The notes under the pieces were generated by a model. It was given only the letters and a program-made list of their open reading frames with translations, was not told the DNA's origin and did not search any database. A stretch of DNA of 64,000 bases, taken from Thuidium tamariscinum (Eukaryota > Streptophyta > Bryopsida > Hypnales > Thuidiaceae). Location of the stretch: positions 25,341,489 to 25,405,488 of the forward strand of contig OX344756.2 of the NCBI GenBank assembly GCA_947034885.2. The letters are read 5' to 3'. A program made the translations under genes and the position numbers. Numbering within the stretch: position 1 is the stretch's first letter; every line of letters starts with the position of its first letter. Positions 1 through 64,000 of this stretch are shown here, piece after piece.

Positions 1-290
1 GATGTGAAAGGTGACTCTTGTGAGTTATATTTTTGATGTTGTAGAAAATGACTTGTGGGTCATATTTTTGGTTGATGTAAAAAATGACCCTTGTGAGTCA
101 TATTTTTTGTTGATTTAAAATATGACTTATGTGAGTCATATTTTTTGCTAATTTCAAAAATAACCCTCATGAGTTGTATTTTTTGTTGATGTGAAATATG
201 ACTCATGTGAGTCATATTTTTGAATGATGTGAAATATGACTCATGTGAATCATATTTTTGAACGATGTGGTAATTCATATAGAATGCTAT
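1..290. repeat. Short tandem repeats with ATGACTC dyads
   Basis: Six or seven imperfect units of roughly 40-48 bp, each with a near-palindrome of the form ATATGACTCATGTGAGTCAT followed by a T-run and a GATGTGAA spacer. The array is probably cut by the left edge of the window. A reading frame on the minus strand here is only a product of the repeat. Confidence 0.75.
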
Positions 291-1634
291 TAATATTTTT
301 ATGATTGAATGTAGTCATATCTTTAAAAATTTAGAGTTACATTTATGGCTTGATTGTGAGTGTTATCTCACTATAACTAGTCATATTTTGACTAAGATAT
401 ATTGTGAAATATTACTCAAGCAAGTGATATTCTAGATAAGGGAGAGTTAAATTTCTTGCACTTGTATGCATAATTTGTAAATGGGATGATAGAGGATTAC
501 AATCATAAACTATCATAAACTACAATTACACTTTCTATATATTCTAAATAGATATGTCTCATTGTAATTATGCATCAACAAAACTTAGTAGCTAAGTAAA
601 AAAGTTTATCCAATTGAAAGTGAAAACATATGATTTTTGAGATGCACAAGAGTCAATCATAATAGAATGCAAAATGCAAAAAAGAATGTGTCTTTTGTCA
701 ATGACATTTATTAGTCAATAATACAAAACATATCGAAATGACTCATTATAGATGTATAGTTTTGCATGCTTATAGGATCTATATTCCTTACAAAAATGTG
801 AAGATGTTGCCTCTTTAGTGTTGCAAGTAGCTTCCAATAACTTCATTTAACCTTGTGTGTCTACACATACAATTAAAAAGGTTAATTTTCAATGAATGAA
901 TAAAATAACTCAACCTTTAAAAATTTAAGGTAATACAAAATATGTAGCACAAGTTTAAGGTAAGAAAAATTCATTATAACTATATCCCTAAAAATTGCAA
1001 ATAAACGAAAAGAAAGAATAACAATCATGGTGATAGAGGGACCAATTAGCAAAAAGTACCAAGTGCTAAGAGCTAACAAGAAGCAAGATGTAACTAAATA
1101 CAAGAAGATGCAATAAAACGAAGAACAAACAAGAATTAAGAGTTCAAAATACAACAAGAAATAGAAGTTGGGATATAATAAAATGCAACAAATAATAGTA
1201 AGTAAAAACTAAGATGCAACAAGAAAAACTAAGATACAACAAGAAAAACTAAAGAAATAACAAGAGGAAATAGGAGCAATAAACAACAAGTGAAAATAAA
1301 AATAAAAATAAACAAAAAAAAACAAGAAGTTAGAAGGAACAACTATAAGGTAAGAAGAGGAAATTATTAATAAAGAACAAGAACTAAGAAGCAATATGAA
1401 GCAATATGAAGCAAGAACTAATAAGCTAGAAGAATCAAGAACTAAGAAACAAGTAGAAGTAAGAGCTAAAATACAACAAGAAGCAAAATTCATGAGACAA
1501 CAAGAAACAATGAAGAAGAAGCAAAAATAGTCAAATGTTCAACTTATAAGGGGTGACTACAACTAGGGTTTCAAAACCCTAATTTAGTGGCGGCTATAAA
1601 GAAGTGGCAGCTAGGGTTTTAAAACTCTAATCTT
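291..1634. other. No gene; AT-rich, purine-rich low-complexity tract
   Basis: AT-rich DNA without coding signals. Positions about 1050-1530 are a degenerate purine-rich tract built from AACAAGAA/AAGCAA words. Small hydrophobic minus-strand frames there come from the composition. Confidence 0.6.
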
Positions 1635-1800
1635 GTGATTGGCCTTAGTCATGTGACTTGCCTCAGTCATATACATGATTAGTTCTAATCATGTGACTTG
1701 CTTTAGTCATATACATAATTGGTTCTAGTCATGTGACTTGCCTCAATCATGCGACTTGTCCCAATCATGCACATGATTGGTTCTAGTCATGTGACTTGAT
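1635..1800. repeat. Tandem repeat, about 50-bp units
   Basis: About four degenerate units containing CATGTGACTTGCCTCA and GTTCTAGTCATGTGACTTG. No coding content. Confidence 0.65.
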
Positions 1801-1847
1801 ATATGCATTAAATTGACTAAATATGGCTATACAATACAACTAAGTTA

Positions 1848-2379
1848 GGGCCTCTTTACACCATGGCCATCCAAGTTGAGTGTCCAAACTTCATCGAGAA
1901 TCCAAAGAAAAAGGCTAATAAAAAAATAAAAAAATAGGATTTGAAGCCTTTGGTCGGCGGTAGTGTGAAGCCTCTAAAGGCCAAGTCAAAAGTTCCAACC
2001 CTTGGCAATGAACTCCCACAATCTTTCAACTTGGATGGCTATAGTGTGAAGCCTCCAAAGGCCATCTACCTTTTTGTCTTTTTCAAAACGGTTCTTCAAA
2101 TCTGACGGTTTAGATCTTGTTAGTATTTTATTTTCTTAAATTTTTGGGTTTTGAAATTTGACGGATTCTCGACTAGAGTTTGGGTCTCGACATTTGGCCG
2201 ACCCAAACTCTAGTCAAGAGTCCGTCAAATTTTGTGCCATGTAGGCAACCATGTAAGCAACGGACTGTGGATTTTGGCACATAGTGTGAAGGGTTGAGAG
2301 GCCAAACTCAAGGTTTCTTGGCCTCCTATTTGTGGAAACCGATGGCCTCTTAACTTTTGGCCATATTATGAAGAGGCCC
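1848..2379. mobile_element. Tourist/PIF-Harbinger-like MITE
   Basis: A 532-bp unit bounded by imperfect inverted ends, GGGCCTCTTTACACCATGG on the left and its counterpart GGGCCTCTTCATAATATGG read from the right. It is flanked on both sides by TTA (1845-1847 and 2380-2382), the 3-bp target preferred by PIF/Harbinger elements. It has no transposase and is a non-autonomous miniature element. It contains a strong internal hairpin at 2157-2229. Confidence 0.75.
2157..2229. repeat. Hairpin inside the Tourist-like MITE
   Basis: Two 30-nt arms (2157-2186 and 2200-2229) pair with two mismatches around a 13-nt loop. The arm core is CTAGAGTTTGGGTC. Confidence 0.85.
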
Positions 2380-5214
2380 TTAGTTTAATAGCATCCAAAT
2401 TTGATTCAAAATGGATACAAGTTGATACTCTCACTTCACAAAATTTGTAAAGGGAAGTTGTAAGGCCTTAAACAACTATAATTATGGAATGAAAAAGACA
2501 TCAAAACTTATGCCATGCAATTGTCAATGTATTTAAGCTCATGCACAAAGTGTGGCAAAGCAAAAGTATTTTATACAAGCACTAATTTAAAACATTATTG
2601 AAGCCAATAACAAAGGATTGTGCTTTTGCATTCTTTATCTTTGTAGGTACATCCAAATTCCTATCTTTTAATTCTAATACAAGCGTGCACGTGCTCATGG
2701 TGAGCTTCAATCTTCATATGAATAATTTTGTAACTTCTATAGGATCTATACAAATCTCCTATAAGTGACTTGTATGATATGTCCAAAAAACTTTCTAAAA
2801 TAGAAACAAACTTTAGTATATGACATACATGAGAGTTTATCTATACCCTTGAGAGAAAGCATACACAACCATGTTCTTTATTGTTGAACTCTGAATCCTA
2901 ATAAGATGTTCAAAAGTTGTTTATTTTGCATTTTATGCAATGAACAAGTTTTTTCTAACATTAAACTATAAGTCATTTACATCTTAAATAAAGTTGACAA
3001 ATTAGTAAAAGTTAGAAGTTTGAAATGATTTTGGCTAATCTAGGCCAAAATTGTAGTTTTCCAAATCCAATTTCAGAAATTCAAACTTTTTATAAGCTTA
3101 AGTTGTACAACACAACATGCCTATCGTAAAATAGTAAAAATATTTATAATAAAATATTTATAACAAAAAATAAAGATATATGAGGTTTTATTTCTAAATC
3201 ATCTTTTAAGACTTCATCCAACATTTGCTTCTAGCCTATAAGCCTAAGTTAATTTTTAAATTCAAAATTGAATTCTTTATGTCACTTAAATTGAAAGGTT
3301 CTTCTTTTTCCTGAAAGAAAATTAATATTGATATTTACAATCTGAAACTAGCACTTTTAATATTCTACTTTTATTGTATTCTATTTTTTTTTAATTAAAA
3401 TTTTTTTAATTAATTTTTTTTAATTTAAAAAATATTATATGTTTAAAGAAAATTCTAGAAATTACCTAAGTGATCTTGAATTTAAAGTTTAATTTTATTG
3501 AATTCTTAAATATCTTACTTCAACTTCTAATTTCTAATATGACTATGGTTTCTATAATAAGATAAACTACAAAGTGCCAAATTTAAGGTTATACCTAGAA
3601 ATCCATTTCTACCACATGCCCATATTCCAATATGTATATTATAAGTGTATCTTGAGGCTTGCCTTCATCCATTTTCATTGCATTTTTTGTCTCTTCATAT
3701 ATACAACTTAAACAACAATTTTACAACAAGGTATATAAATTCTATCTATGATCTAATCCTTCTTTAAGCATATGATCTATTTCTTTATATTTCCCTTCTT
3801 GACTTTTTCTAACTTATTTCCTATATTTTTTTATTTTTCTTCTATTTTTTGGCATATTTTAGAATTGCAACCTTTGACTTCTATTACTAATACCTACTAA
3901 TTAGTTTATAATTATTTTAGGAATCAAACAATTGTGATGACATAAGCCTCATAAGTTCTAATTAAGCATATATTTAGGACCTTACAACTTCATTTGATCC
4001 ACCATGTGTATTGTAATCAACAATCTTTGTTTAATATGTAGTCATACTTCTATAAAAGAATCAAATTAGTCTTCTAACAATACATAAAGCTTTGGATAGC
4101 AACTTCAAACTTCTAATTCTACTTCAAACACTTAAACTATTCAACACAAATTGCACTCCCCATGTACTTTTACTCTATGGCTTCTCTTATATGTATTTTC
4201 TCACATTCATTTTTTACTTCTTTGGGTAAGGATTTTTTCAAGCAATATATTTATTTTTTTAAGCTCCAAAAGCTCCAATCTAGTGCATCATTAAGGTAGC
4301 CAATCCATTTCCAATCACCCCTCCATTTCCAATCTATAGGTTGCTTCCTTTCCGTGAAGTTGTGGTGCAACTCCCAGAGCAATTGTGGCACATTAGGATT
4401 GGTTGTAAGGCTCTTATAAATGCAATCAACCTTTGGTTGATTTTGCAATCAGCCTATGATCAGAAATAGTAAGGTTTATGTTACCATTATAGGTCAAGAA
4501 GAATCTTCTACTAAAAAATTCATAGTAATTATGCTTCATGTAATAATTTATAGTAATTATAGAAAAATATGCTATCTTTCCAAATTCTAATTCTGTACAT
4601 AGAAAAAAATTTGCAATAAAAAAAATGCACTTTAATTATGTGTAATTGCTTAAATGATTGGAAATAGGTTGGCTACTTTAGTTTAAGTGCATGAGATTTC
4701 ATTTTGTATTCATTACTAATTAGATTTTAATTTGTATGAGCCATCACAATTAATCAACATAATCAATCAACCTCACAATAAATCCCAATAGTTGGTTAAG
4801 GCAAACCTACTTTTCATTGTAGAATCTCAAGCTTTGTTCTACATTGGTGCTCCATATTGTCCATAGGCTTTTAATCTTCTCTAATTTTCTCCTAAATTCT
4901 TTTAAAATAATTATTTAATTGTCTCTTGTTGTTAACAACTTAATTTTTTTACTTCTCTATTGAGTTCTATGAAAATTTTGAAGATATTCATTAAAATATA
5001 AAGAAGTGTCACTCCAAATTATTTGACATCAATTTTGTATTAGACAATTCATAGAACTAAATATTAAGTTTTTTTTATAGAGAAAATCATCTTTCAAACC
5101 CAAAGAATGGTCTACAGGACCAAAATATAAAAGCCCATTCTAGATTGCCCACCTTTTCCTTAGGCTTCATCAAAAGAAAAAAAAATAATTACCGAAGAAA
5201 TATGAATATAAAAT
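2380..5214. other. No gene; AT-rich DNA
   Basis: About 2.8 kb of AT-rich sequence with frequent stops on both strands. I see no conserved protein, RNA gene or element ends. Confidence 0.55.
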
Positions 5215-5594
5215 ATGACTAACACAAAAATACAATTAAAGCAAAATTAAGAGTGACAAATATGATTAGGCACTCTTCAAACATGTTTTCCACACAAATT
5301 TTCCTTTACTTGCCACTAGATAAAAAAAAATGACTACCAAAAAGATGTGACTACAAAATATGACTTGAGCAAAAATATGACTCGGCACTTTCTCAACATA
5401 TACTTAGGCTAAATTTACCTTGGGCTTCCCCCCAAAAAAACAAATTACTACCAAATAAATTCAATTGCAAAATATAACTCATAAAAAATATGATTGAAAA
5501 TATGATTAAAGTAAAAATATGACTAAGTGCTTTCCAAACATGTTCTCTACTAAAATTTTCCTTGGGCTGCCCAAAACAAAAACAAATGTAATAT
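5215..5594. repeat. Degenerate tandem repeat at the retrotransposon insertion site
   Basis: Units of about 117-139 bp begin near 5262, 5379 and 5518 and share TATGAC(T), a TTTCCAAACATG-like block and TTTTCCTTGGGCT. Similar ATATGACT-rich sequence resumes at 49432, as expected if one repeat block was split by the insertion between 5595 and 49426. Confidence 0.6.
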
Positions 5595-6097
5595 TGTCGA
5601 AACAAAAATTAACAACTTTAATAGGAATGTCAATTTTATTGTAGTATAGTAGCAAAGGTTCGTTCACTAGGGATTTAGAAGTTAAATATCTAATTTAATG
5701 GGACAATTTGTAGCCAAATTACATCCTACAACTTCATACACTTTAATTTGTCAATTAACACAATACACACAAGACAAACACACACAAAAAAACACTAGAT
5801 TCTCCCGTCTCCAATCAATAGTGCTCCAACTGAGAGCTTCCAAATGAGAAGACAACTAGCCTATATCCTCCTAGGAGGTGACACCTATTCATATTGAAAA
5901 GACATGATTCTATTTGCCTCTTCTTATATCTAAGACTATTTAAATTGTTTACTATCTAATCACCTTATGCCCCTATTTGATTGTACATTAACAATTAGTA
6001 CAATTTGTCTTACAGTAGTAGAAATATGTTGACAATTAGATTGCATTACCAATGGAATGCTAAATAAGCTTAAAATTAAAAAATTAGTTTGTCTACA
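5595..6097 (-). repeat. 3' LTR (left copy) of the outer retrotransposon
   Basis: Reads TGTCGAAACAAAAATTAAC at the left edge and GTTTGTCTACA at the right edge. It is a direct repeat of the right LTR and exactly the same length, 503 bp, once the nested unit there is removed. Confidence 0.92.
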
Positions 6098-6112
6098 TAG
6101 CCTCCTTCTTAA
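6098..6112 (-). other. Polypurine tract of the outer retrotransposon
   Basis: On the minus strand AAGAAGGAGGCTA directly precedes the LTR start TGTAGACAAAC. This is the expected place and composition for the plus-strand primer of an LTR element. The adjacent TTGACGTCCTCGTCAA recurs in similar form beside the LTR end at 56483. Confidence 0.75.
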
Positions 6113-6255
6113 CTTAATTGACGTCCTCGTCAATTGCACTTTCAAAGATTATTGTACTCATAAATTGTAGTTCATCTTTTGCTTGTAGTTTTTTTGTTTT
6201 GTTTTTTTAATGCCTCTTTTTGTTCATCTAGGAATGATAGGTCAATTATACTTGA

Positions 6256-6525
6256 CTAAGTCAAAAGTAGCTCAAGAATTCTACATGTGTCTTTGTAAAT
6301 TTTATAATATTGTTCCAATCCTCCCGGATCCCATTGTATTATATTAAGGTTATATTGACTTAAAATTGACTTATATACATTATTTTTCATAATTTCAAAT
6401 TCTCTAAGATTTTGTATTGTGCTTAAATATGTAATTTTAAGAAAATAATTATTTTGAAAGTCTTTAAATTCTTTAAAATATTCAATTTTATTCATAAATT
6501 TTGAACTGAATGTCGCATCTAATTT
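6256..6525 (-). pseudogene. Gag-like coiled-coil ORF, C-terminal fragment
   Basis: About 90 residues, lysine- and asparagine-rich, ending in a natural stop. Recognisable stretches are FMNKIEYFKEFKDF near the start and NLNIIQWDPGGLEQYY near the end. Removing the CACTA miniature element next to it, with one copy of the TTT duplication, makes this frame continuous with the fragment at 6755-6979. It is therefore the 3' end of the outer retrotransposon's only reading frame. No catalytic motif is visible. I call it gag-like from position and coiled-coil character only. Confidence 0.65.
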
Positions 6526-6754
6526 CACTAGAAGAAAACCATGTTAAAATTGCTGAAAACACGTCATGTGGTTTGTGTTGAGTCCCTGTTTCAAAACGCA
6601 GTCAAAATGCAGTGAAAACACAAAAAAACGCAGAAAAATGCTTTTTCTGCGTTTTTTTGTGTTTTCACTGCATTTTGACTGCATTTTGAAATAGGGACTC
6701 AACACAAACCACATGACGTGTTTTCAGCAATTTTAACATGGTTTTCTTCTAGTG
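6526..6754. mobile_element. CACTA MITE, near-perfect foldback
   Basis: 229 bp starting CACTAGAAGAAAAC and ending with its inverse GTTTTCTTCTAGTG, flanked by TTT on both sides (6523-6525 and 6755-6757), the 3-bp duplication of CACTA elements. The whole unit folds on itself almost perfectly, with arms over 100 nt and a tiny loop. It interrupts the gag-like frame of the outer retrotransposon, so it arrived after that element. Confidence 0.92.
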
Positions 6755-6979
6755 TTTGTAAATGATATATTGGTTATTTAATTGTGTTGTATTTTTTATT
6801 TTTATATATTTGTGATTATTAGATACATTCTCATTTTTCAAACATTTTATTTTCATTGAAAATAATTTCTTAAGACTTTGAATTTGCCGGAATATAGTAG
6901 TAGTAATGATATGTTTTTCATCTTGAAAAAGATATTGAATTTTTTTGGAGTTGAAATCACCATCCAAATTTTTATTGAA
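6755..6979 (-). pseudogene. Gag-like coiled-coil ORF, middle fragment
   Basis: About 74 codons including DGDFNSKKIQYLFQDEKH and SLKKLFSMKIKCLKNENVS. It is cut on the left by the CACTA miniature element and on the right by the giant TIR element. Bridging the giant element to 44075 and beyond keeps the reading frame open. Function unknown; probably structural. Confidence 0.65.
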
Positions 6980-7007
6980 TTATGCCATATTTAACTACTT
7001 TTGGACT
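6980..7007 (+). repeat. Left TIR of the giant element
   Basis: 28 nt from TTATGCC to TTGGACT, exactly matching the reverse complement of 44047-44074. Two further outer bases (AA) also match. Confidence 0.92.
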
Positions 7008-7019
7008 ATGGAAAGTCCA

Positions 7020-7445
7020 GAAGTAATTTATGGAAAATCTCCGGATGCATGGGGCTCCCAATGTACTAAAGTTATGATGTAATGTTCATCTGGAAATCCC
7101 CCGATGTACTAAAGTTATGATGTAGTGTTCATCTGGAAATCCCCCGATGTAGTAATGTAATGTTCATCTACAAACTCCCCTGGCTATGTACTAATTATGT
7201 AATGTTCATCTGGAAATCCCCCAATATAGTAATGTAATGTTCATCCACAAACTCCCCTATGTACTAATGTAATGTTCATCTGGAAAACCCCTAATGTAGT
7301 ATGTATTAATGTTATGCTTATCTGGAAATCCCCCGATGTAGTAAAGTAATGTTCATCTGGAAATTCCCCTGTACTAATGTAATGTTCATCTGGAAATCTC
7401 CTGATGTACTACTCTAATGATCAGTTGGAAAACCCCAATGTTAAG
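7020..7445. repeat. Left subterminal repeat array of the giant element
   Basis: Eight to ten imperfect units of about 35-55 bp built around GTAATGTTCATCTGGAAAT followed by CCCCCGATGTA. The CCCGATG part resembles half of the element's 18-bp palindrome. Arrays next to the ends are typical transposase-binding regions in large DNA transposons. Confidence 0.8.
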
Positions 7446-7969
7446 ATGTCGTAATGAATACAAGAACTTCATACCACTGATTTCCTATACAGTTTTACAT
7501 ATCACTCACACATGGAAATTTTTAATGTAAGTATGGCTCATTTGGAACTCCCCTGATGAAGTGCTCACATCCAAAAGCAAGCACTGAAATTCAAATGGAC
7601 AATGGGTTCTCATATGCCATAGACAATGCAACTTCTGTTTATTTCGCGCTATGTAAGCACTTATTGCTTGCATAGGATAAACAATTATTAACAATGCCTT
7701 ATTCCATCTTTGAAGTGTTGTAGGGAATACATTACTTGACAGTTTATAGGAAGCAGAAGCCTACAGTACATTATATTATAATAATAGAATCATATAAGTT
7801 CTGGCGGTTGCCATTAAGGAATAGAACAAACATCATATACTACTCTGAATTTCATCTAGAATTGTCACAATCGGCAACTACCTACAATTAAAAAGATCAG
7901 ATAGTCATATGGGGCAATGTGCAATGAAAATGCATAATGGCAATTCAATGTTGCATACACAATGCCAAC
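7446..7969. other. No gene; 3' flank of the DUF7869-like gene
   Basis: Non-coding DNA between the subterminal array and the end of the minus-strand gene. A variant palindrome, ending GGAGATCTCCCGATG, lies at 7969-7985 just downstream of the stop codon. Confidence 0.5.
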
Positions 7970-8013
7970 CGGAGATCTCCCGATGACTGGTATGAGTCTA
8001 CCCTGGTTAGCAA

Positions 8014-9948
8014 TCAAGGATCCACCTCATTTGCCCTATTCAGATTTGCCAAGGCAGCCTCTCTACTCTTCTTAGGAATAGTTCGAGATTTGGGGTCTAC
8101 TACCTTGGACCAATTTGCATATACTACGCAATTTACATCAACCCAAGTGGGGACTGTATTTTCAACAACCCATTTACCACTCCAGCAATTCCGGTACCTC
8201 AATTCCAATGTCCTTTCGGAATTATCCTGTCTCCAGTACTGCAGCAAGAATTTCCCGTTATTCATATCTTCTGGCACTCTACATACGTCGGACAGTGCTC
8301 TTCCTTGCCAAACAGCACAAACGGAGGGATCTTCGGGTCTAAGAAGAACCCATGAGCTTGGACGTATGTCCACCCAAGGATTGAAACTTTCCTGTGGAGC
8401 TTCATTTGCAGGCCCACAGTAAGGTTCCGGTTGATCTACCTCTGGAATCACATCCATGGGATTCACGCTTGACCTTGGTCGAGATACATCATCCCGCAAC
8501 ACCCTCCAATCATGTTGTGGCCAGAAGCCTTCAACTAGAACTGGAAGGCAATCCGGCAGCGGATTGTTTAGCTCACGTACAACTCGATTCCAGTAATCGA
8601 CATATGGACCAAACGCGGTTGCAAATCCCTGACATTTTGACATTCCATTTTACCAGTACTGGATGTACTTTTGGAGCCCGACCAACATAAATCCTTTGTT
8701 CAGTGTAGCCTTCCGTGCAACTTCAAGAACCTTTTCTTGGTTTCTTGTCTCCTTAGAAACTTCATTGCCCCACATAGGCTTGAATGGCACCGGCTTTGGA
8801 CAACCTCGAGGGAGCATTGCTTGACCACGCCGGTCTTTCTTCCACAAGCACTGAGCAGGTTTATCAGATGGTAGCCACTGCAAATCAACTGCTGACTTTT
8901 TATATTTCATGACGGGGATTCCATCACCATCCACATAGAATCTAAAAAGATGCATCTCTCCCAATCCAATAATTCTAGCTGTGCCACTACACAAGTAACC
9001 TTTCACAAAGGATTTAAAATCCGCCACCTCCTGTATGACCTCTGGCATGAATGACAATTCCTGAGATTCCATGAAGGCTTTCATGAGGTCAGCAACGACA
9101 AACGTATTCTTACTCTTCAAAGCCTTGGACAAATGGCTAAAATATGCATCTATGTCCTTGTGAGTGTGTCCAACTAGAAGGAAACCCGCTTGAATTTCCT
9201 TGAATACCCCTCTTGCTGTAAGCAAAGACAAGAATGCCATGAGATATTGGTTCTTGTTATCCTTGGCAGAGTTATCAAGCTGAAGATATAATTTTTCTGG
9301 AAGGGGGATAGATCCACGCCAAGCTGCTGGATCTATCATTTTTAGGGTGTCCATACACCTAGATTTTCCTCTGAGGAGTGCCTCAAACATTGAATTCGCC
9401 GGCGGATAAGGAAAGAGGTTGTCTGTCTCCTGAATTGGAGGACCCTCCAAACGGCGAAACAATCTGGCCAAGGATGAGATTGTAAAGTTCGAGTCCCCCG
9501 GCCAACATGATGGAGCGTAATGAGCGTAAGCACCATCTCCATGACCATGAGCTACCATACCAGTTACACTCAACGGAAGCTGACCTAAACCTTGAGTGGC
9601 CTTAGTTGTCACCCGCATCCTTGGAAGAGCCGTTTTAGATGTATCCATCTTATCATGAATAACCCATAACATCTCCTGAGGGTTCCGTTTCGATTCTTCA
9701 CGCCAAGACCCATACAAGCGACGACAAGACGCTTGATGATTAAGATGTTCAATTCGCTGCTTCGTGAACTCCACAAACTTGAGGCTTCCTTTTGGTGATT
9801 TCAAAAGAAACGCCAGTAACTGATCACAAGTAGTACATTTCGCAAACGAACTGCCAACAAGTTTAACCGCGACATTGTTGAAGTGCTCCCTTTTTAATCT
9901 ACTAATGGTTGACTGGCTCACTTGAGGAAGATCGTAATCCGCATTTAA
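8014..9948 (-). pseudogene. DUF7869-like transposase gene, exon 2, with an internal stop
   Basis: The exon starts after an AATGCAG acceptor and runs about 645 codons to a TGA. The core shows an RNase H-like layout as in DUF7869 proteins: VIHDKMDTSKT, then LQLDNSAKDNKNQY, then GFLLVGHTHKDIDAYFSHL. The acidic residues and the GHTHKDID box are the likely catalytic set. One in-frame TAA (8650-8652) falls between IQYW and NGMSKCQG, and the frame is otherwise open with clearly protein-like sequence on both sides. A Gln codon there would restore it. The C-terminal 210 residues after the stop have no domain I recognise. Placement in the giant element suggests the transposase, but that role is an inference. 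Confidence 0.75.
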
Positions 9949-10033
9949 CTGCATTGGAATAAAAACACACTTCAAAATCAAAAGCAACAACAGAAGCTAC
10001 TGGATAAGAATGATTCTATTCCAAATCAAATTT

Positions 10034-10079
10034 ATCGGGAGATCTCCCGATGTGACAATATATCCGGAGATCTCCGGAT
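10034..10079. promoter_or_regulatory. Pair of 18-bp palindromes in the DUF7869-like gene intron
   Basis: ATCGGGAGATCTCCCGAT at 10034-10051 and ATCCGGAGATCTCCGGAT at 10062-10079. Both are perfect palindromes around GATC, 10 bp apart. They represent the two main variants seen elsewhere in the element, with CCCGAT or CCGGAT arms. The role is unknown: transposase, ParB-like protein or methyltransferase site are all possible. Confidence 0.85.
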
Positions 10080-10141
10080 GATATAATCCATTCGAAAGGA
10101 AGCTAACTGACTCAGAATAAAGGTTCAAGTCATTGAACTAC

Positions 10142-11452
10142 CTCATTGGCGTCAGCTTGAACTCGCTTCCAATTATTTCCAGCAGGTAGAAATTTCAAAG
10201 TGTCCATTCTTCCGTTTCCAATGCCCCGCATTTGGTGTGGCATTTGATCCGCAGTTTCATCAATGATTGCTTTTATAGTTCCTGTCACCTGGACGGTTCG
10301 AATTCTCGGACGCTTAACCCCTTTGTTCCCGTGCGTTCCCGAGAGCACGCCATCATTGTAAGCATCTATGTAATTGTGGTAGGTCGACTTTGGAATTCCG
10401 TGAATAACGTACCACGCAGTACCACAAACTTCAACTCCCTCCAAAGTAACATACTTCCGCTTCCGATTCCCGTTGGCACTATGCAGCTGTCCGCCCACAG
10501 CGATCCCGTATTCCCGATGGTCTTCAAATGACTTCAGGTAAAATTTCTTCCTCACCTTCAACGTACTCTCGTGATGAAACATTTGGCAACATCGATTGGC
10601 GCAGCATTTTTCTGAACTAACCTTTCGAATTTCATCCTCTCCAGTTTTGCGAACATACTGTGAATCCGGTTGATCAAGCTTGGGTCGACAAACGATGAAG
10701 CGATAGGGCGACTTCTTGCGACCACCTAGATAAGCTAAGGGGTCCTGAACTTCCGGATGGGCCCGAAAGTGGTCAACAGTCTCCATCAACGATTGTCCAT
10801 TTGGGAACCAAGAATGCAGTAAGGGCCACCGAGCATGACTCATTATAGTATCCTTGTTACCAACGAAAACGTCGAGTACAGTAACACCTACAAAGCCTTC
10901 ACCGAGTATTCCATCTCGGAAATGATCATCCGCCCTAAAGCAGTTTATTCGACCTGATGCTAGGAGCATGCCATCCGAATCTTTGCGATGCACCTCAAGA
11001 CCCATCCAATCCTCTAGACGAATATATTGATCATCATCCATCGGGGGATCTCCCGATGGGCTCATTACAGCATCAGCTCTCCATAACATTGTCCGACCAA
11101 GAACATCAGCTAAAGTTCTAAAACCCCTTTGGCAAGGGTCAACTCGCAGTTTCTGAGCTTCTAGATTGATCGTCTGAGGCTGTAGTAGAACAAATACGCA
11201 GGGCTCCATGGGTATTTGAACTCCAAGCCACTCACCTTCAGGACGGGCATCCACAATTGATCCTTCCCCAACCTCACCGTATCCCAGAACAAGCAACTTC
11301 ACTACATCACCGCTCTTGACTGGTGAAGATGTAGCACTAGACTCTTCAGAGTCCTTCTCCGTGAGGTTTTCACCTGAGTAAGAGAATGATACATCGTCGA
11401 GGGATTCATAGGATAAATCCATATTGAATGTCTCATTGTCGTCGTAAGCCAT
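10142..11452 (-). CDS. DUF7869-like transposase gene, exon 1 (N-terminal region)
   Basis: 437 codons from ATG at 11452 to a GAG|GTAGTT donor, phase 0, joining exon 2 across an intron of 193 bp. The N-terminus is acidic (DDNETFNMDLSYESLDD). A cysteine cluster EKCCANRCCQMFHHES near residue 280 and the segment VCGTAWYVIHGIPKSTYHNY near residue 350 match the usual N-terminal part of DUF7869-type proteins, probably a zinc and helix-turn-helix DNA-binding region. The 18-bp palindrome occurs inside this exon in variant form at 11040-11058 and is translated as SGDPPM. No stops or frameshifts were seen. The intron holds two palindromes, at 10034-10051 and 10062-10079. Confidence 0.72.
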
Positions 11453-11801
11453 AGCGGAAAGTTCCTCGAATAGCTACTGAATCTAAAAACATCGTCACGA
11501 AACAAAGGGTCAGAAAGGATGTGCCATGTATATTATCGCCATTGCCTCCATCTACACAATCATCACATTTTCAAATATCTAGCCAATGCAAACAAACAAA
11601 TTGATTGCGTATACAATTAGCCAAACTGAATCCTACTTCTTTTCAATCTCTGAATACAATGGCTCATTCCAAGCGTAGAACACAATATGAATGCAGGTGC
11701 ATTGTTAGATGAAGGGCACTCAAAATATCCAATGACTACTAGTACTCGGCTAAAAGAAAAAATATCTTGGGGATGCAACATAGTCTGCTTCAAAACAAAT
11801 T

Positions 11802-12080
11802 ATCCAGAGATCTCCCGATGCAACCATTCAGACACATAATTGTGAAAGTATCGGGACAGTTCGCGATACAAAAAAAGTACGAGCATTCAACACTTCGAGA
11901 TAAGTTGGATGCAATCCATGCAAGTGGATCGGACACAATCCTTTGGTGACCTCAAGATGCAGCCATTCAGAGGTGTTACCACTCAACCATTGGAAGATAT
12001 CTCCATGCATTCCCTGCGAGAGTAATCTCCGGATGGAAATGCTCTCAGAGTTGATGACTCGTGTATCGGGAGATCTCCGG
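11802..12080. promoter_or_regulatory. Palindrome cluster upstream of the DUF7869-like gene
   Basis: Copies at 11802-11819 (ATCCAGAGATCTCCCGAT) and 12063-12080 (ATCGGGAGATCTCCGGAT), with a half site near 12027. They lie 350-630 bp upstream of the ATG at 11452, where a promoter would be expected. Confidence 0.75.
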
Positions 12081-14869
12081 ATGGAGCCAATACGTTCACA
12101 CGTGTTCACGTATGATACTTCATCTCCGTATGCTATACCTATATGTGTATTATTCTGACATACTTCTGTATGGGAACGAGATACTCAATAATTGGTAATA
12201 TGGGTTCCCATACTGTATGTACTAGTAAGCAAAAGGTAGTCAATCGACCGTAATAAGGACAACCATACTACCATCTTCTACAATAACCTAAAAATGCCTC
12301 GAATTCCTTGGTACTGTTCTCCAAATACATGCCGGTAATTGACTAAGAATTTGATAGTTATCTATAGTTGTAATCTTTGTGCCATGCACATGGCATACTG
12401 ATTAAGCCACGAGAGGAATACATGCAAACTTGGAAACGAGAGGCAAGGTAGATGCTCATGGTGCGTAACACTGCTCAATAAACAGCTAGTGCTCATGCAT
12501 TCATCAAGGGACACGAATGCACTATTCAACATAAGTCATGAGACAAACAACTACTGAAGCATTGCATTGCCGTCCTCATATCCTACTCGTTCTTATTGTT
12601 CATTGATATGCAACATCTCCAACTGCATTCAGAAGAACTCAAGATTATGAACCCTCATGCCATGAAAGTTGAAGAAATCATACCTTGTAATACTGAATTC
12701 ACAAGAGAGCTTCGTGTGACCCCATGTCCAAGTGCTTGACACGCTGCACTGCACGAGCTCCAAACTCTTGAGCTTCAACGAGCATGTTCACGACTTCGCA
12801 TGTGCAAAAGAGCCAGCTCTAGCGAGCTGGGGGCCATGACCCCAGTCTGTTCGGATTCGAGATCCGTGCTTCCCGCCACAAATTTCTATAAGAGATAGGA
12901 ATCTTGCACGTTCAAAATTGTTGACTGCCGTCCTCAAGTTTCCACTGCATTGACCAAAAAGAGGATCCCTCCGCATGTGGTCTCCTGATCCAAATGTTGA
13001 CCGCATTCTTGGAGTTGGTGCAACACTACTATCGAGGAGCATCTCCAAATGTGCACCCTTGACGATAATTGCTCACTGCATTCACGTTCACATTAATCTA
13101 ACGCTAAGTCTCAAAGTCACATAATAATGCTTGTGATTCTGTGATCTATTCTAACTATTGACTTTAGTCTCGAAATTCGTGCATCTTGAAGACCTTGGAG
13201 AATTTGCACTCGGCCTTCCAATTGGAATCTTTGGTAGATTCATTAGATCTGCAGCATTGAAGTAGGGGTCGGTTGTGGCATTTTCTCTATCAAATAAAGG
13301 GCCACATTTAGCACTTCAATGTCTTTTAACTCCATCAATATTAACCGTTGGTTATGTTTTGTTTCATTATCTTATAATTAGGCTGATCTATATCATAAGT
13401 GGTAATTAAAGGAAAACACATTTCATTTTGAAGCAATATTTTCAACATGGAATAACTACATGTAGTTCAGTGAATCTCTTTATCAACACTGCGGAATTTT
13501 CCATCTACATTTAATTATAGAGAAAACAAATGCAAAAGATTCATGATGACATTCCAGTGATAATGATTAAATGGAAATTAATTAAGAATCTTGGATTCAC
13601 CATGTCAAGGTGTAGATTATGTAGGAAACAAAGACTTCCCGTGCTGAAACTTCGTTTAGAAGGACGACGATGTATGCCGTAGGATTTATAGCAATTAGAG
13701 TTCAGGAATTTGGCTTGCAATCTTTGGAAAATTCAGCCAATTAAACAATTTTAATTACAGTTAATTGACCGCGCATTCCTTTACGGTCCTTCATTTCTAG
13801 GAGCACTCTAGGATGCTTCAAGGCTTTAGGGTATAGGGTCCACAGTTATAGGGTCCTAGGATTAAGGGTCCTAAGGTTTAGGGTCCACGGTTATAAGGCC
13901 TTTGGCTTCTGGGTATAGGATATTGGGGTTTAGGATCATGGTCTTAGATTATAGGATCCATAGTCTTAGGGTTTAGGGTTTAGGGTTCAAGGCTTACAGT
14001 CTAGTATTTCAGATTATTCACTCTAAGGGTTAGGGTTGACGATTAAATAGACATAGGCATACAGTTTCATGCTCTAGGATCTATGCTCTTATATTCATAG
14101 TGTTGATGTTCCAGAAATAATGTACTAGCTTCAATTTTAAATGTAAAATTTATAAAGTAGGGTTCTGGAATGGTTTAGAGTATGAACTTCAGTGAATTAG
14201 AAATTTTGTATTTCGGGGGTTTTGAGATTTCGATATTTGAAACTAGGGTGCCTATTTAATATACATTGAGTATTAGGGTTTGGATTGTGTAGATATTATT
14301 GTCTAACTTGAGAGTTAAGGTGTTTTGGTTTTAGACTCTAGAGTGCTCTTAGGGTTCAATTTTTTTATAAATTTATGGCATGAAGGATTTAGGATTTGAA
14401 CAATATCATTATTCAATTTGTGTTTAATGTTATGAGCTCAGTTTTTTGGTATTTTGAAATGTCTTTGGATTTCGTACCGTCCCGCTCTTAGTTTCATTTG
14501 ATAAGAATGAAAATGATATTAATTATATTAAATGGAGTAAGTATACTTCCTATAATTATTTACAAAATATATTTTAGCATTTTTGGAAAAATAAATGATT
14601 GCAAAGTAGTTTCAATGAATCTTAGTTGAATAGTTACATGTAATTTGGTGAAAATCATTAGACTACATATTATTCCTCTCATTCATCTAGAGTATCGGGA
14701 AATATTAACCCTTTTGATTGAATTAATTTTCTACATTCTCTTAAGTGATTATTAAAAACAAACGTTCACATGTTTATATAATTATTTACAATATATAGAT
14801 AAGTATTCTTATCCTAAATGCAAGCCTGACATCATAAATTATAAGCTTGTTATGTTGAAAAATTATAGA
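12081..14869. other. No gene recognised; includes telomere-like repeats
   Basis: I see no convincing gene. A minus-strand frame at 12788-13048 has no recognisable motif. CCACGAGAGGAATAC at about 12407 recurs at about 42477, supporting common origin within the giant element. From 13820 to 14040 the sequence is a patchwork of GGGTCC and TTTAGGG words. Confidence 0.5.
13964..13992. repeat. Interstitial telomere-type repeat (TTTAGGG)n
   Basis: Three consecutive TTTAGGG-type units with degenerate copies on both sides (13830-14030). TTTAGGG is the usual telomere repeat of plants. Confidence 0.7.
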
Positions 14870-16440
14870 GAAGCTGGAATGCCATTAGACGTTCATATTC
14901 TATGACAAGTTTCCACTTCAAAGTCAAAATTGTCTATTTCTTTTGTCATTCAAAAAAAAAGGGCACCTTGCCATTGTTTGCGCAAATTGCCAAATCTCAC
15001 ATACAACTCTAAACCAACACGATTTAGGGACAAAAAAAATGGGGACAAGTTGGAATGCCATTAGACCTTCATATTCTATGACAAATTTCAACTTCAAAGT
15101 CAAAATTGTCTATTTCATTTGTGGTTCACAAAAAAGGGCACCCTGCCATTGTTTGCGCAAATTGCCAAATCTCACATACAACTCTAAACCAACACGATTT
15201 AGGGACAAAAAAAATGGGGACAAGTTGGAATGCCATTAGACCTTCATATTCTATGACAAATTTCAACTTCAAAGTCAAAATTGTCTATTTCATTTGTGGT
15301 TCACAAAAAAGGGCACCCTGCCATTGTTTGCGCAAATTGCCAAATCTCACATACAACTCTAAACCAACACAATTTAGGGACAAAAAAAATGGGGACAAGT
15401 TGGAATGCCATTAGACTTTCATATTCTATGACAAATTTCAACTTCAAAGTCAAAATTGTCTATTTCATTTGTGGTTCACAAAAAAGGGCACCCTGCCATT
15501 GTTTGCGCAAATTGCCAAATCTCACATACAACTCTAAATCAACACGATTTAGGGACAAAAAAAATGGGGACAAGTTGGAATGCCATTAGACCTTCATATT
15601 CTATGACAAATTTCCACTTCAAAGTCAAAATTGTCTATTTCTTTTATGATTGAAAAAAAAAGGGCACCTTGCCATTGTTTGTGCAAATTGCCAAATCTCA
15701 CATACAACTCTAAATCAACACGATTTAGGGACAAAAAAAATGGGGACAAGTTGGAATGCCATTAGACGTTCATATTCTATGACAAGTTTCTACTTCAAAG
15801 TCAAAATTGTCTATTTCTTTTATGATTGAAAAAAAAGGGCACCCTACCATTGTTTGCACAAATTGCCAAATGCCACATACAACTCTAAATCAACACGATT
15901 TAGGGACAAAAAAAATGGGGACAAGTTGGAATGCCATTAGACGTTCATATTCTATGACAAATTTCCACTTCAAAGTCAAAATTGTCTATTTCTTTTATGA
16001 TTCCAAAAAAAAGGGCACCTTGCCATTGTTTGCGCAAATTGCCAAATCTCACATACAACTCTAAACCAACACGATTTAGGGACAAAAAGAATGGGGACAA
16101 GTTGGAATGCCATTAGACGTTCATATTCTATGACAAATTTCAACTTCAAAGTCAAAATTGTCTATTTCTTTTATGATTCAAAAAAAAAGGGCACCCTGCC
16201 ATTGTTTGTGCAAATTGCCAAATCTCACATACAACTCTAAATCAACACGATTTAGGGACAAAAAAAATGGGGACAAGTTGGAATGCCATTAGACGTTCAT
16301 ATTCTATGACAAATTTCAACTTCAAAGTCAAAATTGTCTATTTCTTTTATGATTCAAAAAAAAAGGGCACCCTGCCATTGTTTGCGCAAATTGCCAAATC
16401 TCACATACAACTCTAAATCAACACGATTTAGAGACAAAAA
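14870..16440. repeat. 175-bp tandem repeat (satellite-like), about nine units
   Basis: Units recur every 175-176 bp. Shared landmarks are GAATGCCATTAGA, CAACTTCAAAGTCAAAATTG, GGGCACC(C/T)TGCCATTG and CACGATTTAGGGACAAAAA. The units at about 15050-15580 are nearly identical, while outer units differ by a few bases. Short open frames in the array repeat with the same period and are not genes. Confidence 0.92.
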
Positions 16441-16960
16441 TAATTTTAAAAAGTTGTATTGCCATAGAATGTTCATGTCCTTTGAAGAATTTCAACTTCC
16501 AAGTTCTAAATGTTAATGTTTTGTTTGATTCCCCAAGAAATAGTACTTAGAGCTTCTTTCCATTAATTCCAAAATGCCACAACAAATTGGAAATCAACAG
16601 AATTTATAGACAAAAGGAATTTCTAGAAGTTGCAATGTCATTATAGGACATGTATGTTGTATGATGCATTTCAAGTTCAAAGTTGAATTCGTCAATTATT
16701 TAATTGATTCTAAAAAGAAGGGTACCTTGCTATTTTTGCAAGAATTTCCAAATGCCACCGTCACGCAATTGGAACTTAATGTACGAAAGGGAATTTTTTT
16801 TTGTGTAAGTTGAAATGGCATTGGACACTCATGTCCTATGACAAATTCCAACTTGTCACTTGAAATTACCTTTTTTTTATGTGATTCCCTCCCAAACGGT
16901 ACCCTGCTATTATTTGCACCGATTGCCAAATGCTTCACAAATTTAAAAATAATTAAGGTT
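16441..16960. repeat. Diverged edge units of the 175-bp repeat
   Basis: About three strongly diverged units keep the order of landmarks (CATTGGACACTCATGTCCTATGAC, then TTCCAACTT, then GGTACCCTGC, then TTGCCAAATGC). Decay towards the array edge is the usual satellite pattern. Confidence 0.7.
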
Positions 16961-18170
16961 ATGAAGAGACAATATTATTTTGTTGATGTTGCAATGTCAA
17001 TATGTCCTAGTAAGGATATTTATGTTTCATGACAAATTTCAAGCTCTAAATTGAGTTGGTCAATTTTTTATTTGAATGTACTAACACTTCTTAGAAGACT
17101 AATTCATTATTTATTTTGATTCAAAAAATCGATGCATACGGCACTATTTTTTCTTTCTTCGATGAATACAAATTGTTTGCTAGTGTCCTAGAATTGATTG
17201 TATTTCTATTTCAAATATATAGAATCATTCTACATTGCGGATTTAGAATAACAATACCTTTTTTTTTCCTTTTCTAGTAGAAATGAATCCATTTTAGTAT
17301 CACACCATTTAATGTAATCTTAAATAATATTAACAAATTTAATTTGATTTTGTAATGATTATTTGAATGAGTTGATTTATGACATCAACATTTTAGGCCC
17401 ACTCTATTGACTCTATGTAAAGTCCAAAAAATTGAATGCAATGATGTGATTAGACACATCGGGGCAAACCCTTGTTTCATTTGATTTCATAAATATTTCT
17501 ACCTAATTATTTTCAAATATCTATAATTGTAGTATCATTGTTGATTTAAAGAGTTAGCTTGTTTAATTATTTTCCAAAGTTAGGACAATGAACCGAAAAT
17601 AATTGTACTATTTCAAAGTGAATTTATATTCTCCGACATTGAAAAATTAAAGTATAATTATCTCTCTTGACTTCAATAAAATATTCTATTTAATTTTAAA
17701 TTTTAGAAGGAAGATGAAATCGTTAATTTCCAACCAAGGAGCATAGGTCTGACAAAATTTGACATGGCTAACAAATATTTATTAGTTTAAAATATAGTTG
17801 GTTTTATAAAATAATCGATTGGTTCACTAGAGTTTGGTTTGTTGACTATGTGGCACTTTCTGCAAACATTGGAAAAAGAATTATTTCATAATAAGTTTTG
17901 AATACATTATATAATTTTTTTCATCTTAATTTTTTTTCACTTTCCACGTACCTTTATTTTTTTATCCACACTTTGTCTTAATGTTACATATTGTTTGGGT
18001 GCCACTTAAGACGCATCATTCAAGAAGCATTTAGATAAATGTGAACATTCTTTATTAGAAGACAAATCCCTTTGGATTTAATTTTCAAGAAACCCCTATC
18101 TAGAGATTACTCAGTCATTGATGTAATTTTTGTGGCATTTTAATTAAAACAACAACCTATTGCCCTATAA
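16961..18170. other. No gene; AT-rich DNA
   Basis: AT-rich sequence without reading frames of note, repeats or palindromes. Confidence 0.5.
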
Positions 18171-19579
18171 GTAACATCATGCATGTGGGCTTATCATGCA
18201 TGTGGGCTGCTCAGACTTCTCATCCCACTTGATGGCAATCAATGGCTGTAATGAACCAGCCATCAAGTCGTGACCGGCAGTGGGCGGCGCAAGGGAAATC
18301 ACCCCGCGCTGGTCGCTCCCCGTTGCCCCCCGACTCCCGTTAGGTTCTCCCTCTTCTCTCTTCACGCCGGCTACATTTTTCTGAGCCGAAGCTTTGTATC
18401 CGCTCCCCGTCCTTGAATGTGCGCCTTGTGCGAAATCCGTAGTTGCAGGAGTCTCTAGAATTATCCGGTACCTCTGTAGTTTGAATCACGTACCTTGTTT
18501 GCAATACGTTGGAATCACGTATTTGCAATACGCCTGTCGGGGCCGGCGGTGTCGGAGGGCACGCTCGCGCGGTATTGGAGGGCGCTTCTATGGTGCAAGG
18601 GTGCTTGCGCGGTGTCGGAGGTTCGCGGAGGTACGTGGAGCTGTGGAAGAGCTCAATAGGTCGTTGATCGGAGGTTGTGAGGGAGTGGATCGGGGAAGAG
18701 CTCGGGAGGTCGGGAGACTAATCGGAGTCTGCGAGGGCGTCGTTGATCGGAGGCTGAGCGGGGCCGGAGCGGATCGGAGGCTGCAAGGGCGTCGCTTGTC
18801 GGAGCCCATGCGCCTTAGCTAGGGCGCTTGTGCAAAAAACCAACTTCAGGTATTACTTTCTGCGCCACGCTTGACTGAGTGTTTTCGTGTGCAACTTTTG
18901 TGTTTGAGTTCAGGTGCAGGATTCATTGAAGTCTCCATGCACTTTGTCTGTGTATTGCAGTTTGTGATCAGTGTGGTTCACGAAATCACAGTGCGTGGTT
19001 TTCACTCAGGGTCTTGTTACTGCTGTACATGTTCATTTGAAACCTTGTTCCAATTATTGATTGAAGCATGTCTGATCGCATTTTTTTTTGCTTAGCCTTA
19101 CTAGCAAGAGTGTAAGTATTGTGTACTACACAATTCAATCTTAGTTAGCTTCATTTCTACATTACATTCTCTGAAATGGTCACACTGTCAGGGTTTTCAA
19201 TGATTGAGCTTCATACAAAATAAACTTCTCTGAATGTTCAGCATAGGGGTTTGGTAGCGGCAGAACTTACTTGTTCAGTTGGTACTCTCGACATTGCTGC
19301 CAGTCATGTGGGTTTAAGGGTTCACTTGGAGTACTTCTGGTGACTTTAAATGTGGCTTGGATCCGATGACTGTAACTATTATACTGTTCATGTTTTCTTT
19401 CTGTGGAAGTAAAATACGTTTATAACATCTTCATGCCCTCATAGTGACTACTTGTCAACGCTAGTTGATTCAATGGATCATTCTGAGTTTCCTTTTGCAT
19501 AATTATTGCTTGTGTACAGGAGTTCAATTTACATTTCAACCACTTGTTGGCCTGTTGCTGGGGCATCCTTCAAATTTAC
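18171..19579 (+). promoter_or_regulatory. GC-rich island and probable 5' leader of the large ParB-like gene
   Basis: GC content rises sharply at 18,240-18,830, with many CGGAGG and GTCGGAG words, in otherwise AT-rich DNA. It lies 0.75-1.3 kb upstream of the proposed start at 19580. Possible leader splice sites include an acceptor TTGTGTACAG ending at 19519. The open frame at 18394-18822 reads as arginine-rich low complexity and is not called. Promoter role is inferred from position. Confidence 0.4.
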
Positions 19580-19635
19580 ATGATGGAAGGAGAGTCTTCA
19601 CAGCCTGCGGCAGAACTCCCTATGTGGGACAACCC
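19580..19635 (+). CDS. Large ParB/methyltransferase/FCP1-like gene, exon 1
   Basis: The exon starts ATGATGGAAGGAGAG and gives 18 residues (MMEGESSQPAAELPMWDN) plus two bases. It ends at a strong CC|GTGAGT donor. The phase fits exon 2 at 20803, giving P then DVLYSEIPPD. It is short, but the start context and donor are good. Confidence 0.6.
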
Positions 19636-20002
19636 GTGAGTGCCTAGCAACTCAAAGCTATCTAGTATGTATAGTTACCTAGTCTGTAGTATTTGGGCAT
19701 AATTGGAAGTATTAGGAATCCCTACAGACTCTTGTATTCGGATGGCATAGCATGATTGCAGACACAGATTTTCGTATGCATACTGTAATAATACATAGTA
19801 TCCTAAGTCCTAGTAAGAGCTGAAGTACTAAAGCATTCTGAGTAGACCTCTTATTACCATGCATCCGGAGAAATCAATATAAGGCCCTATTACCGCGGAA
19901 GCAAATCTCTCAATGTGTAAACGATTCTAGAAGAAACACCTATTATTGCGGAACGGGAGCCCCCCCGATGGTCCTCAGTCAATAGAATTGAGGGCGCAAA
20001 TC

Positions 20003-20746
20003 ATCTGGAGATCTCCCGATACGTAGGCTAAAGAGTTTTGTTTACAGAATAAATGAAGGATAAAAAGACAGTGCTATTGGGAGATCTCCCGATAGTAGAA
20101 ACCTACATTGAGTTAGTAGTTACCCTATGACATCGTGCCTGATAGAAGATAAAATTCCTAGAATAGTGCTTTGTCCATCCAGAGATCTCCCGATGTTGTC
20201 TAATCCAAAAGTCTCATATCCTCGATGATATATACAAATCATAGGTCTGAGCTCAATACTAGGTTCTGAACTCAAATGAAGAGCATAGAAGTTAGGAATG
20301 GGCCATTGTGACATCCCGCGGTGGGAAGACATGAAAATACAGTACGTGTTAAATACTATCCAGAGATCCTCGGGCACAAGTTCATACACGCTCCTCTATG
20401 AATGCTATTGGGAGATCTCCCGATAGTTTCTTTAGGCATTACAATGGTTTTGGAGTCCCTATAGAGTACCGTTTACAAACTAGGGTCGCAGTTCCAACGG
20501 GAGATCTCCCGATAGATTTTTTATCTGGAATGCGCGAGTGGTGCCGCAACCTAGAATATGGAGGACGGTATATGGCTTGAGGAATATCGGGAGATCTCTC
20601 GATGGCATGCACTAGTACAGACATCCGGCATTCTAATTGTCTTTACACTTGTGAATGTCTGTGTGAAGGGGATCACTCACATGCAGTGTTGTTCACTAAT
20701 CCGGGAAGCCTTCAAGTACAGTGGTGACATCGGGAGATCTCCCGAT
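20003..20746. promoter_or_regulatory. Palindrome cluster in intron 1 of the large ParB-like gene
   Basis: Seven copies of the 18-bp palindrome start at 20003, 20076, 20177, 20407, 20497, 20586 and 20729. All keep GAGATCTC at the centre. The copy at 20729 is perfect and the others differ by one or two bases, mostly in the left arm. Spacing is 73-230 bp. This is the densest dispersed cluster in the element. Confidence 0.85.
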
Positions 20747-20802
20747 GACTATGGTTGGTAGTCTCTTCAATATCTAATAATTTTCCTGTCGCCTGATTGT
20801 AG

Positions 20803-21955
20803 GGATGTTCTGTATTCTGAAATACCACCAGACATGAGCTCTAAAAGGCTTGCAGCCTTTGTTGACGGATGGGTTCCTCCTTATAAATACAAAGGGGACC
20901 ATCACCCGGTGGGTGTTTTCAGGTGCCGCAACAAAGTTACTATATGGGGCCTTGAGTGGAAGGTGGATCAGGATAAGCGTGTGACCATTGTCCCTACACT
21001 AATGTACATGGACAAGAAGTCAACATCGTCCAGGCTAGACGTGTTGGAGATACAGGGTCTGAATAATTTCACAGCTCTTGTGGTAGTTTAAGAGAAACTG
21101 GCCAAGTCCAAGGGCGACATAACATTCGGGTTAATTTTGGACTATAGCATGATGAAGAAAGAGTTGTGCGTAACCGTTTCACAACACGGGTACTTGTATT
21201 CGACATCTGGCTTGTTTGAGTGGACTCCTGAAGAAATGAAGACCCAGTGGGACATCATGGACCAGGACCGCAAAAAGGCGAACACGCCAAACAATACCCT
21301 CGCAATAGTAGCTCCAACAACATCACCGGCGAAGAAGGGAACAAAACAGAAAGCATTGGTTGGAGCACCAGGGGACGATACTACGGATGATAGTAATACA
21401 AAGGCCAAAATATTGAAGACTATCACAATTGAACGATGTGTGGGCTTCACGGATGCTAAAGTAAAGAAGCTGACCAAAGGGCAGATGTCGGCAATGCAAC
21501 AGCTTTACAAGAGGGTGTTTGGGGTGATGTATAAGTGGGGGAAGAGACCCCTAATGGACGCAAGTGGTAAACCAATTCGTGTGCACTACAAGCATTTGCA
21601 TAAGGCCCCACCAGGAAAGATTGTTTACAGAGGTATTGAGAGGGCTAGGTTGGAGGGGATCTTAAACCAAGTGCGAATTGAGGCGGACTACGACTCGGAA
21701 TTGAGGCACATTACCGTCCTTCCCCTCAAGCTTGGTCCGTATGGTGGAGATGGTGCTTTCCACAAGGGTTTCTTTCTGGGATTCTGCTCCGAATAAAAGA
21801 GATCTAACAAGCACAACAAATTATTACATTATTGGTGGACAACACATAGTCGAAGCGCACAAGAAACTCTTGGAGTTAGGAGAGATCCCAGAGTGTGATA
21901 GAGCGCAGGCATCTACCTTTGAGATCATTCCAATTTGGGCACCAGTAAGTGCTAC
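20803..21955 (+). pseudogene. Large ParB/methyltransferase/FCP1-like gene, exon 2, 5' part (split by MULE)
   Basis: Opens with DVLYSEIPPDMSSKRLAAF. An in-frame TAA (21089-21091) follows ALVVV and the frame stays open after it. A lysine-rich linker (SPAKKGTKQKA) leads to KAPPGKIVYRGIERARLEGI. A frameshift of one base lies at about 21766-21795. Beyond it the next frame encodes STTNYYIIGGQHIVEAHKKL, a match to the ParB/sulfiredoxin-type motif (G-G-Q-H followed by E-A). The exon then stops at the MULE insertion, in the codons for IIPIWAPVS. The same frame resumes at 38052. The product is inferred to be nuclear and element-borne; function is unknown. Confidence 0.7.
21945..21955 (+). repeat. MULE target-site duplication, left copy
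   Basis: GTAAGTGCTAC, repeated exactly at 38041-38051. Mutator-like elements usually make 8-11 bp duplications. Confidence 0.9.
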
Positions 21956-22010
21956 AACGACGCTAGCGTGCGAGCGTGGAGCGGCGAGCCTGTGAGCGGG
22001 AAGCCTGAAA
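21956..22010 (+). repeat. Left TIR of the MULE
   Basis: The segment from CGCTAGCGTGCGAGC to GAGCCTGTGAGCGGGAA pairs imperfectly with 37990-38040 inverted. The outermost 6-7 bases match poorly. Confidence 0.75.
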
Positions 22011-22809
22011 ACCAGATATTTTCAAATTTTCTGGGTAAAATGACTGTTTTCCAATTTTTTGGCCAAAATTTCTAATTTTTTTCCATATATTCTTAAATTT
22101 AAGACCTATAACCGTGGGACCTATTACCGCGTCACCAGTGACCGTGACCTATGACCGTGTCACCTATGAAAATGATTTCAGTGAAATTTTAGTTCTTTTC
22201 GTTTAAAGTTTAATTTGATGAAGACTGAGGCCTTCAAATTTTATGATACATATTTTAGGACTTAGTGGCTCCATACCTTAAAAAATGTCAAACACTTGTA
22301 TTGACCCTATATCCTAGTCATAGTATATGAATAAAAATGAAGTTAATTTTGTGTCCTTTTTAGTCTCATTATTGCCCCTACATCATCATTTTTCAAATTT
22401 AGGTATCATACCTGTACTTTTGTATACGTGATTTATCTACACATCCTATAGTTGGTATTTTCAACAAAATGTCAAAGAACCGAGGGGAATATAATTCTCC
22501 ACATGATGACGGAGAAAGGCTATTCCCCCAAGCGGTCCTTTGCCATGTATGACCATCGAACAAGACACCTCTTATAGTAGCGCGTTGTAGAATGGCAATT
22601 GTTATGGGACATATGAATATGAACCCTGGAATTTGAGTCTTGTCACTCTTCCTCATTTTCAGGTTTCATGAACACTCTACGCTCACGTACAAGCATAGTT
22701 GCATCAACACTTTCTAATACTTTTGTAATATTAGGAAAATAATTTCAAACAACAATCATAATATATATTTATAAATGCAATTGAAGTACATAAACATATC
22801 TAGCCATGC
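22011..22809. other. No gene; MULE subterminal region and transposase 3' flank
   Basis: AT-rich, with ACCTATAACCGTGG and ACCTATGACCGTG repeats at 22105-22170 that mirror the right end of the MULE. Confidence 0.55.
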
Positions 22810-24198
22810 CTATTCTGGAATTGCAATAATTCCTGCTCGAACTAGAAGTAGCTTCAATTCATTGAAGCTATAACTTGGTGCATGAATGAATTTGTCTTCG
22901 TGGACATCCACCTTACAAAAGTACCTGTACAAATAGTACAAGTGCTTGCAGTTCACGTATTGTTGTCGACCACCAATAGCTGAAACAACCATATTCACGA
23001 AGTCTGGACATGTACACGTTGAAAACATTCCTATTGTAACTCGATATGCATTCCTGTTAGAATCTGACCCTGTCTCGAGTACTACAATTGCACCAAGTCC
23101 TGGAGAAGGGAGCAAAGTAACCTCCAGAATTTGGCCTCTGACATTGCCTGCACTTTCCCACTTATTCCGTTGCTCGGTAGTAGGTGCATTTGCAACCCTT
23201 CGAATGGCACGATTATTCCTCACTGTTGGATAAGTGTCTGGGTTTCTTGGTGGAGGTTGGTCATACACAACAGTGCTAAAAATCTTTGACATGTTGAACA
23301 GTCGACGTGGTGACAATATTGGCCGTGCTTGTAGGCGAAATCTAGCATGTTGCAACAACAATGTCTCTTCACGATTGAGGTTTGTTCCACTGAAAATAGG
23401 CCAAACCTCTGGTATCTCTGGCCAATCAATAACCCACTTCCGTTTGGAACCCTTGACACAACGTTCAATGTCATCCCAGCAAAACCAAAAGTCAACTACC
23501 ACTTCCCGCTTACTTCCGTATTCTTCTTTTCTTCCACGGTAGATTGGCGCTGGAGTTCCTTTCTTTCCCCTTGAAATTTTTGCTGTGCACTTGATGTTAG
23601 TGGCCTTCTGTTGAGCTTGACATCTTGCATTGGATTTGTGGCTGATTCTTGCAATATGCCATTTTGATGTGTCGCAATCACTCTCAAATGCAACTGGAAC
23701 ATGTTGAGAAGTATTTCCCTCCAACTCTTTACCTTTGTCATGCGAAGAAGGTGACAAAGCTGTTGTAGACCTTGTTCTAACACGGGGTTGAGAGAAATTG
23801 ATTCTGTCCGGTCTATGTGAATCACCTGAATCACCAATGGGCACATCTAACTTTCTCTTCATGCTCCCAAATATTTCTTCCCCTTCTAAGTGTGGTATTC
23901 TGGTTCCTACACCTTCTGACCCAGGCAAAGCATTCAAGGCATCTGCAATTTTCTTGGGATCCCCACTCCTCCTAGCAGCTCTTAGCTTCAACTCTCCTTT
24001 TGATGGTCCTGATCCTGCTGCATGGCCTTTCAAGTATGCTCTGTAATTTGTCATTTGCATCCACGCACGAATACTATCATCACATGTTGCATCAAATAAA
24101 TTGTTCCCTCGATTTCCCGACATTTGCAGCCACTTGTTATGTACCGTTTCAGATAGGTTATAGGATGGTAAATCCAGCATCTCCTCCAAACTCAATTT
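22810..24198 (-). CDS. MULE transposase, C-terminal exon with SWIM zinc finger
   Basis: About 462 codons after a TTTAATAG acceptor, phase 0, ending in TAG. Near the C-terminus STCTCPDFVNM followed by YVNCKHLYYLYRYF gives the C-x-C...C-x-H SWIM zinc finger that follows the catalytic core in MULE transposases. Before it is a basic, serine-rich linker (SHDKGKELEGNTSQ) and a tryptophan-rich segment (VVDFWFCWDDIERC). No internal stop was seen in this exon. It should bind element ends and cut DNA in the nucleus. Confidence 0.85.
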   Translation of the reverse strand, partial: KLSLEEMLDLPSYNLSETVHNKWLQMSGNRGNNLFDATCDDSIRAWMQMTNYRAYLKGHAAGSGPSKGELKLRAARRSGDPKKIADALNALPGSEGVGTRIPHLEGEEIFGSMKRKLDVPIGDSGDSHRPDRINFSQPRVRTRSTTALSPSSHDKGKELEGNTSQHVPVAFESDCDTSKWHIARISHKSNARCQAQQKATNIKCTAKISRGKKGTPAPIYRGRKEEYGSKREVVVDFWFCWDDIERCVKGSKRKWVIDWPEIPEVWPIFSGTNLNREETLLLQHARFRLQARPILSPRRLFNMSKIFSTVVYDQPPPRNPDTYPTVRNNRAIRRVANAPTTEQRNKWESAGNVRGQILEVTLLPSPGLGAIVVLETGSDSNRNAYRVTIGMFSTCTCPDFVNMVVSAIGGRQQYVNCKHLYYLYRYFCKVDVHEDKFIHAPSYSFNELKLLLVRAGIIAIPE

Positions 24199-24461
24199 CT
24201 ATTAAATCCATACAACTGAAATGAAGTTAGTCTTATAAATTTCTAAAAAAACAAGCTTCTTAGTCAATAACTACTTGTACCTATTCAATATACATTCTAA
24301 CAATGTAGACGACTGGCAATGTCATCATCAAGAAGCAAGGTATGTGAAAATCTGAATGATGATGAATATATCATTAATCCACATTTGTAGTCTCAAATTA
24401 GGGCTCCATTTCAAATTTTTCATTCTATTAGTACACTCAATTTTGTGGAAAACAAAAATTA

Positions 24462-24533
24462 GGGGGGTCCACCTGACACCACAAATATGTCCGTCGGATC
24501 CGAGTGATGTAATTACAGTGTTACTGGGACCCC
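24462..24533. repeat. Decayed foldback with TCGGATCCGA centre (copy A)
   Basis: 72 bp from GGGGGGTCC to GGGACCCC with TCGGATCCGA at the centre (24494-24503). It lies in the transposase intron. The arms pair only in part, so this is the most decayed of three related foldbacks in the MULE. Confidence 0.6.
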
Positions 24534-24704
24534 TTCTTTTTCATACATGAAAAGAAAAAATTAGAAAAAATTTAAACAGGATTCTTAAATCTAGGGATGT
24601 CTTCACTTCAACTTTGTGGACATTATACTTTCTAGTCAAGTTTGTCACAATACTCTACATTTTTTTTTAAATACACATAGATTAACATCACAAAATTTAC
24701 GTAC

Positions 24705-26966
24705 CATGTCCATGAAGCCTCCCCACTGCCGATATCGAAAATGCCAAAAAGCCAGCCAATGATCTAAGTGATGAAGTGCATCTTCAGTTGCAGCTCCAGA
24801 TGATAGCCACTATGATTGTATTGCCAAGTAACGTGTCTCTGCTTGGTCCATATTCTTTGAATCTTTGTATTGTTTGCATAATGAAATATGTTGCTGTTGA
24901 AATGCTTCTTTGATGTACTTCTGCGTATGTCTATGGAGAGAGGTACTCCAATGCAGCAAACATGTTCTTTCACGATTCTCCATTGCAACATTAGCTGAAC
25001 CGCTACTATATACAATGCGGACTGCATTCCAATTGGCCATGACCCTATCTGCCATGAATCCCTTGAAATTCGGGTTAGGCACTCCATGCTGTTGCATAAC
25101 CGCGTTTAAACTTCGCCAAAATTGTACTTGAACCTCTGTGTCTTCAGATTGCATATCACAAATAGCTACCGTCATCACCTTCTTGTACTCCGTATCATAC
25201 ACGTGGCAAGCCATTGTGGTCCAGTCCTTTACGCGCTTGACGTGGTCAAACATCAACCAAGCATTCTGTAGATCACCTCCTCCTTGCATGCGCTTCACAA
25301 GGTCCACTCCACTCCCAGGTCCCTCTGTGAGCATTTTAAAAATGTAGACCTTATCTTTACCTTGTCCTGGGAAAACGCTATCGTATATGAATTCGAACTT
25401 GGACTCTCTCTTCATGGTCATAATGTTGTCAATCACTCCTCCTCGATTGTTTGAACGGAAGGAAGAGATAACGTTGCGGATACTTGGACTACTCAGGTAT
25501 TGGAAGCGATCCATAACCTCTTCCATTTCCTCCTCCTTCAACATCTCTTTCTCGCCCTCTCCATTGTGAAACAAGTAGTTTGTTAAGAAGTCTTTACTAG
25601 CAGAAAGAGCAATAGCAAAGTTCGTAGCCATGGGTGTCTTTGCCACTTGCTCCGCTATAAGTCCGCAAATCTTTTCAGTAGAATCTCTGTACATGCCCTT
25701 AGCAACAGGGTGCTTGTGCTCTCCGAAGTGAATTGCTGCTCTACTCACTTGTACTTTATCACTGCATACGTAGTATATTCTAGCCGGACATGCGCTAAGA
25801 CACGTAGGGGAAGTTTTGCAAACCTTGCATACTAGAGTTGAATCTACTGGTGGACACTCTCCCGGAGTGAAAGGGAACATAGTATATCCAGTCCACTCTG
25901 TTTCGTTTTTCTTAGAAGTTCTCTTCAAGTAATCACAATTTGCATTCTCACAAGAAAGATGTCCAGCACAAAACGACTTACGGAATTTCAGGTTGTCGGA
26001 GTTGTGAATGTTTGTAGTCGTCAACTTGCACCACGGATGTCCGTCGTATCGCTTATCCATCCCCTCCAAGTTCCGAGCCCCTGATGAAGAAGAAGATGAG
26101 TGACATGGTGGCAATTCGAAGATGACATCTCCATCAAAGACAGCTGGAAGAAATGGAACTTGAATGCACTTCATAGTATCCAGATCCATTGCTGACAACT
26201 CATTTCGAGAGCGACGCATTGTACCAAGTCTCTTCAAGCAATCCATTATACTCTCTGCGCTTGCTACATACGGATTCAAATGGAGGAATGTCGATGTGGA
26301 GTTTGAAGGACTATTTGAAGGGATTCCGGCTAGTGATTCAACCCCTACCATCTTAGATGCTGCAAGCGGAAGAGAACGACCAAGATTCTCAAAACTGGAT
26401 TTGGGAGTCTCTCCTTCAGAATCTGAAGACAACTCTATGATTGGATCTAATTTCTCCACTTTCACTGTACGAAGTACTCTACGCTTCTCAATGACTGGTA
26501 AAGCTTGCGGAGGTGGACTCAGTGCAATGCCTTGTTCAATACATGGCATATTCACCGTAGAATTGTCTGACTGGTGATTGGGGATCTCCATGGACACACT
26601 CAACATGGACAGAGGAAGCCCATATGCTCTATAGTTTCCTGGAGATAGGTACCAACAACGCATTCCATCCTCTAGAGACACAACAACAGGAATGGACTGG
26701 TGCACTTCACCAGAATCTAAAAATTTCTCCTCTTCAACATATATCGAGCTTTCTATAAACTTGAATCGAACATGGAGAAGGTGGGAGGCAACTCTAGCGC
26801 ATTCACCGTCTACTACCGGAAAAACCAAAGGAATTTCGCGGCCATCTACTCTAATGTAAGCCATCTTCAAATCGAAAAGAGGTGTGTGAAAATGAGAAGA
26901 CTGTGAACCTTTGTACAACATGAGGTCGATATGAATAGAAGTATGAATACATTTGAACTTTGCCAC
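24705..26966 (-). pseudogene. MULE transposase, N-terminal exon with catalytic region and one internal stop
   Basis: 754 codons from ATG 26966 to an ATG|GTACGT donor. A cysteine- and histidine-rich region around residues 340-425 (FCAGHLSCENANCDYLKR, then CKVCKTSPTCLSACPARIYY) fits the FLYWCH/GCM-like DNA-binding domain of MULE transposases. The catalytic core follows: ACHVYDTEYKK, then KGFMADRVMANWNAVRIVY, where aspartates stand at the MULE positions, then RTCLLHWSTSLHRHTQKYI. One in-frame TAG (24810-24812) falls between AIQS and WLSSGAATEDALHH. The remaining 35 codons continue the family pattern to the donor. This copy is probably inactive but looks recently so. Confidence 0.82.
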
Positions 26967-27579
26967 CTTCTAAGGTTTAGGGTCCTATGTATAATGAATT
27001 CACGGAAACTAGCCGCCATTGTGCTTTACATTATTCACTTCTAACCAACCTCTTTGAAGGCCCTATGACATTAAAACATTTACGTCTGCAATATTACTCC
27101 CTTTAATTTCCTTCTGACAGATGGATTTATGAAATAGAACATCTCCATTAAAAAAAAAGAATTTATGTTGTATAATACGCCAAATTATAAATGGTGCCAC
27201 CAATCCAAGGCCTATAACTTCCTCTGCCCTTTAATACAATTTCATGTATATAGGCAGCTTTGTCATAGATCATATTTACATAAGAACCTGACATGTCAGT
27301 AGTCATCTCAAGCGACGGCAAACAAATTATCTGGAAGTGCAGAAATGAAGACTTCAAGGTGAAGAAACTGACAGCCAAAATGCCGCCATACCTCCGTCCT
27401 TTAATACGATTTTGCCGGCGCCGCTTACAATACGTCATTCATTACATGTCATAGTGTACTCCCACGCATGTCATTAGAGCGGATGATGAGAAAGCGGCTT
27501 ACCCTAAACTTCCAATTACGACATAAGGAAGAAACTTGGCTCCACGCCTTCATTCCAATCTGTTTCTTGTGATAGTAGA
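26967..27579. other. Divergent intergenic region of the MULE
   Basis: About 600 bp between the transposase start (minus) and plus-strand transcription. It probably holds the transposase promoter. No clear TATA box chosen. Confidence 0.4.
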
Positions 27580-28002
27580 GTGGAGTTTGAGAGTTGTGAT
27601 GTTCTCCCTTTTCACTTCATACTTGTAGAGAATAGTAGCGATTTCTTGGGTAGTTCCGATCATAGGAGAAGAAGGAAGAGGCGAACGACATTGTACTTTT
27701 CCTCTTCTAAAGCTCTGAGACGATCCAGAATGAAGAGAGGAGGTAGAGGGCCATCAAAGTTAGCACAGAATGTTGGAGACCTGCGGAGATCTCTTCGCTT
27801 TGAAGGAGGGAGTGCTGGGCAGGAGGAGGAGGACCATATGAGCGACACCCAAGCTGTTGAGGAGACTTACGCGGACAATACAAGTATAGAAGAAGGTGGA
27901 AGAGCGCTGGACTCCACATCCGTAAGATTTTTTAGAAACTTCCTTTGCTTAAGTGTTGCATCATATGTTCGCAACTTCACCCGACTTCTGAGAGTGCGCT
28001 AG
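27580..28002 (+). CDS. Possible 5' exon of the MULE cargo gene, or a separate small ORF
   Basis: An open frame of 140 codons, rich in arginine and serine then acidic: SSKALRRSRMKRGGRGPSKL and EGGSAGQEEEDHMSDTQ. A good donor TCC|GTAAGA at about 27920 would end it at ALDSTS in phase 0 and would join the exon at 29549 in frame (DAR followed by MTRATRS). Without transcript data it may equally be an independent or non-coding frame. No domain recognised. Confidence 0.4.
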   Translation: MEFESCDVLPFHFILVENSSDFLGSSDHRRRRKRRTTLYFSSSKALRRSRMKRGGRGPSKLAQNVGDLRRSLRFEGGSAGQEEEDHMSDTQAVEETYADNTSIEEGGRALDSTSVRFFRNFLCLSVASYVRNFTRLLRVR

Positions 28003-29100
28003 GATAAATGATATTGTCCAGTGTTTCTATTAGTATTTACGGAATAAGATTATGAAGACAGTAAGGCAAAGGTGCAAAGAGTTTAGGGTAATAATTAGAG
28101 GTATATGTCATATTGTCTCGTAAGTGTATAGTTTACAGAGTGGAGCCCTTGATTTCAGGATCTGCAAATGTTCATATTTGTATGAATGATTTGCTTTGAG
28201 AATACAATGACCACCTGGGAAGCACCTGTGATGGTTAATGGAAATTTAGAATTTAGAGTGTGATTAGGCAATTTCTAAAGTAAGTAGAAGTAGGTACTAT
28301 AGAATTTGAGAACATGGTCTTCTCCAAATTGATGACACCATTGCCTTCTGGAGCATGTAGAACTAAATCAGACTGAGTGACAAACACAAGATAGGGGTTC
28401 CAAGTGAAATTATTGAATATGCAAAAAAATAAAAGATCTTATTTGATAGACTACAACATGTTCTTTATATTTTGTTCTCTTCTTTATATTTTGTTCTCTT
28501 CTTATATTTTGTTCTCTTCTTCTCTACTCAAAGTGTACATAAGTATATTGTGAATATCAAACCTACTTTTTAGTGAATGCAACTGAACAAGGAAATCCTT
28601 AACAAGATAATTAAACTACTTAAAATATTATGTGTAGAAAATATTTAAAAATGAAAAAGGTGATGAAGAGTTATAAATTCTTCCTCCTAAATTCCTAAAA
28701 TTCTCAAAAATGCTGTTGCACACTAAATTTTATGAGAATGTGGAAACCTGTAATAGATTAATTCTCAAGCACTGAAACAATCATGATTGCCATAAAACTC
28801 AATTTTGATTTTTGAAAGACACATAGGACAAATGATTTACTCTTATAGGGATAATGATCTTTAGTACAAAAAGCCTTCATTATGATGCTATATTCTAGGC
28901 GTGTAGGATCAATTTAGTTTTTTCCTTAAGCGACATTATAATCAGGACCCAATTAATAATTTGAAAAAGTTTTTCTTCTCCTTTGATTATGTATTATTAC
29001 TTCTTATTTGTATGTCAAACGTTATTTTTTTTCTGTATTAATTTGTTTAAATATTAAATCCCATTAGTTCTAAACCTAATCACAAATTAGAAATTGACAC
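28003..29100. other. No gene; AT-rich DNA in the MULE
   Basis: No coding signal. A short TTCTTTATATTTTGTTCTC triplication lies at 28457-28520. Confidence 0.5.
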
Positions 29101-29103
29101 GTG

Positions 29104-29225
29104 GCATAGCCGCCCCTACAACAAACACGTCACCAGTCTGACACACAGTGAGCTGGTGGTCCTTTTGAATCGGTCTGTCACCAGTCTGAAACTCAGTGAC
29201 TGGGGGTCCTCTTGAATCGGCTTTT
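29104..29225. repeat. Two-unit tandem repeat
   Basis: Two units of about 65 bp sharing TCACCAGTCTGA, CTCAGTGA, GGGGTCCTCTTGAATCGG and TGCCACGTCAGCC. It lies just upstream of the proposed cargo-gene start, possibly in its promoter. Confidence 0.6.
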
Positions 29226-29557
29226 GCCACGTCAGCCGAGACTTTTGCCCACTGGCGCAGCGCTGCTGACACAGACTTCAGAATCTCGGGCTACGCCGCT
29301 GCGTGGATTCGAGAAGACTCCGCGCCTGATCTACTTTCCCTTCTCTACCGCGGCGTGCTCCGAAATCAGGGGGTACAATGAATTTAGACTCTTATCATCA
29401 AGAACGAATGGTGATACTGAATTCGCGCTCACTCCAGCCTATACGGAGCCTTGCCTTCGGGCGGCGGAAACATTCCTTCGAGGCACCAAGTGCACTCATT
29501 CTCTCTCCCTGTCGCTTGAGTTTGAAGTTTCTTTGTTTATTGTTTCAGGACGCTAGG

Positions 29558-29641
29558 ATGACTCGTGCGACTCGCAGCTGTGCGCGGGAGGGTGGAACTA
29601 CTCCACCAGCTCGTGGAGGGAAACTCTGGAAGATTGTGCAG
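29558..29641 (+). CDS. ParB/methyltransferase-like MULE cargo gene, exon a
   Basis: 28 codons from ATG, MTRATRSCAREGGTTPPARG onward, ending KIVQ at a CAG|GTGATT donor in phase 0. An acceptor TGTTTCAG ends at 29548, so the exon may start earlier. Basic N-terminus, no domain. Confidence 0.5.
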
Positions 29642-29834
29642 GTGATTTTCTAAATTTTTTGTCGCTGGTCTTGCTGATTCTCGACACCTGAAGTTCGGAA
29701 GCTAAGATCTGACTATGAGTTTGGTTGAATTTTCTTCTGTCTTGTGAGCTTGCCTTCATGACAAGAACTTGATGTACCTACTTTCAGCATGATTGATGTT
29801 CGGATTTCAATCTCTCAGAGTGAATACTGAGTCC

Positions 29835-29939
29835 GCAAGGTTCTGTTTGTTGGGGGTCCAGCCAGACCTCGTCCGAGGTAGCTCGGATCCGAGCTATCTC
29901 CGACGAGGTCGGGCTGGACCCCCACGAACAGAACCTTGC
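29835..29939. repeat. 105-bp near-perfect foldback, TCGGATCCGA centre (copy B)
   Basis: Arms of about 50 nt pair with few mismatches. They start GCAAGGTTCTG, include GGGGGTCCAGCC, and meet at TCGGATCCGA (29883-29892). It lies in the first long intron of the cargo gene. It shares termini and centre with copies A and C but not the sequence in between. Confidence 0.85.
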
Positions 29940-30422
29940 TGAGTTTTTCTCAAGAATTAGGTCGAATTTTTCAAATTATTGACCGTTTTTGGGATTTCCC
30001 CACGCCGCGGCAGCTTCGGCTGGAAATGCACAATCTGATCCATGTTTTCAAAAACCGGATGAGGATTCATGATCTAGTCTTCTCAGATCTTTGAGTTATG
30101 TTTGTGAGATTGAGTCTGATATCAACTTCGTGAGTCAATCTAATTCAGAAACCAGATCTCTAAGTTAGCAATTTCATGACGACCAAGTTCTCTGGTCTGC
30201 TCCGTAATGTCGATTGACATTCCGATCTGAACTCTCGGTAGGTGATGCCCAGTACCTGCATACTTTGGTTCGCCTTCAAATCTGATCCTTGCAACTTCCC
30301 AATGAGTTTAGACCTGTTTAATTTGGTGTACCGTGCTTGCAAATTTGTTCTCGCTATCTGTGCGAGGAATCTAGGAACCATGCAGGAACTGCAGCGTGTC
30401 TGGGATCGGTTACCCGCGCTTG

Positions 30423-30537
30423 AAAAAATTTCAATTTTCAGCCGTTGGATCTGAAGATCCTGGGGTCTTGGAGATTGTGGCCTGGTGACCGTCGGATCCA
30501 ACGGATCTTTAGATCCAACGGCTGTAAATTTTTTTTA
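30423..30537. repeat. Inverted-repeat miniature element
   Basis: CAGCCGTTGGATCTGAAGATCC and its inverse (one mismatch in 22) stand at the two ends of about 115 bp, with A/T runs extending the pairing. CAGCCGTTGGATC ends are common in plant miniature elements. No TSD was resolved in the A/T runs. Confidence 0.65.
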
Positions 30538-31305
30538 AAAATTTAAAAAACTCCCGAACCCATTTAATAACCTCGATTTATATTTCCTTAAATATTTGCA
30601 TGATTTGAATTACGGTGATAATAGAGCTTTTTAGAATTATTTTTTCTAACATCATATCCTGTCTTTAAACAAATTAAATATTAATTGTTTAATTAATTTT
30701 TAATATTTTTTAATCAATCATTTACTAGGATTATTTTCTCAATTGGATGGCTTAATAGTTGTAAATATATACATTTTCTAATTTCAAAATAATATGAATT
30801 TAAAAAAGATTAGTTTTTTTATTACAGTTACTGATTTTTTGTTTACTATTATCAAGGGAATATGGAGATTTAGCTTCTTGTGGCGCACTAGCTGTTTAAT
30901 ATTTATTGAAATTCATACTTTCCTTTAATTCTCTCATATGTGAATTTAAGTTTTTTCTTACTTGCTTCACAAAATTCTTCATTGTACCTGAAATTTTATG
31001 ATGGTGATTTTTCTATTGAATTTGAATTAGTAAATGGTCTTAATGTTTTTCAATAGATATTAATCCAATGGCACTTCTAATGGAAATTGGAATATTATAC
31101 TAGTCTAAGGAGGGTTTTGTTTTTTGTTGATGTCAAGCTAAGGTTAAAGTCAAAGGGCACATAGAGTATGTGTACTTCGTTGAAGTTGGACTGTTTTCAC
31201 TTTAAAATATATCTAAGAATTACATTCAATTCCCAACATCTTCATCTTTCAATAATGACTTACTAATTCTGTTACTTGTTTACTTGAATGTGGTCTATTT
31301 TTCAG
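30538..31305. other. Intron of the MULE cargo gene, no other feature
   Basis: AT-rich, ending in a TTTTTCAG acceptor at 31305. Confidence 0.5.
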
Positions 31306-31788
31306 CAAGGCCGCGAAGGAGGGACATCTTCACCTACATCATCTCTTCCAAGTGTTTTCAAGACTCATGAAGCGGGTCCTTCCCAGGAACCTACTTCTGG
31401 GATTCCAGATGTCCATGTTCCAAGTGGTTCTCAAGAGGAAGACAAAGCTCCAGAGCAAGACTTGGTAAGTTTTGATGATGTCATGGAGGCAGCGGAGAGA
31501 GCGGTAGACGCATTTGAGAGTTCAGTCATGAGTCGGGTGAGTGACATCAGGTCTCATCGTCATAGACACTTTGCGAGGCTTGTGGAGATTCAATTTGAGA
31601 AAGGAAGGTTTATGTCTCCGGAGAGCTCTAAGACAGAGTACAGCTCAGAGGCTGAAACCTCCATCACAGTGGACGGTCCATTACTACAAGAGTTTTGTAC
31701 ATGTGCTTGTAGCGGTCCTACAGGTCCACAGGAGCCAGTATTCATTCACTTAAGCTCAGACTCAGAGGAGGATGTAGAGATAGACTAA
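31306..31788 (+). CDS. ParB/methyltransferase-like MULE cargo gene, exon b
   Basis: 160 codons from QGREGGTSSPTSS to HLSSDSEEDVEID, then TAA directly before GTGCAC. The centre is alpha-helical (FDDVMEAAERAVDAFESSVM) and both ends are low-complexity, the last one acidic. The TAA may be the true end of a small upstream gene, or another in-frame stop just before a donor, because the next exon starts in phase 0. No domain recognised. Confidence 0.55.
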   Translation, partial: QGREGGTSSPTSSLPSVFKTHEAGPSQEPTSGIPDVHVPSGSQEEDKAPEQDLVSFDDVMEAAERAVDAFESSVMSRVSDIRSHRHRHFARLVEIQFEKGRFMSPESSKTEYSSEAETSITVDGPLLQEFCTCACSGPTGPQEPVFIHLSSDSEEDVEID

Positions 31789-31976
31789 GTGCACTTGGAT
31801 TTCTTATATGTGTATGCATATATTGTATTTAAACCTTTCGAAATATTATTTATTACTATATCTCATTGAACTTGTGGATTTAGTGAATAGAGGTATGTGT
31901 TTTGTCTTGAATTGATTTAGATTTTTACTTCATATATTTCTGTTTCTAGACCTTCATTTCATTTTTCATTTTGCAG

Positions 31977-32653
31977 ATGGATGTGTCTCCAGTTAACCTT
32001 TCTCTTAAAGACATCATTCTTCAGACTCCAAACACTGAAGAGACAATTCAACAAGAGATTCCAACAGTACCTGGAAGGGGACAAATGGACCAAGATGTGC
32101 TGTATGACTTCATAGAAGAAGAAGGCAAAGACTTATTGGAGGACGATTTGCGGCAGTTTCAGAAGGGGGATTCGGTTAACACTATATCAAGCCTTAGGAT
32201 GAAGCCGGATCACTTATTTCGGCTTTCTATACCGCTATGTCGAATGGTGTCTATGCCAATGGTGAGACCTACCCTTCAATGTGATCTGGATATGCTTGAG
32301 CACGAGTTTGCAGTGGATTATCGTGACGGTGGAGCAGTTTTCTATGTGACCACCACAAATGAAGCTGGGGAGAGCTCGGAGTTTACAGAAGAAGAGATGA
32401 ACAAGTGGAATCCTCTTTGGAAGGAGAAGAACAACACATTTATTGCCCATTTGGAGTCCCATCAGTAGTTGAGGTTCTTGAAGAACCTCAAGTTTTATGT
32501 CTGTGATGGAAACCACCGCCTCATCTCATGGATGAATTATATCACCAGGAGGCACTCCAAAGATCCAAAATGGCACTGGTGTGTGGATTCCATTATTTTG
32601 GAGACGAAGGGCAGAATTGAGCTTGTCATGCATGTCATGCATGACATTAAGAA
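31977..32653 (+). pseudogene. MULE cargo gene, exon c, with ParB-like domain and an in-frame stop
   Basis: Starts MDVSPVNLSLKDIILQ after a TTTTGCAG acceptor. Its ATG could also be a start. About 225 codons. Residues from 175 on give LKFYVCDGNHRLISWMNYI, a ParB/sulfiredoxin-type motif (D-G-N-H-R), followed by PKWHWCVDSIILETKGRIEL as the next strands of that fold. A TAG (32466-32468) separates ESHQ from LRFLKNLKFYV in an otherwise open frame. Ends at GAA|GTATGC. ParB-like folds of this kind bind DNA or nucleotides, and in bacteria and phages they are found fused to DNA methyltransferases. Confidence 0.72.
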
Positions 32654-32766
32654 GTATGCAATTTCTTTACCTCTTATTTCTATGTTTTGAATTCATAATT
32701 TCTTAGAAATGTCAAAATTTGGATTCTTTGTGTACCCAATTTTGAAAGATGTGTTTTGTATAACAG

Positions 32767-32959
32767 ATCTACAGAAGATTCACATGTGAAGACCAATCTG
32801 GTACACCAGATATATCAAGTCCAGAAGTATGGTTTGTTACCTATTGAGCGGTTCAATGAGATGTTGAGGCCTTCCGAGTTAAAGCGGTGTGGGTTACCGA
32901 AAACAAAGAAGACGTGGTATTCTATGCCACAAAAAGTCTTCACATCCTTTGTTTTCCGG
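32767..32959 (+). CDS. MULE cargo gene, exon d
   Basis: 64 codons between TATAACAG and CGG|GTAAGA. The helical segment NLVHQIYQVQKYGLLPIERF is placed like the helices after the ParB core. Phase fits both neighbours. Confidence 0.68.
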
Positions 32960-33066
32960 GTAAGAAAATTTCTGTTCTATTTCTTTGTTTTTATTATTGC
33001 CTTATGTTTTCAGATGGTTTTTTTTCTATACTGATTTCAAGTCATTTGTGAACCTCAATTTTCCAG

Positions 33067-33261
33067 CAAGACATTTCTCAAGCCGCTGACGCAGCTGCTC
33101 GCAAGTACACTGAGGTCACACCCGAAGATAAGAAGACTGCACTAGGTCTTGCAGAGGCAATGAGAGTAGGGGCAAAAGAAAGGACTAGGAAGTTGAATGT
33201 CAAGATGTCCAAATTGCTAGCAGTGGCAAATCCAGCTAATACGCCTGGATTCATGGAAGAA
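33067..33261 (+). CDS. MULE cargo gene, exon e
   Basis: 65 codons, QDISQAADAAARKYTEVTPE to GFMEE, between TTTCCAG and GAA|GTAAGT. Basic and helical. No domain named. Confidence 0.7.
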
Positions 33262-33348
33262 GTAAGTGATTTATGTATTTCAAAGTGTATTGAACAATCT
33301 CACTTGAAAATTCATTACATATCTAATTTTCTATTTCTTCTGGTGTAG

Positions 33349-33564
33349 GTGGAGAAGCACTGGGTTTCAAATGAGATTCCAGAGATGACCTTGGAAAAGT
33401 TGCAGATGATTGCAACCTGCAATACTACTCCAGCTCACAAAATCAAGATTTTGAAGTGGTGGAATTCTTCCATCCCTTCACGTGAAACAAAGCGTTTTCC
33501 ACCGAAACCAGTATCTGAATTATTGCTTGGTCCATTTCTGAATCGCTGTGTATAGTATGCTGGG
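33349..33564 (+). pseudogene. MULE cargo gene, exon f (possible in-frame stop)
   Basis: Reads VEKHWVSNEIPEMTLEKLQM to LLLGPFLNRCV, then TAG (33553-33555) and three codons to a GGG|GTAAGC donor. A weaker upstream donor (TGT|GTATAG) in the same phase would avoid the stop, so the stop is uncertain. Confidence 0.62.
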
Positions 33565-33703
33565 GTAAGCATTCCTTATCATCACATTGTGAGTTCTATA
33601 ATTTTCTATTTATACATTTCATTTATAAGAATGATTGTGTTTTGAAATTGAGACTCGATTGTCACCTTTAAATGGATTTTTATTTGTTGAATGGTTATTT
33701 CAG

Positions 33704-33939
33704 ATTGAGGATGCAGCACTGGAATACTTTGAGGCGGTTGTAAGACAGGACAACATTTCTATCAACATGAACCTTCCCTCAAAGCCACAGACGTTATTGG
33801 ATTATCTGGAAGGATGGAGAACGAAGATTTGGGATCAAGGTTTCTTGGCGCAGTTGAGAGGAGCGAACTACTTCAAGAAAAGCGACAACTTTCATACTTT
33901 CGAGGGGGCCAATCATGTTGTGTGAAGGGTTCTTTTTCG
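33704..33939 (+). pseudogene. MULE cargo gene, exon g (possible in-frame stop)
   Basis: Reads IEDAALEYFEAVVRQDNISI to FHTFEGANHVV, then TGA (33923-33925), then a strong TCG|GTGAGT donor in phase 2. A weaker GTGAAG donor just upstream of the TGA keeps phase and avoids it. Contains LDYLEGWRTKIWDQGFLAQL. Confidence 0.62.
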
Positions 33940-34073
33940 GTGAGTTTTGCAGTATAATTTTTTGTCTTTAAGAATTCATATTGCAAAACTGACTTATGTT
34001 ACTAGTTTTTGGATGACTTGAATAAATTTCTGGATGACTTGGAAATTTTTTTTTTATGAAAGTTCAAAATGTT

Positions 34074-34145
34074 GGGGGTCCCCGGAATACCTCTTAGACA
34101 TATGTCGGATCCGACGGATGTCCAAGAGGTACCTTCGGGACCCCC
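34074..34145. repeat. 72-bp foldback, TCGGATCCGA centre (copy C)
   Basis: GGGGGTCCCCGGAATACCTC and its inverse flank TCGGATCCGA (34105-34114). It lies in an intron of the cargo gene. Same termini and centre as the foldbacks at 24462 and 29835. Confidence 0.82.
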
Positions 34146-34308
34146 TACTTTTCTTCACTTGAACTGTATTGATTACTTTTTCAATGAAATATTAAAATTT
34201 TTTGGGGGTTTCGTGGACATTGACAACTCCCTTTGTCCATGTATATTATAGATTTAAAAATTTTTGTCCTCTAAATTCTCTTCCAAACCTTGTGTTTGCT
34301 CATGGCAG

Positions 34309-35032
34309 ATATTTCAAGTATGAGCTAGAAGCAAAAGGCGCAATTCAGAAAGCAGACCTTCCTCCATTTCTGTTTGGATTTCTTGACCGCAATTCGGTGG
34401 ATTGCATGTTTACAGCGAATCAAATTCGCACATTTACCACGGCTCATCTAAGTGGTGGAGGATGGTACCTTGACTGCCCTATTGCGTATACACATCCGTC
34501 TGAGGTGGAGCTGCGGAACTCACTGGAGGGAATTGGTGCTGTCACTATGGAGGTTGATGAATTTGTTGGCCTCACTGCAAAGCAGAAGCAAAAGGCGATT
34601 GCAAAGAGGGACACAAATGACAGAAGGAAAGCTGCTCGCATTCAGTTGGCATTGGAGAACAAAGAAAAGAAAGAAGCTGAGCGTCTTGCTAAGTTAGAAG
34701 AGAAGGAGAAGGAGAAGGAGAAAGAGAAGGACGATAAGGATAAGGCAAAAGGGAAGAAAATTATAGATGGCAGTGGCGCTCCAGCCTCATCAACATTGGA
34801 TGAAGGCTCTCAAATGCAAGGTGCTTCTCAGGGCGGGATGAAGAGGAAGGCTGTACTTCTAGACTTCACGGAAGAGGTAATCACTCAAGGGACACAAGTG
34901 ATCGCCCTTGGAGATGATGACGATGTCAACTCCGAGGAATTACTGTTGAATGTCTCGATTGGTGAAGTAGTAGACAACGAAGAGGTTCGGGGACCGAATT
35001 GTTACACTGAAGTCTTGGACTTCTTGTGGAAG
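34309..35032 (+). CDS. MULE cargo gene, exon h (lysine-rich coiled coil)
   Basis: 241 codons, YFKYELEAKGAIQKADLPPF onward, between CATGGCAG and AAG|GTAAAT. HLSGGGWYLDCPIAYTHPSE is a compact folded segment. Then a charged helix (QKQKAIAKRDTNDRRKAARI and a run of EKEKEK) and an acidic tail (ALGDDDDVNSEE) form a linker between the ParB-like and methyltransferase-like halves. The last part (NEEVRGPNCYTEVLDFLWK) leads into the methyltransferase-like domain. No stop. Confidence 0.72.
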
Positions 35033-35141
35033 GTAAATTTTTACAATCATTTTATTGTGCATTTCAATTGGAGAAATGAATGAGTATTTGTTTGTACTTG
35101 TATTCATAAAGTCCTCACATATTGAAGAAATGCACTTGCAG

Positions 35142-35492
35142 ATGGTGGTAGGGAAAGCGCGGGTTTATGATGGAGTGGTCAATCGGCATCCGGGATTTGA
35201 TCTCATGATATTTGACTGCCAGGAGAACTTGCCGGTGCCAGACATAGGGGGCTCCAAGCACATTCCTTATTGGAACGCAGATAAGGAATACTTTACCATC
35301 TACCAAGCTCTTGCGTTTGCACAGAAACATTTGCAGGACAACGGCTGCATTGTTGTGTTCCATTCTTGGGGCCAAGACTCCTTGGAAACCATTGCAGGAC
35401 TTCTTCAGGAGTACCCAAACATCAAGAAGAAGAAGGATTAGATGGGCATGAATCAGATGCATCTTACATCGGCAATTCACCCAGAGCAAACG
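35142..35492 (+). pseudogene. MULE cargo gene, exon i, methyltransferase motif IV region, in-frame stop
   Basis: 117 codons. GFDLMIFDCQENLPVPDIG occupies the place of motif IV (normally DPPY or similar) of amino-DNA methyltransferases, but reads DCQE. It is followed by YFTIYQALAFAQKHLQDNGC and IVVFHSWGQDSLETIAGLLQ, the helix and strand expected after motif IV. TAG (35439-35441) follows PNIKKKKD. The frame then continues MGMNQMHLTSAIHPEQT to an ACG|GTAATA donor in correct phase. No alternative donor avoids this stop. Confidence 0.7.
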
Positions 35493-35587
35493 GTAATACT
35501 TCATCATTTGTTTCAAATGGTTTTTTGAATTGAATTTGTTATATTGATTGTTACTTGTTCTCATGTGGGCTCTGTTTGTGTTTGTAG

Positions 35588-35867
35588 ACATTGAAATTTG
35601 GCATCACTCTCTTAGTGAAACATCTAGGAGACAAAGGGAAATCAAATTTTGAATTCAGGCGCTCTCAGACCATGCTGAAGGCGAAGGTTGACCTTCGCCG
35701 CGATGACCTGCTCATGAATTACACTACGGAGGACTCCATGTTGATGAATGACATGGATCGAATGCCATGGCATGGAGCTCGAGAGAAGGACGCCCGATTC
35801 ATGCAGTTCATCATCGAAGGAACCACTGATGAAGGAGATATAGTACTTGATTGCACTGCATCTACAG
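35588..35867 (+). CDS. MULE cargo gene, exon j, methyltransferase motif I region
   Basis: 93 codons. Contains KFGITLLVKHLGDKGKSNFE and, at the end, GDIVLDCTASTG, which matches motif I of beta-class methyltransferases (strand, then D-x-x-x-G-S/T-G) with DCTASTG in place of DPFxGSG. In beta-class enzymes motif I lies after motif IV, as here. Donor ACAG|GTGAGT cuts the motif. Confidence 0.75.
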
Positions 35868-35957
35868 GTGAGTTTTGATTTCTTGAATGTCTTTAAACCT
35901 TCTCCATTTTATGCAGTCAACAATTACACAAATCATTCACTTTTTGGTTTGTGACAG

Positions 35958-36174
35958 GTGCATCTATTACTGTGCGTCGAGTAACAGGGCGGCATATTGT
36001 TGCGTTGGAAGAAGACAAGAGGATTTTCCAGCACATTCTTTTGCCAATGAAGAAGGTTGATGCACCAATAACCACGGCTCCAAGTTCGGATGCGACAACT
36101 GTGGTTTTATCGCAAGACCAAGATGCTGTTGTAATTGTCCCTCGCAAATTCATTCGGCGCCCTAAAGCTAGTAA
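35958..36174 (+). CDS. MULE cargo gene, exon k
   Basis: Continues motif I with ASITVRRVTGRHIVALEEDK, where GRHIVALEED fits motif II (the acidic residue that holds the ribose of S-adenosylmethionine). Ends PRKFIRRPKASN at an AGTAA|GTAAGT donor. Confidence 0.74.
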
Positions 36175-36259
36175 GTAAGTTTTTCGATTTAAGGCTTTTT
36201 AGTTTTCATTGTACTTGGAATGTTTCTTGGATTTAACAATGCATTTGGTGCATGTGTAG

Positions 36260-36521
36260 CAATGATGGAGTGATCGTGGAGGACGAAGTGAAGAAGAGAC
36301 GAAGACTCATCTTGAGCCCTGAGAAGCCATTCGACCTTCCAATCTATGCAGAGCAACTAGCATCAGCGTTTGCGGAGTTTGGTACTTCTAAGCCCAAACA
36401 ACGCAAACCTTCTTACGCTCTAAATGTCTTAGAATTCATAGATGGATCAGCATCTGAGGGTAGAGAGACTTCAGAGTCTTCTAGTGATAGAGATTCTGCG
36501 ACAGAGTCTACTGCAAATTAG
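36260..36521 (+). CDS. MULE cargo gene, last exon
   Basis: 86 codons ending in TAG. Starts with a basic stretch (DEVKKRRRLILSPEKPFDLP) that could be a nuclear localisation signal. The tail is rich in serine and glutamate. Confidence 0.7.
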
Positions 36522-37054
36522 ACTTATAAGATTGACATATCTTATGAGTTAGCTTGGTATGTTTGGATTTTCCGTATGATTGGATTTGAGTGCTTTATGG
36601 CTATATATTGTTTGTTTTTATGGCTATATGTTTTTTTCTCTTACATCTACATGTGGTTTGTTTTTATGGCTAAATATTATTTGCTTTATTCCACCTTCAA
36701 TCTTGGTTTTCAACACCATAACTTGAACTACATAACATGAATTACACTTTTGATCCTACAAAAAGAATATAATTACTGTAGTTGTTCTTTACAAGTGTAC
36801 TTAACCCCAAACGAATTATTAAAAGAAAAAAATGGAATCACAGTGTAAGTTAAAAAAATTGATTGTCAAAACGAAATTCACCTTCAACAAAGTATGCCTC
36901 TATGCCTATTACGGGTTTGGGGTCGGAACCTTGAAGCCTTTCACATAGAAATTTGCATCCCCAAAACTTTATGGAATCCTGTATTAATGAGATTGAATCA
37001 TGTAGAAATCATTACAAGGCCTTACCCTAAGTGTGTTTCTCGAAGTGAAGTGCA
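36522..37054. other. No gene; 3' flank of the MULE cargo gene
   Basis: AT-rich, with three TTTTTATGGCTA words at 36600-36680. No coding signal. Confidence 0.5.
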
Positions 37055-37700
37055 ATAAATACTGACGTCTAAATAGGTCTCCATAGATAAAATTAGGGAG
37101 TGCAATATATAGTGACCTACAAATAGTTCTTCATGATAAAGAAAATGAAGTGGAAAAAGTAGTCACCTCTCAATACTAGTATATAAGTAAAATGGGAAGT
37201 GGAATGAATAGTGACCTCCAACTACGTCTCTATGAAAAAGAGTGGGAAGAGGAATAAATTGTCAACTCCAAATATGTCTACATGAAATAAATGGGAAGTA
37301 GAATAAATAGTCACCTCTAATTGGGTCTCCTTAAAAAAAATGGGAAGTGGAATAAATAGTCAACTCTAATTAGGTCCCTATAAAAAAAATGGAAAGTAGA
37401 ATAAATAGTCACCTCTAATTAGGTCTTCATAAAAAAAATGGGAAGTGGAACTCTAAACCCTAAACCCCCAAATAAGATTACATGAAATAGGAAGGGAAGT
37501 AGAATAGATTGTAACCTCCTAATACGTGTCCATGAAACAAAAAAGGGAAGTGGAATAGGTAGTGACCTCCACATGAAAAAAATGGGAAGTACAATAAATA
37601 GTCACCTCTTAATAGTTGTACATGAATAAAAATGGGGAAGTGGAATGAATAGTCACCTCCAATTAGGTCTACATGGAAAAAAATAGGAAGTAGAATATAC
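37055..37700. repeat. Tandem repeat, about 55-60-bp units
   Basis: About eleven imperfect units of the form AATGGGAAGTGGAATAAAT, AGTCACCTC, TAATTAGGTCTCCAT and an A-run. It lies near the right end of the MULE and could act as a subterminal array. Confidence 0.8.
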
Positions 37701-37989
37701 ACGTTATCTTTCTTGAAATACTATATTACTATCTATTTCCAAAATATTGAATGTGAGGAAATTAATACCACCTGCAACCAAAGGCGTTATGAATTTCATG
37801 TTGCACAATGAACTTTTCATGCAATCAAAATTTGTAATTACTAATTCTTACCTAGAATTCTAGGTTTTACAGTCACCCTAAAGCCTGAACCAAAAATAAC
37901 CACTCCAAAAACAGTATACAATATTTACACCCACGGTCATAGGTACATCCACGGTTATAGGTTTTTTGCCTCTTTTTTAACAAAAAAAA

Positions 37990-38040
37990 GTTCCTGCTCA
38001 CAGGCTCACAAGCTCACAGGCTCACACGCTAGCAACCCTG
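37990..38040 (-). repeat. Right TIR of the MULE
   Basis: GAGCCTGTGAGC occurs twice when read inverted, next to GCTAGCGTGTGAG. It pairs with 21956-22010 and is followed by the TSD copy at 38041-38051. Confidence 0.75.
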
Positions 38041-38226
38041 GTAAGTGCTACCACTCATGGCAGTGACGATCTTGTGTACCTATCCCGGTCACTGAACCAA
38101 AACATAGCTGGTCAACAGAGGGAGCAATGTTTCACACAGCAACTTCTGAACGCTCGAGTGAAATGGAGGGATATGAATAGTCCACAACCAGTTTTGAATG
38201 GGAGAGTTCACTCGGCTGAGTATGCG
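38041..38226 (+). CDS. Large ParB/methyltransferase/FCP1-like gene, exon 2, 3' part
   Basis: The first 11 bp are the TSD copy. Beyond it the exon continues the frame broken at 21955: THGSDDLVYLSRSLNQNIAG, then REQCFTQQLLNARVKWRDMN, ending SAEYA(V) at a GCG|GTAAGG donor. These helices follow the ParB-like core, as NLVHQIYQVQ does in the MULE cargo gene. Confidence 0.72.
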
Positions 38227-38252
38227 GTAAGGAGTACCCCATCCCTCTAATG

Positions 38253-38560
38253 GAATGGATTTTCACTTGTACATTAATTGTGGGGGGCTCTTAGCATCGG
38301 GAGATCTCCCGATAGTTGTTGCTGCCTGGAAAGGATTTTCACTTGTACATTAGTTGTGGGGGGCTCTTACCATCAAGAGATCTCCCGATAGTTGCTGCTG
38401 CTTGGAAAGGATTTTCACTTGTACATTAGTTGTGGGGGGCTCTTACCATCAAGAGATCTCCCGATAGTTGCTGCTGCTTGGAAAGGATTTTCACTTGTAC
38501 ATTAGTTGTGGGGGGCTATTAGCATCGGGAGATCTCTCAATAGTTGTTGCTGCGTGGAAA
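38253..38560. repeat. 76-bp tandem repeat, four units, each with one palindrome
   Basis: Four units with an exact 76-bp period (GGATTTTCACTTGTACATTA at 38257, 38333, 38409 and 38485). Each holds one copy of the 18-bp palindrome, at 38296, 38372, 38448 and 38524. The two middle units share the variant ATCAAGAGATCTCCCGAT, so they are the most recent duplication. It lies in an intron between exons 2 and 3. Confidence 0.9.
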
Positions 38561-38609
38561 AAATTTTGTCCGTGATTCTCTAACTGATTTTGACGTGGGC
38601 CTTGTACAG

Positions 38610-39959
38610 AAGTTCCATCCTGTAATGAACGCAATCTTTACGGGAGTGAAGCACAATGACGCAGCAGACCTGCGTATTCCGCTTCTTTTCCTTGAAAACG
38701 ATGACGATGTGACGAGGTGGATAAAAATTGAGGAGAATTACATCAATCAACGCCTTCCTGATAGTGCTGGAGATTACGGAGGTCCAAAAACCAAGCGGAA
38801 GCCGCTTTTCCAAAATGACTTCAGGCCTCTATACGGCCTTCGTCTAGAGGATGTGAACTACTTGGCGACCCTGGTGGAGAGCAAGGAGGTATCGATGAAG
38901 AGCTCTAAGGCAAAATCGTTAGAGACTCTGCAGAAGTTCCCTACCCTCGTTCAAGCAGCGGCTATGGAGAAGCAGGTTAGACTTATGAAGAACGAGCTCA
39001 TGTGCCAGTATAAATCGCATCCGCTTCCAAGCAAGAGGCCTGAGTACATCCCATACATTGCAGATCAGTGGGATGCGTTTGCGGAGGAGAAGAAAATCAG
39101 CCGCCGTGATCTGGAGCTGTGGGTTCATAAAATGAATGACTATGAGGAAGGGCAGGAATGGTTTAAGGGGCGGGGGCAAGCTCTGAACAAGACATGGGAC
39201 CCCGAGGATTGTCCCCGCTTTCTGAGAAACCTGTGGGAGGCACATATGAGTACTGATGAAAGAATTGAAGTCAGCCCGGTTTTGGCATCCACTTTTGAAG
39301 ATACTTACATGTGCATGTTCATGGACGAGAGCAACTGGAACATTAGTGGCGTCCTCGCTAACCCTGTTGTGAAGAATTGGCGTGGAGAAAAGAAAAGGCA
39401 TCTCTACATTTGGTTTCTTTTCGAAGCAACAGCGACTGGATTAGGGGCAAAGAAACTGGAGGACCATAAGCTAAGGAGACTTTTCGAAGCACTAGAGTTC
39501 AGTGATGCGAGTCAGAATACACTGTTAGCTAGGTCCCCAACTGTTCTCTTTACAGATGCCGAAGGCTTCCATGAGATACTCGTTCATCTGGACGCCCGTA
39601 GGCGAGAGAAGAAGAAGATATGGGATTATCATGTAATCCACTATTTCCCCAAGCGAGGTGACAGCTTTCCGAGGCCCGCTACTGGGACAAGATTCAATGT
39701 CTTCGTAGTTTATCTATTTGGGTACAATGAGGGCCAAAGTCGGAGGGATTGTTTCTCATGCTTCTTCCTTGGAATCAATCCTCCTATGAAGCCATTTTAC
39801 GTCTCGGACGACATGGAGGATGTTTACACGTATTGGAAGCGCCCTCGTCTACCATGGTTGAAGATTACGACTCCTCTTGCGCTTCTCCGTCATCATATAC
39901 ATGACAATATGGTGATTGTAAATGTCAATGGTGGGCCGGAGATTACATTTCTAGGACTG
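38610..39959 (+). CDS. Large ParB/methyltransferase/FCP1-like gene, exon 3
   Basis: 450 codons. I placed the start after TTGTACAG (phase 0), giving KFHPVMNAIFTGVKHNDAAD. The open frame also extends upstream to 38544. The centre has a helical region (ERIEVSPVLASTFEDTYMCM). The last 130 residues run parallel to the methyltransferase-like part of the MULE cargo protein: KIWDYHVIHYFPKRGDSF, RFNVFVVYLFGYNEG in the motif IV position, then RLPWLKITTPLALLRHHI and DNMVIVNVNGGPEITFLGL in the motif I position. Both motifs lack the catalytic residues. Ends at CTG|GTATGA. Confidence 0.7.
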
Positions 39960-39992
39960 GTATGATATTAATTTTCAACCCAGGACTCATCT

Positions 39993-40010
39993 ATCGGGAG
40001 ATCTCCGGAT
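39993..40010. promoter_or_regulatory. 18-bp palindrome in intron 3
   Basis: ATCGGGAGATCTCCGGAT, the mixed-arm variant. A related variant, ATTGGGAGATATCCGGAT, is at 40354-40371 in the next intron. Confidence 0.8.
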
Positions 40011-40075
40011 GCTTATTTCCTCAGAAGGTTTGTAATCATTAGTATTCTAACTTTGCCTTTTTGATGTCAATTCAG

Positions 40076-40327
40076 ATTGCTCGTGCGAAGGTGCTGGAGG
40101 TAGTTCAATCAGAGGATACTGATGGAACACGAGTCGTAGGGAAACAAATTTGGGATGAAGTCCAGAAGAATCTCGCCGAAGATGCTCCACCTGAACGTGA
40201 TGTGCCTCAAGGCTCTATTGATCCAGTAGACATTGACGATGCAAATTCGCATGAGACTACGGAACCTTCAAATGCGGAGTACTCTGAACATAGTGAGGAG
40301 ACTGGTAGACCATTACAGATATTGAAG
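40076..40327 (+). CDS. Large ParB/methyltransferase/FCP1-like gene, exon 4
   Basis: 84 codons between AATTCAG and AAG|GTTTGT. IARAKVLEVVQSEDTDGT corresponds to the motif II region in the MULE cargo protein (GRHIVALEED). An acidic linker follows (DPVDIDDANSHETTEPSN). Confidence 0.7.
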
Positions 40328-40438
40328 GTTTGTCTTCATTTTCTATTACTCATCTATTGGGAGATATCCGGATGCTAGCTTTTCTTTTCTCATGTTTCCT
40401 GATGTGGCTGACTGTCTATATTCTTGCGCGCATGGCAG

Positions 40439-41384
40439 GAGAAGTCTCCAGAGCCGCCGCTTCGTCCAAAGAAGTTGAAGAATCCAAAGCGACCCAACCC
40501 AGACTCAGCCCCCAAGAAGGCAAAGCGACTCACAAAAAAGAGAAGTGTGAAGTCGTTGATAAGTGGCTCAACTTTTGGAGGGGATGGTGCGCTATCTAAT
40601 ACTATAGGTGAGCAGTCTACGGCCCTCGAAGCAGAGAACCCTGGAGTCGTGGATGCTGCGACAATCTTGGTTTCATGTTCCAGAGGAGGAGTTCCTTCAG
40701 TGCCTTCTGCTAGCCAAGCTCTTGAGGATAACCAGTCAGAGAAGGGAGATTCCTCTGTTGAAGCCGTCGGACAGATTGAACATGAATCCTTGAATAAAGG
40801 GACAAATGATGTACATGTTGGCTGCTGTGGCGTTGCATCGGGAGATCTCCCGATGAACGATGTAGAAGTGGTCCTCACTAGCAATCTATCGGGAGATCTC
40901 CGGATGGCAGAGGACATAGAACTCAACTCCGCTCCCACGATGGCTGAGGAGATTCGGAATGATGCAATGACCGATTTGCCCCCCCTGAGTCCGGAAGTGG
41001 CCGTGACAGTAGTGGTGGAGGAGGATGTCACAATCACCAACCCTGGAGTCCCTGTGGTGTTCTCAGATAATCTACCCGTGAAGCTCGGGAAGGGGGTAAC
41101 CGTGGTTGTCATGGGAAAAGAGGAGGTGTGTAAATTAAGGGACGGGTTTCAAGACGTGTGTCTTCTTCCAAGTATGAGTTTAGATTCTCGCGGCAGCGAT
41201 AGGAGATCTCGGTACATTGAAGCTTGTCGACTGGCAGTTCGTTCTACTTACCAAACGATTTATGACATTGTCCGTGTACAGGACACTGTATCTGCACAGG
41301 AGCCTGAAGGTTCGGATGCTGCACGTTTGCCTCAGGTAGGCGGCGTCGGTCAAGGAGTGGTGGCCCAAGAGGTTACCGATACAG
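40439..41384 (+). CDS. Large ParB/methyltransferase/FCP1-like gene, exon 5 (linker)
   Basis: 315 codons between GCATGGCAG and ACAG|GTACTT. Opens with a lysine-rich run (PLRPKKLKNPKRPNPDSAPK, then KKAKRLTKKRS), a likely nuclear signal. The rest is mostly low-complexity and acidic. Two 18-bp palindromes are translated in frame as SGDLPM and SGDLRM. No domain recognised. The open frame on the opposite strand is a shadow. Confidence 0.7.
40837..40905. promoter_or_regulatory. Two 18-bp palindromes inside exon 5
   Basis: Perfect ATCGGGAGATCTCCCGAT at 40837-40854 and mixed-arm ATCGGGAGATCTCCGGAT at 40888-40905, 33 bp apart. Confidence 0.85.
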
Positions 41385-41492
41385 GTACTTCAGTTGGCAT
41401 GAATGTTTTTAATGGGATGGGTCTTCTCTCTTTGTGTAGCTAGCAGTTCTTTAGGGTGTCACTAACTATATCATGATTCTTTTTTTTGGCAG

Positions 41493-42148
41493 ATGTGAGA
41501 GGGGATGGGGCGACGAAGGGTACGCTGTCTATAGAGGTATCCCCCCGACGGTATACAGTGATCCTGGACATGAACGGAGTTCTCGTACACAGGTTTTTTT
41601 ACAAGAAAAAACACCACATAAAAAGAAGACCCGGTGTCACAGTTTTCCTTGAATGGTTGTATGCCAGGGCAAATGTAGTCTTCTGGAGCAGTGTTACAAA
41701 CCGTACCATGACGGGTTTGTTAAGAACCGTGCTAGCAGATACTTCTTTTGGGGAGGATGACGTCCATGTCCTCTCACAGGTTGATTGCGCGGAATCCTCG
41801 TATAGGACCAAAGAGCAGCCTGAGAAACCAACCTTTTTAAAAGAACTGAACACCTACACGCAGACTGCTGGTTTGTCATCTACAGAGAACGTACTTCTGA
41901 TTGATGACAGTCCCATGAAAAACCTTCTTAATGATTCTAATAACGCCATCTTTCCACAGACTTGGAAAGGTGATTCAAAGGACAATTTCTTGACTGGGCA
42001 TCTACTTCCGTGGCTTGACCATTTATTCAAATCAAACGAAGCTGTGGTTCATTTTGTGAGGAACAATCCATTGGATGGCTGTCAGAGTCCTATAGATGCG
42101 GTTTCGAGGGAGGGACATGAGATTCTGAAGGTAGTGGTTGGACTGTAG
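41493..42148 (+). CDS. Large ParB/methyltransferase/FCP1-like gene, exon 6, FCP1/NIF-like HAD domain
   Basis: About 218 codons to a TAG. RRYTVILDMNGVLVHRFFY is the FCP1-type phosphatase signature, in the plant-like form LDxNGxL instead of DxDxT. RPGVTVFLEWLYARANVVFW and SSVTNRTM form motif II. ENVLLIDDSPMKNL is motif III, with the paired aspartates. The order and spacing fit FCP1/NIF-domain HAD phosphatases. The second catalytic aspartate of motif I is replaced by asparagine, as in several plant homologues, so activity is uncertain. No stop or frameshift. Confidence 0.8.
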
Positions 42149-42868
42149 TTTCTTCAAAGGGTGGCTTCATCCGAAGATCTCCGGATACCTAGTTATGCTT
42201 ATTCATGTGATGTACTGGTGCACAGTTGTAGATGTACAGTACTTTCTGCGGCCTTAGTTTAGTGGAATTTTGGAACCTGGTGGAACTTGTATATAGACAG
42301 GTGTTTGACATTCCATTGCATCTGTATTTTTAACTTGTATGTAATTAAAATGAGAATTTACACGAGTATTACTGTACTCTTAAATTGAAGTGGGACATCC
42401 AAGTCTTTTTCTTCCTCTGTTATGATTCATCTGGAGATCTCCCGCTATTAGTTGCTTGCGTTTGCGTTATTTATACCACGAGAGGAATACGGTCAGAACA
42501 TTATTGATTACGTTGAACTTTTATTGGTAATCAGTGATGCCTTTGTAGACATACACTAATTTATGACTTTAATGGTTCATAGGCAATTGCAGATAGTGAA
42601 TAATATCTGCATTTTCCCCGACCCTACAACCGGTCTCCTAGGTCCCTTGGTACGATTTAATGTCCTAGAAATGAATTCCAAGTTTACTATCTTGAACAGG
42701 AACCTATGCGTCACATGTGTCTAAGTATGACTTCCTCCATGTACATCTTATATACTCCATTGTCTTGTACACTTCTTAGTCACGATTGTCTTAAGCTCAT
42801 ATGTCACACATGTTTATCGGGAGTTCTCCGGATGACTGGAGGTCTTCCTCTGCATGTAGAATTGACTA
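42149..42868. other. No gene; 3' flank with palindrome variants
   Basis: Palindrome variants at 42169-42186 (ATCCGAAGATCTCCGGAT), 42429-42446 and about 42814-42831. No other feature. Confidence 0.55.
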
Positions 42869-43246
42869 GTGAATGGGTCTTGGCAGAAGGCGCTGCTTGT
42901 TGTATTGACTGGTGCGCTGTGCGTTGAAGGTAGTGTTGCGGATCTCCCTCAAGATATCAACATATTGGATGGTTTTAACGAATTTTTTCAATATCTTGTT
43001 GAAAGTTCTCACTGTGGCTTGTGGTCATGCATGCGTGCTTCAACTTTGTCGGAACTTGTTCGACGTATTTTACAACAAAATATTATAGACCGATTCCTTT
43101 TCATATCCAGTGTCGAAACTCCTGACAAGAACGACCCCTATCCGAATCGTGTAGCAATGGTGGAGTATGTTTTAGGTAGTCCTCCATTGCGTAGGGTTCT
43201 TTGGAATCAAACTATTGCATTGCTTGAGGTAGACCCTCTGAACTAG
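42869..43246 (+). CDS. Small hypothetical ORF in the giant element
   Basis: 125 codons, or an exon starting after TCTTGGCAG at about 42887. Protein-like sequence: ILDGFNEFFQYLVESSHCGL, then STLSELVRRILQQNIIDRFL and VAMVEYVLGSPPLRRVLWNQ. Not recognised. The amino-acid composition looks coding, but it has no strong start or homologue known to me. Confidence 0.35.
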   Translation: MNGSWQKALLVVLTGALCVEGSVADLPQDINILDGFNEFFQYLVESSHCGLWSCMRASTLSELVRRILQQNIIDRFLFISSVETPDKNDPYPNRVAMVEYVLGSPPLRRVLWNQTIALLEVDPLN

Positions 43247-43539
43247 CAACGTCCACGCGTTATAGGACCGTGGATACATGTAGGAGATGATGTAGATCTT
43301 ATCAAATTGCAATGTCCCTACTATATGGGACCAGAATTGAATATAAGGGGAGTAAAATACCATCAAGTGCATTAGTTTGGTTATTATATAGGCACCTGTT
43401 TGTGATTTCTGGTATGAAAATTAATAAAATATGTTGAGTCTTTGTTCTCCTTCGAACTGTAAGTAATTCTGGTGTACCAAATGTTTGGATTCCGCTTAGC
43501 CTTGTCATTCACTACATTTTCTTGTATTGTTATGGGAAT

Positions 43540-44012
43540 TGCATCCGGAGATCTCTCGACCTCTCTTTTCAAATGCCAATCCACTGAACCCTGAAGTAAA
43601 GCTACTTATGTGAGTTGAAGTAATCCCTAGTTCATTGCCTTGGTACAATCCAATTGGGACAAGAGAATTGTTTAGATTTATGTGAGTTGCAATTAGGTTT
43701 AGTCTTTGGTTTCTCGCAACACTAGGACCCTCCATTATGTGTTGTTCCCTTACATCGGAAAATCTCCCGATGATTTACCTCAAGTATTACATATAACCTG
43801 ATGAAGTTCGGTGTACTTCCCTAATTACTTGAACTCCAAGAACCTCCATACTGTGATATTCCCTTAGATCGAGAAATCTCCCGATGATTCATCTCAAGTA
43901 TTACATATAACTTAGTGAAATTGGATGTATTCCAACTCCCCAAATCCCCTAAACCCGACTTCTACTGAAAAATATAAAATCCTAAAACCCTACTTATATT
44001 GAAAATCTCCCG
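43540..44012. repeat. Right subterminal repeats of the giant element
   Basis: Palindrome variants at about 43542, 43754, 43867 and 43998. Two of them stand in near-identical 45-50-bp blocks that continue CTCAAGTATTACATATAAC (43751-43800 and 43865-43915). Functional counterpart of the left array but with different flanking words. Confidence 0.75.
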
Positions 44013-44046
44013 ATAGTACCATGACAAAGTCCAAATTTAACACCAA

Positions 44047-44074
44047 AGTCCAAAAGTAGTTAAATATGGCATAA
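44047..44074 (-). repeat. Right TIR of the giant element
   Basis: Exact inverse of 6980-7007, AGTCCAAAAGTAGTTAAATA through GGCATAA. Confidence 0.92.
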
Positions 44075-45110
44075 TTTTTGTTTAGGAATTGAATTGTCTT
44101 TTTTTAATAAAATCTTACCAATATTTAAACTTTTGCATTGTGGAATAACAAAATTGTTTTCTATGATTATTTTTTCAATTGATTGTAAGTGTTCATCATT
44201 CTCATAAAGTTTATTTTTTTGACACTTATGAAATTGGTATTTCAAAGAAACAACCAAAAGTATTGTATCCTCATTTTTCTTTAAAGCTACAAATAAATTA
44301 TTTTTAAGTAATGCATTGTCTTCAATTAATTCATTTATAAGATTTTTGTTCAAAACATCTTGATTCTTAAAATGTGAAGCTTCAATATTGGCCTTATCAA
44401 ATTTTTGTTTCAAATCTTCTATTGAATTGCACAAAGCATTATTTTCCTTCTTCAATTTTGTATTCAATTTTTCTTGTTCATGAACTTTTTTTCCATTGAT
44501 AATAACAATTCATATAGTTCTTCATTTTGTTTTATCATATGATCACCAAATTTAGATGTATTGCATAAATTAACTTCAAGTGTTGTAATTGATGAGTCAT
44601 AATCTCCTTTCACTTTTTGTAAAGACTTTTCATATTCTTCAATCAAATTTTCCATTCTTCTTCCATATTCTATATCATTTTCAATTTTTTATTTTTCATA
44701 TTTTCTAATTTATTATTCATAATCTCAATATATTTTTGTTTTAGTTTTCTTTCATGCAATTCACTACTAAGACATTTTTGTAAATAATCATTATCTTTTT
44801 GCTTAATATTCAATAATTCATTGTTTGTTCTTAAATCTACTTTTAATTCTTCAACTTGCTCATATAATTTTTCATTTTTATCCTTGAAATATGCTTGAAG
44901 ATTTACAAATTCGTCATCTTGTTTTTGCAATTGCCAACATAAATTTTCTTTTTGTCTTTTAAGATCATAAATTTCTTTACTTTGATCTATTAATTGACAC
45001 TTTACATTTCCATAAGATCCTTCAACATAATTTATCTTATTTACATGATCCTTCTTTAACCAATTATTATATAATACACTACAATGACCCATTATAAGAA
45101 TATTTATCAA
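44075..45110 (-). pseudogene. Gag-like coiled-coil ORF, N-terminal part, with two frameshifts
   Basis: Three abutting minus-strand frames: 45110-44670, 44655-44464 and 44467-44075. They are rich in Lys, Glu, Asn and Leu heptads, such as EIYDLKRQKENLCWQLQKQ, LENMKNKKLKM and KKENNALCNSIEDLKQKF, a long coiled coil. Both frame changes fall at A-runs (about 44665 and 44467), so slippage indels are likely. The frame continues into 6979 once the giant element is discounted. It starts about 25 codons after the PBS. No reverse transcriptase or integrase. Probably a Gag-like structural protein of a non-autonomous element. Confidence 0.65.
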
Positions 45111-45115
45111 ATTAA

Positions 45116-45134
45116 ATCCCTAGCAGCGGCGCCA
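45116..45134 (-). other. Primer-binding site, tRNA-Asp type
   Basis: On the minus strand TGGCGCCGCTGCTAGGGA follows the LTR end after two bases. It matches the tRNA-Asp-complementary PBS of plant Athila/Tat-type Gypsy elements at about 15 of 18 positions. Confidence 0.8.
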
Positions 45135-46536
45135 AATGTCAAAACAAAAATTAACAACTTTAATAGGAATGTCAATTTTATTGTAGTATAGTAGCAAAGG
45201 TTCGTTCACTAGGGATTTAGAAGTTAAATATCTAATTTAATGGGACAATTTGTAGCCAAATTACATCCTACAACTTCATACACTTTAATTTGTCAATTAA
45301 CACAATATACACAAGACAAACATGTCGTACGCGCAGTCTAGCAGAAAGCACCTTTATCACACCCAAACGTGATAATATGACACGGAATATCATCCCAGGA
45401 GATTCCAGACGTTACTAATAGTTGCGTTTTCCGGTTTCTAGGTTTATCGGATCAAAACACCCCAAGTTACTACTCTCTTCCGGAACCTTGTGTCCGGAAT
45501 TCAATCCGGATCCGTCTCTCCACTCTTTCCGGATCCGCTTGGGATCCGTCACCTCTATCCGGATCCGGATTACACCTTTTCCCAGATCCGTCTTAATCCG
45601 GATTCCGATTCCGTCACTCAATAATCGGTTTTAGATACCCCTGTTTTACCCTCAGGGGGTCCTCTCTTGATCTTTAGAGGGGTAGGGACTCACCACTCAT
45701 AAACCTCGCACTCTCTTCTCTCAAACGAAACACACAAAGACACACAAATATATCCGTTTTTGCAGTAGAGGCAGATCCGGATCCTCACAACTTCCCGGAT
45801 AGCTCTAGGCCAATCCGGTTAGCAGGTCACTCAGGACTACTTTCACTTACCCTTACTACAACGACAGATCCAAAGACATCTAAGCCCAAAAGGACGTACT
45901 TTCCTAGATCTGCAGATCGACTTAGTGGTTGGCAGACCTTCCGGTGGACGGAAACTTTCCTCTTGGCGGCTGTTTAGCTCCGCACGGATCCACCCCCGTG
46001 GTTCCGGAACCTCCTCCACGCTCACACCGGATCACCGTTCCAGCAAATTAAAGGCTCCACGCACAAACGCACAACTCTAAACCCAAGTTCTAAGAAACTG
46101 GTCACTCAGTTCAGACCTCAGTTGCCTAAGTATCCGGATTCCTCCTCACCTGTCCCTCTTGCCTCTCAACACTCCAACAAACACACCAAGAAAGACTCAA
46201 ACACAAGTCAGAGCTAGAATGTCCATCCGCCGGCTCAAATTAAAGAAGGGAATGAAAATACAGTAGAATATGCACTAGGAGGGAATGACAGGCCAACTAA
46301 CTTGCCTGCCCCTTAAAAGCCAAAATAACAATGAAAGTCAAAGCCTAAAAACAGAAACGGAATGCCAACAAGGCAAAAGAAAATCCGAAACAACCAATCG
46401 GAGCCCAACCGGATTATCCGGAAAGGTTCGGTCAGTTGTCCCTAAAGTTTCGGATCGGGGCCCACATCCGGGAAATCCGTCCAGGAAACTTCCGTCCCAA
46501 AATCTCAAAAGCCTACCTAACTACTCAAACCTTATC

Positions 46537-48573
46537 CTACTTACGCGCCCGCTTCGATGTCGCGCCCACGGGCGGAACTGAACTTCTTCGCGTTGCTGCC
46601 TTGGGAGGGGGGGCCTTCTTGGTGGCGGATCGGGTCTACCTCTTCTGAATCGGAACTGGTGGCGTTCCGCTGTCTTCCGTCGAAGTCTCCTCCGAATCCG
46701 CCTCGGAGCTTTCTGAATGCTCTACTCCCTGAAATCCGCCCTGCCCCCTAACTTCATCACGGATGGTGAGGGGCGGATTATCTTCCCTGTCCGAGTCATC
46801 CAAGATGACTGTCTTGCTGCGCGGATCCTTACCCGGAACCTTGTCTGGCTCGTTCATGTGGGCGAACTTCTCCGGATTCTCCCTGGCCGGATTCGCCATG
46901 GCCTTCATCCGGATCTCCAGGTCGAGCCGTGGTGATGCCCTCTTCTCTTGCGGATCCGTAGGTGTGTTGGACGGTCCGGCCGCATTCGGATCCGATCCGA
47001 GCTCGCCGAGGTTCTTCACGACCGGCGAGTTTCCGAGTAGTTTTCGATCCGTCGACATCCGTCCTTGCGCACCGGGGCTGAAGTCCGTAAACACCTGCTG
47101 GTTGAGCAAGCTCGACAGTCCTTCCCCCAACTCCGGATTGAGAGCCCCTATTAAGGCCCTCATCTCTTTCAGCACCCCTTCCATCTTGGCCTGATAATCC
47201 ACCAAGATGGTGATGACTTTCGATCCGGTGACGTGCCCTTCCGTCATTAGCCGGGTGGAAAACAGTTTCGCTTTGATCACCGTATCCGCCGGCTGGGCCA
47301 CCAACTCTTGCAGGTTCCGGACCAAGGAGGTGGCTTCCACGATTTTCCCGTTGGCGACACTGAGATCACTCTCCAGGTACGTCACCGTACTCTGGAGTCC
47401 ATTCCGCTCCTCTTCCGCCTTCCGTCGTCCCTCTTCAGCTATCCGGGCCAGATCTTCCGCCTGTCGGATTTTATCCGTCTGATTCCGGGCCACGTCCTCC
47501 CACTTCCGGATCTCTTCGTCTTTCTTCTGCAACACCTCTTGAGTCGGAAGACAGTTGAGGATTTCCGGAATGTCTTCGATCTTCACTGCGCCCAGCTTCG
47601 TGACAATCTGTTCGAGTATCGCCTCATATTGGTTGTTGTCTGCGTGCGCCATCATGGCGTGACGGATGATGGTGTCGAAGTGGTTCCGCTTCTTCTTCCC
47701 CAGGGTTGATCCGGGTGGATCCGGGTCTGGGTGTCCTCTCTTATCCGGCGTTGTGGACTTCTTCCGTTCCGGCTTTCGTTCCGGCTGGCTGACCGGCTTC
47801 TGCTCTTCCGGGTCCTCGTCCATCGGCTCGTCTTCCGGGTCCTCCGGCTCCTTCTCCAACTCATCCGTCAAGCCATACTTGAGGATCTGAACTCCCATCT
47901 CATAGCGGAGGAGTTCCGGGCCACTTAGTACATCATGGTGGTGGTACAGGTGGAAGAGATAGCCGCTGATAGTGCTGGTCTTCTCCCGTCCCACATGCTC
48001 GGCTAGCCGGTTAACTACCCACTGGAGGACTATACCCCAGTTGACTATCCGTTTCTCAAAACACCCGAAGATGGTGTTCGCTACCGTTACGGTGACACGG
48101 GTAGGCTTTTTCAGATAGAGGATGGGAATCAAGAATTCCAACATCCGTCTATGCCGGTCGTTGGTGCAATCCGGAACTGAGTATCCGTCCTTAGGGTGGG
48201 GCGGATTCCGGAACTTGTTAACACCAAACTTGTCTGTCCAGGGAGCTAGACCTAATCCGGTTTTATCAAAACCGTATACATTCGCCCAGATATCCGGCGT
48301 CCAGGCACTCGGTCTACCCCTCACTATGAGTTCGTACTGATTCGGAACTCCCGAGAGGATTTCCTGTACTATCTCGTCACTCTTCACACTCCAAGGGCGC
48401 CGGATCAACCCATGACACCCTAGGAAGACTAGATCATCTTCTAACTCCTTCCGATGCTGCGGATCGGAAGGGATGACTGGCGAAATTGCCTTGGCCGTCA
48501 CTACCGCTCGCTTCGGATTGGAGGAACTCGCCATCTCTCCGCCCGAGTCGGAACTTGTCGGTGCGGTCGGCAC
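46537..48573 (-). pseudogene. ORF of the LTR-like unit, copy 1 (coiled-coil protein)
   Basis: Open for 645 codons from ATG 48573 to TAG 46636-46638, then 32 more codons to TAG at 46537. Copy 2 has CAG at the place of the first TAG, so the longer form is ancestral. Domains: folded N-terminal 250 residues (LEDDLVFLGCHGLIRRPWSV, then RMLEFLIPILYLKKPTRVTV), an acidic and proline-rich linker, a coiled coil at about 340-430 (QKKDEEIRKWEDVARNQTDK), a helical segment, and a low-complexity tail ending SKRARK. The layout recalls Gag-like proteins of plant retroelements. I do not recognise a named family. Function unknown. Confidence 0.65.
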
Positions 48574-48708
48574 CGACCCTGAACTAAACCCGGAACCGAT
48601 CTCTACTGCTCACCACTCTTTCTCTCTCTATACGCGCTCCAAAACCTACACACAAGCCGTACCTCGATTTGCCAAATCGAAAAGGGAAAAATGAAGTGGA
48701 GAGGAAGG

Positions 48709-48718
48709 GTTTATATAC
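48709..48718 (-). promoter_or_regulatory. TATA box of the LTR-like unit, copy 1
   Basis: Minus-strand TATATAAA about 138 bp upstream of the ATG at 48573. Copy 2 has TATAAAAA in the matching place (61097-61104), in an otherwise conserved neighbourhood (GACTGG before it). Confidence 0.6.
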
Positions 48719-49431
48719 CAGTCGGTACCCTGCGTTCCCAGTTCCCCTCGGAACGGCGCGACGTTCCCCGGCCGTTACGCTAGTTTCCGTAGGTCGGCGG
48801 CATAGACCCGTAGGTGTCGACCATCCGGAACTACCTCGGATCCGTTCTTGACAACATCGGATCCGTCTCTCTAAGTTCCGTCTTCCGGGAAGTTCCGTTC
48901 CGGATATTGAGGAATCCGGATCCGGAAACTTATGCCCATAGACCGGAAATTCACCTTGGTCAATCCGGTTCAAATGGATCCCAAGGGAAGAAGACCCTAA
49001 TTATCTTCTTTTCGCCATATCTAACCCTAAAATTTTGAAAAATTGAGCTTACTCTATATACTATCTTCCTTTTTTTACTTACCTGATATTTCCGGACTGC
49101 GACAAAACACACACAAAAAAACACTAGATTCTCCCATCTCCAACCAATAGTGCTCCAACTGAGAGCTTCCAAATGAGAAGACAACTAGCCTATATCCTCC
49201 TAGGAGGTGACACCTATTCATATTGAAAAGACATGATTCTATTTACCTCTTTTTATATCTAAGACTATTTAAATTGTTTACTATCTAATCACCTTATGCC
49301 CCTATTTGATTGTACATTAACAATTAGTACAATTTGTCTTACAGTAGTAGAAATATGTTGACAATTAGATTGCATTACCAATGGAATGCTAAATAAGCTT
49401 AAAATTAAAATATTAGTTTGTCTACAAATAT

Positions 49432-49625
49432 TTATGAAGATATGACTACAAAATATGTTTAGGAAAAATATGATTGTGAAATATGACTCCGTGCCCACAA
49501 ATGTGTTCCCTATCGTTCCCTTGAAGTATTTGGTATTCCCAATGGATGTATACTATACGCTCTTGAAGTATAAGGTCAAAATATGACTGTAACTAGTCGC
49601 CAGTCATCCTCAGTCATATTTTCAC
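49432..49625. repeat. Right-hand continuation of the ATATGACT repeat block
   Basis: ATATGACTACAAAATATG and AATATGATTGTGAAATATGACTC match the unit style of 5215-5594, on the other side of the outer retrotransposon. Confidence 0.55.
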
Positions 49626-50385
49626 AATCATAAAACATCCATTTTCTGGTAGTATATATATAATTTTTATTTACAGAATCATCATTTGGATTATTTTATG
49701 TATTGAAAAAGACATTCAAAAATATTTCCCTCTAAATATTATAGAAAATAAAAATACATTTAATTTGTATCAAAAACATCCTTTTCCAATCTATCATATG
49801 AATAAATACACACATGATTTTTTTGAATTCAATCACATTATTATTCATTAGAAATTAGACTCTTTTTGTCTTTTGAAAAACTTGACACATTAATAGTTCA
49901 ACTACAATTGGATTTTTAGTAAAGAATTCTTGTTTTTTTCATGAACAAAATACTATTAGTTTTAACATGACTTGAAGCTCTAATAAAAAAATGACTAAAT
50001 TACATGTAATTAATAGATTAGCATTAGAAAACAATAGATTGAAAGAAAATACATTGCAAATTTGGGTGTATCTCATCCATTTTGCGGTATATTAAAGTGT
50101 GATTTGATCTATTTGTAGTTGGAGGGACATAGCTTCCAAGATCCACAAATTTGGGTCACAAAACATTTGTTTGTGACAACTTCTTCATGTCTCTACAATT
50201 GTTTCATGGTTTACTTGAATTTGGTATATATGCCAATGGAATAATTAAGTGACAACATGTAGGATTTCCTATGGTGCTAATGGGAATGCCAAAGGGTGTT
50301 CATCCAAGAACAAGTATCTTCTAGTAGATACATTCAAGCAAACACATGGTGGCTACCATATAATTGTCATGGTATGACTCACATT
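49626..50385. other. No gene; AT-rich DNA
   Basis: No reading frame, repeat or element end of note. Confidence 0.5.
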
Positions 50386-53295
50386 ATAAGAAATCAAGGT
50401 ATTTTTGGACATCTAAAAAATGGCATGAAGGTGTCTATTTTGATGCAAAATAAATTTGTGTAGATGTCTCTTAAAATTTGTTTTAATGGACAAGTTGAAA
50501 ATGTGCAAAAAAATCAAAAACATGCCAAATTTTCACTTTTTTTTTACATCCCTTACAATTTGATCAAACTAGGTTCCCAAAATGTTCTATGTGGCAAACA
50601 CTTTAGCTCCATGTAAGCACAATGTTGGTAAGCAGTGCCACATATGGATTTTTTCATCCATTACCTCGTTGACCTTTTTCTAATGTGAAACCTTTTCAGA
50701 ATTTGACATGGACCTCTAATGATCTGACATGGCTTCTGCTAATGTAGAACACAAAATAGAGGGGTGTCCATGGAAAACAGATGTTTTTAGTGACATTCTT
50801 CTTGATGCAAGGATCTTCATGTGGACACTATATTAGACAAATTATTGTTACTAAACAAGACTTGCCTTTTGTAAAAACAATATTTAAAAATAAAAATAAA
50901 AAACAAACAAAATTGTTGAAATCAAGAAGATTTGAAAAAAACTTACCATCTACCATTTTTGAAGGTGAAATGAAGGATTTACTTCATCCAAAGTTAATGA
51001 AATAAAAAGAAGATAAGTCATATTTATATTCATTCTCTCTTTATAGTGAGACAAAAGATATGGGAAAACTAGAATATGTAAACTTGGCCAATTGTACATG
51101 TGGACGTTGTTTCAAACATCTCCATGTTATTTTAAACATTAGAATGTTGATTTAGACATCTCAATTGTATTGTTCAAATATATCACATTGAACACAAATC
51201 TTGCTTTAGATATCTTATATAGATGATCTCTCTTTCTACCACCCCAATTCTATAAAGACCATTCTCTTTTCATCCATAAATGGTGCACATCCATTTCCAT
51301 CCATCCATCCGTTTCCTTTCTTTTACAAAGTATCCCAAGTGGCTACCTTTTCTCCAGATTTTTCACAAATAGTTACCTTGTTACCATAGACCAAAGCAAT
51401 TTTTACAAATTTGTCCATAGTCAAAATGAACTTCTTATTAACATGGCAGTCTATGTTTTTTGGGATGTCACAAAAAAACTTGAACTTGTTTTTTTAAACA
51501 TTGTTAAGAACATGTCCGTCTACACTCTACAATGACATCTACTCATTCTCTAATTTAGTTGCACATGTTTTCCACAACATTACATCAATTCACACTCTTA
51601 TAGCCATTCACTACTTTAACATTCTCAAGAAACATGATGTGTTTTTTGAAAACCACACCAAAAATGCAAATTTCTTATAATGTCAAAATCAGTGTCATTT
51701 TTTAGTACAAGTATTGCTCTAGTTGGCCTTGCTAGTGCCATGTGGAGGTTGCTAGAGGTGCGAGAAGAGGTCATTTCCATACTCCAAAAAGAAGAATACC
51801 AAAAATACATGGATCTAGTTGACAAAATGTGTAGAAACTACTCAATACAATTCCGATTAAGGAAATGGTGGTACAAATTATTTTTTTTAGTATTGATTAA
51901 TCTTTACAAAATGATTGGATGTTGTATTGACACCATCTTGAATATTTTTTTAGCAAGTTGGGTCATTGTAGTCAAGTCTATTTAGATGTAGAGAACCATT
52001 ATAAGAAAATCAAGTTTTTTCTTATGTCATGAAAAACCTATCAAAGCATTTCTTTTAACACAAAAAGATATAATTGTTGATGTCTCCTAAAATCTGATGT
52101 AATGGACAGGCAAAAAACTTGCCAAAATTCAAGTGATGCATCTGAATTTGGATTTTGTTTTGACGTCAAATAAAACAAGGTCTTGCAAGTTTTGCAAAGG
52201 GCTACATGTGAAGGGATATTAAGGACCACATAAGAGCTTTTTGAGATGGGCAGTGCCACATTGGACAATTTTTCATCTAGAATCTTTTTAACCAAAATTG
52301 TAATGTAGACTTGAAAAAAAAGTGATGTGAAATTCAAATTATGCTAATGAGGACCCCCAAATTTGTGCTAATGTAGACTCCAAATTATGTTGACATCATA
52401 TACTTTGTTAACAAATTTTTCTGCCATTTGAAAATTTTAATGGTGTTTTTTTAGACATCAAATTAGACATTTATTGAAATATCAATTAGTACATACCCTA
52501 CCCTATAAGGCGAAGTCAACAAAAAATAAATTTAAAATTTAAAAAAAAAATGAACAAACAAAATTGTTCAATTCAACAATTACCATCTATCATTGAGAAA
52601 ATATTGATGACAAAATGAAGGAATTACTTCATTAAAAGTTAATGAGAATGAAAAGAAGGGAGATTATATTTATATCCATTCTTTGCCCATGGTAAGATAA
52701 AAGATATGGGATAATTAGAATATGGCAATTTGATCATTGAACATGCCGATATTTTTCAGATATGTAGATGTTGTTTCAAACATCTCAATGTTGTTTTTGA
52801 CATTTTGCCTTGAATACAATTGTTGATTTACATATCCCATTTGGATTGTCTCTCTTCTTACTACTCCACTTGTACAAAGACCATTTATTGTCATTCATGC
52901 TATACATTCAAGTCATCCATCCATTCCCTTCTTTTCCAAAACATGCCATGTAGCTACCTTTTTCTTAAATTTTTTACTTTTGGTCAATATTTTACTAAAA
53001 ATTGGATTAATTTTCACTAATTTATCCATGATCAAAATGGACTTCTTGTTGATGTGGCAATCTATGTTTTTTGGATGTCACAAAAAACTTGAATTTTTTT
53101 CTTAAACATTGTTAAGAACATGTTTGTTTATAGTGCCATCTACTTGTTCTTGAATTTAGTTGCACATATTTTTTACAACATCACATCAAATTTACACTTC
53201 TGCAACCATTCATCACTTAATACATGACATTTTAAAAAACATGATAAGTTTTGTTTTGCTAATGACACCTAAAATGCAATTTTTTAATAGTGAAG
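50386..53295. repeat. Two-copy diverged direct repeat, about 1.3 kb units offset 1.6 kb
   Basis: 50386-51660 and about 51998-53295 share the order of many blocks: ATTATAAGAAA(A)TCAAG, ACAAACAAAATTGTT, TTACCATCTA, AGAATATG, GTTGTTTCAAACATCTC, CATCCATCC and TTTTTTGGATGTCACAAAAA. They are well diverged, so this is an old duplication. No coding capacity, and the segment between (51661-51997) is not repeated. Confidence 0.6.
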
Positions 53296-54400
53296 GCTTA
53301 AATGGCATTGATAGTCACACTAGCTTGGACTTGCAACCTAGCCTTACAAGAAGTTCTTGGATGCACTCAATGTTAGTAAAATGTATCCTCTAGGTATTCG
53401 TTGACGTTTGTAGGCGCTTTATTCCCACTCTTAGAATAAAATATACACAACCAGGCTGTAGTGTAAACTTCAACTATTCAACAAAACCTAAGGCAAATAG
53501 TATTTGGGGGTAATTTCACAAGGAAAGGCAAATAAGTCTGTCGTACTATGACTAAGGTCACTTGTTTTGTGTTTTGGATATTTACCTAAGTCGTTTTATG
53601 TGCTAATTTTGGGAGTAAATAACCAGATCCACTTTTGTGTCAATTTTCCACAGTCCATTACCAAATGCTATTATATAAAAGACCCGATGAATGTTGTCAT
53701 AGTCTTGTCTAGTGGTAGGCTCGTGTCAAATATTCTTGTCAATTTGTCTTAGGGTGGTCAATTTGCCAATGCATGCTCTATCAACTTAATCAAAATGCCA
53801 AGTTATATATTTCAAATACAATTAAACTTTTAGGTGAATAATTCCTTTATTATTTCCATTTTCTTTTACCATATGCAGTCTACACCGTTCTATATTATTT
53901 AGCCTATTTGCTAAATTAAATGCAAATATCAAGCTGATATTTACTAACAATTTGTCTATATGCAAAGCATGAAAAGATTGAATACTTATCTATTCAATTT
54001 GACCTTTATCTTTTCACCAACCACTGCATCTCCATCTTCATTTTTCAAGGTGACTTTCTTTAAATCGGCTTCGGCAAAGTCAAGTGGTCATACACATGTT
54101 CTTTGTTCAAATCATGTGTTTAATTTTGACTTATTATTAAACTTATTTATAATTTGATATTTGAATTTCTTTATTATGGAAAATTGATTTATCACATGCA
54201 AATGATATTCATTTGATTTTTGTGAAATTCCTCACAACTTGAATTGCTCATTTATGATTTTTAATTTCTTCCGCTCTTAAAAATTGATCATTTTCAGATT
54301 TTCGAGTAGGCTGAATTTATTAAATTTCAGTAATTAGTCTTTTATAATTTAATAAATTCTATTTGAGAATTTAATAATCAATCAACCAAAATTAATTTAA
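53296..54400. other. No gene; AT-rich DNA
   Basis: No recognisable coding or RNA feature. Ends at the TTAA target of the next element. Confidence 0.5.
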
Positions 54401-54949
54401 CCCCTAAGCGCTCAAGCGACCATTTTCTGGTCGCTGCCTGACTTCGGGCAGAATTTTCGAGCAAAAAAAAACTTTTTTCAAATTTTTTTTTTTTTCAGTT
54501 TTGAAAAAATTGGGTTTTCTTTCAACATTGATATTCAAAACTAAGATCAGTATGGTCAAAAAAAAGTTATAGCAAAAAAAAGGAGAAATAGTACAAAGTG
54601 TCTAAAATTGCTTAGTGTTGAAAAACTTACTATTTGGGGGAATTACTAATGCTCTCATTAGTAAATACTTTTTATTTTCTTACAAGTCAATAAAAACCAT
54701 AATTTTGACCAATCAAAAAAAATTTCAAATCCTGGAAATAGAAATTGTATTTTTGGTGAATTTTTGAAGTTATATCTTCAAAATTCATTTAAAAATAATC
54801 TAAAAACATTTTTTTTACTTTGACTGTATGGATACTTTCTACTTGTTGTGCTTTACATTATCTTCTTTGATACTAACTTCAAAAAAGTTGTGATTCTTAT
54901 ATTTTATAGCACATTTGTGTTTTGTCCTAACCCCTTGGGCTTTTAGGGG
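54401..54949. mobile_element. piggyBac-like MITE
   Basis: 549 bp flanked by TTAA on both sides (54397-54400 and 54950-54953), with ends CCCCTAAGCGCTCAAG and, inverted, CCCCTAAAAGCCCAAG. TTAA targets and CCC-starting ends are traits of piggyBac elements. Two small hairpins follow the left end: GCGACC...GGTCGC and CTGCC...GGCAG. No transposase inside. Confidence 0.7.
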
Positions 54950-54953
54950 TTAA

Positions 54954-55550
54954 CAGATTTCATTGAAGTCAAATATAAATTGATTGATATCTAATTGTCC
55001 AAGCAATTTGACCTAAACATATTATCTTTTGAACCATCCTCACAATTTACATGTTCATATTTAATTAATTGAGGAATGAAAATTAATATTCAGAATTACA
55101 ATGATTAATAGTCAATTTGTAGTTTTAAAATATTAAATTTAGATTTCACAAGACAAGGAAAATTAGTTTTTCACCCAAATATTAATATTTACAATAGTAA
55201 TTATAATCTCAGTCAATTTTGATTACTATGGAAGACAAAAGTTTCTCTAGAGTCATATCCCAAAGCACAAATTCTTGCCATCAGATTACTCCTTCAAATA
55301 TTAATTTCAGATTTTAACAATTAATGAAAATTCGACTGTGAGCTTATATGACAATTCTAACAATAAGAATTCAAGATACAATCAATTTGCTTCCAACATC
55401 TAGCATACTTTCTCAAACCATCAAGCAAATTGTTTGAGCATATCTTCCCTCATTAAATTCTATTTGCAAACTCCAAATTATCTTAATTAAATAACACCAT
55501 ACACATAATTTCAACATATATATAGTTGAATTGACTGAATCCTCAAAATC
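54954..55550. other. No gene; AT-rich DNA
   Basis: No feature seen. Confidence 0.45.
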
Positions 55551-56483
55551 CAACTATGAATTCACAGTTTCCAAGACAACTGGTCACTCACAAACCACTA
55601 ACAAATAAGCATACATTAACTTGGGATAACCTCCCATCAATCAATTAGACCAAAAATTTGAGATACCTTCTCAAACGATTAGGCACACATATTAGATTTA
55701 TTACAATTAACTCAAAAAAATTTGACTGAATCAATAACCATTGATTTGGCTACCCGCCAATTAGACAATTCACTTCAAATTAACTCACAATACTCAAATT
55801 GACAGTCTCCAATCACAATTTAATTCAAGAACAAACTTAAATCCAAACACAAATAAATCACACACAAATTGATAGGATGACCTCCTAATCAATTTCCACC
55901 AACAATTACACTCACAAGAAATTCACAACACCCACTACCTGTGAGGTTGGAATACAAAGACAATTTACAAAAATTACAATATATTGATAATATTGGCAAA
56001 GTACAAAACTTGACAAGAACTAGATAACCGAGAGAGTGAGAGAGAATGGGAGTAGCCTCCTTGTCATATAGTCTACAAGGAAGGAAAAGAATTGGAAAAC
56101 ATGTCCTTTCAATTCTCAACTTCTAACTACCTATTTGACCCGCTTTTGAATCTAAGTCTATCACTACAAGAAAATGGGGTCTTTTAAGTAGTGTCCTAGA
56201 CATCATGTCTTTTAAGTAATGTCTTTTAATGTGTCTTTTAAGTAAAATTTTATTGAAAAGACAGTCTTTTTAGTAAAATTTTACTTAAAAGACATGATGT
56301 CTAGGACACTACTTAAAAGACTCCATTCTCTTGTAGTGTATTAGCCCATTAAAATCTTTAAATAGACTTTCACACAAGATTTAATGCTAATTGTCACACT
56401 AACATGGGAAATAGACTAATTCTATTTTCTATTCACATTAGCTAAGCCAACTAAGCAAAAAAATTCAAAATTTTAAGTCTACA
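55551..56483 (-). repeat. Probable 3' LTR end of a second Gypsy-like element
   Basis: The right edge ends AAGTCTACA at 56483, like the outer element's LTR (TTTGTCTACA). It is followed on the minus strand by the polypurine-like GTAAAGTTGGGGACTA and a TTGACGCCCTCGTCA word shared with 6119. The left boundary is not determined, and the start given is approximate. A CACTA miniature element is inserted at 56162. Confidence 0.45.
56162..56338. mobile_element. CACTA MITE
   Basis: 177 bp, CACTACAAGAAAATGG to CTCTTGTAGTG inverted, with TAT duplicated on both sides (56159-56161 and 56339-56341). A foldback rich in CTTTTAAGTA words. Confidence 0.9.
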
Positions 56484-56638
56484 TAGTCCCCAACTTTACC
56501 AGATTGACGCCCTCGTCATTCAAATCACTGCCTCATGCTTCGGTTGCTATCTTGGTGCGCTTTTTGCTTATTGTCTAACATGTCCAGCTCCTTTTGGACT
56601 TCGTCACTCCGCTCCAACAACGCCATGTTGTTGTTGCG

Positions 56639-58640
56639 CTAGTTCTCTAGCCACTTGTTGGTGGCTATGTGTCGAGTAGTCGTGAACTCATTCACAATAG
56701 ACAAGAGGGCACTGTAGAGGAAATGGGTAATAGCCATCACCTCCACCAATCTATGCGAACGAGCACCTTGGCACTTAATCTTCATTAGAATGTGAAATTC
56801 GGGTCTTGTCTTGTCAAATTTGTTCACAATGATTATGACCTTGTGGTTTTCACACATATCTCTCAAAAAGTCGCAGAATATGGCAACCCTGAAACAGACA
56901 GGGTTGGTATGGGTGATACGTTGCTCGTGGAAGAGGTGGTACCTCAGCACATTGCTTCGGGGTATTGAATTCTCCGAGAATCCGGAGCCATTTTTACTCC
57001 ACAGAGTCTATAACTGTCGTTGGGTTCCACTTATACTTGCAAAGGCAAGGGCAGAAGTGTCCATTTGTCACCACCGTAGTTGGAGGTTCAATTTGCCAAG
57101 TTGAGGAAATTTGGTCACACTCTTGATCCCACGGAAAATCCTCCTCCATCGAGTCACCGTAATCTTTGACCAGCCATCTCAAAGCATCCCAAGAAGAATT
57201 GGCCTCTCTTTATCCATGTTGGCAAATATTTTGTAGTATTACCCTAAGAAATGGCAAGTTGCCTTCGTCCCTTGTATCGGAGTAGCCACCTTGAGAATCT
57301 TGGCTGGGACATACATCTTTGGAGGTAAATGGACCGGGAAATGGACCAACGCACTCAACTTTGCATCCGACATGGTAAGTCGACCCTTGTTCATCTCATC
57401 CACTACGTGCTGTAGTCTCTCCCCCGCAGTCTAGATTGCGAAAGTATAGTGACTATTTGTGAATTCACCCCGCCTTGCCAACGCCTCTCAGTACAGACAA
57501 CTCGCCAAAACCTCGCAAATGCTTGCAAGACTACACGCATTGTTGGGGTAAAATTGGCTGAGTAGTTTGGCCATCTCCACCACCCAGCAAATTCGTAGCT
57601 CGCGGTCCTCCACCACTCTGGCAATTTCGGCTCGATGGTCGCCAATTTGAATCTTGTGCCCAGAAATCGCTCCCGAGTCAATTTGCCTGCGAATCTTCAA
57701 TTGCTTCTCCAAGTTCATGTAGTAGAGGAGGGCTCTGACTCCCACGTTTGCAATTGGGTGCAACAATAACGTCCAATCTTCCAATTCTAAGTTGGCTTGA
57801 ACGGGCATCTTACAAATTAGGTTTTGTAAGTTGTCGAATTGCTCCGCCGTCTCCCACATTTCCTCAAATTGACTACGGCTGACAAGTTGTCCCTTCCTTA
57901 GGTCGAAAATAGTTAGATAGACATCACTTTGTAACATATAAGAATGAAAAAGAGAAAAGCTCGGTGGCAAATCACACTGTTGATTCCAGAGTGCTTGCCT
58001 AAGCGAACATGCCAACTCGTCCATCTACTCCATTTCTTGCTGCAACTCCTCGTTTGACAAAGTCAAAAGTCAAATATCACTCTTCAGAGCTTGAATCTTC
58101 TCTTCCGATGCTCCGCTTAGTTGAAACAAGTCATCCACCGCCAATTGATCAACTCAACTCATGGCAATGCGATGCTGCTCCTTAAGCTTCGTCAATTCGG
58201 CTTGAACTTGTGCCTTGTTCTTGCGAATGATGGTGGTGGCTTCTCGCAAGGAGTCCATCTTCTTCTGGCTCTCTACTTGAAATCTCATCAAATTGACATG
58301 CTCTTGGTAAAATCGAGTTGCTTCCTCTATTGTGGTGCGGCAGACTTTGACCAACTCGTCTCGCTCCAGGGTAATTTGTGCCATCTTGTCCCGTAAAGAA
58401 GTCTCATTCTCTCTCAGTGCCCGGATCCCCTTTTGGTCAATTTGAGTCTCAATCTCCAAAGCTTTGAATTCCATCAATAAGGTCTGGTAAGGTCCTTCTA
58501 GTTCCTTCTCCTCTACTGCCTTGCCCTTAACAATCAATTTGACGGAAATTGAGACTGGGGCAGGTGCCTTACATCCAAAATCATTCGGTTCTACTGAAAT
58601 TTGGCTAGTTGATAGTAGTCAACTCGTCTAAGGTGAAACG
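56639..58640 (-). pseudogene. Decayed gag-like polyprotein region of the second retroelement
   Basis: Minus-strand fragments in several frames, with stops between. In order: 58537-58154 is a coiled coil (KGKAVEEKELEGPYQTLLME, then KALEIETQIDQKG). 58024-57488 contains QSDVYLTIFDLRKGQLVSRS and LEDWTLLLHPIANVGVRALL. 57182-56994 has EEDFPWDQECDQISSTWQIE. 56950-56639 is poorer. The layout resembles the gag-like part of large plant Gypsy elements. No protease or reverse transcriptase motif was found. Confidence 0.5.
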
Positions 58641-58684
58641 CTCTCTTGGGCGGCTTTGCAAATGGCCGAAATCACAATGGCTGA

Positions 58685-61493
58685 TGTCGTACGCGCAGTC
58701 TAGCAGAAAGCACTTTTATCACACCCAAACGTGATAACATGACACGGAATCTCGTCCCAGGAGATTCCAGACGTTACTAATAGTTGCATTTTCTGATTTC
58801 TAGATTTTCCAGCACAAAAACACCTAAGTTACTACCTTCTTCTGGAATACCTCTTGGTTTCCGGATTCCGTTCCAGATCTGTTACTTTTCCGGATCCCTT
58901 CTTTTCGTTCCGGATCACACTTATCCGGATCAGTCTCTCAACTCTTTCCGGATTCCTTCTCCGGATCCGGATTACACCTTTTTCCTAGATCCGTCTCAAT
59001 CCGGATTCCAATTCAACCACTCAAGTATCGATTTTAGATGCCCCTGTTTTACCCTCAGGGGGTCCTCTCTTAATCTTTAGAGGGGTAGAGACTTACCACT
59101 CCTAAACCTCACACTCTCTCCTCTCAAACAGAATACACAAATCACACCAAGATACCCAAATATATCCGATATCGTAGTACAGGTAGATCCGGATCCTCAC
59201 AACTTTATGGATGGATCTCAGCTGATCCAATTAGCAGGTCATTCAGGACTACGTTCACTTACCCTTACTACAATGACAAATCCAAAAACATCTAAGTTCA
59301 AAAGGATGTACTTCCCTAGATCTGCGGGTCGACTCAATGGTTGTCAGACCTTCCAGTGGACGGAAACTTTCCTCTAGCAGTTGCTTAACTCCACACGGAT
59401 CCACCCCTGTGGTTCCGGAACCTCCTCCACACCACTCTTGGGCTCACACCGGATCACCGTTCCGGCAAATTAAAGGCTCTACGCACAATTCTAAACCCAA
59501 GTCTTAAGAAATTGGTCACTCAGTTCAGATCTTAGTTGCCTAAGTATCCGAATTCCTCTTCACCCGTCCTTCTCACCTCTCAATACTCCAAGCAAACACA
59601 CCAAGAGAGACTCAAACACAAAGTCAAAGTTGGAATGTCCACCTGCCAGCTCAGATTAAAGAAAGGAATGAAATACAATTGAATATGTGCTAGGAGGGAA
59701 TGCCAGGCCAACTAACTTACTTGCCCCTTAAAAACCCAAATCAAAACAAAAGTCAAAGCCTAAAAACAGAAAACGGAATGCCAACGAGGTAGTGGAAAAT
59801 CCGATACAACCAATCGGAGCCCAACCGGAATATCTGGAAAGGTCCCGGCAAATTGTTCCTAAAGTTCCGGATTGGGATCCACATGTGGAAAATCCGTTCC
59901 GGAAACATTCATCCAGAATTTCAAAAACAACTAACTTCCCTACTCTACTTGCGCACCCTCTTTGATGAAGTGCGCGCGGATGGCATTGAGAGCCTTCGAG
60001 TTGCTGCCTTCGCGGGTGGGGTGTTCTTTGTGGCGAATTGGGTCTGCCTCTTGATCACCGGAGCTGGCGGAGTCACACTCTCTTCTTCCTCCAAGGTCTC
60101 GTCTGAATCTGCCTCCGTACTTTCCGACTCTTCCACTCCTCCCTTGAATCCGCTCGGCTCCCCACCTTTATCGGGGATGACCGGGGTGTTGTGAGGGACC
60201 TTCGCAGCTTCCATCATGTGCGCGAATTTCTCTGGATGCTCCTTGGCCGGATTCTAGAGTGCCTTCATCCAAATCTCTAGATCGATCCGGGGTGTCGCCT
60301 TCTTCGTGGGCGAATCCATTTGCGCTGTTGACGGCCCGGCTGCATTCGGATCTGGTCTGAGGTCGGTGATATTCTTCATTACCGACGTGTCTCCCAGTAG
60401 CCTGTGATCCATCGACATCCGCGCTTGCGCGTTGGGACTCAACCCGGTGTACACTTGCACATTCATCAAGTCCGGAAGGCCTTCACCCATTTCCGGATTC
60501 AGGTCTAGGATGGGAATCAAGAATTCCAACATCCTCCTATGTCGGTCATTCTCGCAATCCGGAACGGCGTATTTGTCCTTTGAATGGGGCGGGTTCCGAA
60601 ACTTCTCAGTATCGAACTTATTATTCCAGGTGGCCATTCCTAATCCGGTTTTCCTAAACCCGTATACTTCCGCCCATACCTCTGCCATCCAAGTGGTTGG
60701 CCTGCCTCTCACTATCAACTGGTATTGATTCAGAACTCCCGTGAGGAGTTCCTGAATCATTTCCTCATTCTTCATGCTCCAAGGGCGCCGGATTAGACCC
60801 TCGCACCTTAAGAACACCAGATCATCTTCTAGCTCCTTCCGATGCTGCGGATCGGAAGGGATGATCGACAAAATGGCTTTGGCGGTCACCACCATCTTTT
60901 TCGGATTGGAGGAACTAGCCATCTCTCCATCCGACTCTCTATCCGTTGGTGCGGTCGGCACCGACCCTATACTGTACCTAGAACCGATCTTTACTCTCAC
61001 CACTCTTTCACTCTCTATACGCGCTCTCTAGTACCTGCATACAAGTACGCATCGATTTGCCAAATCGAAAAGGGAAAATGAGGTGAGGTGAAGGGATTTT
61101 TATACCAGTCGGTACCCACCGTTCTCGGGTTCCAACGGAACGTCGCAACGTTCCCGAATCGTTACACTAGCTTCCGTAGGTCGGCGGCATAGACCCGTAG
61201 GTGCTGTCCATCCGGAAATCATCTAGATCCGATCTAGATTGTAACCGGTCTGTCTAGGATCCGTTCCATTCATCGTGAAGGTTTGTTCCGGATACTAAAG
61301 GAATCCGATTCGGGAACTCATGGATCATCCGATCCGGATAAACTCCTGAGTCATTCCAGTTGAATGATCCTTAGGCTATAAAAGACTCTAAGTGTCTTTC
61401 ATCCCCACATTTAAACCTAAATTTTTTGAAAATTTGAACTAATCTACTAACTATCCTCCTAGTTTATTGCTTTGATATTTTCGGACTGTGACA
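58685..61493 (-). mobile_element. LTR-like TG...CA unit, internally deleted (copy 2)
   Basis: Starts TGTCGTACGCGCAGTC and ends CGGACTGTGACA, collinear with copy 1 at 45323-49104 but about 1 kb shorter. The putative TSD is weak (GCTGA against ATTGA, 3 of 5), so this insertion is older, or one side has changed. It interrupts the gag-like frames of the second retroelement. Confidence 0.8.
59945..61003 (-). pseudogene. ORF of the LTR-like unit, copy 2, internally deleted
   Basis: Homologous to the copy 1 ORF at both ends. After LEFLIPIL the protein jumps directly to NPEMGEGLPDLMNVQVY, so about 330 residues including the coiled coil are missing while the frame is kept. A TAG at 60254-60256 replaces an Ala or Asn-region codon of copy 1 (KAMANPAREN against KAL, stop, NPAKEH). 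The frame then continues to SKRVRK. At 60049 it keeps the CAG codon that is TAG in copy 1. Confidence 0.65.
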
Positions 61494-61499
61494 ATTGAG

Positions 61500-62095
61500 G
61501 TCAAGATAAGTGGATTGCTCTTCTTCTTGTGTTGAAGCTCCATCTTGATCCGATCGCAGACCACTTGACTCTAGTCGATTTGAGTCCCTAACCAAACCAA
61601 ATAGCACGCCATAATAGCATCATCCTCAGCAAACTCTACATTGTGTGCAAGAAACCAACCTTTGGTTTAAGAAAACCATCCAAACTTCCAATTTGTGGGG
61701 CTTGATGGTAAGAATTGGCCACCCATTCACCATGCGTGCTCCCTCACTAACCATTCCAAATAATTCCATCTTTATTGCTCCTGTCATGGCTAGGACTTCT
61801 GACAATTTGGTCCCTCCTGCAGGTATCTTGAGCACCTTGGAGACAACCTCAAGATCAAGTCCAATTGTAATTCCATTGATCTACACTTCAGCCTTCTTGC
61901 CAAATTGACTGGCCACAACGAATTGCTACACCAAGTCAAGATCAGGATCGGGCCTAGAGAATTTGACGTAGCCCCATAGTCCCGCCAATTCCAATATCTT
62001 CTCCAGACACTGATATTTCTTGAGCGCATCCCCATGGATCTGGTACAAGGTTGTGGAAACTAGTTGCAGCTTTTTCTTCACCATCTTGGCTGCCT
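61500..62095 (-). pseudogene. Gag-like fragment of the second retroelement, N-terminal side
   Basis: Minus-strand sequence in shifting frames: LYQIHGDALKKYQCLEKILE, then FVVASQFGKKAEV, then NGITIGLDLEVVSKVLKIPA and KMELFGMVSEGARMVNGWPI. This resembles the N-terminal Gag-like domain of plant retroelements, often named putative plant transposon protein. Copy 2 at 58685-61493 separates it from the coiled-coil part. Confidence 0.5.
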
Positions 62096-64000
62096 GCAAT
62101 TAGTCTATAATCATTGTCTATTAGACTCTAAATTGCTCAGCAAATTATTATAGACCTAAAAGACTAAACAATTAGACTTTTCTGTAATCAAGCCTCTCCA
62201 CTCTTCAACAATTTGAAATTTTAATTCATTTGGTCAATCTGCCTTTGCAACTCTTGGGTTGGCTCACAGTCTCTCGACAATTAGACCTAAAGACCAACTC
62301 TCAGATTTTCAGTTGCTTCCTTGTGCTTCTATCAAATAGTCTCAAACTGCTTCCTATCTTTTCTTCCTCCTTATTTTTAACACACCAATTAGACTTAGAG
62401 CAAAATTCCTATCACATTCTTCCTTATCTTTTAAAGTTAATTAGGCATGACTAATTTGAAATTAATTTCAAACAAAACTCACACAGTCAATTACTCACAA
62501 TTTGCTCATTTTTTCTCAAGTTAGTTTTGATTCTTTTTAGTTTAGATGAATTGCTTCACAATCTCTTGGATAGTCTTTCCTACTTCCTCGGCTACTTGTC
62601 TATGAGCTAGGTCTTTACTTCTCTCAACAATTTGATTGTATCATTCAGGTAGTTTTACTCTCATTTGTTGAAATTTCAAATTGAATTTGTGGTAAGGTTA
62701 AGGGTTCTAATTGTTCTCCTCTCATTTGCAATTTAGCAAATTCACTCACTCCCTTATCATGTTCTTTCTTATTTTTCCTTCACAACAATTCTATTAGTCT
62801 TTTAATTTTAATTAGCAATTGTGGCTTTAATTAGACTCCTAAGACAATTTGATCTCGCAGTCTCTCAACAATCAGCTTCGACAATTCCCAATTTTATCAT
62901 GCCTACTTGTCTACTCATTCTCTGTTGTACACCATAGTAGCTATACACGAGACCATTAGACTTTTATTGTTGGCTATTTGACTCACATTTCATACATACT
63001 CCTCAATTGCAATCTAATCAAATTCATCTGAGAGACATAATAGCTTGAAAATTGAATAGACTTGCTTACCATGTATGAGACTACTCGCTTACCGTCATTT
63101 GCTCGTAGTATGTCCAATAGCCACTCGGAAATTTTGTAAGCTTCCTCTCACTTTCTTGATCTTGTCTATAACCGTCTGGAATGAATGGCGGTTAGAGTAT
63201 ATCCAGACTACTAGACTCATGCTTCTTTCATTTTCGAAACTTCTGCTTTCTCAGTAGTTTGTCTCTTGCAAATTTATGATATTTTGTAGCCATTAGACTA
63301 AGAACACAAATGAATAGGCTTTAAATTCGCAATTTTCTCTCATTATTTATCATGTTTTCTTAACAATCCTCATGAGAGACTTTGATCAGTAGACTTGAGA
63401 GTTCTTCTATTTAGTCGAAGCAATTAGACTTTAGTTTAAGCTGATTAGTCTAATAGAGGTAAAGGAATATGAGAAAGGTTGCAATTTCACTTTTAAATTA
63501 TTAGTTTTTCTTCACCTCTTCTCTTAAGTCTACTTAATCTGAAACATGTGTAGGAAGAAATAACAATTGGACTCAGAACAACTGACCACTCCCAGTTTAT
63601 CATGTTCTCTTGGCTTACGATTTGACACTTACAGAGCTTTCATCAAAGACTTAATTGAGTTGAGAAATTAGACCGAAACTTCATCCATTTGAAATTTTAA
63701 TACAATATTTGCAATTGATTATAATTCTCATGGCTCGCAGTGACAACTTGACTATCAATTGGTCTTCTTCTTGCTTCAACTCGTTTGTAAGCTTGCGGTT
63801 CTGTATCTGTAGAAGGCAATTTTGAGAAAATTTGTCAATGCATTGATCTAACACTTGTATTTCTATTCAATATGTATTTGGACATATTGACAACTCTCTG
63901 GCAAATTGCTACTCACAACCCAACTTGACAACTTCATCTTCAGTTAGTATTATAAACATGAAGAAATTCCAAAGTATTAATTTGGCTGCAAGTTTACAAG
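62096..64000. other. No gene; AT-rich DNA, probably retroelement-derived
   Basis: Repeated CAATTAGACT and TCTCTCAACAATT words and no reading frames of note. It may be leader or LTR of the second retroelement, but I found no matching LTR edge. Confidence 0.4.

Follow-up and report, generated by a model that had tools for sequence, protein, structure and literature searches.

An 18 bp palindrome with a GATC centre, consensus ATCGGGAGATCTCCCGAT, is specific to one family of giant transposons (family 1) in the genome of Thuidium tamariscinum, is better conserved than its own flanks in two related comparisons of diverged copies, and is exchanged for a different palindrome in a sister family. We propose, with confidence a little short of even, that this palindrome is a family-specific operator in a two-gene transposon and that P, the second of the two proteins, would bind it with a VANC-like effect.

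The copy that we describe lies at positions 6982–44072 of the window, the whole stretch of 64,000 nucleotides that was analysed, and is about 37.1 kb long including a nested MULE and about 21 kb long excluding it. It is bounded by 26 bp terminal inverted repeats (TIRs), the left one, ATGCCATATTTAACTACTTTTGGACT, at 6982–7007 on the plus strand and the right one at 44047–44072 on the minus strand, and by a target site duplication (TSD), AATT, at 6978–6981 and again, as read from the sequence, at 44073–44076. Genome-wide, with up to three mismatches allowed, the 26 bp TIR has 78 matches on one strand and 85 on the other (control 0). A 4 bp TSD is present in three of the four long copies, namely the window copy, E4 (a perfect CCCG) and E10 (a perfect AATA) but not E5, and in eight of nine MITEs. 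The nested MULE interrupts P exon 2 at 21956–38040, and the limits given for it in a preliminary description of this DNA are borne out by an 11 bp repeat, GTAAGTGCTAC, which the junction strings place on either side of it at 21945–21955 and 38041–38051.

Four sites in the window match the consensus exactly, and there are 13, 24, 31 and 34 sites with up to one, two, three and four mismatches respectively. Thirty dinucleotide shuffles of the window, run as a control at each threshold, gave means of 0.03 (maximum 1) at up to two mismatches, 0 (maximum 0) at up to three and 0.13 (maximum 1) at up to four. All of the sites fall within 7088–43885, inside the element, and none is found in the palindrome-free MULE (scanned as 21959–38039) or in either flank of the window, so that the confinement to the element claimed in the preliminary description holds for 31 of 31 sites at up to three mismatches. 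That description also estimated 25–30 copies, a range that our number slightly exceeds, and took the core GAGATCTC to be constant, whereas we find it intact in only 21 of the 31 sites. Word counts made without a prior motif rank pieces of the palindrome top inside the element, but not outside it.

The element carries two genes. Gene T (8018–11448, minus strand) is transposase-like and has two exons, 10130–11448 and 8018–9955, the limits of which were set by eye from reading frames and GT..AG boundaries, without a transcript; it matches DUF7869 (PF25273, E 6.2e-44), the only family that Pfam gives for it. The window copy of T has an in-frame stop that is absent at that place in E4. Gene P (19587–42149, plus strand) has about six exons, traced in the reading frames of E4 and of the window and judged by eye to form one gene, and in the window copy it is disrupted by a stop, a frameshift and the MULE. 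With exon limits drawn in this way, 15 of the 31 palindromes are located in 1.96 kb of introns and three in 7.9 kb of coding sequence.

Palindrome variants, some of them ATCTGGAAATCCCCCGAT-like, form a tandem array at the left end (7088–7405) with sites at 7088, 7131, 7320 and 7388 and one with four mismatches at 7208. There is a palindrome directly downstream of T (7967–7984), a pair in the T intron (10034 and 10062; 10034–10079), one within the coding sequence of T exon 1 (11040–11057) and two upstream of T (11802 and 12065; 11802–12082), where copy E4 has a 48 bp array of 14 copies. P intron 1 contains seven (20003, 20076, 20177, 20407, 20496, 20586 and 20729; 20003–20746), P intron 2 has four within 76 bp tandem units (38296, 38372, 38448 and 38524; 38296–38541), and introns 3 and 4 have one each (39993–40010 and 40356–40373). 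Two more lie in frame in P exon 5 (40837 and 40888; 40837–40905), encoding SGDLPM and SGDLRM, and six follow P towards the right end (42169, 42429, 42816, 43543, 43754 and 43868; 42169–43885). The arrays expand and contract among copies, with 35, 39 and 46 sites in the three other long copies as compared to 31 here, and many sites are also single.

The preliminary description supposed that the palindromes might mark other copies of the element, and reckoned a motif equally common throughout the genome as evidence to the contrary. The exact palindrome has 73 occurrences in 363 Mb, with a control count of 0; of the 50 that are listed, every one either has a T or P match of family 1 no more than 15 kb away or sits in a MITE of that family. 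It is present in 15 of 15 family-1 loci. The sister family, whose T exon 2 is 55–56% identical to that of family 1, instead has the palindrome TATCGGCTG-N-CAGCCGATA (motif 2) in 15 of 15 loci, and the palindrome of family 1 (motif 1) in none of the 15; conversely, motif 2 is absent from all four family-1 elements examined. Motif 2 has 131 sites genome-wide (control 0), with none near family 1 among the 50 places listed, and none of the motif-1 places listed is near the sister family. The outer arms, ATCGG...CCGAT, are common to both palindromes, while the core and the spacing differ. In a sister copy, as in family 1, the stretch between the T exons contains two palindromes, there of the sister type, and because the sister family has a palindrome of its own, the two words look like sites for a protein that acts on its own family only.

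Comparison of diverged copies provides further insight. At orthologous noncoding places the palindromes are about 93% identical and their flanks 71–72%. Noncoding identity between the window and E5 is 0.925 for palindromes and 0.779 for other noncoding DNA, and between the window and E10 it is 0.935 and 0.790 respectively; among the noncoding sites covered, all 19 (E5) and 22 of 23 (E10) have a palindrome that is more conserved than the DNA flanking it, and no random-window draw matches its conservation (0 of 2000 for each copy). E5 and E10 are related, which makes one contrast dependent on the other, and the palindromes themselves may have served the aligner as anchors, although within P intron 1 the sites are collinear in both order and spacing. 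The comparison with E4 carries no conservation signal (0.965 for palindromes and 0.961 otherwise; 732 of 2000 random draws reach the palindrome value). In the sister family, the single coding palindrome is conserved at 0.871 and other coding columns at 0.942.

From the sequence, protein binding is the likely role of the palindrome, as the preliminary description also had it, and the dyad symmetry suggests that the protein would bind as a dimer. In our proposal, palindromic operators spread through the noncoding DNA of the family would be bound as dyads by an element-encoded protein, most plausibly P, which would settle on many sites throughout the copies of its own family, at their ends as well as in introns and promoters, and would open or demethylate these copies, with the consequence that T and P stay expressed. 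The sister family would be spared because it uses another palindrome. The anti-silencing effect is suggested by analogy, and P as the binder by sequence comparison of the two families, between which P exon 3 is 25% identical as against 55–56% for T exon 2, so that P has diverged more than the catalytic exon of T. The last exon of P contains a NIF/FCP1-type phosphatase domain (NIF, PF03031, E 4e-16, 41477–42145), which from its Pfam name we take to be of the RNA-polymerase-II-CTD type and thus suited to a role in transcription.

The alternative that survives best, although we consider it unlikely, is the one that the preliminary description named as the simpler, namely that the palindromes are sites for T, either as subterminal sites and internal enhancers of transposition or in autoregulation of the kind known for Spm TnpA. 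There are arrays at both ends (four sites on the left and several on the right), and the N-terminal part of T has also diverged between families (34%, from a very gappy alignment of 268 residues), so that T could be the binder. All nine MITEs read have one palindrome, about 50 bp from one end and on one side only, and as these lack P the retained site may serve transposition. However, the nine look like descendants of one founder and therefore count as one case, and in them the palindrome is decaying (0.898 conserved, the rest 0.955). Also difficult to reconcile with T sites are the seven palindromes retained in one intron, at a great distance from either end, and a terminus (L039), read here as a perfect TIR end, which for 1.5 kb inwards lacks any palindrome at up to four mismatches. 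A regulator specific to the element would explain the intron sites, the decay in MITEs and the switch between families somewhat more readily than a transposase.

It is improbable that the palindromes receive a DNA modification, at the GATC adenine or elsewhere, by which a protein of the element marks the element's own DNA. The palindrome does have GATC at its centre, bacterial ParB-methylase fusions exist (PMC5512222), and by eye the end of P exon 3 resembles a methyltransferase loop, the GG of which is kept in the sister P. The NPP-like motif of exon 3 is not kept there, however, and no library names a methyltransferase family in the scanned segments of P, so the methyltransferase-like protein of the preliminary description finds no confirmation. 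Neither does GATC adenine marking as a shared theme, because motif 2 contains no GATC. A structure prediction for exon 3 from one sequence had a pLDDT of 32.9 and was not used.

We regard it as quite improbable that the sites serve a ParB-like protein as a centre of partition or spreading in the manner of parS. Sites of the parS type are dyads, as is the palindrome, and P exon 2 encodes a ParB-like block, YYIIGGQHTVEA, of which YIIGGQHTV is conserved in both families. The ParB-like protein of the preliminary description is thus present as a block in the second gene, but its name depends on a weak PHROG match (E 0.057), with no ParB match in Pfam, NCBIfam or PDB. Moreover, the element is chromosomal and its sites are scattered over its whole length, and we found no further support for the parS-type role once suggested. 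Beyond the ParB-like match no recognised DNA-binding domain is found in P. PDB sequence searches gave no match or weak ones only (E 0.99, 1.6; E 0.24), and relatives are absent from viral-contig scans for P exon 3, the ParB-like block and T, and from a phage collection scanned for a piece of the sister P.

A functionless by-product of tandem duplication and recombination would account for the arrays and for numbers that differ between copies, but is very improbable given that dispersed palindromes stay intact while their flanks diverge. An RNA-level element, such as a hairpin or an intronic splicing signal, can hardly be credited although about half of the palindromes are intronic, as others lie at the ends, between genes and in exons, and the two arms are independent at positions 4 and 15, the least constrained: of 166 sites, 61 have these positions paired, where independence predicts 68.8, which fits a dyad read as DNA. 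The position weight matrix was built from sites picked by resemblance to the consensus.

It is possible, although we are inclined to doubt it, that these elements represent a second, independently evolved system of sequence-specific anti-silencing, in which DUF7869 transposons with a ParB-like and CTD-type phosphatase partner would use a palindromic address that is rewritten in its core and keeps its outer arms. If so, eukaryotic transposons have on more than one occasion evolved operators private to a family, together with element proteins that co-evolve with them, and it becomes possible to test as a general rule whether transposons that keep to their own family in this way can spread while doing the host little harm. 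Between them, the two sister families form a natural specificity swap, with equal outer arms, another core and spacing, and two P proteins, and a third group of T (39–42% identical) is a natural control, being nearly without P: of its 39 T places two have a P match no more than 15 kb away, as compared to 33 of 36 in the sister family. The sister family, which has palindromes, accordingly has P close by, and we count this in favour of P as the binder. In the open PMC literature we found no paper with the word DUF7869 and, by title and abstract, nothing relevant on giant transposons of this sort.

Several known systems bear comparison. The ParB-methylase fusions of bacteria and phages (PMC5512222) are similar in the ParB-like block and, by eye, in the order within exon 3, and dissimilar in that P has no significant ParB or methylase family match and no viral or phage relative. 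The Sola superfamily (PMC10741241), reported in Physcomitrella and with some members longer than 15 kb, shares the 4 bp TSD and, as we suspect, a DDD-type transposase. With CACTA transposases T was compared via Pfam alone. The TnpA sites of Spm are short, repeated and situated near the ends and promoter. Spm/CACTA TnpA is also named in connection with demethylation (PMC10398659), and the likeness extends to a protein encoded by the element and to the kind and placing of its sites, although the sites described here are palindromic and run through the introns of a 21 kb element. VANC of Arabidopsis VANDAL elements is a sequence-specific anti-silencing protein (PMC5735166, PMC10398659), and, as described there, the resemblance includes a short motif dense in the noncoding DNA and introns of one family, tandem repeats of it that vary between copies, and related families with different motifs and a second protein that diverges alongside. 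The differences are that VANC21 motifs are 9 bp long and in one orientation while these are palindromes of 18 or 19 bp, that motif-like arrays here also adjoin the TIRs, and that VANC proteins are DUF1985/DUF287, whereas T is DUF7869 and P has a NIF phosphatase domain. Pfam scans of P exons 2 to 6 of family 1 (the 18-residue exon 1 being outside the scan) and of the sister P frames, at E values up to 1, 10, 5 and 1, gave no DUF1985/DUF287 match. We infer that the proposed P system would be VANC-like in its action and unrelated to VANC in its sequence.

The 18-bp palindrome (motif 1) that the preliminary description confined to the giant element, outside its nested MULE, is indeed so confined: with up to three mismatches, all 31 sites of the window fall within the element, while the MULE, the flanks and shuffled versions of the window have none. 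The same word ranks first in word counting without a prior motif, and the other long copies of this family (family 1), E4, E5 and E10, contain 46, 39 and 35 sites respectively. Across the genome (363 Mb in 19 contigs, with the window at C8:25341489-25405488) there are 73 matches to the exact word and 255 to the degenerate form ATCNGGAGATCTCCNGAT, against 0 and 1 for the respective reversed controls. The suggestion that such sites might mark other copies of the element is upheld by where they lie. Among 50 matches listed of the 73, 49 are within 15 kb of a match to a family-1 gene, either the transposase-like T (8018..11448, minus strand) or the second gene, P (19587..42149, plus strand), and one is in a MITE; among 50 listed of the 255, a list that overlaps the first, the figures are 47 and 2, with a single place (C2:43308487) outside both classes.

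The element opens at 6982 with a 26-bp TIR, ATGCCATATTTAACTACTTTTGGACT, and closes at 44072 with the complement of that TIR; it is flanked by a 4-bp TSD, AATT. Allowing up to three mismatches, the TIR has 78 and 85 matches on the two strands of the genome (control 0), and paired TIRs indicate at least ten long copies, of which four are compared here: that of the window, E4 (C3:47188032-47210024, 22.0 kb, TSD CCCG), E10 (on C1, 42.3 kb, TSD AATA) and E5 (on C2, 39.5 kb), whose two TSD copies differ. The MITEs (241-249 bp) have perfect 4-bp TSDs in eight of the nine examined. As T and P are both broken in the window, the copy there is a relic. Two element copies at C9:22760034-22784145 and C9:22807091-22831202 are mirrored, 23 kb apart, with identical T and P scores, and may reflect either a large inverted duplication or the assembly itself. 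A 176-bp tandem array (9.3 copies, 14871-16504) lies between the divergent T and P, and related arrays are present in E4, E5 and E10. MULE sequence about 81-85% identical is common to P of the window copy (21956-38040) and P of E5 (pieces L049-L052); the two MULEs are opposite in orientation and about 600 bp apart, and are therefore probably two separate insertions. Immediately left of the element, an inverted repeat (about 6543-6757) looks foldback- or MITE-like by eye, and two related gag-like open frames (46636-48609 and 60254-61027) have a common start, MASSSNPK..., the former with no Pfam match at E up to 1.

With exon limits read by eye, introns, which total 1,958 bp, contain 15 of the 31 sites in the window element; another 11 lie at the two ends or in 3' regions (together 2,961 bp), 2 between T and P (8.1 kb) and 3 in coding sequence (7.9 kb), two of these in frame in P exon 5. 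The window and E4 copies are too close for a conservation signal (sites 0.965 and others 0.961 identical, with 732 of 2000 random draws reaching the observed value). Against E5, noncoding sites are 0.925 identical, other noncoding DNA 0.779 and coding DNA 0.873; against E10 the values are 0.935, 0.790 and 0.880. The comparisons cover 22 (E5) and 26 (E10) of the 31 sites in all, and at the noncoding places covered site identity exceeds that of its own flanks in 19 of 19 and 22 of 23 cases respectively; for each copy, 0 of 2000 random noncoding windows reach site identity. E10 is without one coding site found in the window. Between copies, the order of the seven P intron 1 sites is unchanged and their spacing almost so, the intron being about 68-69% identical across 82-84% of its length. 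Conservation of the site in the MITEs falls below that of the remaining sequence (0.898 vs 0.955), as may happen in dead copies, and this decay counts weakly against a site required for every transposition round. Among 166 sites of the four copies, picked by likeness to the consensus, the freest positions are 4 (0.36 bits) and 15 (0.72 bits), which vary independently (61 Watson-Crick pairs observed, 68.8 expected), a pattern that could result from DNA recognition by a protein dimer but not from an RNA hairpin.

The 97 genomic T matches include a second group, 53-61% identical, which constitutes a sister family, and none of the 15 sister loci extracted contains motif 1 within four mismatches. 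Word counting in one sister copy (L026 with L066, 10.5 kb) yielded motif 2, T[AG]TCGGCTG[GC]CAGCCGA[TC]A, which within four mismatches has 20 sites in that copy and 6-7 per locus in the 15 loci, and is absent from the four family-1 elements and from the window. The genome contains 131 matches to ATCGGCTGNCAGCCGAT (control 0); among 50 matches listed of these, 47 lie within 15 kb of sister T or P (2 of them also near T of a third group), 3 are unassigned and none is near family 1. The outer arms ATCGG...CCGAT are common to motifs 1 and 2, whereas the core (GAGATCTC vs CTGNCAG) and the spacing (8 vs 7) differ, and both families have two palindromes between the T exons. Across the 15 loci, noncoding sister sites are conserved at 0.959 vs 0.932 for other noncoding DNA, and between loci L030 and L026 at 0.939 vs 0.868. 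However, the family's one coding site stands at 0.871 vs 0.942 for other coding DNA, and coding DNA between L030 and L026 is lower still (0.792), so that this conservation is weak evidence.

A DUF7869 domain is present in T (E 6.2e-44), whose conserved motifs, IHDKMD, LQLDNSxKDNKN and GHTH-DID, look like a putative DDD/E active site. P is directed away from T, as in the sister examples examined, and has about six exons, judged by eye from the frames of E4 and the window. Its exon 2 contains YYIIGGQHTVEA, retained in sister P, and has a weak ParB-like match in PHROGs (E 0.057). The last exon carries an NIF/FCP1-type phosphatase domain (PF03031, 41477-42145, plus strand, E 4e-16), an odd component for a transposon gene. 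The usual first motif of such phosphatases is DxD; P has DMNGV in its place, which makes phosphatase activity appear doubtful. The other P segments scanned gave no match of weight in Pfam, NCBIfam or PDB.

Of the 36 sister T places, 33 have a P match no more than 15 kb away (28 no more than 10 kb away). In the third T group this applies to 2 of the 39 places (none at up to 10 kb), and these two exceptions involve P pieces that score as family-1 or sister type. This third group (e.g. C6:25389180-25390367) comprises 39 T relatives (39-42% identical), many of which have open frames about 950 aa long, and, being T-only, would serve as a natural control. Between families, P is 25% identical in exon 3 and 37-39% in its ParB-like part, and T is 55-56% identical in exon 2, 47% in the C-terminal part of exon 1 and 34%, gap-rich, in its N-terminal part; within family 1, comparison of the window copy with E5 gives identities of 89-92% for the T exons, 86-87% for exons 2 and 3 of P and 75% for P exon 5. 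Judged by these lower identities P is the faster-evolving gene, as expected of a protein changing its target, and the T N-terminus is also a candidate binder.

We propose that a P dimer would bind the palindromes of its own family and that this binding would counteract silencing across the whole element; P binding, dimerisation and demethylation are all hypothetical. No earlier account of such transposons was found in listings of open PMC papers. Membership of the VANDAL transposons, whose anti-silencing protein in Arabidopsis is VANC, fails on sequence, and a VANC-like working, if there is one at all, would be convergence. Like VANC targets, as portrayed in parts of two papers (PMC5735166, PMC10398659), the sites are noncoding, lie in introns, grow in tandem, are private to a family and are different in the sister family. 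They are unlike the VANC21 motifs, which the same passages present as short and arrayed in a single orientation and do not describe as palindromes (PMC5735166, PMC10398659), in that both the family-1 and the sister motifs are palindromic.
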